This document shows positions 1 to 64,000 of a stretch of DNA of 64,000 nt, in pieces (positions within the stretch are counted from its first letter, which is position 1; each line of letters starts with the position of its first letter). Origin of the DNA: Ceratodon purpureus (taxonomy: Eukaryota > Streptophyta > Bryopsida > Pseudoditrichales > Ditrichaceae); the NCBI GenBank assembly GCA_014871385.1, contig CM026426.1:1473544-1537543 (forward strand), read 5' to 3'. The notes under the pieces were generated by a model that did no database searches, was not told where the DNA came from, and saw nothing but the letters and a program-made list of their open reading frames with translations. The translations under genes were made by a program, and so were the position numbers.

Positions 1-80
1 TAAATTTAATCAACACAATAATCCTTTCACATCTATGAAGTCAATACTCTAGTTAGCAATGAAAGGAATTCACTATACTC

Positions 81-335
81 TAATTGGAAACATATTTACA
101 TAAATGTTATCATCATATTCTTAAAGTACATGTTAGTATCATAATTTATCTATTATATAATAAATTATGATAGTATACTAAGGTACTAATATATTCATTT
201 AGAATATCATATTTAATTAATGATTATAGTACGAGAACAATAATCTATATTCAGGTATATACAAATCTTAAAATGATATACAAATATATTCAAGTATGTA
301 TTATACGAAATACATTGTGTGTTTATAAAAAATTT
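81..335. repeat. AT-rich repeat, direct copy A
   Basis: This stretch closely matches 1126-1370 in the same orientation, including the shared words attggaaacatattta, tcttaaagtacatgttag and ctatattcaagtatat with small differences. A third, inverted copy lies at about 3360-3600. No coding potential is visible. It is probably part of a terminal or internal repeat of an AT-rich non-autonomous element. The 335-1126 interval between the copies is AT-rich and holds no gene I can support. Confidence 0.7.
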
Positions 336-1125
336 GTATATGTATACTGAATAATAATTCTATTCCAAAAAAATTCCATGCCATTTCAAAGATTTTGATA
401 ATTGAGAATTCATATACAAGCATGTACATAGATACTGCAATTTAAAAATTTGATTTTCATTACGGAATAATAATTTTAGTTATATCAGAATCACTGAATG
501 GTAATATTAATATTTGTAAGAATTGCGAGTTTAATATTATTGTCCCTTTTTTTATTTTATTTGTATGAACCTTATTTGGATTGTGAGGGGGTATAAACTA
601 ACTTTTTAAAAGAATTTACTTTAAAGACAGATAGTGCGCTTCAGTCTCCATATTGTTAATCCCATATGGTTTGGTAAACCTGCTCTTTCTTACCTTAAGA
701 AGAATTCACCATGATGGCTTCAATAACTCACATGGGATTGGAGAACCATGTCCCTTAATGTGTACTGTGAATGGGGTTGAGGTTGCCAACCCAATGTGAG
801 TTCCAATGAAAACTAAACAAGATAGGGAACTCGTTTTTTTAGGGTTCTGACGAAAAGTATTGGTTATATTTTACAATGCTTCAAAACATGCTTGCTTTGT
901 GTGAAGTTGGTATTGGTTTTTGATTATATTTGCATTCATATACATTTCTGAATCTACATTAGATTTTGATTTTTGAATTTTTTGAATTAACTAAATTTTA
1001 ATCAATTCAATAACGTTCTACCTAAACAAATGCTTCTTCCAATTTTGTAATAATAATTTGTAATTATTTGACTAAAGCATCAAATTTAAATACACTATTT
1101 GCAATGATAATGAATTTCATATCCT

Positions 1126-1690
1126 CAAATTGGAAACATATTTACCTAAATATAATCATCATATTCTTAAAGTACATGTTAGTATCATAATTTAATTATA
1201 ATATAATAATATAGTATAGTATACTAAGGTACTAATATATTCATTTACAATTTTATATTTAATTATTGATTATAAAACGAGAATAATAATCTATATTCAA
1301 GTATATACAAATCTAAAAATGATATACAAATATATTCAAGTATATATACAAAGTACATTGTTAAAAATAAAAGTATTAAATTATAGAATTCAATTCATTT
1401 ATTATGGCAAATTCTTTATATTTTTTAAAAGGTTTATGGTTCTTTATATTTATTCATGATAAGCAAATATTTAAACCATGGTATGCCTTCTATGATTGGC
1501 ATTAAAATACAAAAATCGTAATCAATTCATTAACGTTCTATCTTGACTAATATTCGTTCAATTTTATTACATTCTAATAAGAAAGTGGAATGTTTGCTTT
1601 ATTTGCATAATTTTAAAAAACAAAATTCATAATTCATGGATTCAAACGAAATTTACTACTACATTTATTAGATAGCATGGAAATATTAGA
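1126..1690. repeat. Left arm of a large AT-rich inverted repeat
   Basis: Read on the opposite strand, 3075-3600 reproduces this arm in the same order: the tcttaaagtacatgttag region, the intermittent atatacaa/aagtatat words, aaatatttaaaccatggtatgcctt, and attctaataagaaagtggaatgttt. The arms are diverged by substitutions and small indels but are clearly homologous over about 500 bp. They enclose about 1.4 kb holding the gene at 2261-2791. The interval 1691-2260 is less AT-rich and I see no gene in it. Confidence 0.75.
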
Positions 1691-2260
1691 ATACGAAATA
1701 TACAAATATAAAAGCATCAGATGAAACACTGGTTTTCGTCTAGAAGAACCCTGTTTTGAAGGCATTCCATTCCAAAAATAGTTTACAATCCACACGGGGA
1801 ACACCATCAGCAAAAGTTACCAAAAGATGAAAGTCATCTGTTTTTACATCTATGGTTTCCAAATATCGTATAATCTAACGGTCCTGCTAACTACTTCCTG
1901 AAGTCCCCATTCCATATCTGAGGTGATTAGCAGCAAAAAGTAAAATCGTAGAAGTATATCGAAGATGCCTGCAAGTTCAGGAGCAAAGAGAAAAACAGGA
2001 TCAGATGGTATGATGTTTAGGGTTTAAAACGGAAAAGTGCATGTCAAAAGCAAGGACTCATCCTCTTGACAATCACCACGAACTCAGCATCAGCCATTAA
2101 AATTCTGCGCAATACATACAGCAAACGCAATCTATTACTATGAAAACATCAAACTGAGAGCAAGGTTAAGGGTTCTGAGGAGATAACAATTCACCTACTC
2201 ACTCATGTGGTGGGCTCCGCAAATTCACGCTCTCCCCCTCATTTCCCTCAGCCATTAGAA

Positions 2261-2791
2261 TCAGACCTCCCCAGAGGTGAGGGGAAAATTGATGTTGGAA
2301 GCGGTCATAATCTCCACTTGCTCTAGAGTATGTGCAAGAGTCCAATCCCACTCCACACCAGGCTGCATTACGCATGCAATGTAGTTCCATGGAGGAATCT
2401 CTACGCCGCGACCACGGGCGCATTCCACCGCCATAAACCACGGACGAAGCTCCTCCACTCCTTGTGGCCAAACAACCGGCTCCCATTCATCCTCATTAGA
2501 ATCAGCCATAGAGGAGCCCTCGCCGGAGGTGAGGGGAAACTTAATGTTGGAAGCGTTCATAATCTCCAGTTGCTCTAGACCATGTGCAATAGTCCAATCC
2601 CACTCCACACCAAACTGCATTTGCCGTGCAATGAGGTTCCACAGGGGAATCTCTACGCCGCGACCACGGGCGCGTTCCACCGCCATAAACCACGGACGAA
2701 GCTCCTCCACTCCTTGTGGGGAAACAACCTCCTCCCACTCGTCTGGCGGGTAACTTGACACCCTAAAACCACCGCCCGACCTCGTCATCAT
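2261..2791 (-). CDS. Small protein with a tandemly duplicated unnamed domain
   Basis: The ORF has 176 codons with ATG at 2791 or 2788. The protein contains two copies of a domain of about 70 residues (roughly residues 17-88 and 101-173). Each copy has an acidic start (DEWE), a PQGVEELRPWFMAVE-like segment, a GRGVEIP turn, then a core with conserved Ala, Glu-Trp-x-Trp, Glu, Ser and Phe at fixed spacing. I do not recognise the domain. The same core occurs on the minus strand at 28366-28830 and 46008-46436, which strongly suggests these are real proteins. The two halves are also close relatives at DNA level, a recent internal duplication. The gene sits between AT-rich inverted repeats, as cargo of a transposable element would. 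There is no signal peptide or membrane segment. It is probably a small soluble protein of unknown function. Confidence 0.6.
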   Translation of the reverse strand: MMTRSGGGFRVSSYPPDEWEEVVSPQGVEELRPWFMAVERARGRGVEIPLWNLIARQMQFGVEWDWTIAHGLEQLEIMNASNIKFPLTSGEGSSMADSNEDEWEPVVWPQGVEELRPWFMAVECARGRGVEIPPWNYIACVMQPGVEWDWTLAHTLEQVEIMTASNINFPLTSGEV

Positions 2792-3074
2792 AGCAAATGA
2801 ACTACAAGTAGATGAAACAGAAGGAAAACTAAGAATGAAACAACTGTTTCGTCGCCCAAAGGAACTTATGCTTATGAAGCAGCATGGGCAGGAACCCGAA
2901 TGTTCCAGAGTAACGAAGGGGACTTTGACTAGACTCGGTAACGGGACTTTGACCGATGTGGGCTTTCGAAAGTCCGGATTTACTTAAATGTGTCATTTTA
3001 ATTTATTATTAAAGAATTGATTAATGGGATTGTATGCTTGAACAAGCATCTAGAGCCTTTCTAGATATCATATA
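2792..3074. other. Upstream region of the duplicated-domain gene
   Basis: This is the 5' flank of the minus-strand gene and the transition back to AT-rich DNA. I see no second gene and no clear TATA box that decides a start. Confidence 0.3.
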
Positions 3075-3600
3075 TTAATACTACAATTATAATTATGATC
3101 ATTGGTTTAATAGGTTTCATTTGAATCCATATTTTATGAGTTTTGTTTTATAAAATGAATGAACCAAACATTCCACTTTCTTATTAGAATGTAATAAAAT
3201 TGTACAAATATAAGTCAAGGTAGAACATTAATGAATTGATTAAGGTTTATGTAATTTCCATGCCAATCATACAAGGCATACCATGGTTTAAATATTTGCT
3301 TCTCATGATTAAATATAAAAAATTCAATCTTCTAAAAAACGTATATAATTTGCCATGATAAATGAATTGAATTCTATAATCTAATTCTATTATTTTTAAC
3401 AATGTATTTCGTATATACTTGAATATACTTGTATATCATTTTAAGATTTGTATATATTAGAATATAGTTTATTATTTTCGTACTATTCTTAATTGGACAT
3501 TAAATTGGTAATGAATATATTAGTACCTACTTGTAAATGAATATATAATTATATTATACATATCATAATACTAACATGTATATTAAAAATATACATGTTA
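3075..3600. repeat. Right arm of the AT-rich inverted repeat
   Basis: This is the inverted counterpart of 1126-1690. From its right end inward, on the opposite strand, it gives the acatgttagtat, tactaatatattcatt, aagtatatacgaaatacattgtt and aaatatttaaaccatggtatgcctt words of the left arm in order. Its last part also matches copy A at 81-335. AT-rich DNA without a gene continues to about 4002. Confidence 0.75.
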
Positions 3601-4002
3601 AGATGTAGAGTTCCAGAAACGAAAGAACAAATCTACACCATTCACGGCGTAAAGAACACATTATGAAATAAATAGAGACATAAATAAAAGTACATGAATA
3701 TATATACATGATAATTATATCTGACTAAATATGTAGAATAAATAAATAATTCTAGATTTAAAAATATATCTACCAAGGTCTATCAAGAACTATTCATGAA
3801 CTCACATATAATGATTTGATTTCATATATCATATATAATAATGAAATTGAGCAAAAATACATATTTAATACATGGAGGTATGAATATTTGCAACGATATA
3901 CTTCCCTGTATGAACCTTATTCACGAAATTCAAATAGGTTCAAACAATTTTCAATTTAATTTTATTCCATATACGAGATATTTAATGTCCCTAGAAATGC
4001 CT

Positions 4003-4088
4003 TAACCCTATACCCTAAACCCTTAACCCTGGACCTAAGACCCTAAACCCTTAACCCTGAACCCTATACCCTAAACCCTCAACCCTGA
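4003..4088. repeat. Degenerate interstitial telomere-like repeats
   Basis: The stretch is a run of imperfect seven-base units around ccctaaa/ccctgaa/ccctata, for example ccctaaacccttaaccct. This is the plant (Arabidopsis-type) telomere unit read on the C-rich strand, with many variants. It is internal and short (about 85 bp), so it is an interstitial telomeric relic rather than a chromosome end. No gene is supported in 4089-4680. Confidence 0.7.
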
Positions 4089-4680
4089 TAGAGGAGGAAA
4101 AGTTTGCGGCCAAAAGTCAACACTCTGTCTGGCGCTATAGGGACTTCCAACCCATCCCATTTGATTTAATGCACCAAATATTTCGCATCTGCATCTATCT
4201 AAAGGGCCGAGAAGTATGGAAAGTGGTAATTCCCGCGCTTTCTCACACCCCGAAATGTGGAGGGACGAATGGTCATGCATGATTCCCGCCTATTTTCAAA
4301 ACTCAAGCGGCATGAAAACGGTCACACGTTAGAGAATGACCTCTAGAATCGTCCCCGCTCGAAGTCTTTTCTCTACTCACTTGCTTCTCTCGCATGTAGG
4401 AGCTCTCGGCGCTCACTTGGAGGTGGTTGTTTTCTGGGCGGAAGCTGTATTGCGTCGTTTCTCTTGTACGTCTTCTCTTTAGTTTTCTCCGATCATCAGT
4501 ACATCTCATTGATTTCTCGTTGTTGTATGCTTGCGATTGTTTCAATTCATAATGTATTAGCAGTGTCTCACTTACTACTTGGAAACGATTGAGAGCGGAT
4601 ACCGTAAGCGTACTCTAAGTCTGAGACTCCGAATTCCGACGATGTAAGCACCTATTAAAGCGCCGCTTTTTGCGGACCGC

Positions 4681-4894
4681 AGTTTAGCTCGAGTCGAGCT
4701 AAACTGGTGCATTTAAAGGGCATCATGAGTTTAGCTCGAGTCGAGCTAAACTTCTGCATCCAAAGGGCAGCAGCAGTTTAGCTCGAGTCGAGCTAAAATT
4801 CTGCATCTAAAAGGCAGCAGCAGTTTAGCTCGACTCGAGCTAAACTCCTGCTTCCCATAGTCGAGGAACAGTTTAGCTCCAGTCGAGCTAAACT
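4681..4894. repeat. 47-bp tandem array, each unit holding a 25-bp palindrome
   Basis: Five palindromes start at 4681, 4728, 4775, 4822 and 4870, so the period is 47 bp (48 at the last step). Each has arms agtttagctcga and tcgagctaaact around a single central base, with one or two substitutions in units 3 to 5. The spacers are related (ctgcat, aaagggcag, cagc) rather than unique. The array ends about 90 bp before the first open frame of the DUF7869-like gene. Related, looser palindromes lie at 7955-8720 and 17299-18150, so the motif belongs to a transposable element, most likely as a binding site for its own protein. Confidence 0.9.
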
Positions 4895-4987
4895 GCGCCT
4901 GGGATAAGTTCTCAAATTTAAAGATGAATTCTCTTCAAGGAGTATAATATGTTCTAATAAAATTGGATCTGTTACATTCCAGGTACA

Positions 4988-5338
4988 ATGGATTATGTCT
5001 CAGATGACGAGGTACCGGTTGAAGCGCCCGTAAACCCAGACCTTCCAGAGTTTGTGGTTGTACCCTCAAGACAATGGCAGAACAAGACTGTAACAATATA
5101 CAGTGACGACTATCCCGTTAGCAGAGGGTTTGATCCGGAACCCACGGTCCAGCTTGGTATCTGACACGGTTGGTCCCCTTGGTGATTCCGTTGTCGTCGT
5201 CCAAGTATCACGTTCGTTTGTCAAAGAAGAGTCAGAGGATGATTGGAGGTACTCCTTCAAAACGTGGCCTATCAGCCACGTCTATCTGGATGGAGTTTGC
5301 CTAGAGCACCATAGTCAACGTGATGTGTATAACCGTTG
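4988..5338 (+). pseudogene. Probable N-terminal part of the DUF7869-element protein, frameshifted
   Basis: An ATG at 4988, just after an attccag that could be a splice acceptor, opens 58 codons beginning MDYVSDDEVPVEAPVNPDLP and ending at TGA 5162. From about 5160 the frame starting at 5103 carries on with plausible protein sequence (VGPLGDSVVVVQV..) to a stop at 5337. One frameshift near 5160 would join the two. The start resembles that of the small gene at 16983 (MDY..DE.V...PVN..P). The region 5340-5615 has no clear frame. Whether this belongs to the same protein as 5616-7824 is inferred from position only. Confidence 0.4.
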
Positions 5339-5615
5339 AGTTGCGGAGCGTAACCGATCCCTGGGAGATCGTACCTGATCGTATGATAACTCCTCTAGGA
5401 ATACCCCCCCGTCTATATCACGTCACGCTGAGTTTCTGATGACCCAGCCATCTTTCAACTCTGTAGCGGCAAACACGTGCTGCGCTCACCTATGCGTCCA
5501 TCACTATCCCAGAGATATAATCTCTACTCTGCGATCGCATATGTACGACAAGACCACCGTGCAGTTCCGAAACCATACAAAAATCGACGTGCATAGATAG
5601 ATTCACAAGAATTCA

Positions 5616-7824
5616 ATGGGGCGGAGTGTAGTGACTCTACAGGGCATAAATGTTTGCCCCTTCGCGTGGATGAAGATCATGGGAGTGAGCTCTAGTACAT
5701 TTTATAGAAATGCTAAGTATGGTGCTATTGGTTTTGAAGCTCAATTTCATGGTAACACTGGTTTACGTAAACCTAGAAATCTCAGAGTTGTAGCAACTGC
5801 CATCCTAGGGGCCATCCTTGACAGGCATGCCGACCACATGCCCCACGAGAGTCGTGTCCTGCCCATAGGGGAGACAGCTATTGCTAAAGTTCTACCTTCC
5901 AGTTTCAAATGGAAGGAACAGATTCTGATCCTCGATGAACATCTAGCGGACTGTGGATTGCCTCCTATGTCCACTTTTAACTTGAGCAAGATCAGGAGGC
6001 TTAGCTATCCAGAATATTACGCCAAACGAGCAGGAGACACCTTTGCTCGTTGCTCGAAATGTGATGAGTTCCAGTCCCAAAAGAAGTTGACCTCAATAGG
6101 CACTCAAGCGTCTCTGTTATGGTCTAGGAAAATGAGGCTGCACAATGACTCGGCAATGGCGCATAGGGACTTGTATTACGTAAATCGATTCAGGTTGAAG
6201 GCTACTCCTCATGAAGTTCTTACAATTATGCATGACAAAATGGACCACTCCAAGACATCGTCGCCGGCCTTATCCCACAAGATCAAACACTTAGATGGTC
6301 TCATAAAGCTTCCTCTTGCTTTCACGGGAATGCTTGCTCATGCGCATGTGGATCAGCGTTATGCCCATTATGGCCTTGACATTTACTCACACGACCCTAA
6401 TTACACGGTTGGATCGTTTGCAAAGGCTCCTTCGGGATCTTGAGTCACCTCCTAAATCCACCTCCATGGAACTCTTTCAAGAAAATCCTTCTCATCCATT
6501 GTATGCCACGCTTTTGCATGGTTTAGAGATGTGTCTGGATCCTGTTGGCCCTCTTCTTGAGGTTCCTGTTGCTGCAAAACCCTTGCCTCCCATTCTAAAC
6601 GTCCAAATGGATAACGCTGTCAGCGATAACAAGAATAGATTTGTTTTTTCATTCTGGTCCCTATCAGTCGCGAAGCGGGTGTTTCGCTAAGTGTACGTGA
6701 ACTTCATGCTGGTCGGCCATACTCATGACGATATTAATGCCCTTTTCGGACGATGGAGCATGGCTTTGTGGAGGGAGGACTTCCCCGCAGTTCCTCTCCT
6801 CATGAAGTCCTTCATGAAAAATGAAGCTGTACCAACAATTCCGCATCTGATTCACGAGGTCCTAGATTTCAAGAAATTCATCGCGGAGTGGATGCTTGAT
6901 GGCGACGACATGTTAATGGGTCACACTAAAGCTCATCAATTCAAGTTCTATGTAGATTCTTCAGGATGCCCAGTCATGAAATATAAAATCTTCTGTCACG
7001 ACAACGACTGGCTTCCAAAAGGAGATGGATGTGGCATCAAATTGTGGAAGGAGGATTTAGAAGGTCGATCTTTATGGCCCCGTGGTGTTCTTGGTGCCAT
7101 GGCGCCTCGCGAGATGCGGCACCTGCCTGATGTGATTAAGGGCTTGTCGGGTTTTGTAGATCATTGGGAGAGGCTATCTTCAGATTCAGTCCAGTCCAGA
7201 AGAATCTATGAGCCACTCTCATACTATTGGAACGATGTTAAAGAGGCTCTTTCCATCCCCTTTGATGCTGTCCCCGCTTTGGAGCAGGGTTTTTGGCCAT
7301 CCACGGGGCTCGCTCACTCCGTCGAAGACGAGTTTCAGGAAGATGGAACTTTGCGCGAGGAGTTCGCAGAGGATGATCACTTTGTTGGTCACAAACGAGA
7401 TCGCCCAAGACCGTCATTCCGTGTTGCGCGAGACCTTTTTGGAGTGTACTTCTTAGCGCTACGACCCTGCGATGAAGACGATCGTCCTTTCTGGCTTGCG
7501 AGGGCTTTGACTGACCCTAATTCGAACCCTGACCTCCCGAACACGATCCAAGTAGAGTTCTACCGCCCAATTTCCCGAGATGAAAATGTTTTGAAATTCT
7601 ATACCGGCTGGGATGTGGATGGGAGACTTCGTTGGACAGTTGAGAAGGATGTACCCGAGTCGTGGCAGAGTACTGATGCAGTCATAACAGCTTGGAAATC
7701 CAAAGTTAAAAAAAATGTCAACGAGCGGGGCGTTGGCAAGGATCCAACGCTAAAGATCCCACTGAAACAACTGGACATTATAAAGGCCTCCTTGGAGAGA
7801 TTTGTGTCTCCGGATTTTGAATAA
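5616..7824 (+). pseudogene. DUF7869-like transposon protein, broken
   Basis: Three open segments make up one protein: 5616-6443, an overlapping frame from about 6316, and 6691-7824. The first segment has HGN..KPRNL, ILDRHADHMPHESRVLP and a C-x2-C pair (RCSKCDEF), the layout seen upstream of DUF7869. The next carries VQMDNAVSDNKNR and, after a stop, VGHTHDDINALFGRWS, which matches the D-N..NKN and GHTH-x-D motifs of DUF7869, thought to have an RNase H-like fold. Lesions seen are a frameshift between about 6400 and 6440 and an in-frame TAA at 6688-6690 between the two motifs. The C-terminal 377 codons are intact. The gene is flanked by palindromic repeats on both sides, so it is probably the main protein of that element. 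Family assignment is from motif memory and needs a profile search. Confidence 0.65.
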
Positions 7825-7954
7825 ACATGTAGCTTTGAAGTTGGTGGTCTTGAAGTTCTGAATTTAGTCAGATCGCTTATATTCGTTTGAAGACGACTGA
7901 ACTGAATTTCGTTCGTCCCTTCATCCAACATTATGTTTTCTAGACAAAGGTAGA

Positions 7955-8720
7955 TGTTTAGCTCGAGTCGACCTAATCAGTTATAGCGTATTAGTTCTAG
8001 CCTATCTATGTTTTGAATACTAGCTAATTACATATATTTAATTGGAGGGAACACTACTTAAGTGTTTCAGTCCATTCCTTATGTATCATGTGTACCACAT
8101 TATAGGCCGCAGTTTAGGTCGAGGCGACCTAAACTGCATTTGGCATTGAAGTTCGTACTTTACAAGTGCGGGATACCAACAGGTCACCTATAGTTCTTCG
8201 TGTAGATTTTTACTTAGTACCCTAAAGCGTTGATTCTATATCATATGTACTGCTCATACCAGCCATTTAGGTCGAGGCGACCTAAACGACATCTAGCGTT
8301 GAAGTTCCTAGTTTGGATTTCTTAAGTAGAGCCGATACCATACATTTGTTGGTATGGGACTATACTGAAGTCCGTATGTTCTTTGATTGCATATCATACT
8401 GTGGAAACTGTAGGCAGCTATGTTGGTCAAACAACTTGATTGTTTGTACAGGTCTGAAAGAGCCTGTCACGGATTCAACATTTAAGGAGTGTCGACCTAA
8501 TTTGTATTTCCACACATATATATAATATAAGATTTCCCAGCATATCCGTTGTGTCCATTTCTTGTTATTTGTTTGATGTTCATTTAGGGTGGTTCGACCT
8601 ACCTTGTATTTTTTCAAATATTTCTAGTAAACCACTACGTTCTTTCATTTCCCATTAGTACTATGCTTATAAGCTTTTCCTTGCCAAGTATGGGACCATT
8701 GTGCCCATTTTAACTCGACG
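7955..8720. repeat. Dispersed palindromes at the 3' side of the DUF7869 gene
   Basis: Palindromic sites of the TTTAGGTCGA..CGACCTAAA type occur at about 7955-7976 (one arm altered), 8111-8135 (arms agtttaggtcg and cgacctaaact) and 8265-8287. Decayed half-sites follow near 8488, 8583 and 8710. The 5' array at 4681 uses AGCT in the arm where these use GGTC/GACC, so left and right versions differ consistently. The intervening DNA is AT-rich without a supported gene. Confidence 0.8.
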
Positions 8721-8751
8721 TGACCTAATGCATTATTTTGGAAGATGATAA

Positions 8752-8780
8752 ATCTCCCAAAATAACGAATATGGTGTTAT
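8752..8780. repeat. Shared end sequence, copy 1
   Basis: The words ctcccaaaataacgaata and tggtgtta here recur at about 18281-18307, in both cases just after a run of palindromes. It may be the 3' terminus of the palindrome-bearing element family. No matching inverted copy was found near 4.0-4.7 kb by eye. Confidence 0.55.
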
Positions 8781-9292
8781 AGGAAAATGATTATTGGTAA
8801 AGGGGGGCATTAGAGAACAATTCGGCTCTAGAAGAGGCCCTTTGCGGGCTGGTTTGCTCACAGCAATAGGACAGTGCCCCGTCCAAATTCTCTCGTGCTG
8901 CCATCATTACCGCTTGTAATTACATGGCTTGATGTCTCAGCAGTTTAGTGGGTTGGACATGTGAGGACTCCTCGAGGCGCAATCTACCTGGCCGAGTGTA
9001 TATAGATCAATGAAGTGCAAGCCTGGACGGTTGTGAATAGAGTAATCCCATGTATTGGCACCACAGTACCGTGATGGAAACTCACACTCTTAGAGATGTA
9101 CCTCGCGTGTGCGAGACCACAGTATCTTATTCCCTGCAGCTCAATATTTTATGCTGCGGGTGTACCAAAAGACTTGGTGCTGGTAGCGGGAAGAATGACT
9201 AGTCAGCGCGGTAAGGTAGATGACTCAGGAATATGGCAGTATATAGTCAGCTTCAATGGGTGAGGTGAAGTCATTTGGCATCATAGTGACCA
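8781..9292. other. No gene seen
   Basis: The base composition is more balanced than in the flanks, but every frame is interrupted. It may be the eroded 5' part of the coding region that becomes readable at 9293. Confidence 0.3.
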
Positions 9293-9676
9293 TTGAGTTG
9301 GCAGGTGGTTTGCTGCAGCAATAGGGTGCGGACAGGCGAGTTGTCATTGCAATCCAAGGCTACGTTGCAACGACCACGAGCGGAGGTGCAGGCCGCTGTA
9401 TTGATCAATGATCCAGACTCTGCTAACAAGTGGATACCACTGCGTGTGGAGATTGGTAGTTGGGTGGCTTTGCAGTCGTCAACTACCGGTCCTTGGTCTA
9501 GAAATGCCCTGAAGTATGGTCGAGATAACAATGCTGGAGCATGGAAGGCACAGATTGTTAAGTTCGAGTGGTTGTCCAAAGATGTTCGTGGTCGTATGGT
9601 TATGCACTTCGATTCTGTTATGGTGCGTCACGGTTACCAGCAGCGGGAGCTTATACTGCTTGATCCTGTCGTTTAG
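9293..9676 (+). pseudogene. Unrecognised coding remnant
   Basis: The open frame of 127 codons has no ATG at its start. It contains protein-like sequence (INDPDSANKWIPLRVEIG, AQIVKFEWLSKDVRGRMVMHF) and ends LILLDPVV then TAG. I do not recognise it. It lies on the same strand as the DUF7869 gene and is followed by another open stretch in a different frame, so both may be pieces of one decayed gene of the palindrome-bearing element. Confidence 0.35.
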
Positions 9677-9822
9677 GGCACAGAGCCGCGTGCGTGTAAC
9701 TACCTCTACTCTTCGTATTGGGTCCCTAGCATCTAGGTGCCCTCAGCATCTATACTCGATATTATACTTGTACTGCATCACAAGATGGCAAAGCGTCCAG
9801 GAATGGCCGATTCTACAAAGCT

Positions 9823-10590
9823 TTGATGGAGGACGGAACATTCTATCTTCGAGTTGTCTATGTTCCAAGCTCAAGTAGAGAGCTGTATGGTAGCTTGGAG
9901 GCCATCCCGCTTCCTGAGCTTATGGACCCGCAATGGCCCCTTCCTGACATGCACAGTTCAAAAGCATTTCGTAGGAAGTTGGCCATCGATATTGCTTCAG
10001 CGATGAAGGGGGCGGCTGGTAGCAGCAGTGCTCATGTCTAGTTGTTCATTCCGATCCATCTCATGGCAGATCTATATGCGTGCGCTGATAGTATTAGACG
10101 CACTACGACAATGTATATCTTCAGCTCTCCCTCTGCCGAATTGTTTGCCAGCCTGATGATTGCCGGGTGGGACGAGAAGTATGAGGCGGGGCAAGACGTC
10201 ATCAAGTGTGTAGTTAGCCATGCCAGCATTGGGTTCCGCTATCACGTCGGGCGTCAGACATTGTATACTAATTTCTAGTATGTCCGCCACAGAGCTGCGG
10301 AGGGACAGACTTGGGTTGCAATTGATCAAGTAGGGATTGTGGAAATGATGCATGTAACCGTCGTGTTTGCCAGACAAGAACTGCCAACGATTGAGGTGGG
10401 ACGGTCATGGTCTGTATCACACCTCCGCGATGAGATTTCTATTCTCTTGCCAAGAGACACAATTCCGGAAGAGTACGACCTAGTGATTGAGCGACCTGGG
10501 CATCGAGACTGCAAGGTACGCAACGATTTCGGACAATTGTGTTTGTTGTCAATGATGCCGTCGTCTGCGTTTGTTGCTTGCAAAATTTGA
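9823..10590 (+). pseudogene. Unrecognised coding remnant with in-frame stops
   Basis: One frame runs about 255 codons with only two internal stops (TAG near 10039 and 10276) before TGA at 10588. This is far more open than chance. Segments read as protein: LRVVYVPSSSRELYGSLEAI, MIAGWDEKYEAGQDVIK, and a stretch near 10339-10530 alternating hydrophobic strands with PTIEVGRSWSVSHLRDEI. That last part faintly recalls a ubiquitin-like beta-grasp, but this is only an impression. Function unknown. The region 10593-11446 holds no supported gene; a short inverted repeat (tttgataccct and agggtatcaaa) lies near 11141 and 11187. Confidence 0.35.
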
Positions 10591-11446
10591 AATATGTCCA
10601 TGCTATTGCACCCCTCGTAGATCAACGGCGAGCAAGAGCGCACTATCGAGATTTCGGAGGCCTTGGTGGAAGGTGGAAGATTCCAAATGGTTCCAGCATA
10701 AGCGAGCTGCAGCATGGCGCGTACTGCCTCTTGTAGCACTCTGCAATAATTGCGGCGGACTTCATCATGTAGGGGGACAGTTTTGGTTGTTTTCTGTAGA
10801 GATTACAGATTGGTGATAGTCGGGTAGTAAGGCAGTTCTACATAGAGGATTTTGCACAGACTTTGCAGCCCCTTTAAGTAATAGTTGGGCCTGGTTAGGG
10901 TGATAGTTACGAATTCCGTGCCCACTTGTAGCAGACCACATTGCTAACTAAATATGACTCCATATCATTCCTTTGTTGCATGCTTGTTCATTCTCTTCTG
11001 GAAGCATCCGAAATGTCAGTTTGGAAGGTAGGGAGATCCATGTCTTCATTGTTGATAACTTGTATAGGCTCCATTGATAAATTAGTTGTGAATGACTCCA
11101 CTCATGAATTCTAATGGGGCAAAAAAATAGTGATAAATTAATTTGATACCCTCGTTTAGGGTTTCCAAACAAGGACGTTATTAGCATAATAATTAAGGGT
11201 ATCAAATCCGCACTAGTGAAAAATATCCAATAGAAATGTACACACCAATGATATATCTATTTATTAAAATTATGTAATATTATTAATTAAATTATTTGTA
11301 TAAAGGATATGTAGTTATAGAACATATTGTATATCATTTGTATTAAATTTTTTTATTCTGTTCCTCTTTTTCTACCTCCAATTTCTGACCCTCCATGGTA
11401 TAACGGAAATGGTTAATAATAGAATTTTTGGTCTTACTTGATCCAG

Positions 11447-11682
11447 CTGGTGCAGCTAGGGTCTACTCACATTTAGTATGTGCGTCGAAGTTCAGTATGA
11501 AGTTGGCTAGACACAAGCAGAAGTCGAATACAGCTGTGTACTCACTAAGCGATGCAGCGTTAGCTAAAATAGCACGTGTGCTTCGAGATCGGGAGCGAGC
11601 TGCTGCGTAAGAGTCTGACGAGGAATTAGGAACAGATGAGGACGACTCTGGGTTTGAATCTGATAGTAGCGAGTCAGAATGA
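11447..11682 (+). pseudogene. Small basic-then-acidic protein exon, one in-frame stop
   Basis: After a possible acceptor (gatccag) the frame reads LVQLGSTHI-free protein in the phase containing SKFSMKLARHKQKSNTAVYS and ARVLRDRERAAA. It then hits TAA at 11608 and carries on in the same frame as an acidic serine-rich tail (ESDEELGTDEDDSGFESDSS) to TGA at 11680. The continued coding character after the stop points to a nonsense mutation. There is no domain I can name. The region 11683-13032 has only weak open frames and I assign nothing to it. Confidence 0.3.
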
Positions 11683-13032
11683 TTTCTAAGTGGACAGGTT
11701 TGGCTATTATTCCTACTTGTCGGTGTCGAGTAGACAGTTTAGATTCTACCATGACTTGTATTATAAAACGTCACAATAGAAGCAGGTGAAAAAGGTGTGG
11801 CGCAGCCGGAATTCAATTACGGCATGGATGAATCCATTCAGGTAATCACTATATAAGAGTTCTCATTATTCTATCTGTGCTCATTGTTTTCTGCTGGTGC
11901 ACTCTATTTTCAGCTGTATTAGTCACCTTTATTGAGCTCAAGGTGTCCAGTTTATTAAGGTTGCGAATACTTGTTGTGAATCGAATAAATGGAGTAACAC
12001 TGACTCTGCAACATTGCTTTGGCTCACTCACATTTAAAATTACGAAACTTAGATTCACATTTGGCTGTGTAGGAGTTGGATTGGTGTCAGGTGGTGTACT
12101 TCATGGCGGATCTTACAAATGCCACCACCGCCCCTTTACAGCTGGTAGTTCCTTTATCCTTGGATTGAATATTTTGCACTTCCGTTACGCATGTCATTTA
12201 CTGTAGAGACTGTGAACTGTTCACAAAACTTGGGTTTCAATTTTGTTCTCAACTTAGCCAAGTGGAGTCAGTTGAAATTTCTACAAAAATCCTCTGACTT
12301 CTTCTCCTTTGGTTTGCAGGAAACACCTAAGTCCTTATATTGAGAAATCGGAGTGGCCTCAGTCCTTATATTGTTCTCGAATTGTAATCAAGGCCTATCT
12401 GAAAATTTTAATTTATCCTACCGCGAGTCACTTGTCGGTTAAATTTTGCCAAAGGCATTCCCCTGGTTCTTCTGATTTGGATATGGCAAGTTCTCACTCA
12501 TGTATCATAACAATTGTTTACAGCGTGGGGGCAGCGGTAGTGTGCGAATATGTGTATCTTAAAATGTTTTACTCTACTTGGAGTGAACAGATTCCTTTGA
12601 ATTTTAGAAAAGGGGAATGTATCGATGAGTTACTCTACTTCGAACAGCTGTCTGTGTTCTGAAAGATTGTAAATCATTATAACTGGTCTTCAAAATTCAT
12701 GAGAGGGTTGCCGAACTCAATGTCTATATGGTCATGGAAAAAGTTAGGAAGTATAATGTCACAACGAAATCAGTAGTAAACTTAGCGTTGTGTTTTCGCT
12801 TTGAGCGTTCAAGGTTTTTGTGTTCTACCCCGACCATTTCTGCCCTGTATTTGGTTCTGCTCTCACTTCCCTCGATAAGGACTTGACTGAAGTCCATCTT
12901 CTACATCACGGCAAATCTGCGTCCAAATAATCCAACCAAGTCAACTAAGTACAAATTAATAAGAGTAGCAGAAGTCAGGTTAGAAAGTATAGCATGTGTT
13001 ATAAAATAATTTGTGACAATAACTATACATAC

Positions 13033-13417
13033 CTAATCCGTTGTTGAAGATGAAATGTTTCTCCAGAACCCTGTGAGCCTTACGCCCTTCTGTAATATTT
13101 TCAGATACACTTTGAAACGTTGTTAACGCATCTTTTTCTTGCTTCACAGCAATCTCCACCTTTTCTTCTGCGCATTTCAAGGCTGTCTGGGCGTAACGTA
13201 CTTCACCTTGAGTCACATCGTCATTGTTGTCACATAGAGCTTGTTTTGCTTGTAGCAGTTCCGTGAACAGGGCAGCCTTGGTGGACATCTCAAATGACGT
13301 CTTCTGTTTCGCACTGTCGTACGCGACCAGTAGCTTAGATTTTTGAATTTCAAGGTTGGAGAGAAAACCTTCACACATATTTGGAATGTCACGTGCAAAA
13401 TGCATCAAAGCACCCAT
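13033..13417 (-). CDS. Coiled-coil protein, 5' exon
   Basis: ATG at 13417 opens about 128 codons ending at a good splice donor (GGATTAG then GTATGT) at 13033. The protein is strongly helical, with heptad-like Leu/Ala spacing and many Lys/Glu (QAKQALCDNN, ALKCAEEKVEIAVKQEKDAL), typical of a coiled coil. Downstream exons further left were not identified. A similar-sized coiled-coil protein lies at 61657-62133. It may oligomerise with or regulate the neighbouring element protein, but nothing in the sequence proves this. Confidence 0.5.
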
Positions 13418-13605
13418 AACTTCTCGCGGATAGGATGCTTGAACTGGGATCAGACCTGAATTTGCGGGTCTGCGTAGAAATAGAATTTATCCAATCATTA
13501 GTACCAGATAAGAAGCCAATCAGTTGTGGAAATAAATTCAAAAGGATATTTCAAGAAGTGACTACAAAGAAATTTGTAAAACATAATGAGAAGGCTTGAA
13601 CCATC

Positions 13606-14793
13606 TCACCCGGCAGAATTCGGCTTACTCGGCTTCGCTGGTGGCTTTACCGTGTCGTTCGCCATAATCTTCGGGGTCGTGGAAGTGGATGTGGTCCCGA
13701 AATCAAGGCCCGGACCTCTAGAAGTCTGGCCCGACCTTGGAATCGTCGGTGCTTCCACAGACACCGTTGTCTTGTATCGACGTTTTCTCTTTTTCTCTGA
13801 AACTCCGCTGTTCTCGGCATAGCTGTCTGAGGAGCACGAGCGCTCTTCAAGCTTTAATTTACGCGTAGAACGGGTTCCAGGTCTCGCCGTCTGAAGAACC
13901 TAGCAAGATAAGAAAGAGAATGCTAGTCAATTTCAGTTATTGTCCATTTTTTCTAACTGGATATACACCCCATTATAACAAGTAGTTGTACGGAACTAGC
14001 AAAATCATAGGGCATGAAACATTCACTTCAGTTCCGGTCTCTCAAAGCTGGCTCGGTTAAGAGCGTGTCCCAGTCACGATACTATTGCGTTAGCATGTCC
14101 ACATTCCTGCTGTTGCACATAATTCCACATGAAGTTGTAAGTTGACGAAGCTCAAACAAAAGAGTGGTAGAGAATGTAGGTTAGAAACAGCACCTGTTGC
14201 GGGGACAGTAGTGAAACTCGAACTGGTCGAGAGCCAGGAGAATTCGGGAAGTGGTAGTTTGTGCCAACAGGTACACCTGTCGCGACGTCTATGGTCACAC
14301 TAGGGTGAGCCCAAGTCCACAGAGGATGCACTTGCTTCACTCCACGTGTGCGGCTGTAACGATTGATGGTGCAAACAACCAACTCGGCCCAATCGACCTC
14401 CTCTCCGGTCTTGTACTCGTAGAGAATGGCCTGAGCAAAGCTTAGACCGAAGTCGTTGTTTGCTGGCTTCCCCACCTGATGAACTCGAACCCATATCCAC
14501 TCTAGTCTCTCGTTGAAGAACGAGCAATTCACACTAAGTTTGTAGCCGTTGTTAGAACGCTCTCCCCCGTATAAGAACATTTGTCGGCATTCTTCTTTGC
14601 TGACGTGCTCCTCAGTCAGAGTGGCTCCCAGGATGAGTCCATTGTCATTGAGCTTACACACGTGCTAGAACCAACCTTTCTCTGGATAATAAAACGTCTC
14701 CATGAATTTGCGGTTGGTGCCCCTGAGAAATTCCACATCAGATTGTAAATTAATCATATTAATGCCATAATCTTGATGATCAAAGTTTGACAC
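13606..14793 (-). pseudogene. Two-exon unknown gene, globular part plus basic tail
   Basis: Exon 14793-14194 follows an acceptor (aatctgtag) and ends at a donor (CAACAG then GTGCTG). Exon 13890-13606 follows ttcttcag and ends in TGA. Both are in phase 0 and give about 294 residues. The first exon reads NFDHQDYGINMINLQSDVEF.., then after an in-frame TAG at 14667-14665 continues KLNDNGLILGATLTEEHVS.. and a Trp-rich section (EWIWVRVHQVGK, HPLWTWAHP). The second exon is basic and serine-rich, with EKKRKRRYK resembling a nuclear localisation signal. The upstream start exon was not found. I recognise no family. The single TAG interrupts an otherwise clean frame, so this is either recently dead or a sequence error. 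Confidence 0.5.
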
Positions 14794-15623
14794 CTACAGA
14801 TTAATGTAAAAATGGTTAATTCTCATCACCATCCAATTCACCGAATTCAAAAACCGGAATGCTCGGAATTAGAAATCGGGGGCTCTTTACTTCTTGGAGT
14901 TTGTCGCCAACCTTGCATCGCGTTCACGACAACTTAGGCATTTTGAAGCTCGCAAGTGGTGCGGAATTCATTTAGAATACTATTAACTGTTCATAGCCTT
15001 GCCATGACTACTACTGCATGCACTAAGGAAGACCTCCCTGACTCACTTAGTTTCTCACGAACTTGACCGGCGCCAGTACTCTGAATGACAAGTGCAGGAA
15101 CGAGTTCCGCCCGCACAAGTTGGCTACTCACTATGACTCTGGTCGCGCAGCCTGTCACAGTCATATCAATGTTTGTGGAGGTGCAAAACATGAAACAAAA
15201 CTTGAAAACAACATACTCAGATCGTGAGCAACTACCTATAGTGGCAAACAACCTATCAAAATGTAAGCTGCATGGACTGCGGACCAGGTGCATGTCTGCG
15301 TTGCACTAGAACACAATGGAATTGTTACACTCAACGTACCTCAAAGCTCTCTACGCCAGTTCCGCAAGCTGTTGTACATCCTAGGCAGCTTGCACCAAGT
15401 TCCAAACCGTCCGAACCTTGTGCGATGAAGAGAGTGTATGCCAGCATGCGATCACAGACCCCGGTGCGGAGACTGTATTGCACAGCGTAGTTCAATCTGC
15501 AAGACTAAAAGCATACTCTCGCCCCGCTCGCAAACCATAGTGATCTATGATTCAAGTCCCTCCCTCCCTCCCTCCCTAGTCCGTTCCATAGCCCTCCCTC
15601 CTAGGTAGTCCGTTCTAGCCATA
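14794..15623. other. No confident gene
   Basis: This probably includes upstream exons or promoter of the minus-strand gene ending at 13606. Frames are short. A tcc-rich microrepeat (tccctccctccctccct) lies at about 15554-15575. Confidence 0.3.
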
Positions 15624-15863
15624 ATGGCATCGCCCACTCATGACCCATTGCCTCTTCTTAAGACATCACTTCCCATTTTGATTGAATTCCGGCTGGAGGA
15701 GACAGACCGCGTTTGTAGGTACGGGCTCAACCTTAACTCCTCATCTTATGTACAACCTGAAGTGTATAATGTATTTGATTATCAAAGAATCAATGCTCGT
15801 TCCATATCAAGGGGCAGGGCAGCTTCTTCCACGCGACTTGGGCATGGTCTGGCCTCCATCTGA
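15624..15863 (+). CDS. Hypothetical small protein
   Basis: ATG at 15624 opens 79 codons after a pyrimidine-rich leader. The sequence is unremarkable (MASPTHDPLPLLKTSLPILI..), with no motif and no relative in the window. It may be a first exon or chance. No gene is seen in 15864-16425. Confidence 0.2.
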   Translation: MASPTHDPLPLLKTSLPILIEFRLEETDRVCRYGLNLNSSSYVQPEVYNVFDYQRINARSISRGRAASSTRLGHGLASI

Positions 15864-16425
15864 GCAATTTTTAACTCGGTAAATTATGATGATTATTGTT
15901 GCATGATGCAAGTGTAGCGGGTGTGCTCCTCCCCGTGTCTGGGAGATCCCTGACTATACCTTGAAGCTACGTGATTCAAAACTAAGGGCCTTGTATGTAA
16001 TTCTGTAAATTACGTAGCTTAATTCTTTAGAATCTGGGAACAGATCAGCATACAAGTAGTGCATAATGGCCTGTTTGTTAATGTGAAGTAAGTTTGCAAT
16101 CCACAGGGAATTGTAGGGACAATTTATGCTGCCATAACAACCATTGGAGTCGCAGTTGCTGGAAGGTCCATGTTTAATCTTCGATCATTGGTCGGCCAAA
16201 CAATTCCTACTCCAAATTCCGATGTCCGAACCAGAAGATCTCCTCATTTCCAATACTCAGAGAATCAACCCTGGCAATCTCTCACAACATAGGCTATAAA
16301 ACATATACACATGTAAGATCCAAAGACTCAATACGACAAACCATTTTTTCAATGTGTGCTTTTGTTTCACAAAGTTGATCTTCAATACCAAGAAATCAAA
16401 CGCACAAGCTTTGTGTTTTAGATGC

Positions 16426-16611
16426 CTACGTCCCCTTGAACTTCACAGGAACTGTTTGATGTACCTCACGACGCCTAAGTGTACTCCGCAACTGTTGTAC
16501 CTTCTCCAAGTCCAACTTCACAGGGCCGACCTTGGATGCTTGCGCTCCTTTTTGCAGCTTCTGTATTTTTTCTGCAACTAACACCGGTCCCGAACTAACA
16601 CCTGCCGCCAT
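16426..16611 (-). CDS. Hypothetical short helical peptide
   Basis: ATG at 16611 opens 61 codons with a helical Lys/Gln/Leu-rich middle (EKIQKLQKGAQ, LDLEKVQQLRS). There is no known motif. It lies on the minus strand like the gene at 13606-14793 and could be a first exon of that or another gene. Confidence 0.2.
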   Translation of the reverse strand: MAAGVSSGPVLVAEKIQKLQKGAQASKVGPVKLDLEKVQQLRSTLRRREVHQTVPVKFKGT

Positions 16612-16982
16612 CTCCTCCAAATTCTTGAACTTTTTTCCAGGGGTCTTTGTAGTTTGTTAATGGACATTTTTGAACTGGCGCAAAGCTATCAATATATTGT
16701 ACATCTTAACTAACTCTCTAATCATTGTATCGAGACTACTCCTTTTGTAATACGAAGTTTATTCTATTCTTAATCTATTCTGCCTTAATCTATTCTGCCC
16801 CTTGCGACGAACCCTAAACCATTGCTGAATTATTGGGGGATGTATGTTTCGATTTGCTTTATGTATTGCAGGATAATGCATGTTCAGCCTCAGTAATTTC
16901 TTTAAATATTGCTTCTGGCGGCGGGCCTTCTCTGCGTAGCAGAGTGCTTCTGTTGCAATCGGTTGCAACAACGTAGTCCAGG

Positions 16983-17602
16983 ATGGACTATTCAACTATG
17001 GCTGTCGACGAAGGAGTTGTGGACAACCCGGTTAACCTGTCCATTCCCAAGACCTTGAAATCCCCTTCTCCTATGTGGCCACGGACCATACTGCAGGTTT
17101 TATCTCCAAAACGACAGAGTTCTACCCCTACGAAGCGTGCTCTTTATAACAATGTGGAGGACATGCCGTCACCACCACCGGCAAAGGTTAGTTTTCATTC
17201 TTGACTATTAGCTTTTCATTCCTTTCTGATGTTTCGTTCATGTAAGTGGCTAAGTGATGGTAGCTGCTCGCATCTGTTCTAGCCTCCTATATGTCCTTAG
17301 TTTAGCTCGAAGCCACCTAAAATGATTGATCTTTTTCTACTTTCATCTAGGTTCGTGCTAGCTTATGTCCGCTTCTTCCTTCAAGGTCTGTTCGACCTTT
17401 ACAGTTGCACTCTGGAATTTAGGTCAATTCGACCTAAACCAAAATCTCTTCCCAATGCTAATTATCCCCTTTCCAGATGCCGAGGCTACAATCAACAACT
17501 ACTGGATCCGGGGCAAGGAAGTCCGGCAACTCCCACCCTAAACCATCCAGTACCCGTCGCCATTCTCTGCCTCAGTCAAGCATTGGTGACAGGCGTAGAT
17601 AG
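16983..17602 (+). CDS. Small two-exon basic, proline/serine-rich protein
   Basis: Exon 16983-17186 starts with ATG (MDYSTMAVDEG..) and ends at GCAAAG then GTTAGT. Exon 17477-17602 follows ctttccag and begins in phase 0. The product is about 109 residues, rich in Ser, Pro, Lys and Arg (SPKRQSSTPTKRALYN, SGARKSGNSHPKPSSTRRHS), as in short nuclear or DNA-binding proteins. After TAG 17600 the frame stays open and basic (LDSPMMQVEGMSWTRQRQRE) to TAA at 17717, so the stop may be a late mutation. The intron carries two of the element's palindromes (17299, 17417). The N-terminus resembles the frame opening at 4988. Function unknown; no named family. Confidence 0.45.
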
Positions 17603-18150
17603 AAGTTGCAACGTCTTCTTGATAGTCCAATGATGCAGGTCGAGGGAATGTCGTGGACACGTCAGCGTCAACGGGAATTTGTCAAGTCAAGAATTGAGGC
17701 TTACGGGGGGACTCCATAACCATATAGTGGATAATATGTACTGTATAGCAATGGCGCAGACAATGGAGAGACGATTATAAGAATCGTCTATGTTATTTCA
17801 ATGTAATTATGTTTCAAATAAAACAATTGATCTATTTGTCAAATTTTCTCGTCTACTATTTTTGCCTCACTGTCATGCACTCTTTTCGTGTTCTTCAAAA
17901 TTTCAAATATATTTTATGTGATTGGACATTGCCTTTACCCTAAACCTAGGTTTAGAAAGGTAACGGATAGTTACAACTATAAATACAAAAAACGTGGTTT
18001 ACTCTTCTTTCTTGTTTTTTATTGCGTTTAGGTGTGATCGACCTGAATGACATAATCATCATCCTTCCTTAACCATGTTTTTAACAAATCATTGAACATT
18101 ATTAAGTTCTCTCCTGTATGTTCGTGCATTTAGGTCCACTCGACCTAAAT
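17299..18150. repeat. Palindromic sites, second cluster
   Basis: Sites at about 17299-17322, 17417-17439 (atttaggtc..gacctaaa), 18025-18048 and 18127-18150 (atttaggtcc and cgacctaaat) share the palindrome class of 4681-4894 and 7955-8720. The first two are inside an intron. The spacing is irregular. Apart from these sites I see nothing in 17720-18308. Confidence 0.75.
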
Positions 18151-18280
18151 GACATAGGCCTCATTGTTCCTTTAAAGTGTTTTCAATGATTCAATATTGA
18201 TTTACACGAGGTTGAAGTAAATGGGAAATCACAAATGTGGCCCTTTCTCTACACGCTGATTTCCCAAATTCAAGAATATC

Positions 18281-18307
18281 TCCCAAAATAACGAATATGG
18301 TGTTTAC
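18281..18307. repeat. Shared end sequence, copy 2
   Basis: It repeats ctcccaaaataacgaata and tggtgttta from 8752-8780, again right after the palindrome cluster. The gypsy fragment begins immediately afterwards, at about 18309. Confidence 0.55.
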
Positions 18308-18308
18308 G

Positions 18309-20685
18309 GAATGAATCCAAATTATGCAGTACGAGTCAAGGCTGAACTCGACAAACTCTTGAAAGCCAAGTTTATTTCACCAGTAGACTCTGCCCCCTGG
18401 TTATCTCCCATGGTGATCATTCCCAAGAAAAATGGAACTTTAAGGATTTGCGTAGATTTTCGCAAATTAAATGCGGCCACCAAGAAAGAACATTACCCTC
18501 TGCCTTACATGGAAGAAATCATTGATGAAGTAGCCGGCCACGAGATGTATTCTTTCTTAGATGGTTTTTAGGATATTACCAAGTAGCCATGGCTGAGCAT
18601 GATAAAAATAAAATAGCTTTTTCCCCAGAGTGGGGACCATACCAGTTTGAAAGAATGCCATTTGGAGCTAAAAACGCCCCCATGACTTTCCAGCGTGTCA
18701 TGGAATTAATTTTTAGACCCTATTTGAAAAGATTCTTTCGAATATATCTAGACGATGGAACGGTTTATGGACAGATGAAAGATCATGTTTCACAACTCAG
18801 ACAAATATTTGAAGCTTGCCAAGTTAACAGGGTTAGCCTAAATGCCAAGAAATGTATATTTCTCTTCTTTGATGGCGTGATCCTAGGCTACATTGTCTGC
18901 AAATACGGGAAACTCCCTGATCCCGAGAAGATCAAGGATATCCTAGAGATCACTCTCTCCACAGATCAGAAGGGTATACAACGCTTATTAGGATTGTCTC
19001 AATTCAACACGATATACATAGAGAAGTTAGCACACATCACTGCCCCAATCACGGCATTAAACCAAGCAAAATACAAGTATCCCCAGGACTCAAATCTTGC
19101 AGCCTAGGCCGCCTTGGAAAAATTAAAGATAGCTTATTATTGGGCCCCTATCCTCATAGCCCCTAATTGGTCCAAGCCATTCCATGTTCATACAGATGCC
19201 TCCAATATAGCTGTTGGAGTCATGCTCGCTCAAAACTTAAATGGAAAATATGACCAACCAGTAGCATATGCTCGTCGACTCTTGAACCAAGCAGAAAAGA
19301 ATTATTCTACCACCGAGAGGGAAGCCTCAGCCATGATTTATGCTGTCAAAAAATTCCGCCATTATTTACTGGGCAACAAGTTTCGTTTTATGGTTGACCA
19401 TCACAGTTTATCTTACCTAGTCAATCAGCCCTTGGTCGCAGGGCGAGTAGCCCGTTGGATCATGATTCTCCTAGAGTATGACTTTGAAGTGGTTTATGTA
19501 CCAGGCAAATGCCACATGGTGGCTGATTTCCTATCCCGGGATTCCAAGGCCACTGACGAAGACATTGATGATTCATTCAATGAGCCTTATATCCAGACTG
19601 CTAGCCTTGAAATTAACATTCCCACGGAATGGCGTGGAAATATCGTGCGTTATCTAACCCGAGGCATAATCCTAGAGGATCTCTCAGGTACAAGAAAGGT
19701 CAGCTTTGTACGCACGACCTTGCCATATACTGTGGTTCAGGGACAGCTCTACCGCCGCGACCCTGATCAAGAAACCTGCCTCTGCGTTCCTACAGGGGGA
19801 GAACAAAACATAATCACCATTCTTCATGACGGCTGTGTAGGCGGTCACCAAGGCCCCGAAACCACGATAAAGAAAATTTTGGCTGCCTGCTACTGGTGGC
19901 CAACACTGCACAAAGATGTCCACGACTATGTTAAGAACTGCCATGCATGCCAAGTTTCTACCACTAATTTCCAATATCAAGGGCGCGTCTCATTGAAGTC
20001 CATTCCTCCGTCGGAACCATTCCAGCGTTAAAAACTGGATTTTGTTGGCCCCATAAGACCCGCAACCAAACACGGCTATAAGTACATCTTGGTAGCCACG
20101 GATTATACGACTAAATGGGTTGAGGAAAAACCTCTCAGAACTAACACGGCCATGGTCACTGCAACCTTCATATATGAAAATATTATTACTCGCTTTGGTT
20201 GTCCCTTGGAAATCGTGTCAGATCAAGGAAGTCATTTTGTCAACGCGGTGATAGAAGACTTCTTGGATAACCATGTCATCAAACACAGAACTAGCACAGT
20301 TTACTACCCCCAGGGAAATGGACAGGCCGAGTCTACCAATAAAACCTTGATCAACATGTTACGAAGATTTATACATGCCAATCAGAGTGACTGGGATGAC
20401 TGTCTTCCAGCAGCCCTGTGGACATACCGTGTGGCCACCAAAACAGCTACTCAGGTAAGTCCCTTTGAGATGGTATATGGTACTCCACCCCTACAACCTA
20501 CCGAGTACATTGCCCCCACTTTCCAATCCTTGCACCTCAAGGATTACATACCTCATCGGGTCCTGGCTACACGTCTTAAGGACATACACCACCTCGAAGA
20601 AGTCCGGGCCTTTGCAATTAAAACATTGCCCACAAGCAGGAGATGACTGCAAGATATTTTCAAGCCTCCAAACCAGTTGGGAGCA
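18309..20685 (+). mobile_element. Truncated, decayed Ty3/gypsy pol fragment
   Basis: This region aligns with 38182-40557 of the intact element. It starts at the MNPNYA segment before reverse transcriptase and runs through RNase H, the integrase HHCC finger and the DDE core to just past the integrase C-terminal region. The RT motif YLDDG is retained. Damage includes a one-base loss giving TAG near 18569 (where the intact copy has DCFSGYYQ), TAG at 19105-19107, a Trp-to-stop change at 20029-20031, and loss of frame after 20646. No LTR, gag or primer site accompanies it. It is an older relative of the same family, missing both ends. Confidence 0.9.
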
Positions 20686-21830
20686 TCTAAATTGCTCACT
20701 TTCCTATTTTTATCTCAAAATCCCTTATTTTACTAGGAATTTGCATTTTTTAGATTAGAATTGACTTAATCGAGAGTAGTTAGGCTCTTAAATATTAATT
20801 ACTCTATTTTTACTAATTTCTTCTAAAATCCTTAGGCTTGACTTCTCTAATTTCTAATTTTGTTTCCTTTATTTCCTTTATTTCTTTTATTTCTTCCCCT
20901 CCTAAATTTCAATTCTCCTTTCTATTTTTTATTTGTTATTTTACCTATTTCTAATTTTTTCTTAAGATCTTATTTCCATTTTTCCTTTATTTTTTTTTTT
21001 TTATTCTTATTTTTTTTCATTATCCCATTTTGATTTTCTATCCTTTATTTTATTTTTAATTCTCAAAAATTAAAGAACTCAAGCGCCTACATATATGCAG
21101 CCGCCACGATTTGCAAATGGGCACGCAAGCCTTAATGAGCTATGGTGGAAGCAGGAAAATTAGCATTAAAAGAACGAGACTTGACCCGATGAGGATCCTA
21201 GTTCTCCTTAACTAGAGAATTCGTAGTCAAGAGGTGGAGAAAAAAATAAAATAGATTAGGTAGGGGAAGATGAGGCCATGCGCATGTGCATGGATGGAGG
21301 ATGGAATTATGGATGAGTTAGTGGATTAGTGAGAATTAGGTCGGAGATTTAGTGGATGAGAAGAAAAGTTAGGTCAGAGGGGTGGGGTGCATGTAGCCGC
21401 AACGGTGTGTGTGAGAACTCTCTCCGTGGCATTTTTTTGGTGTGTGTTAGTTTATTGAGTTAGAGTTAGGTTTTGAGAGTGAGTTAATTTCTTGGGAAGT
21501 AGGTTAGAGCTGCTAATTGGATTTAAGCTGGTTAGGAAGAAGCAGCTAGTTTCTAGTTTTGAAGCAGGGTAGTAGGTTCAGAGTTAGTGTGTTAGGAGCC
21601 GACGGTTTGGTGGAAGCGGAGAATTGCATTGGTACCCTGTGGTCGCTGTCTGAGGAGAAGAGGTGAAAGTGGAAGCTATCGAAAGAGCTTCGGCATTTGA
21701 AGGCGACAGAGCAGCAGCAGGCTGCATGCAGTTGGAGTGGCGGGGTTATCCTGCTGGTTGTCACACGCTGGTCACACGCACGGTCAAGAGCAGGATAATC
21801 AAGAGCCTGTATCAACGCCTTCAAGTGTCC
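20686..21830. other. T-rich then purine-rich non-coding stretch
   Basis: 20690-21065 is pyrimidine/T-rich with runs of T. 21180-21560 is G/A-rich on the plus strand (tgagttag, aggtagggg). It is probably 3' flank of the TnpA-like gene and the left end region of CACTA element 1, but I found no CACTA terminus here. Confidence 0.35.
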
Positions 21831-24800
21831 ACTACTGTTGGGCTTCCTCGACCGTGCAGGAACGTTTTTTCTGACCTGCGTAATGGAATGAAAAGAAGAA
21901 TAGGAGACGCTAGTGAGAGTCCTCTTGCGGAATATAACTTACCTGGCAGGCTTGATGGACGAGGGGGGTGGAGAACGTACCTCTACAGCCTGCTCGGGGA
22001 AGCCGACCCGTTTCCGCACCTTGAATGCATCGTCCTGTTTTCTCTTTGCCTTCTCCTGCCCCTTCACATCTGACTTAGGCTTCTTCTCCTCAGGAACAGA
22101 CTTCAGCTTCCTGCTCCCTGCTCGTGTAACGTAATGTAGCACTTCCTCCGTGGGCTGTGATTCACTTCCAGGCGGTGCTGGCGGCTTTCCATGCTGGATG
22201 TCCGCACGACGTAAGTCACTCGCGGGCCAGCGGATGATGTAGCCAATGGCCTGGTTCATCACCAGTACCTCCTCCTCCACGATTGGGTACTTCAGGTCGT
22301 AGTCGTCTTTTAGACTTGCGCCCACCTGCACTGAAAACTCGTGCTCCTCGATCGTCTTGCAGTGGATCCTTTCACCGGGCATTCCGTGTAGTGTTCCGTG
22401 TCCAACAATCTCAGAGTCAGGTGCAGAATGAGGACCACTGAACAACTCCACTCGTACGCCTTTCAGTAATCCACTCTGCCATACCATGTCACTTGTAAGT
22501 CATAGTTGTCGTTCTGAAACGTCACTCATGACATGTACAGTATCAACCAAGACGCTAGGTTGTGTCATCAATGACGCAAATTGATGTCACTGGAAACATT
22601 ATACCGTGCCAACAGTGACACAGTTACAGTGGAAAATTTCAGCACGCTTCACTGAGAGCATTGTGGGAGTGTAAGTAAGGACGTACCTCCTCTGCCGGTA
22701 TCTTCTCGGGAGACATGGTGGCGTCTTTGGTTGAGAAACCCTGCTCGTCTACCTCAGGGGTCGACGAGACCTTCCTGGTCGCGTTCTTCCTTTGGTCCGT
22801 CAGTACCGTCACTCACTTCGTCGGGTGCGGAGCCCAGTGCAATGATAGTGTCGGTGTCCTCGCTGTCGGCATCTTCATTGTGGGCCTCGTCTAGGGCAAT
22901 AAAACGCGGCTTCTCTGATTGCCCTGCTTCCGGGATGCCTGCATAGTCGTCCTCTTCACGCTCTGAGTCGTTATCTCTTCCTCCTTGGCGATTCTGCCCG
23001 GCGTCCACCCTCACCGTCCGTTCTTCTGGGGCCTTCTCTACCGGAGACGCGGAGTCCACTCTGCCCGCCGTCTCCGTGGCTTCAGTGCCGTGAATCTCCT
23101 CTTCCTCCTCTTTGCTAGCCTATCAGGTGGTGTCGTTGCTGCTTGGTGACTTGACGGAGCTCTGTCAGTGGTCCGCGTGGGCTGCACTCTCCCCACAGAC
23201 TTCACGCTCCGCTTCTGCTTCGGGGCCGTTGGCTGTGGCTGAAGTGCAATCCGGGCCATCGTCTCCTTCAATTCCTTGAGCAAGTCCTCCACCTTCTTCA
23301 ACCTCTTATCCTGGGACACATACATGGATTCAAGTTCCTCCATCCTACTGACTTCACGAGTTTCTACCCTCACCTGCCTTGCGCGCTTGCGCTCTTCTGC
23401 CTCTTTGCGCTTCATTGCCTTCACCTCCATGTTGACTTCTACTTCTGTAGGTTGGCGACCTAATTTGATAGCCTGCATGATGAGTCCCACGATTAAACTG
23501 TTAACAGCCAGAATATCACAAAGGCGCTAGACTATCCACCTGCGTGAGAAAGCAAATGGAGAATTGGAACATACCTAGATTGTCATGTGTGAACTGTCGG
23601 TTTAGGCGGGCATGCGTCAAAAGAAAATGCATGGACAGATAAGAGGAAATAGAAGGCGAGGTCATCAGAGACGTGACAGTACGTCATGAAAGACGCAATG
23701 CCACGTCAGGTTCAGGGTCTGGATGCCATTAGAAACGCGGAATGACGACAGGAAAAACGCAAAAATGCGTCACTGGAGACGCGGGATACAGACTGAGCGC
23801 ATTGTCGTGTACTTCAGATGTTACTTCCTAGACCGAGTACATTTAGACTGAGCCAAACAGTACGCAAGACAGACAACGTAGCAGAGTTGTAAACACATAG
23901 GAAACATTGCAGCGCTACACTGATTAATCAGTGGATGACTACATGAGACAAGGAAACTATTGAGAGAAATAAATCCCACAATGACACTAAAAGAAACTCC
24001 GATAGATGAGGTGATATTAGTACTCTCAAAGACTCCTAACATTACGCTACTAGGTTGTGAGAGAATTGAGTTAATGTGGAAGTGTCGGTTTTGGAGGAAC
24101 TTACGAGTGATCCAATCGCTGTCGCATGCTGAGCCCATGAGGAGCCGCTCTTCCCAGGCCTTCCCAGGCTAATGCTCGACATGAATTTTGACTTCTCTTG
24201 AAACGCAGGGTCGTCCCTTAATTCCACCAACTTGTCCCAATAGACCTCGCCTACGTCGGCTGGCCTCGGATGTCCCTGCTTGATGAGCTTCATGATTCCG
24301 TACCTGACCCGCGACACGCACCTGGACATTTTGGAGTTGAACCACTTCTCACTCAATTCCTCGGAAGCCCCATAAAACTCGAAAGTCGACTCCACTCGCG
24401 AAATGAGCGACTTCTTGGCCTGCCTCTATTCTCCGTGCCAACCGGACTTCGCGGTTGGATCCAAGGCTCTCGCGAACTTCGGCAGTTCCCGTGCCACCAT
24501 CAGAGAGTGATGCCCCACTGGCACGCCTTGTCTGTTCAACTTGATCCGAATGGGCTCCCTCGGATCCCCCTCATCGTCGTCCTCGAAGATGTCAACGTCG
24601 TGATCTGTGTCCATGTCGTCGTCATCGAAGTCCTCCTCCATATCTTCATCCTCCTCGGGAGAATCGTCGTCTTCGGGCTGCTGGCGATGGGAGGCAGACC
24701 CTTCGGTGATATGGCCCGTCCTCCCCGTTGCTGGTTTAGGGCGAGAGGCAGATGACCGCCACCCGGCAGATGATAGGTCTGTGTCATTTCGATGGTGCCA

Positions 24801-25203
24801 ATTTGGTGGAGTTAAGTCGTCACTCACCTCCGTCGACTGTCTCTTCGGTGCAGCCATGTTCTGCGAACGCCCTCCAATTTTTTTGTTACGGCTTGGCCCT
24901 GGAGACATGGCCCCGATAGATTTCGTACGAGTCTGCTTGCTGCGGGGGACTTCCTCCAGTGCTCTTCGACATCCACCCTGTTGCGACACGCCTCGGCTGT
25001 GCGATCTTGCTCTTCCGGGTCGCACGGTGTTTCCTCCCCTCTAACTCTTCGCCCTCTATTGACTGCACAGCGTGGGAGTTCTCCACACGAAGAGCATCAC
25101 GTATAGCCCTCAGGGAGAAGCAGTTTCCCCTTACGGATGCCCTTCCAGATCGCTGCCTCCAATGCGTGAAGAGCTCCTTGGTCTCCTTCCGATTCTGCCA
25201 TGA
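21831..25203 (-). pseudogene. TnpA-like protein with Transposase_24 and DUF8039-like regions (element 1)
   Basis: Reading leftward, a long exon (ending at 24105 before GTAAGT) carries an acidic region (EEDEDMEEDFDDDDMDTD) and then the Transposase_24 (PF03004) signature ending VYWDKLVELRDDP..FMSSISLGRPGKSG. A helical Lys/Glu exon (about 23506-22754) follows. Exon 22487-21949 has a DUF8039-like block (VMNQAIGYIIRWPA), and the last exon is 21875-21831 (TGA). ATG at 25203 opens 34 codons, but the exact 5' structure is unresolved. Damage: TAG at 24428-24426 in the long exon and a frameshift near 23105. In the family, such proteins bind subterminal repeats of CACTA elements; that role is inferred here. 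Introns hold GTCAT..AACGC repeats. It diverges from the transposase gene at 31697. Confidence 0.75.
22500..22650. repeat. GTCAT..AACGC motifs inside a TnpA-like gene intron
   Basis: Several copies such as tgtcatcaatgacgc and atgtcactggaaac occur here, and again at about 23580-23800 in another intron (cgtcatgaaagacgc, gccattagaaacgc, gcgtcactggagacgc). They share the element-wide motif and orientation. Confidence 0.6.
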
Positions 25204-25239
25204 TAGAAAACGCAGGAAGACTTCACGACGTTGAACATA

Positions 25240-25440
25240 AATACGTCATCATAAACAAGGATAGACGTCATCGGAAACGCAGACAGATGTCATAGGAAAC
25301 GCAGACACATGTCATAAGAAACACAGAAGACATCATAGGAGACAGCGAAAGGCGTCATAGGAGACACAAAAAGACGTCATAGGAGACACAGAAAGACGTC
25401 ACAGAAGACACAGAGAGACGTCATAGGAAACAGAGGGTCA
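25240..25440. repeat. Short tandem array of about 22-bp units (GTCAT..AACGC)
   Basis: About nine imperfect units of the form gacgtcataggaaacgcaga follow each other with a 20-23 bp period just upstream of the TnpA-like gene. This looks like the canonical binding-site array of CACTA elements, though it is next to the gene rather than at an element end. The DNA from 25441 to 26328 holds no supported gene. Confidence 0.8.
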
Positions 25441-26328
25441 ACATGTCAAAGCAACACACGGTGCCGTCCTTACAGACGGAAAATCATGTCAAAGAAGACG
25501 CACGTACGTCACTAGTGACTTGTATCAATCTACTCCCCCTTATAAAGTAATCAACATAAGAAGAATAAAATTGAAAAATTAGGACTACCGATACCGCAAG
25601 GCATATCCCGAGACTCTGGAACGAAGCATTTATGCGACTAGATTATCTACGAGCTTCAATAAACGCACCTAGGGGTCGCTGCGTACCTTCGAAGACCAGA
25701 AGTTCACATAGTGCCAACCAAGTAGAAACAGGACAAGAGGAAAACCGAACCCAAAACCCCGGAACCGACACTCACCTACACCACCAAACGAGAAGAATCA
25801 AATTGTTACAGATCAAACCCGTTGCTGAGGCTCACACAACAGAATTCACACATCAAAGCAATTAGCAACCACAAGATCAGAAAGCGTAACCTCCACAACA
25901 TAAAAAAACCCTAACTCAGATGGAATAAATTAAACTACTCACATGGGGTATGTGCAGAATTGATGAAACTTTATAATTAGCAAGATATCAAACCAGAATG
26001 TGCATCATTACAAACCAATTCTGTGGCATTATGCAGAATAGCAGACCTGATCGCTGTTCGAGTGAAGAAAAATCGGATTGGAGAGAATATAGAATATCAA
26101 AATGCGCTCATTTTATTAGAACTATGACTGGATTACATACAGTTAGAAATCATGCATTTGTCTAATAACGTAATACGGTCTGAACATTCTAAACCTAAGA
26201 GCATGTATGTGGCGTATTCTGCAATTAAACTGCAATTAAACTGCAATTAAACTTCTGACACCGAAGCCGTCCACCTAACTCTTGGCGGTGGCAATGGCGG
26301 CTATGGCCGATTACTGCGAACCCTAATA

Positions 26329-26781
26329 TCAACTGTTCCTACTCTCGGTTTTCTCTAAATGCATTTCTATTCCATTCAATCTAGCCATGGACACATTCTC
26401 TCCAACGCATGGGTCTAGGGCAAGAAAACTTACAGCGTAAGAGCGGCTGCGATCTTTGATGTGTGTCTCGTCCGCGAGGTAGGAGTCCGTAGGAGGCTGT
26501 CGAACTCGCGAGCTGCGCCTCGGCTGGAAGTCCAATTCCTCGGAACCTGGGCGCCCTCCTTGGAAATCCGATGCAACGGTGGGAGCAGCAGAGGACTTAA
26601 CTGAAGAACTCGCACGTAGGGGAAATAAGGCGGCTGCGAATTCTGGATCAAACCCTGCTTCCCTCAGTCGATTCCTAACCTCCCGCTTGTTTGCTTCTAC
26701 AATTGCATCGCGAAGTAGCTCGTACGCTGGAGTGATGGCAGACGCGTCCATGTCTGACCATGATGAAAGGATAATCACCAT
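26329..26781 (-). CDS. Unknown 150-residue protein, element 1 accessory gene
   Basis: ATG at 26781 opens 150 uninterrupted codons. The N-terminal half is helical and polar (AYELLRDAIVEANKREVRNRLREAGFDP). The middle has a basic patch, QPRRSSRVRQPP, and the rest is polar. I do not recognise it. It lies between the divergent TnpA- and TnpD-like genes, same strand as TnpA. It could be an upstream exon of the TnpA-like transcript or a separate small gene. Confidence 0.4.
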   Translation of the reverse strand: MVIILSSWSDMDASAITPAYELLRDAIVEANKREVRNRLREAGFDPEFAAALFPLRASSSVKSSAAPTVASDFQGGRPGSEELDFQPRRSSRVRQPPTDSYLADETHIKDRSRSYAVSFLALDPCVGENVSMARLNGIEMHLEKTESRNS

Positions 26782-27012
26782 GCCCTAATTCGCGATGAGT
26801 AGGTGACCCAAGAAAGACTGCGCCAATTAATTCACCCAGCGGTTATCAGGTACGGGTACTCTAAAACCGTGGAATGCTTCATAAGTGCGATATTAATGCA
26901 GAACAGTGTCAGTGAATGTCATGCGTAACGACGGTGAGCGTCATTGGAAACGCGTTGATCCGTCAAGTAATACTTGTGAGTCTGTTATTCTAAACGTGCT
27001 TAAACGCTATTT

Positions 27013-27371
27013 GACGTCATCTGTAACACAACTTATGTCAAACTGTAAACAGAACGTTTGCTCACGAAGTCTACCTATGTGCCTATATTTTAACCGTAAT
27101 GCATGAGCATCAAGTTATTTGAAGATGCTTTTAAAGTATTTGAAGATGCTTTTAAAGTTTACGAGAGAGGTGTACGAGTATTTAAGTATCCCAGTGTTTT
27201 CCTTCCCTGGTCTACAGATGCTCCACGTCATAGGAGACGCTATGTGACGTCATCTGTAACACAACTTATGTCAAATTGTAAACAGAACGTTCGCTCACAT
27301 AGTCTAGCTATCTGCCTAAATTCTAACCGTAATGCATGAGCATCAAGGTATTTGAAGATGCTTTTAAAGTT
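27013..27371. repeat. Direct repeat of about 120 bp
   Basis: 27013-27135 and 27246-27371 are near-identical: both run from gacgtcatctgtaacac through gtaaacagaacgtt to atgcatgagcatcaag and atttgaagatgcttttaaag. The last word is itself doubled in the first copy. A second duplicated word, ggagggaagaaattagaacg, lies at about 27398 and 27667. Confidence 0.8.
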
Positions 27372-27469
27372 TACGAGTATGAGTCCCTGAGTTGCTATGG
27401 AGGGAAGAAATTAGAACGTGCATGAGATTTGTCACAGATTACGCTTTTAATTGAGAGGTGTTTGACGGT

Positions 27470-27540
27470 GACCGGATTTGCCGAGTGGATAAATCTTCTG
27501 CTTCTCGGGTCTCGCTGACATGGTTTGAATCAATAAATTA
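27470..27540 (+). other. tRNA-like relic with A- and B-box
   Basis: tgccgagtgg at 27479-27488 fits the pol III A box, as in tRNA-Ser/Leu (GCCGAGTGG). ggtttgaatc at 27522-27531 fits the B box with one change. The spacing of about 33 bp is right. The arms do not fold into a convincing cloverleaf by eye, so this is more likely a SINE head or tRNA pseudogene than a working tRNA. Confidence 0.35.
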
Positions 27541-28365
27541 TCAAAGGGATGTAAGCTCTTAGAGCATAGAGAATTCAGATTCTGTTTACGTATGGAAGTA
27601 TCCCAATGTTCGCCTTCCGGGTTCATGTGCTGGATCAGGTGCTGGATGAGGTGCTGGATCGCTACGGAGGGAAGAAATTAGAACGTTTACGACATTTATT
27701 TGAGCAAGCTTCGAAAGAGGTGAGAATTCTCATTTCTCAAGGATTGCTTCCTGTTGTTGCACGCATGTACTTCACATGTCTATCAAACTTTGTTATCCTA
27801 ACAGATCTGTGTTATACATGCTGGTTCTAGACACTTCCCGTGTGATGCCCTATTTAACGCAATACAACTGTTACTCGCATGTCATCTTAAACGTGACATA
27901 CAATATATCCTATTTGGTGTCACGTCATTGTTAACGCAATGGAACGTGGTCGACTGTCATACAAGACGCTCCATGAGCATGATTCAAATGCAAAATGACG
28001 TAGTTTCACAGTAAAGTGATAAGCGTGCAGAGGAGGTGACTACATAATTCAAGAGCTCGACATGAAAATTAGCCTCAGCGGAACTCATATTAAACCGGAA
28101 GTCTGTGACATACAAGGGTGACGTCGTCACATACCTACCTATGCCTAAGTTTCTTAGTTGTGCAGGGCAAATCCCACAACATCAATATGTTGGAGTCAGA
28201 GGAAGTGGAAAACTGTTTTCGTGTCCCAAAAAACTTACTGCGTAATTACATTTTCTAAGTAAGGCAGTCCTGGAGTCTTAGATGCTGAAGCTAACGCACC
28301 CTAAACTAACACCAACGTATGGTCCCCTATACTGTACCAGATCGTGCACACCTCGCAAGCAACAT
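27541..28365. other. No confident gene
   Basis: This contains scattered GTCAT..AACGC motifs (around 27860-27980) and a triple gtgctggatcag-type microrepeat near 27627-27660. The 74-codon frame across that microrepeat is not convincing. Confidence 0.3.
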
Positions 28366-28830
28366 CTACTTGGGTGGGGTACAGGATCCTTGGCTGGCAC
28401 TGAAGAAAACGTCAGACTGTGCGTCCAATTGAGTCCGTATTATCGAAGACTCGTCCGAGGTTCTGTATGAGTAAGACCAGGGACGAGAGTCTCCACTGTC
28501 TTCCGTGACATCCTCCACTGTGTCATCGTCGAGAAGAATCGGATGCGCGGGAGATGATCCACGGAGGCTCCTGGCGTCATGATGAAGACGTAGGAAGTCG
28601 GTGAAATGGATGCCAGACGCGTCTCCCAGTGAAAGCACTTCCTGGTAACAAAACTCACTCCAATGGAATTCGTTAGAAAACTGAACAAACATTGCCAGGG
28701 ATGGGACATTTGGAACCTGAACACCATGTGTCTGTTTTCTGAGGTGCACCTCGGCCAACCAACTAAAAAAGACGTGTTTGTCCATGTCCAGTTGAAGAGC
28801 ACGAACCGCAACTCGGAGCAGAGAGGACAT
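28366..28830 (-). CDS. Single-copy member of the unnamed small-domain family, with acidic tail
   Basis: ATG at 28830 opens 154 codons. Residues about 24-80 (SWLAEVHLR.., GVQVPNV.., FVQFSNEFHWSEF, EVLSLGDASGIHF) align without gaps over 41 positions with the domain duplicated at 2261-2791. Shared residues, counted from the first Gly, are Ala at +10, Glu at +18, Trp at +21, Glu at +28, Leu at +30, Ser at +36 and Phe at +40. A disordered acidic tail follows (LLDDDTVEDVTEDSGDS). It lies between the divergent TnpA- and TnpD-like genes of element 1. Function unknown. The intervening 28831-29734 has no supported gene. Confidence 0.55.
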   Translation of the reverse strand: MSSLLRVAVRALQLDMDKHVFFSWLAEVHLRKQTHGVQVPNVPSLAMFVQFSNEFHWSEFCYQEVLSLGDASGIHFTDFLRLHHDARSLRGSSPAHPILLDDDTVEDVTEDSGDSRPWSYSYRTSDESSIIRTQLDAQSDVFFSASQGSCTPPK

Positions 28831-29734
28831 AACGGCAGCAGTCTCTGAGAAATGTAGAAGAGGTTACTTGTGACTGAGGAAGGGAAGGAGCTTCAGTTCT
28901 GGATGGCACCGGTCATATATAAGACCCTTTCACAATAACAACTGGGAAGGAAGGGATGTCGCGGTTAGACACAGCACTGAAAAGGAACCTTCATAGATAG
29001 CCTACGGGTGTTATCATCTGGATTTTTTCAAGTACTGGAGATCTCTCATTTGCGTGAAGATTTTGCTGCATGCGTCGGAGGTGATTGAATTGGAAGTTTA
29101 GGAGAGGAAACGAGAAGCACTGCTGTCTACTGATGAGTACTGAACTAGATTCCAGAGATTTAGAAGGCACTGATAATTGACCGAAATCTAAACGTACAGG
29201 CAATCTAGCTACTTGATTGCTGGAACCATATGTACCTACAATCTATTCACTTGACTCCAGACACCGATTGTATAACGACTTTGTATGATCACACAGATGT
29301 AAGCACGTGTGGGATGTACACTCCTCATATCTCAATCACCGTAGAGTAGTATCATTGATCTGTCTCACTGTTTCGTGTACGGTTAAACAAGTGAGCTGGA
29401 AACGAGAGGAGGAAGCGTAAGACGACACTAGCAGGGAAGAAAATCCGCGTCGTGAATTGAAGCCACAGGTGAGAATCTCACTTTGGGATTTTCAGAATCC
29501 TTTCATGTGTCCTGCATGATCGTCACTGTTAACGCGATATAACATCATCTTCTGTCATAGGTGACGCAATTAAAGGAGGTGTACCGTCTATGTTGACGTG
29601 ATAGACCATGATCTCGCGTCAAGCATAACGCAACCTAACGTAATATTTAACCCGGTTTCGTAGAAAATTGCCACTTTGCTGATCTCCTGATTTCTTTTAG
29701 AAATGGACTAGCGTGGTAGCAGTGAACGAGTCGA

Positions 29735-30475
29735 AATGCATGCATTGAACCTACAAGCCATCTCTGAAATCTTAGTTGTTTCTCATTTTGTTTTAAATTT
29801 TTTTATTTTCCTTTATGTTTCACATTCTCCCTCTCTCTCGAATCGGGTTCATTTTGATTCAGTCCCCTTTGAAAAAGGTTCCAATCCATGCAGTCCCTTT
29901 TTTCTTTTTTTTTCTTCATTTTCAAACACTCACTATCCCTTTCAATTCGGTTCCAATCCATTCAGTTGCTTCTTTATTTTTTTTTCGACATTTTCAAACA
30001 CTCACTCTGTCTCTGAATCTGACTCCCTTTTTACTTCTTTTTTTTTTATCTTTCTTATCTCATATTTTTCAACACTCACTCTCCCTCTGAATCATTAGTT
30101 CTTCCATTCCTTTTTTTTTCCTTTCATTTTTCCTTTATTCTTTAAACACTCATTCTCCCTTTCAATCAGGTTCCCTTCCATTAAATTTTTTTTTTAATTT
30201 TTTTTTTCTTCATATTTTAACATTCACTCTCACTCCAAATCAGGTTCAATTGCATTCAGTATCAGCTTTTATTCTAGTTCTCTCGCATCCTCCCTCCCCC
30301 TCAATGTTCTTCATTTGCATCCAGTGTCCCCCATTTTCTTTTAAATTTTTTTATTTTCCTTTATGTTTCACATTCAAGCCTCTCTCTCGAATCGGGTTCA
30401 TTTTCATTCAGTCCCTAGTTACATGCATTGAACCTACAAGCCATCTCTGACATCTTAGTTGTTTCTCAAAATGTT
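29735..30475. repeat. T-rich repeat block with units of about 70 bp
   Basis: Imperfect units of the form ttttcaaacactcactctcc followed by ctgaatcaggttcc recur from about 29917 to 30240. The flanking sentence tgcattgaacctacaagcca is present at both 29740 and 30424, and ttttattttcctttatgttt at 29800 and 30349, so the block has also been duplicated end to end. Open frames across it are compositional and not considered genes. Confidence 0.75.
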
Positions 30476-30742
30476 ATTGCTTAGAATTATGGTGCTCTGA
30501 CATTTGAATACAGTTTGTTTTGAAAACAGGGATTTGGGTCATTGGGACTGAATTTTAGGAGACGCACCTTAAACCGGACTCCCTCTCTCCAGGTAGCAAC
30601 AACACTTTCCACTTGCTATCGCCTTTATTCGATGAACATGTAACCAACATTACTTTATATCATTGCTATGGTTTTAGGATCTGACTACCTCATACCGACG
30701 TCAATATTTCGCGTCATTCGAAACGCATTCTAACATAATGCA

Positions 30743-31312
30743 ATGGTACTAAGACGTTACATGCCGTCACCTGAAACGCAACGTAAGCTTCAGGTCATGG
30801 CCGACCACAAAACGGCGCGGCGTTTCAAATGTCCGCAAGATACAAGCAGTGTGGGGATGGTGGAAAAGGGGAGTGAAGTTTGGATTCCGAGTGTGGAAGA
30901 GTGCGACGTAATCCATATCCTGTCAAACCTAGATGACTACTTGATTCCCACTGAAACAGAAGAGGCTGTGATCAGTGAAGCGGCAGACACGGTCATCTTG
31001 AATCCTACGCGACCAGGCCCCTACTCTGAGCTTCGCAGTTCGCGAAACATTCCGAAAATCGAAAGTCCCTGCTGGAAGCCAAAAATGATGAGACAGATTC
31101 CTCCAAGAACAAAGCGATGCGAAGGCAATCCATATGCTGCTGCCGTTGGAGATGGAAAGATGTACGTGTCGCGTTTGCCGAAGCGTTTACCGCGACCTAC
31201 ATCTTCAACCGTACCTGTGGCTGATCTTGCAATCAGTCTTGAAGATCACCCAGGCTGGGAGAGAGTAGACTTCGCTGATGACGGAGCAAATAGTACTGCT
31301 CATGGGCCGTAG
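30743..31312 (+). CDS. Unknown 189-residue protein, element 1 accessory gene
   Basis: ATG at 30743 (or the internal Met of VMADHKTARRFKCPQD) opens an uninterrupted frame to TAG. The protein is polar, with an acidic middle (SNLDDYLIPTETEEAVISE) and a basic Pro-rich second half (CWKPKMMRQIPPRTKRCEG, SRLPKRLPRPTSS). I recognise no domain. It lies immediately upstream of the transposase gene on the same strand, with GTCAT..AACGC motifs before and after it. It might be a separate gene or a 5' exon of the transposase transcript. Confidence 0.45.
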   Translation: MVLRRYMPSPETQRKLQVMADHKTARRFKCPQDTSSVGMVEKGSEVWIPSVEECDVIHILSNLDDYLIPTETEEAVISEAADTVILNPTRPGPYSELRSSRNIPKIESPCWKPKMMRQIPPRTKRCEGNPYAAAVGDGKMYVSRLPKRLPRPTSSTVPVADLAISLEDHPGWERVDFADDGANSTAHGP

Positions 31313-31696
31313 TAAGGCCACGTGAATTCTTAAACATTGACTGGAATTTGTGCTCGAATACGTATTATCGTGTCCAAAGCTCCAAAAGTCTAAATATGTC
31401 TTTGGTAATAAGATTTGACTAGGTGATATGTGGGACACAGTTCTGCGTCATCGAAAACGTGTTGTGAGATAATGGAACATCTACATAGACGTCATGTGGC
31501 GTCACAATAAACGCGATATAAGCTCCTATGTTGAATCCGTGAGTTATGGATGTCACTTGAAACGGCATGTAAAGCCTTCTAAAACACTATCCTATGTCAC
31601 TTTGAACGGGGTTTAACATAACCTACACATGCGGTTGAACGCCATTACCTGTATGAAGGCGGCATCCTAACCTTCCAAAAGTGCCCGTGTGCAGAA

Positions 31697-34600
31697 ATGG
31701 CGTTTCCAATCAGAAAACGCAAGTGGGGATCGACTGAGGAGATCATTCACTGTCATGAGCTTGAATTTTCTGCAACCAGAGAGGTCCCTATAACAAGGTG
31801 GTCATGCCCATGCAACCACTGTCGTGGGGGACACCGTTACAGTAGTGCCGCAATAACGACGCATTTAAATTCTTACGGACGCGACCCATTTCTATTCCGC
31901 TCTATGATTGGAGGAGATCCTCCGGGAGGGTACCCGGAGGATGGAGCGTGGTACTACAGTGACGATGACTGGAGTGTAGAGAATGAAGGCCGGCCCCAAG
32001 AGGATTTTCAGAATCCTGTACCTGAAGACAAAGATCTAGACTTAGATCAAGATGGCTTCCACGACGTCCACAAACTATTTGAGGACGCCCTGCGTACCGC
32101 CGAAGAGCTAGAGGAGATAGCACATGGTGATGAGGTGATGCATCAAGAGGACATCGGAGACACAGAGTTTGTAGACAGCACAGTCGAGGCCCTAGAGTTA
32201 ACGTACCATGAGGCCTCACATCCACTGTATCCAGGTAGCACAGTGAGCCTAATCTCAGCAGTGGTGGTCATCATGACATTGTGCTCGACACACGGGGTCA
32301 GCAACGCCTTCGTAACTGAGCTACTTCATTATCTGTCCAAGGAGCTGTTACCCAAAGGCAATGTCTTGCCTGCAAAGCACTACACGGCGAAGTGGATGCT
32401 GCAGGCACTTGGACTATCGTACAATATTATACATGCTTGTCCTGCAGGTTGTGTTCTTTTCGTGGTGAGCACCAGGACTGCGAATCATGTCCCCACTGCG
32501 GAAAAAGAAGATACAGAGAAGGTACTGTATGTCATCAGCAACGCAGAGTATGTCGTCTAGAACTGTAGGTATGCGGTCTACCGCACTTTATGTCATCTCA
32601 AACGTAGTTTATGTCATATGTAACGCAATGTAACGTCATCTCAAACGTAGTGTATGTCATCAGTAACTCAGTCTATGTCATTTGAAACGTACTATTATTC
32701 ATTTCTAAGACTCCATTGATGTTAGTCGTTGAGCTTTTTCTCGCTCATGTATTCCAATCTGTGTCATCACTAATTTGATGTAGTGTTGTCTGAATTTGTA
32801 TGTGTATGAAGGTTCGAAGACAACGCCGATGAAGGTTGTCCGTCACTTCCCCCTGATTCCCAGGCTGAAGCGCATGTTCACGTCACCTATGATTGCAAAA
32901 CTGCTGAAATGGCATTCAGAGCGAGAGGTGGGCACAGTCGAGGACGGGGAAATCCGAATGGACACTGTCATCGATAGCCCTGCATGGAAACACATAGGAA
33001 ACATAGATCCAGCATTCCAGGCGGAGTCACAAGATGTCCGAATGGGGCTATCTCTTGATGGCATGAACCCCTTTTCAGTTCAGAGCACCTCACATTCGAC
33101 ATGGCCTGTCCTGTTGGTTATTTACAACCTCCCGCCGTGGTTACTCACGAAACGCTTTTTCATCATGATGGGCATTTAAATTTCGGGGAAAGAGTCACCA
33201 ACAGACAAGAATATAGATGTTGTCATCGCGCCCGTGGTGGAGGATTAAATGCCCTCTAGGAAGGCGTACCAGCTGTAGACGCTTCTGTAGATGGCCCAGA
33301 CCGTACCTTTACTCTCCGTGGCTTGTTATTGTGGACAATCTCGGATTTCCCCGCTTACGGCTTGATTCTGGACAACAAACTAAAGGCTACAAGGCCTGTC
33401 CAGTATGCGGTCCTAACATTGTTTCCAGAAGCGCGAGGGGACCCAAGAAAGACAAGATTGTCTACATAGGTGCACGTCAACGTCTACCAGAGGATCACGA
33501 CTTCCGCGATGATCTGCGATTCAACGGACTTGAAGAGAAAGGGTGTTCCTGTTCAAGGCTGAGTGGCACTGACGTCCTGCAGTTTGCACAAGAAAGGGAG
33601 GCGTACATTGCCTCGGGAGGCAGGCCTGAGGGTCCACGCGATCCTGTGAAGACGCATGGAGTGAAGAGACTGTCGGTGCTCTTCACCCTGCCCTACTGGA
33701 AGGTATGTGACCCAAATCACGGCTACGAATCTCGCAATTTACCTTTACCGTAACGTAAAGCTGTCTCACCTTCTGTCTATAATAACGCTTTTTTGACGTA
33801 AATGTTGTTCATTCTTTTGTCAATTTAAACGCATTGTGAGAGAAACTTACGTTCAATAGCGTCATTGCAAACGATGGTGACGTAAAATTCCATATTTCAT
33901 GTACGTCATCTTCGACGTCGTTTAACATTTGTCCCCATCAACCACTGTCATGACTCATATGAATCGCAATGTAACGCAAGGTTGTGTAAACCAGCGTCCC
34001 CTAAACCCTTACACCCCAAGGTTATAGAAGTCATTTGGCCTCTTTCATGCAGTGTTCAATGTGGTGCAGGACTTGCTCATAAGACACACTCTGGACGTCA
34101 TGCATTGCGAGAAAAACCTTTGTGAAAACATAATAAAGACTTTATTTGGAGAGACAGATTATCCAAGAGGACGCTTGGACTTAAAGGACATGGGAATTAG
34201 GCCTGACCTATGGTTGAGGCCCGCACAGGGTCCCGACAGCCGCCTTTTCATGCCACACGCACCTTATGTTCTCCTTCCACAAGCTAGGTCTGACATGCTT
34301 TGCGTGATTGGTTCAACGAAGGTACCATCCAATTTCGCTGGTGCGATTCACAAACGAGTTTCGGAGGGAAGGCTCCGGTTCCTCAAATCCCACGATTTAC
34401 ACGTCCTCATGCAACAGGTGCATTGAATTATCCTCGCTATGTGCTTCGCTTGAAATCTGGATTTCTGAATTCTGTGTATGCTACCATGTCGTCAAACTCT
34501 TTTATGGATCCAGCACGACATTAGGACTCCGTCTGACTACGTAACCGACTGATCTTGAACCAATGCTATTGCAGATACTCCCATCAGCGCTGCGTAATGT

Positions 34601-35021
34601 GGACATGAGTACAGATGTCCGGACTTGCATCATGAGGGTCAGCAGGGTATTTAGGCGCTTGTGTAGTCGCACAGTCGACATGTCTAAAGAACAGGAATGG
34701 ATTGCAAACGCGAATGAGACGCTTTGTATGATCGAGCGCGAATTCCCCCTGGGGTCAATGGTGATCATGACACACCTTCTAGTGCATCTCATGGAGGAGC
34801 TCTTCATATGCGGTCCAGTTCATTGCCGCTGGATGTACTCGATGGAGCGATACATGAAGACCCTTAAGGACTATGTGCGTTCGTATGCTAGACCAGAGGG
34901 CTGCATGGCGGAGGCATACTCAATGGAAGAAACACTCGGATTCTGCTCAGAGTATATGGAACGTTACGGAGCTACATCCCGGAGAGTGTGGGATGCAAAC
35001 GTAGAGCAAGCAATGCATGAC
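31697..35021 (+). pseudogene. TNP2/TnpD-like CACTA transposase, 5' part (element 1)
   Basis: ATG at 31697 starts a protein with the transposase-associated Cys cluster (C37-x-C39-x2-C42). The TNP2 (Transposase_21) region follows: LYPGSTVSL.., HGVSNAF, LGLSYNIIHACPAGCVLF, VVRHFPLIPRLKRMF, LSLDGMNPF, WPVLLVIYNLPPW, TKGYKACPVCG, LPYWK, RHTLDVMHCEKN. Supported introns are 33703-34069 and 34418-34574. DUF4218 begins with VSRVFRRLC and WMYSMERYMKTLKDYV, then stops where the gypsy element inserted. Damage: a frame loss at the T-run 32457-32460 before the second zinc-type Cys pair, and several frame breaks between 33177 and 33390. The family cuts CACTA termini; this copy is inactive unless the breaks are sequence errors. 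Confidence 0.85.
32565..32700. repeat. Dense GTCAT..AACG motifs in a transposase intron
   Basis: At least five copies (gtcatctcaaacgta, gtcatatgtaacgca, gtcatctcaaacgta, gtcatcagtaactca, gtcatttgaaacgta) follow one another about every 20-27 bp. Similar motifs fill the next intron (about 33780-33980). Confidence 0.75.
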
Positions 35022-35677
35022 TGTTACCTACAACAGCCACGGCGATCAAGGTAACCAGGGGCGGTGAAGACTAGCAGTTAGAGGAAGGAGCAGTCGAAGC
35101 AGGGAAGTCGTAGTTATAGCAGAAAGATAGGACAGAACTTAGTATAAACAGGGTAGCTAGGGGAAAGCTTACACTCTTCAGTTTTTGTGACGATGTTGAG
35201 TCAGGATACTTGGTACGCTTGTGTTTTCTTTGTAAGCTGGGGCTCCATTGCTCCACGATGCCTTGGGTGTCTCGGATAATACACTCCCTCCCTCCTTTTA
35301 CTTGCACTTACTCTGTTCCGACTCTTGCACCCTGAGCTGCTTGCTAACCCTAGTCTGACCTTGTTGGGCATGTTGTCTCTCTCTACCTTCTTCCTCGTCC
35401 TCCCACACAGTCGGTTCTCTTTCCTGAGACAAGGAACTGTTCCATCCTTTCATCACCCGGGTACTTAGTCACCTTAGCTAGACCTCATTCGCCTTGGCTT
35501 CCAGGTCGGCCTTGACGAGCCTCCAACGGTCTTGGTCCTGGCTCTGGGACCCTCCTTGTTCCTATGACCATACGGCCCCTCCTAAGACCATGTGACCGTG
35601 TACTCAGGTTATAGGTGTTCACGGTCCCCTTGGTTATAACCGCACCTAGCAACTCCATCCGTCCAGCCCAGATAACA
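35022..35677 (+). repeat. 5' LTR
   Basis: 656 bp, from tgttacctacaac to cccagataaca, identical by eye to 43514-44169. A possible TATA box (tataaa) lies at 35143-35148. Confidence 0.97.
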
Positions 35678-35679
35678 TT

Positions 35680-35698
35680 TTGGCGACCATGCTGGGGA
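35680..35698 (+). promoter_or_regulatory. Primer-binding site
   Basis: tggcgaccatgctgggga starts two or three bases after the 5' LTR, where a tRNA primer anneals. The form TGGCGAC..GGGGA is common in plant Tat/Athila-like elements. I did not determine which tRNA. Confidence 0.75.
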
Positions 35699-35750
35699 TG
35701 GATTGCTGAGGTATTCCAAGTTCTCCTTGAAAACTTAAAAACCGCTTACC

Positions 35751-38700
35751 ATGCCTCCCAGAAAACTCCCCCTAGATCGGATCAATGAAGCAGAGGATAC
35801 TGCTCAACAAGATGACCCTGAATCTACGAAAGATTTCCTTGTATGGATGAAACAACAGATGACCGAGTTAGTAGCCAAAAATGAGGCCACTAATGCTAAG
35901 TTGGAAATACTTAGCGCACAGTATCACACCCTCCAAGAGAGTAGAACACACGAGGCCATTAATGCTACGCCCCAGGCCTCAGAAGCTCTCCCTGAAGCAC
36001 TAAGATCCCCCACGATTCCAAGGGATAACCACACAGCGGCTACTCTTCCTAGCCAAGGTGATACAAGTAAAACTATTAAGTATCCCAAGATCTCTTACCC
36101 CGTGTTCGACGAATCAGGAGACCCTGATTGGCACGTTCGGAGATTTAAGGTTATCGCTAGAACAAATGGAGTCACCAATAATGAAGACCTCCAGAATATT
36201 TTTGGAACCACGCTTCAAGGTAACCACATCAATTGGTATATTGATTTTGAGACGGAACACTCGCACGCTACCTGGGATGACATGGAACGGAGTTTTCTGC
36301 ATAAATTCAGAAAATTGAAAACTAGTTCAGAAGTCCTCCGCGCTTTAGGCAGCATTACCCAGGATAAAAACGAACCAGTAGATAAATTCTACGACAGATT
36401 TAAACAGCTGGCCGACAAATTAAGTCAGCGCCCTGAAGAAGATTACCTCTGTGAGTGGTTCAAGAAGGGTCTGTTGCCATGGATACAACAGGGCATTGTG
36501 ATCCGCGGCGTTAAAACTTTGCAGGACATCCTGACTGCAGCAAATGATATTAGCAGAGAGCTAGGAGCCTTAAACCGAGTACAGGCACCCCTGTTACCTT
36601 TACCCAACCTACGACCAGAAACTAGGCCCCCCTTGGCTCCTTGTTCCAGTTGTGGAAAAATACATGGAGGACGCTGCTGGTACGCTAACACCTCACCACG
36701 ACCTGAGGATACCCGACGCCCTCGGCCTACCGCGGCAACCATATACCCTGAAGAAATAAACGTAGATGCATTTCAACCTAGCCGAGGAGATGCGTGCTGG
36801 GAATGTGGTTCGTTAAATCATAAACGAGGCCAATGCCCTCAGTTACATCAGCGATGGGCTCAGTATCGTTCCAACCCCGGCCAGCAAGGAACCATGGAAA
36901 ATCCAAAGGGGCCTGGAACTCCTAGAAGGGGCGGAGTCACACTAACTGAAGTACACGGAGTGGAAACCAGTGTGTCCACTATTAGTACTGCAGTAGTAAC
37001 GACCCGATCCAAGGCTCCCACGGAAAATCACGTGGTTGAACACCGCAAACCTTTTTCAGAAAATCACTGGGAAAGACTCCATAGGATACGACAGGACTTA
37101 CAAGAAGGCCTGGAAAATTCCCATACATCTTCACCTTTGCAGCAGATCTTAGACGATACCAATGTTACCATCACGTTATCCAAATTGATCAAGTTAAGCC
37201 CTGAACTCCAAAAATACCTACAGCAGACAGCCATACCTGAAGGAACAACCGACCCAGAAGTCATTGAAGTTAATGCTACTACTCTGGACCCAGATGCCGC
37301 GGTAATCCATTTACAACTAGGGACTCATGAAGTAGCCAATGTATTGGTAGATGGAGGCTCTGGAGTGAATGTTATGAGCAATCACCTGAGAAAACAATTG
37401 GGACTACCCTCACCACGGTTGGCCCAGTTCATCCTACGAATGGCGAATGATGCCCCAGTAACACCCTTGGGTATCTTGTCCACGGTAGCCATTACCACAC
37501 ATGGTGTGTCGACACCAGCCACTTTTGTCATCATTGAAATGCCAGATAGTAGTAATTTCCCGGTAATCTTGGGACGGCCCTGGTTGAGAGACATGAATGC
37601 CATCCACGACTGGTCTAGAAATCAGATACGGATACAATGCCAAGGGAAAACGGTCGTAATCCCCGTAGATAGCTGCATCACAAAGGCTCGAGCCAACCAG
37701 ATTCGACACAATGCGGGAACTAACTGGGCCGGTGGACTATCACCCAAACAAGAAGCCATGGTGTTTCAGGCCAACCCTGATTTAATCCCAGTAGCGGAAA
37801 TACATTTGGCCAGCATGGTGGCTGAACAAGACCAAATGGATATACCACCTCATTTTTCCCAGGAACTCCAAGAAAACATTACAGTTAACGCCGTCCCTGC
37901 CAACCAAACCTTGCAGAACGAAATAATTACAGGATGGTCCCATGGAGCCAAGGACAAGGTCGAGTTAGTAAACCTGGGAACAGACGAAAAACCCAAATAC
38001 ATCAAGATCAACGCTGACGCTCCCAAATCCATCAAACAAGCCGCGATTGCCCTGTTCCATGAATATCAGGATATTTTCGCTTGGGGCCATGAAGATCTCA
38101 AGGGAATACCTGCAACCTTGGCAGAACATACCATAGATTTGGTACCAAATGCAACCCCGGTACAGCAACGGAGATACAGGATGAACCCCAATTATGCGGA
38201 AAGAGTCAAGGCCGAGTTAGACAAACTGTTGAAGGCCAAGTTTATTTCGCCAGTGGACTCCGCTCCCTGGCTGTCTCCCATGGTTATTATTCCCAAGAAA
38301 AATGGGACATTAAGAATTTGCGTAGACTTTCGCAAATTAAATGCAGCCACAAAAAAGGACCATTACCCCTTGCCTTACATGGAAGAAATTATAGATGAAG
38401 TGGCAGGCCATGAAATGTATTCATTTTTAGATTGTTTTTCGGGATATTACCAAGTTGCCATGGCTGAGCAGGATAAAAATAAAACGGCATTTTCTACGGA
38501 ATGGGGGCCTTATCAGTTTGAACGAATGCCTTTTGGAGCCAAAAATGCCCCCATGACATTCCAACGTGTCATGGAATTAATATTCCGGCCATACTTGAAA
38601 AGATTCTTTCGGATTTACTTAGACGATGGAACGGTTTATGGCCACATTAAAGATCACATTTCTCAGCTCCGGCAAATATTTGAAGCTTGCCGTGCCAATG

Positions 38701-41700
38701 GAGTAAGTCTCAATGCTGAGAAATGCATGTTCCTTTTCTTTGCTGGAGTAATCCTGGGGTACATTGTTTGTAAGTACGGAAAACTCCCTGATCCCGAAAA
38801 AATCAAGGACATCTTGGAAATCACCCCACCCAAGGATCAAAAGGGCATTCAACGCCTGTTAGGACTCTCACAATTCAATCGCATATACATAGAAAAGTTA
38901 GCACATATTACCGCTCCAATCACGGCTTTAAATCATGCCAAATACAGGTATCCCCAAGACTGGACCCAAGAAGCCCAGGCCGCCCTTGAAAAAATTAAGC
39001 TAGCCTATTCCCGTGCTCCTATTCTCATTGCGCCAGACTGGTCCAAACCATTCCATGTTCATACAGACGCATCCAATATTGCCGTGGGAGTCATGCTAGC
39101 CCAAAATTTAAATGGGAAATATGACCAACCAGTGGCTTACGCCAGTCGCCTATTAAACCAAGCAGAAAAGAATTATTCTACAACTGAACGAGAAGCCTTG
39201 GCCATGATTTATGCTGTTAAAAAATTTCGACACTATTTACTTGGAAACAAGTTCCGCTTCATGGTCGACCATCACAGCTTGTCCTACTTGGTAAATCAGC
39301 CCTTAGTAACAGGCCGCGTTGCTCGCTGGATAATGATCCTCCTGGAGTATGATTTTGAGGTAGTTTATGTTCCCGGTAAACGTCACATAGTAGCTGACTA
39401 TCTATCCAGGGACTCCAAGGCTACCGAGGAGGGAATTGATGATTCGTTCAACGAATCTTACATTCAGACTGCGAGTCTGGAAGTTGATATCCCTGGTGAT
39501 TGGCGGGGAGACATAATGAGATATCTCACTCAAGGCACTACACCCCCAGGACTTTCTGGCACTAGACGGGTTAGCTTTGTCCGATCAACCCTGCCATACA
39601 CAGTCGTCCAAGGGCAACTTTACAGACGCGGCCTCGATGATGAAACACGACTCTGTGTACCGACAGGAGAAGAACAGAACATTATAGCTATTCTCCATGA
39701 CGGCCCAGCCGGGGGCCATCAAGGCCCAGACACCACGATTAAAAAGATTTTGGGGGCCCGCTACTGGTGGCCAACACTGCACAAGGATGTCCACGCCCAT
39801 GTTAAAAATTGTCATGCATGTCAGATTTCTACAACAAATTTTCAACATCAGGGCCGAGTTCCCTTAAAATCAATCCCACCGTTGGGACCATTTCAACGCT
39901 GGGGGCTGGATTTCGTTGGTCCCATTCGTCCTGCAACAAAGCAAGGCTATAAATACATCCTGGTAGCCACGGATTATACCACAAAGTGGGTCGAGGCCAA
40001 GCCCTTGAGAACCAATACTGCCGTGGTTACGGCATCTTTCATATATGACAATATTATTACACGTTTTGGCTGCCCCTTGGAAATTGTATCGGACCAAGGT
40101 AGCCACTTTGTTAATGCGGTTATTGAGGACTTGTTAGATAACCACATCATTAAACACCGGACCAGCACTGTCTACTACCCCCAAGGGAATGGTCAGGCCG
40201 AATCTACGAACAAAACCTTGATCAACATGCTAAGAAGGTTCATCCATGCTAACCAGAGTGATTGGGATGATTGCTTACCAGCTGCACTATGGGCTTATCG
40301 TGTAGCCACGAAAACCGCGACTCAGGTTAGCCCGTTCGAAATGGTCTATGGAACCCAGCCCTTATTACCCACGGAATACATAGCCCCTACTTTCCAATCC
40401 TTGCAAACCAAGGATTTAGCGCCTCATAGAGTTTTAGCTGCTCGAATCCAGGACATCCATCATTTGGAAGAAATCAGGGCTCTAGCAATTAAAAACATAC
40501 AAAACAGGCAGGAACTAACAGCAAAACACTTCCAGTCCACCAAGCCAGTCAGGGTTTTTCAGAAAGGTGACCAAGTGTTATGGTGCCCCAGGGACCCCAA
40601 GTTACGAAAAACAAAATTCGAATCCATTTGGCATGGGCCGTACAGGGTACAGTTAGCACTCCCTAATAACACCGTGTTGCTCGTAAATTGTGAGAATTTT
40701 GATCACCATGCAACCATCGTCAATTCCACTAAATTAAAACACTACCATACGGCACAACCAACCACAACACCCACGCTTAGTCTTGGAGACATTTACAAAA
40801 AATTAGCCAATGAAGCCCACGCTAATTTGGAGGACGCGGATAGCTTAGACCCTGAACCCAAGGAATCCACTGCCACCGTGGAAGTTCATGTTAGTCACAT
40901 CCGGGTCTGCCTCCCAGTTGGCCAGGGACACCTTGGATGTCATGACAATGGGACACAATCAAATTTTGCTAGTTCCCGCATCATTAGGCCCCCGCCGCCA
41001 CCATCATCGCCACCCTGTGGACTAGACAGCCTACACTATGTCACCCCCTGCCCCTCCCCATCAGTCCAGTCGAGGCCGCCAAGGATCCAGGGACAATCAT
41101 CAGTTCACCAAGGGCCGCTCCCACTCACTGCTCCTCTCTCACCATGCCCTTGTCTTCTTCCTCCCTGGGTTTCCATGCGCACTGGCTCCTTTGTAGTCAC
41201 TCTCCATAGCGACCCTCGGCATTCCATTTCGCCACAGCTCCCTCACCCCCTCCTTCTTCCCTGGACCTTCCCCACAGTACGCCCAGTGTTAGTCATGGCG
41301 AAGAACAAGAAACCATACCCTCCTTTCTATGTCCCAAGGATGATTCTAGAGTGGAAACGCAAACCGGACCTTATTTGGCATACCGAGGTCGGATTAGGCA
41401 AGTATCTCACACTGCTGGAGGGAAAGGTCAACATCAAACATTGTAATGACTTCGTGACATCCATGCGAGCCCGGGACGAAACAGAGCTTTACCCGTCCGG
41501 GATGGTGGAGGGCGTGCTGGTGCAGTTTTCCGCGCGCTACCTACACAAGTTCTTCGGATGGGACGGATTGGGCGCCACCACCTGGAGCAGCGACTGCCGA
41601 TATCCTCAGCCCGACATTGCAGCCCGCGTCGGCAACCTGCAACTCAAGGAAGACAAAAGGTACGATGTTTTCGCCTTGGGTGACCATATGCAAGATCCAT

Positions 41701-43469
41701 GGTTTTCGCGGATGCGTGGAGTGCTTAGCCAAGTTTATTTTCAGAACAACTGTAATGGCATTAAGCCAGAACAGTTGTCTCTGCTTCTCATGGCCGACCA
41801 AGGCGAGAAGATCAATTGGGGCATGCTGGTAGAGGAGAACTTCCGCATCCAGCTGTTGGGACATCGCAAGGATCTCGACTACCACAGCCCCATTGGGCCG
41901 TTTCTCACAGCCTACATCCAGAATTACTTGGCGTTTCATAGAAGACATGGTAAGGGGCCGCTCATGGGGACCTTTTTTGACATCCAGCGGGAGCTCGCTA
42001 CAGTTGCAGCACGAGATCCCAGTCTTCCAGGCCCAAGCAAACGCCCACGAAGCGAGGAACCTGCCAAGACACCAGGGGCAACATCAGCACCAACAACAGC
42101 CACAGCATGGGGACCATGGGCAACACGATTCCACACCAAGAGTACCGCCCTTTCCGAATGCGTGGGGGAGATGTTGGAATGGATCCGCAAGGCCGAGCTG
42201 GAGAAGCAGGAGCAGAGCAATATGGAGGAGCGTTACAAACGCAAGGTGACCGCGGCTGTCCAGGGAGCCCGAGACCAGGCCCAACGAGTCCTCGACAACA
42301 CTCATGTAGAGTACCGCCAGCAGATAGAAGAGAAGGACCAGACCCTGTCTAATTTGCGCCATCAGGTTGCTAACTTGGAACTGGAGCTCCATGCCACGCA
42401 AGACCACGTAGACACACTCTCCAAGGAAAAAGCTAGTGCAGGGGAACGTATCCAACACCTGGAGCAGCAAGGGCAGGAGTATTTAGCACGCTGCAAGACC
42501 CTCACAGCGCAGAATGAGACCTTGAGGCTGGGGCAGAAACCAGAGGAGACCACGGACCTTCAAGACCAGAGGACCACGGCTGAACAAGCTCTCCAGGAGT
42601 TCGAGGCTAACAAGCTGGGTTGGATCCACACGGCTGCCAAGTTGATAGCCAACAACGCCTACACATGGCTTCGCGAACATCCTGCAACGACAGCCGAACC
42701 TCCCCAAGAGCTTTTCGACCATTGCATTGACACTACGCTGGCTACTTTAGAGATGGAGCAGTCAGAAAATGACTGGGAGAACATGGAGCTGGATCCCATG
42801 GATCTCGAGTCTTTGGACATGGAAGCCTTGTCACTACCTTCCTCAGCGGTCATTGGGACAGTACCAACCAGCCCCCCCCAAGCACCACAGGAGGAAACGC
42901 GACCTTCAAACCTCATCATCCCGAATGTCCATGACCGAGCAGAACGTGTAGACATCCCCGACCAATTCACCGACCCCGAAGACACCCCCCAGCCGTCACC
43001 GAACCTGCAACCACAGCTGCAACCTCCACAACCACAGGTGAATTCCCCGGTACCCATGCGTTCCAAGTCTATTAAACATCATAAGGATGCCTTGAGAAAA
43101 ATAGAGGAAGAATATGATCTCGAGGAAGAAAACAGCGATGAAGAAGAAGCCAAGGAAGAGTTAGCGACTGCAATTACAGAGGTCAAGCGTTATTTTGAAG
43201 CTAACCCTGACCTAGTTGCTTTGTACAGCGACACCGAGGCTAATCATGTGCAATGCCCTGCCTGCAATAAAATCCTAGGAAAAACAGTATACGACATTTA
43301 TCAGCATGCCATGACTTCTAGGACCAAACACAACCTAATCCATCGGGGTGTTGGTGCAGCCATAGCCGCAATTCATGGCGATCAAGCTCCACCCCGCCGT
43401 CTCGCACAGCTGCCCAGGGAAGAAACTCGGCCCGATCGACGACCCGCCCACCGACGCACGCGTGGCTGA
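35751..43469 (+). CDS. Gag-pol polyprotein with long C-terminal extension
   Basis: One 2572-codon ORF. Gag lies at about residues 160-240. The zinc knuckle is C349-x2-C352-x4-H357-x4-C362, with a weaker CSSC..H..C just before it. Protease has DGGS at 534-537. Reverse transcriptase carries YLDD at 956-959. RNase H has its first Asp at about 1106. The integrase HHCC finger is at about 1315-1360 and the DDE core is D1387, D1448, E1484 (D-35-E spacing). After a low-complexity Pro/Ser linker (about 1690-1848), an in-frame Met at 1849 could start a separate product of 724 residues. This has a region like the putative plant transposon protein domain ([15 protein letters not shown], then [16 protein letters not shown]), a long coiled coil (about 2140-2265), an acidic stretch, and a finger C2502-x2-C2505..H2519..H2531. 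All catalytic residues I can check are present. Confidence 0.95.
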
Positions 43470-43498
43470 ACCTCCAATCCGGGACGGATTGTGCTCTC

Positions 43499-43508
43499 GG
43501 AAGGGGGG
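43499..43508 (+). promoter_or_regulatory. Polypurine tract
   Basis: ggaagggggg lies five bases before the 3' LTR and 30 bases after the stop codon. This is the expected primer for plus-strand DNA synthesis. Confidence 0.85.
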
Positions 43509-43513
43509 CTAAA

Positions 43514-44169
43514 TGTTACCTACAACAGCCACGGCGATCAAGGTAACCAGGGGCGGTGAAGACTAGCAGTTAGAGGAAGGAGCAGTCGAAGCAGGGAAGT
43601 CGTAGTTATAGCAGAAAGATAGGACAGAACTTAGTATAAACAGGGTAGCTAGGGGAAAGCTTACACTCTTCAGTTTTTGTGACGATGTTGAGTCAGGATA
43701 CTTGGTACGCTTGTGTTTTCTTTGTAAGCTGGGGCTCCATTGCTCCACGATGCCTTGGGTGTCTCGGATAATACACTCCCTCCCTCCTTTTACTTGCACT
43801 TACTCTGTTCCGACTCTTGCACCCTGAGCTGCTTGCTAACCCTAGTCTGACCTTGTTGGGCATGTTGTCTCTCTCTACCTTCTTCCTCGTCCTCCCACAC
43901 AGTCGGTTCTCTTTCCTGAGACAAGGAACTGTTCCATCCTTTCATCACCCGGGTACTTAGTCACCTTAGCTAGACCTCATTCGCCTTGGCTTCCAGGTCG
44001 GCCTTGACGAGCCTCCAACGGTCTTGGTCCTGGCTCTGGGACCCTCCTTGTTCCTATGACCATACGGCCCCTCCTAAGACCATGTGACCGTGTACTCAGG
44101 TTATAGGTGTTCACGGTCCCCTTGGTTATAACCGCACCTAGCAACTCCATCCGTCCAGCCCAGATAACA
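43514..44169 (+). repeat. 3' LTR
   Basis: 656 bp, identical by eye to the 5' LTR, followed by the second atgac of the target duplication. Confidence 0.97.
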
Positions 44170-45444
44170 ATGACGAAATGGTGAAGGGCATGGGTACGAA
44201 ACGAGTGATGTCCCGCACTCTTCGGGACTGGATTCACAACTTCGTAGTCACAAACGCGGCCACATTGCAACACTACAGAAGGTGCGATGTTTACGTCATT
44301 ATTAACAGGAGGGTTCCTTTATCACAGATTCGGAACATGACTAAACATAGGTTTGCGTCATGTTTTCACGTTACTATTAACATACGTTAAGATAGGAACA
44401 CGTCATCATAAACACGTATTGACGTCTAAGACAGTCCGCTTGCGCTAACGCATGCTGCCAATAACGTTAAAACGCGTCACTCTATTGAAGATAATCCCCT
44501 AGTAATTTGCTGTAACCATGAATGCTGATGGTGTTTGACAAAACAGCAAATGTCGGGATGTGTCTTATTCTAGGGCGTACGAGGTCGAGAAGTCGTCCAA
44601 GTTATTACTCGGGAGAGGGAGCCAACGTGGACGAGGTGGGCGAAGGAGACGCCCACCTTTTGTCAATTCAGCACAGGCGAGGGCCATGCCACCATTTTCA
44701 ATGTGGCTAAGAACAGCGGTTGACACAGACCGGGCAGCTCGATCGAGGCGCATCGATCAGACTACGTACGACTTGTCCAGACCTCCCAGTGTAAACGCAA
44801 CGGCCTATCGATCGATGAAGGCCTACGGCATGCACTTCCGCTGCCGCTCAATTGAAGCGTCTTGCACCACCATGGACAGTGGAGTGCACGCTACCTTCAC
44901 CGACGACGAAGGGGCACAGACAGAGCAGTACGTGGGGCATGTTGAAGAAATACTGGAACTAGACTATAGGCGCACATGCGTTGTAGTTCTACTCTGTTCA
45001 TGGGTTAAAGGAAGAATGGGAGGTGCGTCACCAACAATGAAGCGAGATGAACATGGCTTTATGTCTGTCAACTTCGCTGATCAAAACAACATACCTCTAG
45101 GTCCCCAATCGTTTGCGTTCCCCATTCACGTGCACCAAGTGTTTTATGTTCAAGAGGATGGGCCGTGGAAAGTAGTGTGCAAGGTTGAGGTTAGCGGCAG
45201 CCGTGGAGCACGCGCATTTGCTGATGAACATGATGACGCTGACACAGTGATCACCAACAGCCCCCATCCATGTGGCGCCAGTAACGTAGACAGACGTGGA
45301 AGAGGGCACTCGGAAGCGGAAGATTCCATAAGGAACGGCTCTTTTGTCCACGTTCACGTAGTAGAGCCTGTGGGAGCAGGAGATGTCGCTGACGATGAGG
45401 ACTCGGACCACCTCCTTGGCGATTCATCAGACAATGATGAATGA
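44170..45444 (+). pseudogene. CACTA transposase, 3' part: end of DUF4218 and DUF4216-like region (element 1)
   Basis: This is the continuation of the gene interrupted at 35021. 44170-44281 gives EMVKGMGTKRVMSRTLRDW.. and ends at a donor-like CAGAAG then GTGCGA. After an intron with more GTCAT..AACGC motifs, the frame open from 44560 becomes convincing from about 44640: MPPFSMWLRTAVD, LSRPPSVNATAYRSMKAYG, VGHVEEILELDYRRTCVVVL, CSWVKG, HGFMSVNFAD, HQVFYVQEDGPWKVV. This is the DUF4216 pattern found at the C-terminus of TNP2 transposases. An acidic tail (VADDEDSDHLLGDSSDNDE) ends at TGA 45442. The true acceptor is uncertain. Confidence 0.8.
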
Positions 45445-45469
45445 AGACTTCAGGACCTAATTTGCATGA

Positions 45470-47221
45470 CATCATAGCATGTTCCAAGTGACGCACTGTC
45501 ACGCGTTTGTAATTCCAAAAAACATTCGCTTATGTCCACGAAGTAGTCATTAATGTTAATGTTACGTCAGTGGTGACGCTCGGGCTATCAATGGAGACGC
45601 TTGCTTGTCTAGAATGACGCAACAAATGTTGAAATCTCATGTCAACATTGACGTGAGAGGTACAGCGCAACCGGACTTGAAGCAAATCACCACACGGTTA
45701 CTTTAAGTAAATCACACATTTGACATTACAAAGGAATTTGGTTGTTCACCAAGCACAGCAGAGGCACAATTTCCAACCCTAAATGTGCACAGACATGTTT
45801 CCATGACCGCACTCTCCTATTCAATACACACATGCGAATCCCTCAAGCAGAAGTAGATTCTGTTAAAGCCTTTGTGCTCAACGTCGAAAGGTACGGTATC
45901 TATACAGGAAGTAGATTCAGTACAACTCCAAACAGACTATACAAGTTTCCGTGACGAGCGACTCGTGCTCGGTAGTCCAATGTGCAGCTGGGTATGTAAA
46001 ACTTTGCCTATCCCTGACGTGCAGAATCCCCCAACCAACTCACGTGTAGAATTCCCTGGCTCTCCGGGTTCGCACACGCAGCAGAGTTTGAAGCCCTATT
46101 AGAGCTTCTGGCGTCGCTGGTCCTGAAGGGAAACGCGACTAGAGAATCCGCCATGACCATCAGGAGCTCAGTGGTGCAGCACACTGTCCAACGCCATTCC
46201 GCTCCGGGCTCCACTAGCTTTGCAATGTGTCTAAACTCCCGGACATCCATGCCGCGACCCTTCGCTCGCTCCACCTCTGCCATCCATGGCGGCAGGTCTT
46301 CCACAGTTTGCGGAGCCTCCGCGGTTAAACCCACTGCTGCTCTCGTCCTCCTCGATGTTGCAAGACGCACGCTCGCCATTTCAGCAAATGCTCTGTCTGT
46401 GCCCCCGGCCTTCCCCCCCACCCCCGACTCGGGCATGGCTGACCTATGAAGTGTGGCGCACTCACACCTCCTGGTGACCACCGATCCTGTTGACACTATC
46501 CAAGCACAGAAAACCTAGGATGTAAACACGTTTTCGTAAACACAGCTTGACTCAATTTCATGTTTACCGTGACGCTCGCGTCACTATTGACATCCCCTAG
46601 GATGTTGACTAGGTCGAGCCCTAGGTGCCACGTTGGCCGCACCTTATCCGCACAAGGGACACGTCAGCTGTTCCAATATGTCATATGAGACACATACTTG
46701 ACGCGTTTTGATGTCACTGGAAACAAACGCGTCACTATTGACACCCCCCCGGTCTGTTGACCTTGTTCAACCCTTGAGTCCATGTCAGCCATAGCTTCCA
46801 CGTCAATTGGTCACATCAAAAACGCTTTCCACGTCGGATCTCTAATAACGTCACTTTTAACACATTTTAACATGTATGACACCCATCTATGTTAAAAGTG
46901 ACGTGCGGACTTTAGATATTACCATATTTAGCCATTTGAAAATCACCGCGAGGTAAAAAACCCCTTCAAAAAGTTACTTTTCCACACTGCCGGATCTACC
47001 TTGTATGTCTCTCTTGACGCTGCTATGTCACTCGTAACATCCAAGGTGACGTAAATTTATTTCGCGTCAAAGCCGCGTCAAATGTGACATTCGCACGTTA
47101 ACCCTACTTGACGTACACTACGTCACTTTGGACCAGATTTCCACACTAATTTCGTATAGTCTGGGCCCGTGTCTTCTTTGACGCGTTTTTACGTCCCCTA
47201 AGCCTCGGTTTTCCTCTAGTG
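45470..47221. repeat. Right-hand subterminal repeat region of element 1
   Basis: GTCA-containing motifs paired with aacgc or gacgc recur at about 45480-45660 and densely at 46540-47200 (gatgtcactggaaac, cgcgtcactattgacac, acgtcacttttaacac, ttgacgcgttttta). They stop at ttttcctctagtg, ending 47221, a plausible CACTA-type right end. The small gene at 46008-46436 lies inside this region. Confidence 0.6.
46008..46436 (-). CDS. Unnamed small-domain protein, third locus
   Basis: ATG at 46436 (MPESGVGGKAGG..) opens 142 codons; the frame also extends upstream without a better ATG. Residues about 42-100 (PQTVEDLPPWMAEVERAKGR, GMDVREFRHIAKLVEPGAEW, RWTV, TELLMVMADSLVAFPF) match the domain at 2261-2791 closely, sharing PQ.VE.L.PW, VERA.GRG, IA, PG.EW.WT, E and IM/VM, S and FP. 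The 41-residue core aligns without gaps. It sits in the right subterminal region of element 1 on the minus strand. The protein is small and basic-rich at the N-terminus, with no signal peptide. Function unknown; conservation across three diverged loci argues that it is or was translated. Confidence 0.6.
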   Translation of the reverse strand: MPESGVGGKAGGTDRAFAEMASVRLATSRRTRAAVGLTAEAPQTVEDLPPWMAEVERAKGRGMDVREFRHIAKLVEPGAEWRWTVCCTTELLMVMADSLVAFPFRTSDARSSNRASNSAACANPESQGILHVSWLGDSARQG

Positions 47222-48844
47222 TTTACACGTGTGCAATTACTACTGGAATAATTGCGAAATCGAAGTAAATTAGACTGGGTTTATTAGAGAGGAACACTAA
47301 TTACTGCATAGCAATGGATCTCGGTTCATAAAATTCTGGATCCTGCAAGTAGGTGTTAACAATCACAATCCACTTTGCATCTTAACTATTTCACTAAAAC
47401 AACATACTGAAAGGACACGAATCAGTGATCAATTGCAACCATGTGTGCGAAATGAAAGTTAAACTCTTAATTTCTCTCCTTTAACGTTACATAAAAAATG
47501 AAGAAAACATGACTACGCATCGAATATTACCGGCCTATCTCCAGTACGTTGAAGAACTGGCATACACGGAGAATGTCTACTCTTCACCGTCTACTACATC
47601 TGACACCGATCAGATCAATTTGTAGACCCTCCTGTAAACTACGAGTCCGGTTCCGCAACCCTGTATGCAAGCACTGAAAATTAATAGTCGGTACCATATC
47701 GTTTGTACCTGTCCCACACGTCACATACTTCTGACGTATTGCTCCTTACTCCACTGCTTGCCGAAAAAATAGGAACCTGTTCATACATGCATAATTCAGA
47801 ATTCCTTGAAAAAAATGTTTATAGCTGTTATTTATTATAATCCATACGTAACTGCGTTATTTGAAAGCAAACATCCATGGCGTATAGTGTGGAGCTGGAA
47901 ATATGTAAAAAAGGAACAAAAAACGATGAAAAGTAAATATAAGCAATAAAATATAACAATACGATCCATCTCGGTAAACATTGACAGTTACCGCGAGCCT
48001 ATGAGCTTCTATGGGCACGCGATTAAAATTCTGTAAACATTCCTAGATTAAAAGGAGTATGTTTCAAGGTGCATTCAGAATCTCTACCGAACACAGTCAC
48101 CGACCACTGATTGTGTGAAAGGTACCTGACGATGCCACCACGTTTGTATGCCCAACGTTGATGGAGCCTAAAGTCAAACATTGTACACTGTAAGATATCA
48201 GTTCCACGGAGCAGATTAGATGGGGACAGCTGAACAGTAAGCCAAAAACACAGATTACGTGCCACTCTGCAACCAAGGTGTAGGCTCGGTCACTTGCTCT
48301 TTCATGTTAACCTACAAATTATGTTCAAGTGTTCAACAGTTCTTGAACGATCTATAGTCATATATAACACCGAAATATCCAGCCCTTCTACTATTTGCAT
48401 TCTCCTACCTAAATCATATCGGTTTCTATTGTGCAGCATAGTTCATCTTATTACCAATATACCCTTATAGGCAGAAATTATATCTTGGAATGGAGACGGA
48501 TTATCATTTACCTGCAATGCGTGACTCTCTTCAGTTACCAAATCCACATTCACTTGCCAAAGTTCATGACCAATGCGTTAAGTACAGGTACAAACATATT
48601 CATTCAGTAGCCAGAGGTCATGTCTCCACCTAGGAGAATCGTAGTTCCAAAATAAACTACATATTCCTGCTTGTGCGTAACTTATTAGTTCGCGAGAACG
48701 TCAAAGACATTGCCAAAAAAGGGTGTATAAATCCAGAATTACCAATTTAGCCATGTACATTGTACCGCACCGATGTATGCACATAAAAAACGTTATGTAC
48801 AAGAAAGCAAAAACAGAAACAAAGTTAATGATGAGAAACGTTAC
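47222..48844. other. No gene seen; boundary between the two CACTA elements
   Basis: This is the downstream region of the minus-strand TnpA-like gene 2. cactaattactgcatagcaa at about 47293 loosely resembles the CACTA end seen at 59246, but not well enough to call the left terminus of element 2. Confidence 0.3.
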
Positions 48845-51800
48845 TCAGATGGACTTTCTACTGATGTAGCTGTACCTTTGAGGGAATGCAACCACATGTG
48901 TGCGCTTCCATAGGACTACGCCATTGATCGTGTCCCCGAGTTCAAACTGATTTGCCGGCTCATGGGGTTTCATAAGCGGAATTTTATGATCGAACACCTC
49001 CAACACATCAACTCGTAACCATCCGGAAGGTATTGGTTTCAGATGGAACAAGTCTCTGTCCACTCCGCTGATCGCACCAATGGCTACTTTGTTCCTACGG
49101 TCTTTAGGGTCCAGTAGATAAACTTTCTCTTCTTTCTTGAACTGCGGTTAAAGAATCATGCCATCCAATTGGGTTAGATGATAGCGTAATCTACAATGTC
49201 ATGAACGAGTCCCGCAAAGTATTAGGAAGACTTTTTTGTGCTATTATTTTATCCTACCTTCCTGAAGACCCTCTTCGTTGCATCCACGGACGACCCTTTC
49301 TTTTGGACAGCTTTGTGTGGGATTCCGACATCCGCAACCCAGTCAGTCGCAGATGTGTCCACTTCCTGTGATTATCCATAAAAACACAAGTGAAAAATCA
49401 ATTACAGACATCGTGCATGACCTCCGCGATCAGAGGTATTAACACGACTACACTAGCGTGGTATGTGAATAGCGAATAATCCAATACCAGAGGTTAATGA
49501 TCACAATGTTTGATCCCGTATACGCATATAACCAGGTGTTCTACAACTAATCACACGATAATTACCATTCTCTCTTCTAATACACAACTAGTTGCATAAA
49601 TAGCACCAGTTCAGTACTCTTAAATTAAACCCGCAACAAATGTGTTAAGTCGTTGACACTCACCTCTGATTCTTCTACATCCACGACCGCATTTCCGGCA
49701 ACACCCATTTTTTTCCGAATGCTCTTCTTCTTGATCACTGTTTTCTTCCGTCCCTGTTTTGATGTTTGTGCCGCGCTGGTATTTCCAATTGCATCTGCAA
49801 CCATAGTAGATGCCCGAGTGCCAATTCTTCTGCAACCGCATGTGCGGGTCTGTGTTGTCTCTAATATTGGCGAAGAGGATCCTGCCTTCTTCACTGCAGG
49901 CTGGCTGCACAGAACGTCTGTTTTATCCACTGCAATGCAATGGTGCTGCACATCTTCGTCATCACTTCTCAGCTCCTTTGCCTGGACATCGATCCCCTTC
50001 TCCACTGCCTGGCTGCACAGATCACGAACAGTTTGCACACAAGTAGTACTCTGTCCAATTTTTTTTTTTACTCGTTTTTAGAATTGACAAAACTACTGGT
50101 TCTGGTTCGTGAGGTACTCCAACACTTTGACTAACACCATCTCTGTCAATCTCTATTGCCTCTGCAGGGGAACTTTTGACATTTTCTTCGACATGACCAC
50201 TGCCGGCCACGGTCGAAGGCCGAAATTCGAGACTCTCTGAGGGAATCGCATCGTTGATGGGATTGGCAAGTCCTGATATGTTAGCACTCGGGGTTTGTCC
50301 AACACCTTCCGACGTTCCATCTTTTCCACTGCTTTCTGCTCCATCTGCGCATGGTTCTCTCACCTCAGGTAAGTCCACGTTAAGCCCCTTTACTATTTGC
50401 ATTAAAATATTCTCCACTCTGCTCATAGAAGCACTGTTTTTCACCCTTGCCTCGATCGCCAGCGACAGCTTCACGTCGATGGCCTTCATCGACTCCTCCT
50501 GTTCCTTTGCGTTTTTCTCTAGCAACGCAAGCTTCGTAAGTGATGCACGAGTTTCGCCCTGCATCATATTGCAATGCGCTTAAAAATATCAATGTAAGAA
50601 GTCTACTTTTATATGAGATTGTTAACCTATGATATCTGACATGTCCGAATGTAGATTCAGTCCATGACCATACTGGTCTTGAATACAGTGAGTATCTTCG
50701 TAACCAAAATTTAAAAACGTACGTACCAAATCCACCCCCAAAGTAAAACTGTGTCAATGTAGAAAAATACATTGAGGTATTTTCTATTGTGTGCTCCTAA
50801 AAACACAAGCTGTCTATTTTGTGGAGGACAGACACTCACCGTCCGGCGCTGGAAACTTCCTCTCTCTATGTCTTCCGCCACATTGGAAATACCTGGACTG
50901 CTATTACGCTTCCTCTTCTATGTGCATCTCGTGTGGGCACATCTTATGTTAGTAATTATGGACGTTGACATCCGGTTCGCGTTTAAGGTATTCAGTCACA
51001 AACAATCCACTGTATAGTTTCCAACAACATCAAATCTATTAACTTATCATGCCATGCTTACAAAGACATTCATCCGACTATAAATTGGAATCCATTCAAT
51101 TAACAAACACTCACCAACATAGCCGCTTTCCTTGCGTTATCCAGTGCGGCCGGTGCGGTTGATGTTCTTGACTTTCGACCTAGCGTAGCGCATCTCCTCT
51201 GCCTTATCCTCCGTGGATGGCATCTCCCAATATTGCTTCAGATTCTCCCACTGATCCTCCTGTATGTGAGGAGGGCACTTTATTTCAATCGGGTCTCTTC
51301 TGGAATTTGCTTTCTCTTTGACATACGCATCCTTTAATCGCGCCCTCTCCTTTATAATCCAGTTCGATATGTGTTTGTGATAACCATCCTTGTCAAGGGT
51401 GTTGTCAGCAAACTCAAAATCTTCATCCAGCGCATTCTTCAAGTTCCTCTGTCCGTCTGGGTCCTGTTTGCCGAAGTTTATGCAACTCATGTCAAGCATG
51501 CTTGGAACATACTGCCTTAATGCAACTTCCCAAAAGGACTTACCAATAGATGCTCCGTCGACTTCACCGCCTTCGTTCGATACGACCAAATACGGTTTCA
51601 GTCCTTGCTCCTTCCTCTCCTTCGCAAGTTGCACCATCTGCTTCCTGTACAACCTCCGAGACGCTCTCGCTATCGACTCTAATTTCATGGTGTCCTCAAT
51701 CCTCACCTCTTTTTCAAATGCCCCTTCGGCTTCATCTACATTGACAGCGCCATGCGTTGGATCATCTTCTCCTTGGTCATGTGCACTTGGCCATTAGGAT

Positions 51801-53376
51801 TCGAAGCTCGGTCGGGTCATCGGAGCATAGCCACCGTAGGGATTTCCACCATTCGAACTCGAAGGATCTCCTCGAGGACGCCCAATTTCTCCAGGACCTA
51901 CCCACGGCTGCGATGGCAGACGCTGTTGCTGTAAACTTTGAGGTTGTGAAGGGGGAGGTATCCATGGAGGAGGACCTTGCGGAGGGGGAGGCATAGACCA
52001 GGTTGTGCCATGTGGCATATGCGGTGCATGGGAATTCCAGGGAATTCGAATCGGCTGATAACTCCATGATGGATTCCAGACCCATCCTTGCGGTGTGTAC
52101 TGCCACTGACCTGCAAGTGGCTGTTGTCTTCGTGACGAATCACTACCCTGAGAGGCTATCGGAGCTTGGGATGGAGTAGGAGACTCAGTGGAACCGCGAC
52201 CAGGGTTGCTTGACCACGGCGATACAACCTCTGGAGACGCTTGAACCTGTGGCTTTGTCTTTCTGCTTAAACGATGTAGTTCAAAGTCCTCTCTCTCCGG
52301 AGCCTGGTGCGATCCTATGTTTTTTTCAAACCCTGCGAACAAATAAACAAATTTTGATCCAATGAAACGTCAATTACTGCTTAACATTCGCAGGAAATAT
52401 CGTAATTATAGCCAAAATATGGACAACGGAGACGTGACCGAAACAGTAAAAAAAATAAAAACCCTAACTCCATACAGATTTGGCTATTCCATGGTCGTTT
52501 CTACACAAACACATACAACTTCTTTAAAGGACAAGCCATTAAGAGACACAATATATTCTTACATGTGTCATGAGGTATACATCTGCGTTATAGAGTAGCA
52601 TCAAACACATTGGAGGATACAGAGAATTCTAGACCACCAAGGCGATGCCGAACACATTAGGGTTTCCAGAGAAAGATATACAGGGACTTGCACTACACCT
52701 CAATGAAAATAGAACGATAACAAATTACTTCTGACCTCACTCAAAGTTTACGCTCAGTAGCTTCATTAAAAATCCATGAAAACGACTGTGAAACGTACCT
52801 GGGACAGTGTTGGGGTCCGCTTTCCCACGCACTTGCTCCGATGATGCACTGGTTGTGCTCATAATGTTCGCTGCGCTTGGAGACAGTCGCCGAGCTCCTT
52901 CCAACCTCGAACTTCTACGGCGTGCACTGTCTTCTTTCGGAATCGACGACTTAGCTTCCCCAAGATTGCCACGCCTGGGGGGCCGATACGAGTCACGTCT
53001 GCAGAACCAGAAACACAATAAGGCGCATCGGCAATACTCTCAGCCTTTCTTCTAGAAAATGACGACATAGTTACCATGTTCAGAAGAGGCTTAGACTACG
53101 GTATGAACGAGAAAGACTGCGCCTTGATAAATCCATGCCGCCTAAAGCGGCACGTGGCATGGGTGAGAACTGATGTTTTGCAATTAGGGTGAGTGATGTA
53201 GAAACTTACAAACTTTTTGCGGCCTCTTCGAGTGGAAGCATTCTAGCGCGCAACTCTGCCACTCTTCGGTTTCGCTGCTGAAGGTATGCGTTCTCCTCTT
53301 CCTCCTCCTCGGCTACATCTTTCTCTGAACCTGAACTGCTAGAGAAATTGACTTGCTCTGTGTCTGAGTCAGTCAT
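48845..53376 (-). pseudogene. TnpA-like protein with Transposase_24 and DUF8039-like regions (element 2)
   Basis: Seven exons with GT-AG borders: 53376-53210, 52998-52799, 52332-51115, 50917-50840, 50558-49664, 49365-49258, 49141-48845. The N-terminus is acidic (MTDSDTEQVNFSSSSGSEK). A Pro/Gln/Trp-rich stretch (PPPPQGPPPWIPPPSQPQS) precedes Transposase_24 (WIIKERARLKDAYV, WENLKQYWEMPSTEDKAEEM). A helical Lys/Glu segment follows, and the last exon is a DUF8039-like block (VYLLDPKD.., ELGDTINGVVLWKRTHV). Exon phases agree where checked. Damage: TAA at 51796-51794, a frame change near 51135-51150, and one at the 11-T run 50059-50069. By family it should bind the element's subterminal DNA; that is inferred. 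It is divergent from the transposase gene at 54750. Confidence 0.8.
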
Positions 53377-54749
53377 GATGAGTGCCCCCAACGTATAGCT
53401 CTAAAAACGGCGAGCTCTAACAACGAGGAATACAGCTTCCGTTTTCTGAAACCCTACATGAAACAGTACCTCTGGGCGGGTCAAGTTGTGAGAAATCAAA
53501 ATGAATCACTTCTTTAGGCCCACATCATGTCACGGCCGTGGATGCCTGCTCTCTAGACTTCTTACCCTAATGATATCGAGAGAACTGAAATCTCGCACTC
53601 TCTTGTTCTAAGGTACTGACATTGGAAACTGTGCCTCGAATGCATGGAGACGCGTCTCAGTAGTGCACTGTTCCTCTCTCGTTCTTCATTTACTCCTCCT
53701 CCAGTTCACTTTTCTGTCACTACTTTTTCTGCACACTCCTTTTTCCTCGACCTTTTTCTGGGAGTTTAGTAATTTTCACAAAGTATTTGATACATCATTT
53801 GTGATATAGTACTGCATATACTCTTCAGTGTATCTTACGGGGCTCTGTACGTGACTAAATTCAGGGTTTCTGCGGCACTCGATCCGTAGACTTGTTCCAG
53901 CTCTACGGCTAAGGTATGTAATTATTTCGAAGTTGCATTTTTGTGCAGGTCGTTGCTAATCTACCTTTGCACGTTCAATATTCCAAAGTTTCTTGTTTCA
54001 TGTGGTTATTATTCCAAATTTCCCTATGTCAATCCTGGGTTTCTTACAGCCTTCACATCCCCGACCGGGTCCTGCACTACTAATTTTGGTTTTTCATATG
54101 GCAGAATTTTTAAGAATAATCACTCTTTACTCTAGAATTATGCATTATAATTTACATTTTAGAATGGGGTTAGCCATCCGAGTACATGCTGAATCTGAGA
54201 ACTCTCTTGAAGATGGAGGCTCCAGTTGTAAGCATGTAATCAGGTGTTTAGGCTTTGCAGTTCCTCGATATAGAGTTGTGGGAACCTTCTGGTACGACTT
54301 TCTTCGAGTCCAGCGTTAAAAGCAGTACCGTGTTAATAATTTTGTATTAACACAGTTCTTGAAGGTGTTTCTATTGTGATCCGTTCTGTTCATTCAGTAC
54401 TAATCTGTTTTGAAACGGAAGTTCTTTTGGCCGTGTATGGAATTCTTTTCATCGCTCCGTATAATTGAATATCAGAGATTCTCCGTTTTATATGGAAGTG
54501 AGAGTAAACATCTGATATGAATCTTGAATTTAACTTGCTCGGGCAGAAACTTGAATGACGTCTATTATCGTCAGTGTCATCGCAGTCCTTACCTAAGTCA
54601 CATTATATTTTATACTCTCCCAAATTCCAGATGTCCAAATTTCCTTACCTCAGAGACAACTAATTTCTTCTCTAACAACTTCGTCGTTTTTATGTGCAGC
54701 GTATTCATGGTGTCCCCTGGTATTCACATAGACGGTATCTGACAAGAAG
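53377..54749. promoter_or_regulatory. Divergent intergenic region of CACTA element 2
   Basis: The 1.4 kb between the start of the TnpA-like gene (minus) and the transposase gene (plus) must hold both promoters and first untranslated exons. I see no clear TATA pair or repeat array, and the frames inside are short. Confidence 0.4.
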
Positions 54750-57700
54750 ATGGATCAGGCGAGGCTCCTGCTGGATAATCCCATCCGACAGAGGCACCGA
54801 GATGATCGACTATTCCGTCGAGAGTGTCTGCGATACCGCATGTACCGACTAAGGAAAATGCCTTGCCCTTGCATGGATTGCAATGGCAAAGTTTCCTTGA
54901 AGTTGAAGGAGGTCCGAACACACCTCCTACGAAACAGAAGACATCCACGATACAGAGTATGGAGAGGACCTGGAGAATACGATTCATCGGATGCTGAATG
55001 GGAGAACGCGTCCAGAAATCAACCCATGCACCCTGAGTGAGACGAAGGTATTGATTTACGTTTCATGATTCAAAATCGATTTGAGCGAGAGCATGTGGAC
55101 GTTGAAGACAGGGCGGTGGAGATTATTGTCAACACATTAAACGATGCAAACGAAATGATCGGGGGAAACGACTTACGTAATGGAGCCAATATGGATGAAG
55201 GTCAACAACAGCGTAACCACCGGGGGCAGTTCCAGCGAAGCGGAAATCCACGTGCAGATCGTGACAGTAGGGACGAGGAGACTTTTGATCCGGCAGCAAT
55301 GGAAGAGGCTGTTCGCGACCTATACGATGGTGCTCCTTCCACTCAGTTAGGGGCCACTATTTTCTTAAAAAACCTGTTCTCCGTTCACAACACAACGTCG
55401 AGGTTCAACGCCGACTTACTTGCAGGTTTGCACAAGTACTTCTTACCTCCTAACAACTTCCTTCCCAAGACGAATTACGGTCTTTCAAACTTGCTGAGCA
55501 ATTTAGGGTTAGACTATGTCAACATTGATGCATGCGTTAGAGGATGTGTCTTGTTTCGGAAAAACAAAGCTGGAATTGATTTGTCGGGACTTGATCGCTG
55601 CCCTCGTTGCCAAGAGCCGCGGTTTAGGGATATGAAGAGACGGATATGTCCTAGGAAAATTCTACGTCAGTTTCCGGTCATACCTCATCTGCAGAGAACT
55701 TATAGGTCTCCCTCTCTTTCTGAGCTCCAGCTTTGGCATGACAAATATAAAAGCACTGATGGAAAGGTGCGGTTTCCTGCTGACTGTAAGGCTTGGAAGT
55801 TTGCAGCCGAAAATCTCCCCCGTGTCTTCCCTGATAAACCTAACTTTCACAGTGACCCGCGGGACGTAACATCGGCTCTAAGTGCAGACGGAATGACCCC
55901 TTTCAAGCTCTACAGATCCTCTTGGTCTACAACCCCTGTCCTTCTTTAACCTTGGTTAGCCTCGAAGAATTTTTTTGTAATATTAGCGCTTCCTATCCCT
56001 GGTAAAGAGGCAGTCAAGGATGATTCTTTTGATGTATACCTTGAGCCTCTGGTGGAAGAGTTGCTTGATCTTTGGGAGGGAGTACCAGCGTATAATGCGC
56101 ATGTAGATGCTATTGAAAGGCAATTCACCTTAAGGGCGATGGTTTTGTGGACAATCCACGACCTCCCTGGCTATGGCATGGTTGCGGGCACTGCACACTC
56201 AGGTGCAATCAACCTGTCCACCATGCGGTCCACAGATGGTAGGAACGTGGGCACATGAGCTTGGAAAATTTGTTTATCCTTTTGCAAGACGTTGGCTGGA
56301 AGATGACCATCCTTACAGATCCGTTGAAGCCGCAAAGTTCTTCGATGGAAATGTAGAGACTAGACCTCGCCCTACTCATGTCACAGCCGAAGCTCAATTA
56401 GCAGGTGCTGCAGAATACGAAGAGTGGAAGCAACACGGTTACCGAGGCAAGCATGATCCTCCAGACCCCTCAAAGCGCCATGGCATGAAGAGAAAAAGTA
56501 TCCTCTTCAGATTGCCTTACTGGAAGGTGAGACTTCTTCTGTTCTTGTAATTTGTTGTTGATTTCGTAAGTGCATGTACTGCGTGTATTATTATTGGCAT
56601 GAACAGCCATCAATTAGAATTAAGTTGAACCCGAATGTAGATGTGGAAGCATCGTTTACATATGTGATCCAGCAACGCTCGGAAGTTTGTACCTACTACC
56701 AAATTCTAATATATATTAGCAGAGTCAATGAAAGTTATTTAACGTGTGTGCATTTTTTCCATGCAGCACTTGGCGATTTGTAATACAATCGATGTAATGC
56801 ATTCTGAAAAAAATATTGCCGACAACATATTGCGAACCATATCTGGAGACAAGGATACCGTTCAAGTAAGGAGAGATATGCAATGGATGGGGTTAGAACA
56901 GAGGAGGCATTTGTTTTTGCAGCCACATCCACGAAGACCAGGTCGGATGATCAAACCGAGTGCCCCCTATGTCCTGACATCTGCGGAGTTTGATAAATTT
57001 TGTACAACCTTAGAGGCGCTGAAAACTCCTTCAAAGTATATGGGAGCCAATTTAGCGGACAACATTCGGAAGAAGAAATGGGGGTCGCTGAAATGTCACG
57101 ACTTCCATAAATTGATGCAAGGTTTGCTTCCTCTTGCATTAAGAGGCCTCATGCAACCAATTCCCAGATTGGCCATTATGAGGATATGTAGAGTATTTAG
57201 GCGTGTATGTTGTAAAATATGGGATCCATGTCAGATTGAATCACTGAGGAGGGACGTTGCAGTCACATCCTGTTTGTTGGAAATAGTATTCCCCTGTTCT
57301 TTTTTTGATGTGATGAGTCATTTCCCACTGGAATTAGTGGAACAATTGGACCTATGTGGATCTGTTTCTAACAAATGGATGTACCCGGTGGAGCGCTTCA
57401 ATAAAACTCTTAAAAAATACGTGAAGACCATGGCCCGACCCGAAGGCTCTATTGCCAGAGGTTATGTTCAAGATCAGTGCAATGGATTTGTCACGGAGTA
57501 TCTGCATGGCATGAAGGCAATTACAAATAGACTCTGGGATCCAGACGATGACGACGAAGACACATACGAGAAGTTGGAAGGTGCCTCAACGCCATGGGAG
57601 TTTACTGAAGCCTTGCGACGTGTCGCCCACAGCTACGTAATACGAAATTCCACTGTATTATCGCCCTATTTCCGGTAAGTGCGTCACGTTAACACTGGTT

Positions 57701-58762
57701 GATTTTTTAATTGATGGACTGTTAACCTTTACAAATATAACACACTCACTGAAAGGACAAAAACAGGACACCCGAAGCATTTATCGACTTTCTTTTCTAA
57801 TGTGATTTTCCAATTAGTTAGCTCATGCCTGAAAATGCACATGATATGTGTTCGTTCCTTATGTTGTTATGTTATTTGGTCAACTCTGAAATATATGGTT
57901 TCTTAGGTTACGTGTGACCTCAATGTGTACCTTTTACAACTCTGAGGTTATATGATGGTCTGTGCTAATGCACTAGAACAAAGATCGACTTTTAATTTTT
58001 ATTTTACTAACAATGTTCCAATATGATTTCATCAGGCGGTGGGAGGACTTACAGAGGCAGGACAACTCCATCGCACCGTTTGAGAAGTGGATTAGAGAGG
58101 TAATTTTTAAACGAAATGTTGCGAACCCGGGTGGTGACGATTTGGATGTAGTAAAACTCTGCAGTAAGTCAGGCATGAAGGCGGAACGATTTTGCAGCAT
58201 CAAAGCTTTCGGGAACCACTTCCGCGTCAAGGATGATCGGACTGAGACATTAGAAACTTATGATTGCGGAGTTGTTTGTCACAGACGACGGAGAGGTGAT
58301 GAAAAGATACACAGTGGGTGAAATCACTGATATACTTAGATTGGATCATGGAAAACTCTTCACGCCCATTGTATTATTCAAGTGCAGTTGGGTGAAGGCA
58401 AGTGACAACTGGGGGAATCCTACGTACATGCGAGATAGAGATGGTTTTCTTATTGTTAACTTCAAGCACAGAGAAGGAAGGATCACGACCCGTTCATATT
58501 TCCGGAACAGTGCTCCCAAATATTTTTCTCAGATGAAAGGAATCGTGGGGGCTGGAAAGTCGTGATGAGAACAGAGCCAAGATCACGCCGAGTGATGCAG
58601 GAAGTGCAAGATGAGGAGATAATTACCACTGCTGTAGAGGCCCCAGGTTTACAACCCCCATCGGTAGAACAAATTCCCCAGGCCAGAGGAGCATCTTCTT
58701 CGGTAGAGCTGACAGATGAGGAAAACCGGCTAGCGATGTCAGACTTCCGAGAAACTAATTAA
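54750..58762 (+). pseudogene. TNP2/TnpD-like CACTA transposase (element 2)
   Basis: ATG at 54750. Exons 54750-56526, 56767-57674 and 58036-58762 have good GT-AG borders, and the second intron splits an Arg codon correctly. The Cys cluster is C39-x-C41-x2-C44. TNP2 follows: LGLDYVNIDACVRGCVLF, DRCPRCQEPRF, FPVIPHLQRTY, LSADGMTPF, LRAMVLWTIHDLPGYGMV, LPYWK, NTIDVMHSEKN. DUF4218 has FRRVCC.. and WMYPVERFNKTLKKYV. The DUF4216-like end has GEITDILRLDHGKLFTPIVL, FKCSWVKA, DGFLIVNF and GGWKVV. Damage: TGA at 55038, TAA at 55947 where the conserved NLP-PW should be, a frame change near 56200-56215 before CPPCG, an extra base near 58262-58278, and a frame change at the T-run 58523-58527. It lacks the intron that element 1 has inside its LMQQ motif. 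Confidence 0.88.
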
Positions 58763-59148
58763 ATTAAGCCTGGTGTTTGAGAGTAGTGTACGATGTACCT
58801 TTGGGAAGACTTGAAAGTTGATGTTGTAGACTCGATTTAGAGCCTGGTTTTAAAGCAGCAGTTGTTGGATTCAGGAAATACTTTAGAGTGTGTGTTTTTC
58901 AATAAAGTGTCAATTTGTATGCAATGACTTAGAAATAAATAAAGGTATTCATTTCTACACATAGTTCTTATTATGATGTAGATGCAGGTGTGTGATATTG
59001 ACGGTTGGATTTAATGAGTAATATTTATGTTTGTCATTTATTGCGGTTTAAAGTGAAGTATAGGGATGATGTTGTTTTCGCTGCCAAAGTATCCGAACAC
59101 ATGATTCCTGTTTTGGAGATTGCAGATATTATGCATTTTTGAGATGGA

Positions 59149-59712
59149 TGTGATTTAAGAATCATGGAATCCTGAACTACAGAGGATTATGAGGAATTCC
59201 AATTCTCAAAGGCTGAACAACATTTGAATAATCAATCTAAAAAAACACTAGTAATACACATATGCAAACGGTGCCGGCACTATTAACTCAAGTGATATGA
59301 ATGTGTGCACACAGACATGATGCAATGGACAGGTGTGAAACTGGGATTGTTTAAAAAATAAATATATATAAAAATATAAAACGGGCATTTGGATTTTGCA
59401 CGCCCCAACTGTGCATATCAAGCGTGGTGGGATAGGAGAGGTGGGGACGGTTTGAGACCCGACACTAGCACCCGGAGGTTGCCACGACAGCGTCAAACCG
59501 TAGCCCACGAACACCGATCCACCAAGGCTCGAACTGAAAGAGGACCGTAGAATGAACATGTATATACTGAGCCGAGAGGGAAACGACAAACGATATGGGA
59601 TAACACACCCGCACGCAGAGCCACCCTGTCGAAGTTCCAGATATAACATAATGTAAACTCCCAAGTCTTTTGGTAGATCACTTCCTTTAATGACATGTAT
59701 TCGTTTGGCTTG
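59149..59712. repeat. Left arm of a 564-bp inverted repeat
   Basis: It matches 60705-61268 on the opposite strand over its whole length with few differences. A CACTA-type end (cactagtaatacacatatgc) begins at 59246, inside the arm, so about 97 bp of flanking DNA is included in the inverted copy. Confidence 0.95.
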
Positions 59713-59941
59713 GGTGCTGTATTCGGTTCTGGATCGTTGCTACACAGAGTAATTCCTACATATTAAGGATGCTGCCTAATTGTGATACAGAGTAATCCAA
59801 ACAACGGGTGCTTAATAGTAAACACATTGGAGCAAGATCATTGAGGGGAGTACCCTTCGAGATCTTTGGTTTAACATAAGTGATGATCATCCGTGGACAA
59901 TGACACAATTCAACATTGAAATGTAAAACTAAATTCATTTA

Positions 59942-60230
59942 AAATATACATACATATATGTAAAAAAATGTATTCTGCACGCAGCAAGTGTGCATATCCA
60001 ACTGTGTTCGTGGGCTACTGTTTGACGCTCTCGTGGCAACCTCCGGGTGCTAGTGCCGGGTCTTTAATAGTCCTCATGTCACCTATCCCACCAAGGTTTG
60101 AACTGATATAAAATTCGGTTGCTTGAACATATATATACTAAACTCACAGGTAAACTACAAACGATATGGGATAACGCCCCGCTGACAGAGCCAACCAGAA
60201 GGGGGGAAAAAAATTCATTCTTCTATGTGC
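59942..60230. repeat. Third, rearranged copy inside the loop
   Basis: The outer parts follow the left-arm orientation (gtgcatatc on one side, acaaacgatatgggataac on the other). The core of about 95 bp (60004-60098: tgttcgtgggctac, cgtggcaacctccgggtgct, cctatcccacca) is in right-arm orientation. The core is bounded by short inverted repeats in the arms (acggtttgagac and gcgtcaaaccgt), which would help it flip. Confidence 0.7.
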
Positions 60231-60704
60231 TAGGACAACCTGAGCACGGCTTGAATTTCCTTTTACTCTTTCAATGTTTTTTTAAACAAACAGTAAGCAA
60301 CATATGGAGAGAATGATTCAAATATATTTATAAAAAAAAGGTGGAACATTAAGGTTCTTCCATGCAGCAACCACGGCACATACTTCCAATTAAATGTAAG
60401 CAAACTAAATCGATAACCAGAGTGAGATCTTCTACACTGTGCCCACATTTTAACTGAAAGAAATACATTTCGCATAGGAAATTAAAAATATCAAATAATC
60501 GCCTGAATTTGAGGTGTAGTCTAATTTCTTTTTTTGATTATGAGTCCTGAATTTACATAGTTCACATTCATCTCAAAAATGCTTGGGAACTGCAATCTTC
60601 AAAACAGGAATCAATTGGTCGGACACGTTGGCAGCAAAAACAACATCTGCCACAGTATTTTAATAGAAACCACAATAAATAACGAACATAAATACTATTC
60701 ATTT

Positions 60705-61268
60705 CAAGCCAAACGAATACATGTCATTAAAGGAAGTGATCTACCAAAAGACTTGGGAGTTTATATTATGTTATATCTGGAACTTCGACAAGGTGGCTCT
60801 GCGTGCGGGTGTGTTATCCCATATCGTTTGTCGTTTCCTTCTAGGCTTAGTATATACATGTTCATTCTACGGCTGTCTTTCAGTTCGAGCCTTGGTGGAT
60901 CGGTGTTCGTGGGCTACGGTTTGACGCTGTCGTGGCAACCTCCGGGTGCTAGTGCCGGGTCTCAAACCGTCCCTACCTCTCCTATCCCACCACGCTTGAT
61001 ATGCACAGTTGGGGCGTGCAAAATCCAAATGCCCGTTTTATATTTTTATATATATTTATTTTTTAAATAATCCCAGTTTCACACCTGTCCATTGCATCCT
61101 GTCTGTGTGCACACATTCACATCACTTGGTTTAATAGTGCCGGCACCGTTTGCATATGTGTATTACTAGTGTTTTTGTAGATTGATTATTCAAATGTTGT
61201 TCATCCTTTGAGAATTGGAATTCCTCATTATCCTCTGCAGTTTAGGATTCAATGATTCTTAAATCACA
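60705..61268. repeat. Right arm of the 564-bp inverted repeat
   Basis: This is the inverted partner of 59149-59712. The matching CACTA-type end (gcatatgtgtattactagtg) finishes at 61171. The 59246-61171 interval (1926 bp) therefore has CACTA terminal inverted repeats, like a non-autonomous element. The frames in the arms mirror each other and are not genes. No gene is supported in 61269-61656. Confidence 0.95.
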
Positions 61269-61656
61269 AAGTTTATAAAGAGAGTTCTCGGCATAACGAA
61301 CCAATGCATAACTAACCTGCATACGAGGCATTGCATTAATTCTTAGACATTTAGAATGTAAGAATCAATTGCGGGAAATCTTAGAATTTAAATGAGTTCA
61401 AATCGTGAAGATGACACAGGTAAGTGACAGTCATGGAAATTTTGCATGGAAGGCTTCAGGTGGACATGGGCATGAATTCTTCGAACTATCAGTGAACTTG
61501 TCGTGATAAAGATTCATGTCCTGGGACTTTCCTTGCGTCGAATTCAGCATGCGCATTCCTTAGTTTCTAAGCATTTCATTATAGAAGTCTACAAGCACAT
61601 ATAAGGGGATGCACCACTTAACCATATACAGTATTATAGTGCGAATCCCGTGAGTG

Positions 61657-62133
61657 ATGGAGGAGCTCGTGGACAGGGTGAGGAAGCTAGAGAACGCCCA
61701 AATGGGCTCTCTGATTTTGAGACTTGAGCTTCAAAACTTACGGAGTGAGGTAGATTCCATAGACGTGCCTCAGCTACGATCTGCCGTGATTAATGCGCAA
61801 GACGCATATGACGCTCAGATAGATGTGTTGTCAAACCTTCTTGTTCTCCTCAAAACAGCACGTTACAGACGCTCCCACCTTGAAGTTGACAGAACCGTAG
61901 GGAAGCATCTACAGGACGTCATGAACGCGAGATTAGAGAGAGAAGGAGCGTACAACCGGTGGTGGCGCAGTACGCAGCGAGTTCAGCATTTGCGGTCCAT
62001 GATAAGCAAATCCGAGGAAGAACTTACGGGATATGAGGCAGTTGAGCAAAAAGCAAGAGAGGAGTGTTATGCGCCTGTGGTAGAATTGGCTCGTGTGTGG
62101 TCTTCATGCATGATAGGATTCAGTAGAAAATGA
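61657..62133 (+). CDS. Coiled-coil protein
   Basis: ATG at 61657 opens 158 uninterrupted codons to TGA. The N-terminal half has clear heptads (MEELVDRVRKLEN, LRLELQNLRSEVDSI). The C-terminal half is again helical, with SMISKSEEELTGYEAVEQKA. The protein is soluble, with no signal peptide or membrane span. It is similar in size and style to the minus-strand coiled-coil exon at 13033-13417, though similarity may be compositional. It is the most intact small gene in this part of the window. Function unknown. The region 62134-63050 has no supported gene. Confidence 0.55.
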   Translation: MEELVDRVRKLENAQMGSLILRLELQNLRSEVDSIDVPQLRSAVINAQDAYDAQIDVLSNLLVLLKTARYRRSHLEVDRTVGKHLQDVMNARLEREGAYNRWWRSTQRVQHLRSMISKSEEELTGYEAVEQKAREECYAPVVELARVWSSCMIGFSRK

Positions 62134-63050
62134 AGAAAACACCTTATGTAATACGAAATTTCTCTCTGCAATGGAATTATGCGAATGTCAGCTTTTGTCA
62201 CTCCATTTGTGGAAGTCGCATTATCCACGCATCCGATTGTTTGTGATCTGGAAAACAGATTCTACCTTGATTGAGATGTTTAAATATCTACTTTAGTTTG
62301 GTTTGCACTTCCATGTGTATACGACTTTTATGATGGTGTTATGTGATAAGTGGCACCTATTGACATATACGGAAGCCACAAAGTGTTCGATCAACTGACA
62401 GTAATTTTTTTTTTTTCAATTCAACGTATGACATGGTGGCAGTAGAAGAAGATGGACTTGATTTGTCGACGAACTATAGTTACTTACAATCAGGTGTATT
62501 CTGTGGACTTTAAATTTGCGGGAACAGCTAGTTAAAGACATGGCATTAAAATGTTTAACTTCTGATGTCCCAGTAATCAGGCAATAACGTTTTCCATCGG
62601 ATTCGACATATGCGAATTGCCCATTTCAATTTAGGTGGTTGAAAACAGGGATGTGCGTTGTCGCATAAATGATGTTTAATTTCACCAATGAGCTGGCGAA
62701 ATGGATTAAAGCATGTGACATTGCCTAAAAACAAAACACCTTTCGAGAAGTGGAGATATCTCACATTTATTTCGCAAAGTTTCCAATGCAGAGTTCAAAG
62801 TAGTTGCATCCTTTACAGGTGACTTCAGTGTCATCGACAGCGGGGGCCTTTAGGAAATGCAGAATATCTTCCTCTGATATTCACCTTCTTGCACTATTTT
62901 AAAAACTCGCTTCCTTCCTTCCAGTATTGCATTGGTCATTTGGTGATGTTGAACATAGAAGCAAGCGTACAGGAGTGCAATTTTGGTCATCGTTTATTGC
63001 ATACTTAGATAGTGGAGAGAAGACAGGAAAGCAAGGCGTCAAAGAGTTCC

Positions 63051-63587
63051 ATGGCTACCGAGAAAGGTAGTTGTCCTGAAGAAAACATAGAGGTGGGATT
63101 AGAGCCTTCAGATGAACATCGCGGAGCAATTAATAGTCCATGCAGGGATACTCGCACTCCGGATGCAGGCAAAGTCTTTGCAGATGACAAAGTTTCTAGC
63201 ATTAGAACCAAGGAGTCCACATTGAACAGTGGTAGTACTCCGTCTGCCCATAGCCATGTACAGAGGGGTGAAACCGGACAAGGATGTTCTGGACAGAAAA
63301 CAGAGCTTCGGAGAGGACTTAAAGGACGTCGGTTACGAGCTCCTTCGTTTAAGAGGAAGAAATTTTGACCCGAACCTGGCACTCCAAGTGATTCTGACTC
63401 ATCAGATACGAAGGAGCGTCGAAGACAGAATGTTACAGTAGACGACTGGCCAGCCTGGAAATCTAAGAAAGCAAAACTGGAGGTGGCTACTTCGCGCACG
63501 TTTGAGGGAGATGCTCCAATTGCCGACAGCGACAGCCCTAGTCCAAAACAGAGAACTTGACAACGAGCCAAAAAACGTGCAACGAAG
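63051..63587 (+). pseudogene. Basic/acidic serine-rich nuclear-type protein, exon with in-frame stops
   Basis: ATG at 63051 (MATEKGSCPEEN..) opens 105 codons with a basic end (ELRRGLKGRRLRAPSFKRKK), then TGA at 63366. The same frame continues with protein-like sequence (PEPGTPSDSDSSDTKERRRQ, VDDWPAWKSKKAKLEVATSR, DSDSPSPKQR) to a second TGA at 63557, then QRAKKRATK and a donor-like GTATGA at 63588. The style recalls the basic tail at 13606-13890. Nothing identifies a family. No gene is seen in 63588-64000. Confidence 0.4.
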
Positions 63588-64000
63588 GTATGATGTTTCA
63601 GTCTCTAAGTTGTGCATATGCAAAAATTACTAAGTAGGTGTACTATTCACTTCGGTTGCAAAGTCAAGGATAAGAGCATGTACAGTCTCTGTGGTTTGTT
63701 GGTTTTTGTGTGTTCTATAAAGAATGTCAGTAGCGAATGAGGATATATCTTACCTTTACCTAACCGCGTAGTCCCTTATGAAAGTCAAACAATGAATCAA
63801 ACGCAATAAATTATGCATCCCCTGATCCAATGCATTTTAAAAGCCGCAAGATTTATGTATGCATTGAAGACTTTGTGCAACAATTTGTAGATGAAGTCCA
63901 ACTGTCTTATTCTTTTTCTCCGAGTTTTTTAAATGACCTCAACATCTAGTTTCTAAGTAGGATCCTTTGCGGAGTATATGTTATTCGTGTAATGTTTTCG

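Follow-up and report, generated by a model that had tools for sequence, protein, structure and literature searches.

The window analysed here is a 64,000-nucleotide stretch of Ceratodon purpureus DNA. It belongs to a contig of 110.5 Mb, the whole genome measuring 362 Mb, and this contig is probably one of the sex chromosomes of the moss. Three minus-strand open reading frames (ORFs) of the window together encode four copies of a small domain (Table 1). An earlier note on this DNA had described them, and we found the ORFs in the places it gave; the 41-residue core that it proposed aligns without gaps across all four copies, with Ala +10, Glu +18, Trp/Phe +19, Trp +21, Glu +28, Ser +36 and Phe +40 in 4/4 and Leu +30 in 3/4, exactly as counted there. 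Sequence comparison shows that the four copies are homologous and form one small protein family, with three subfamilies that we call A (the tandem gene, copies A1 and A2), B and C. A splicing-factor-like fragment (27606-27830) lies near the C gene.

Table 1. Coordinates of the features within the window
Feature	Position	Strand	Remarks
A-type gene	2261..2791	-	176 aa; two tandem domain copies (about 2528-2719, 2273-2467)
C-type gene	28366..28830	-	154 aa
B-type gene	46008..46436	-	142 aa
PILLDDD in tail of C protein	28522..28542	-	SUMO-interaction-like motif, by sequence pattern
AT-rich inverted repeats round A gene	1197..3558		arms about 1197-1603, 3158-3558; within larger DUF7869 element
Palindromic TTTAGCTCGA repeats of DUF7869 element	4679..4920		further set 7957-8314
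DUF7869 transposase-like gene, partner of A	5601..7824	+	open pieces 5601-6443, 6307-6690, 6691-7824
CACTA element 1	21800..47221		rough extent from motif array; right end proposed
ORFs in expected place of TnpA-like gene	21939..26784	-	assigned by position only
tnpD exons	30734..35054	+	Transposase_21 + DUF4218
Ty3/gypsy element inserted in tnpD	35022..43813	+	identical 300-nt direct repeats at ends
tnpD part, DUF4216-like stretch	44539..45444	+	under curated cut-off

Homology, copy number and selection

Pairwise local alignment scores, each compared with 2000 shuffles, were 323 for A1/A2, 146 for A1/B and 153 for A2/B (shuffle maxima 62, 53 and 51). C aligned more weakly, scoring 56 against A1 and 58 against B (0/2000 shuffles each) and 42 against A2 (4/2000). 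A profile built from A1, A2 and B recovered C among the 1631 six-frame peptides of the window (E 2.2e-5, the next peptide at 1.1). Initial profile-profile comparisons with C gave E 4e-4 to 5e-4 and probabilities of 31-34%; once genome copies were included, A+B matched C at E 1.5e-8 with a probability of 95% and a score of 43.3, which exceeds all of 200 column shuffles (best score 17.3). This settles the kinship of C, the weakest link in the family, and rules out a chance match. In Pfam nothing exceeded the curated cut-off for the three window proteins, the best being Sod_Fe_C at E 0.079.

Homologues are plentiful in the genome. Genome-scale searches, which covered this moss as the only plant genome, found at least 150 copies each of A, B and C (the best 150 were scored per subfamily, and all three sets were full), mostly as open frames. 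Across the family dN/dS mostly ranges from 0.05 to 0.5, with values of 0.05-0.29 for B copies of the GGGGAAAG type described below (23/28 pairs, those with at least 7 differences), 0.05-0.51 for C (15 pairs) and 0.17-0.87 for A (21 pairs). The few B copies of the element-1 type gave 0.37-1.13, indistinguishable from neutral, and between A1 and A2, at 0.67 and at 1.2 for the core alone, selection was not seen. The outcomes that the note had named as fatal to its proposal (a lack of further homologues, near-neutral divergence, descent from a single recent non-coding repeat) do not apply to A, C or GGGGAAAG-type B; the few element-1 B copies may be neutral. A protein-database search returned 13 matches, and the six that we compared each matched this genome or the window: P0004, P0005 and P0012 at 98-99% to the genome, P0001 and P0003 at 99% and 97% to the window, and P0013, compared by eye, nearly identical to genome copies.

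Placement beside transposase genes

The gene facing A contains a DUF7869 match (E 2e-14, in 6691-7821). Genome-wide, 80/109 listed DUF7869 copies have an A gene within 8 kb, head-to-head in 80/80, where 1000 randomisations gave a mean of 1.5 and a maximum of 6; 29 of the 109 have none of the best 150 A copies within that distance, and 70 of these 150 have none of the 109 DUF7869 copies. The note had taken A for cargo between AT-rich inverted repeats. The repeats do flank the gene, but because so many DUF7869 copies have A close by, all in one orientation, and because the repeats are part of a larger element, A is a gene of a DUF7869 transposon and not loose cargo. Two ORFs of the DUF7869 gene had no match above cut-off in NCBIfam, and the open-licence literature yielded no paper on DUF7869.

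B and C both fall within CACTA element 1, as the note had said. The element carries Transposase_21 (E 5e-12) and DUF4218 (E 3e-30), both above cut-off, and a DUF4216 stretch that falls short of its cut-off (26.4 against 30.6 bits); with that reservation its sequence conforms to the Transposase_21, DUF4218 and DUF4216 set that defines CACTA elements. Of the CACTA terminal inverted repeats and 3-bp target duplication that such an element should have, only a candidate right end (47221) was located, a matching left end not being found, and two pieces of the ORFs in the TnpA position had no Pfam family above cut-off. In element 1 B and C flank the transposase gene, one on each side. Looking inside other CACTA elements, a check that the note had also proposed, placed C within 12 kb of 45/150 listed DUF4218 copies (500 randomisations: mean 2.1, maximum 7), 39 of them upstream and divergent and 6, distant relatives, downstream and convergent. 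In element 1 and its relatives the B gene sits on the downstream side of the transposase; among the 150 listed DUF4218 copies, only 8 have B within 12 kb (null maximum 7). Elsewhere in the genome we found 5 divergent B/C pairs within 4 kb. B also occurs in an abundant element that starts with GGGGAAAG, where it sits about 0.77 kb inward, and was present in 17/17 fetched loci with this common terminus; six ORFs of that element had no NCBIfam match above cut-off. Arrays of element-specific motifs, mostly in non-coding DNA, are present in these elements, including element 1, whose motif is absent from the B loci of another group (L006-L008). Such arrays are also ordinary CACTA subterminal repeats.

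A thus accompanies DUF7869, C accompanies CACTA, and B accompanies both CACTA and the GGGGAAAG element, and therefore at least three element types share the family. The copies are homologous and numerous, their gene order recurs, and dN/dS falls below 1 in A, C and GGGGAAAG-type B. On this basis we are highly confident that DNA transposons of at least three kinds in this moss maintain a small accessory-protein family as a working gene. The note's proposal of an undescribed accessory family carried by transposons is borne out, because the proteins are Pfam-negative, exist in many copies, recur in a fixed position and orientation and have dN/dS mostly well below 1; the family is apparently undescribed. 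Open-licence papers on Ceratodon purpureus and CACTA, judged by title, did not treat this subject, and none was found there that combines moss, CACTA and accessory genes.

Structure, possible role and competing explanations

Fold prediction, likewise suggested in the note, gave a three-helix model of the domain; Foldseek found no significant fold in PDB, BFVD or VIA, and a PDB sequence search found no relative. The window cores are acidic (pI 5.0-5.6). The SUMO-interaction-like pattern occurs in the tail of 5/8 C-type proteins examined, is degenerate in 2 and absent in 1. Rfam and tRNA-gene searches found nothing useful.

Accessory proteins beside a transposase are familiar from PIF/Harbinger, with its Myb-like second protein, and from MuDR with MURB; MURB and TnpA are transposon-encoded helpers, each of one superfamily. 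Peptidase_C48, which appears below, is a SUMO-protease family. The moss family resembles the PIF/Harbinger and MuDR proteins as a second protein beside the transposase, but is without a Myb or other known Pfam domain and is common to several element types. VANC of Arabidopsis VANDAL elements, an anti-silencing protein that binds its motif and removes DNA methylation, is also an extra DNA-transposon protein serving one superfamily. Its target motifs are described as element-specific, concentrated in non-coding DNA and frequently found in a single orientation and as tandem repeats (PMC5735166). The moss elements have comparable motifs; however, VANC is encoded by MULEs, whereas the moss genes adjoin DUF7869 and Transposase_21/DUF4218 genes and lie in GGGGAAAG elements, and the moss proteins are small and have no Pfam match in common with it. 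In plant CACTA elements an ORF2 with Peptidase_C48 or Transposase_24 stands beside the TAD-Transposase_21-DUF4218-DUF4216 gene (PMC8978399). It too is a further protein with a possible SUMO link, but the moss proteins are small and free-standing, without either domain, and B and C flank the transposase gene.

The shared use of the family suggests that unrelated transposons have one common helper for coping with the host. We tentatively propose that the proteins act as acidic three-helix adaptors, whose partner would be a protein and not DNA, and that they aid the element against host silencing. The tail of C might contact a SUMO-dependent silencing complex, and the partners of A and B could be the transposase, a DNA-binding element protein or a host factor. 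For the complete explanation, accessory family and anti-silencing adaptor role together, we put the chances slightly short of even. In a bolder version, which we regard as rather unlikely, unrelated DNA-transposon superfamilies have exchanged the family or recruited it time and again, using it as an interchangeable anti-silencing module in which B and C are paralogous partners within one element and C acts via SUMO binding. Should one family be under selection in a DUF7869 element, in CACTA elements and in a third element type, competing transposons of one genome would be using one protein against a shared difficulty posed by the host. The family also offers a small, defined set of proteins for studying how transposons withstand silencing in this moss, whose large sex chromosome is rich in them.

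The same gene order could instead point to a transposition cofactor with no silencing role, linking transposase, TnpA-like protein and reiterated motif in a transposition complex, after the manner of the PIF/Harbinger second protein or MURB of MuDR. The constant position beside the transposase gene (A with DUF7869, C with DUF4218), the paralogous B and C of one element together with the divergent pairs elsewhere, and the motif arrays of element 1 all agree with this reading, which we consider possible though short of probable. The acidic cores weigh against it, and a specific transposase partnership is less likely because one family serves both Transposase_21 and DUF7869 elements. A helix-turn-helix regulator acting on the element-specific motif itself, close to the DNA-binding factor that the note had entertained, we consider unlikely: Myb-like and helix-turn-helix fold matches were weak, non-significant and drawn from a poor C model (mean pLDDT 61), and since the cores are acidic and known DNA-binding families in Pfam are unmatched, such a factor finds no support and direct DNA binding is disfavoured.

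Very unlikely, in our judgement, is that the domain is a Ty3/gypsy-type reverse transcriptase thumb captured by DNA transposons, which would bind nucleic acid or interfere with retrotransposons. The A model has a similar predicted three-helix arrangement to retroviral/Ty3 thumbs, and 0/200 shuffles reached the score of A+B against thumb segments; however, 10/200 did so for A+B+C and 78/200 for C alone, the probability was at most 6% throughout, and the moss protein is free-standing, without a polymerase and without a convincing sequence relation. Searches of IMG/VR for relatives of the family and of the gypsy thumb, and tblastn of the A protein against phage records, turned up nothing useful. 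Captured host gene fragments travelling as functionless hitchhikers are the most improbable origin. Plant transposons do capture gene fragments (PMC13317346), and the splicing-factor-like fragment is close by; yet for A, C and GGGGAAAG-type B this reading is already disfavoured, the frames being mostly open, dN/dS mostly far below 1, and the slot and orientation identical in dozens of copies.

One family in three subfamilies

The three ORFs and the ungapped 41-residue core that an earlier note had described in this DNA are indeed present, and shuffle tests of local alignments leave no doubt that subfamilies A and B are related and make it probable that C is too. When 1631 window peptides were searched with a profile built from the three clear copies, C alone stood out, and when relatives were added (six A cores, five B cores and seven C cores, hand-picked for diversity among the sequences seen) the comparison of the A+B and C profiles gave E 1.5e-8, far above 200 column shuffles. 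Taken together, one family and its association with transposable elements are solid.

Features of the window and of one fetched locus
Feature	Position	Strand	Remark
A, tandem units	2261-2791	minus	
Telomere-like run	3990-4090		CCCTAAA/CCCTGAA; directly before palindromic repeats of DUF7869 element
DUF7869 gene	5601-7824	plus	transposase-like
Element 1	~21800-47221		CACTA
TnpA-like candidate ORFs	21.9-26.8 kb	minus	by position only
Partial repeat of next ORF	27379-27430		adjoins it
Short ORF in element 1	27606-27830		weak Syf1/CRNKL1 HAT-repeat match, E 7e-4, below cut-off; perhaps a captured splicing-factor fragment
C	28366-28830	minus	
Gypsy insert	35022-43813		
B	46008-46436	minus	
Gene beside second CACTA transposase	51140-51793	minus	weak Transposase_24 match
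Second CACTA transposase	55041-57678		Transposase_21 + DUF4218
Inverted repeat	59149-61268		arms 564 nt, 96% complementary, 992 nt between
GGGGAAAG-element ORFs, locus L018	4109-10000	minus	one with weak DNA-methylase-like stretch, E 0.004

Transposon settings of A, B and C

A is part of a DUF7869 transposon. Seven other A loci retain the window sequence at 91-97% to either side of the AT-rich repeats, as far as fetched, and at genome locus L044 the match to the window leaps from 4052 to 4568-4797, i.e. into the palindromic repeats preceding the DUF7869 gene, many copies of which are open across 955 aa. We found A within 8 kb of 80 of the 109 DUF7869 matches listed, head-to-head in all 80 with a spacing of 2.5-5.7 kb, against a mean of 1.5 and never more than 6 when placement was randomized 1000 times; here, as in the random runs for B-C pairs and DUF4218 proximity, several contigs were entered with rounded lengths, some of which were guesses.

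C and B are genes of CACTA elements. Element 1 holds Transposase_21, DUF4218 and a DUF4216-like stretch as transposase parts, with a gypsy element interrupting, and two pieces of its TnpA-like candidate ORFs, when compared with Pfam, matched no family above cut-off. C lies within 12 kb of 45 of the 150 DUF4218 matches listed, in 39 cases upstream, divergent and mostly ~5.7 kb away; the other six are distant C relatives, downstream and convergent at ~3 kb, a slot like that of B in element 1. For B itself, 8 of these 150 matches have a copy no more than 12 kb away (random mean 1.8, maximum 7); in five cases it is downstream-convergent, four times at ~2.3 kb and in the window, past the gypsy insert, at 11.5 kb. 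Among listed copies there are eleven B-C pairs no more than 20 kb apart, against a mean of 3.2 and a maximum of 10 over 2000 random runs, and five of the eleven are divergent and within 4 kb. Near the second CACTA transposase, a profile search of window peptides found no family members.

B is present also in a third, abundant element type, the GGGGAAAG element. For the abundant B group, the common sequence starts abruptly at GGGGAAAGTTCG in 17/17 loci fetched, with B ~0.77 kb inward, and a 28-bp form of this terminus, derived from these loci, has 529 occurrences genome-wide. Sixteen of the 100 terminus places listed are followed just inside, in the same direction, by a B copy from the list of 150, and within the genome stretch that these places cover the terminus is found at 16 of 26 listed B copies. 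No inverted copy of the GGGGAAAGTTCG terminus was seen within the fetched 10 kb, and the element's other ORFs matched no family, the best of their weak below-cut-off matches being N6_N4_Mtase (E 0.004).

The window contains 35 occurrences of the motif GTCAN5[AG]ACG[CT] (~0.5 expected), each of them within element 1 but outside the gypsy insert, a confinement that is partly by construction because the pattern was derived from element 1. Non-coding DNA holds 33 of the 35 (p 7e-8), and 26 of the 29 on the left share one orientation. There are 64 in 27.7 kb of C loci (eight loci, one being the window) and 67 in 43.6 kb of element-1 B loci (seven loci, three overlapping others), none in three other B loci (10.2 kb) or in A loci (28.2 kb), and one in 170 kb of GGGGAAAG loci. 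The array is like VANC target arrays, as presented in PMC5735166, and like ordinary CACTA subterminal repeats too.

Selection and genome copies

A, C and GGGGAAAG-type B are under selection. Nei-Gojobori dN/dS, for pairs that are not independent and with L004, L037, L038 and L046 (stops) and L008 (close to L007) left out, was 0.05-0.29 for eight GGGGAAAG-type B copies (the 23 of their 28 pairs that have at least 7 differences), 0.05-0.51 for C (six copies, 15 pairs) and 0.17-0.87 for A (seven copies, 21 pairs); across B groups it was 0.27-0.51, at dS of at least 0.9. Selection is not shown for element-1 B copies (0.37-1.13 on 9-13 differences) or between the window's two A units (0.67 over 84 codons, ~1.2 over 61 core codons).

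The genome comprises 362,488,568 bases, about 30% of them on the window's contig (C6, 110.5 Mb), which is presumed to be a sex chromosome and on which the window spans 1473544-1537543; for the moss Ceratodon purpureus the review PMC8000587 gives a 360 Mb genome with each sex chromosome above 100 Mb. Among the best 150 of 1220 (B), 618 (C) and 1177 (A) candidates, a choice that makes copy totals lower bounds, C6 holds 70, 101 and 108 copies, respectively, and 127, 105 and 137 have no internal stop by hand count, in a score order biased toward open copies.

Fold and possible mechanism

The A domain is modelled as three helices (mean pLDDT 83), and C, from an input alignment that included A and B sequences, as similar helices with poor modelling elsewhere (mean pLDDT 61). 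A minor rival reading takes the domain for a reverse-transcriptase thumb: the A model superposes on a retroviral thumb and retroviral/pararetroviral polymerases make up 6/13 weak viral fold hits, but tests of the thumb against the family profile were mixed to negative. We favor an acidic three-helix adaptor that would counter host silencing, as a commitment and not a demonstration. The window cores are acidic (pI 5.0, 5.0 and 5.6; whole proteins A 4.35, C 5.2, B 6.7), which speaks for binding of protein rather than DNA. The C tail carries PI[LV][LIV]D[DG]D, which we take to be a putative SUMO-interacting motif, in 5 of 8 proteins examined (degenerate in two, absent in one). Peptidase_C48 is a SUMO-protease family. 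It can occur in ORF2 of CACTA elements in other plants, according to PMC8978399, so that a SUMO link here would not stand isolated.
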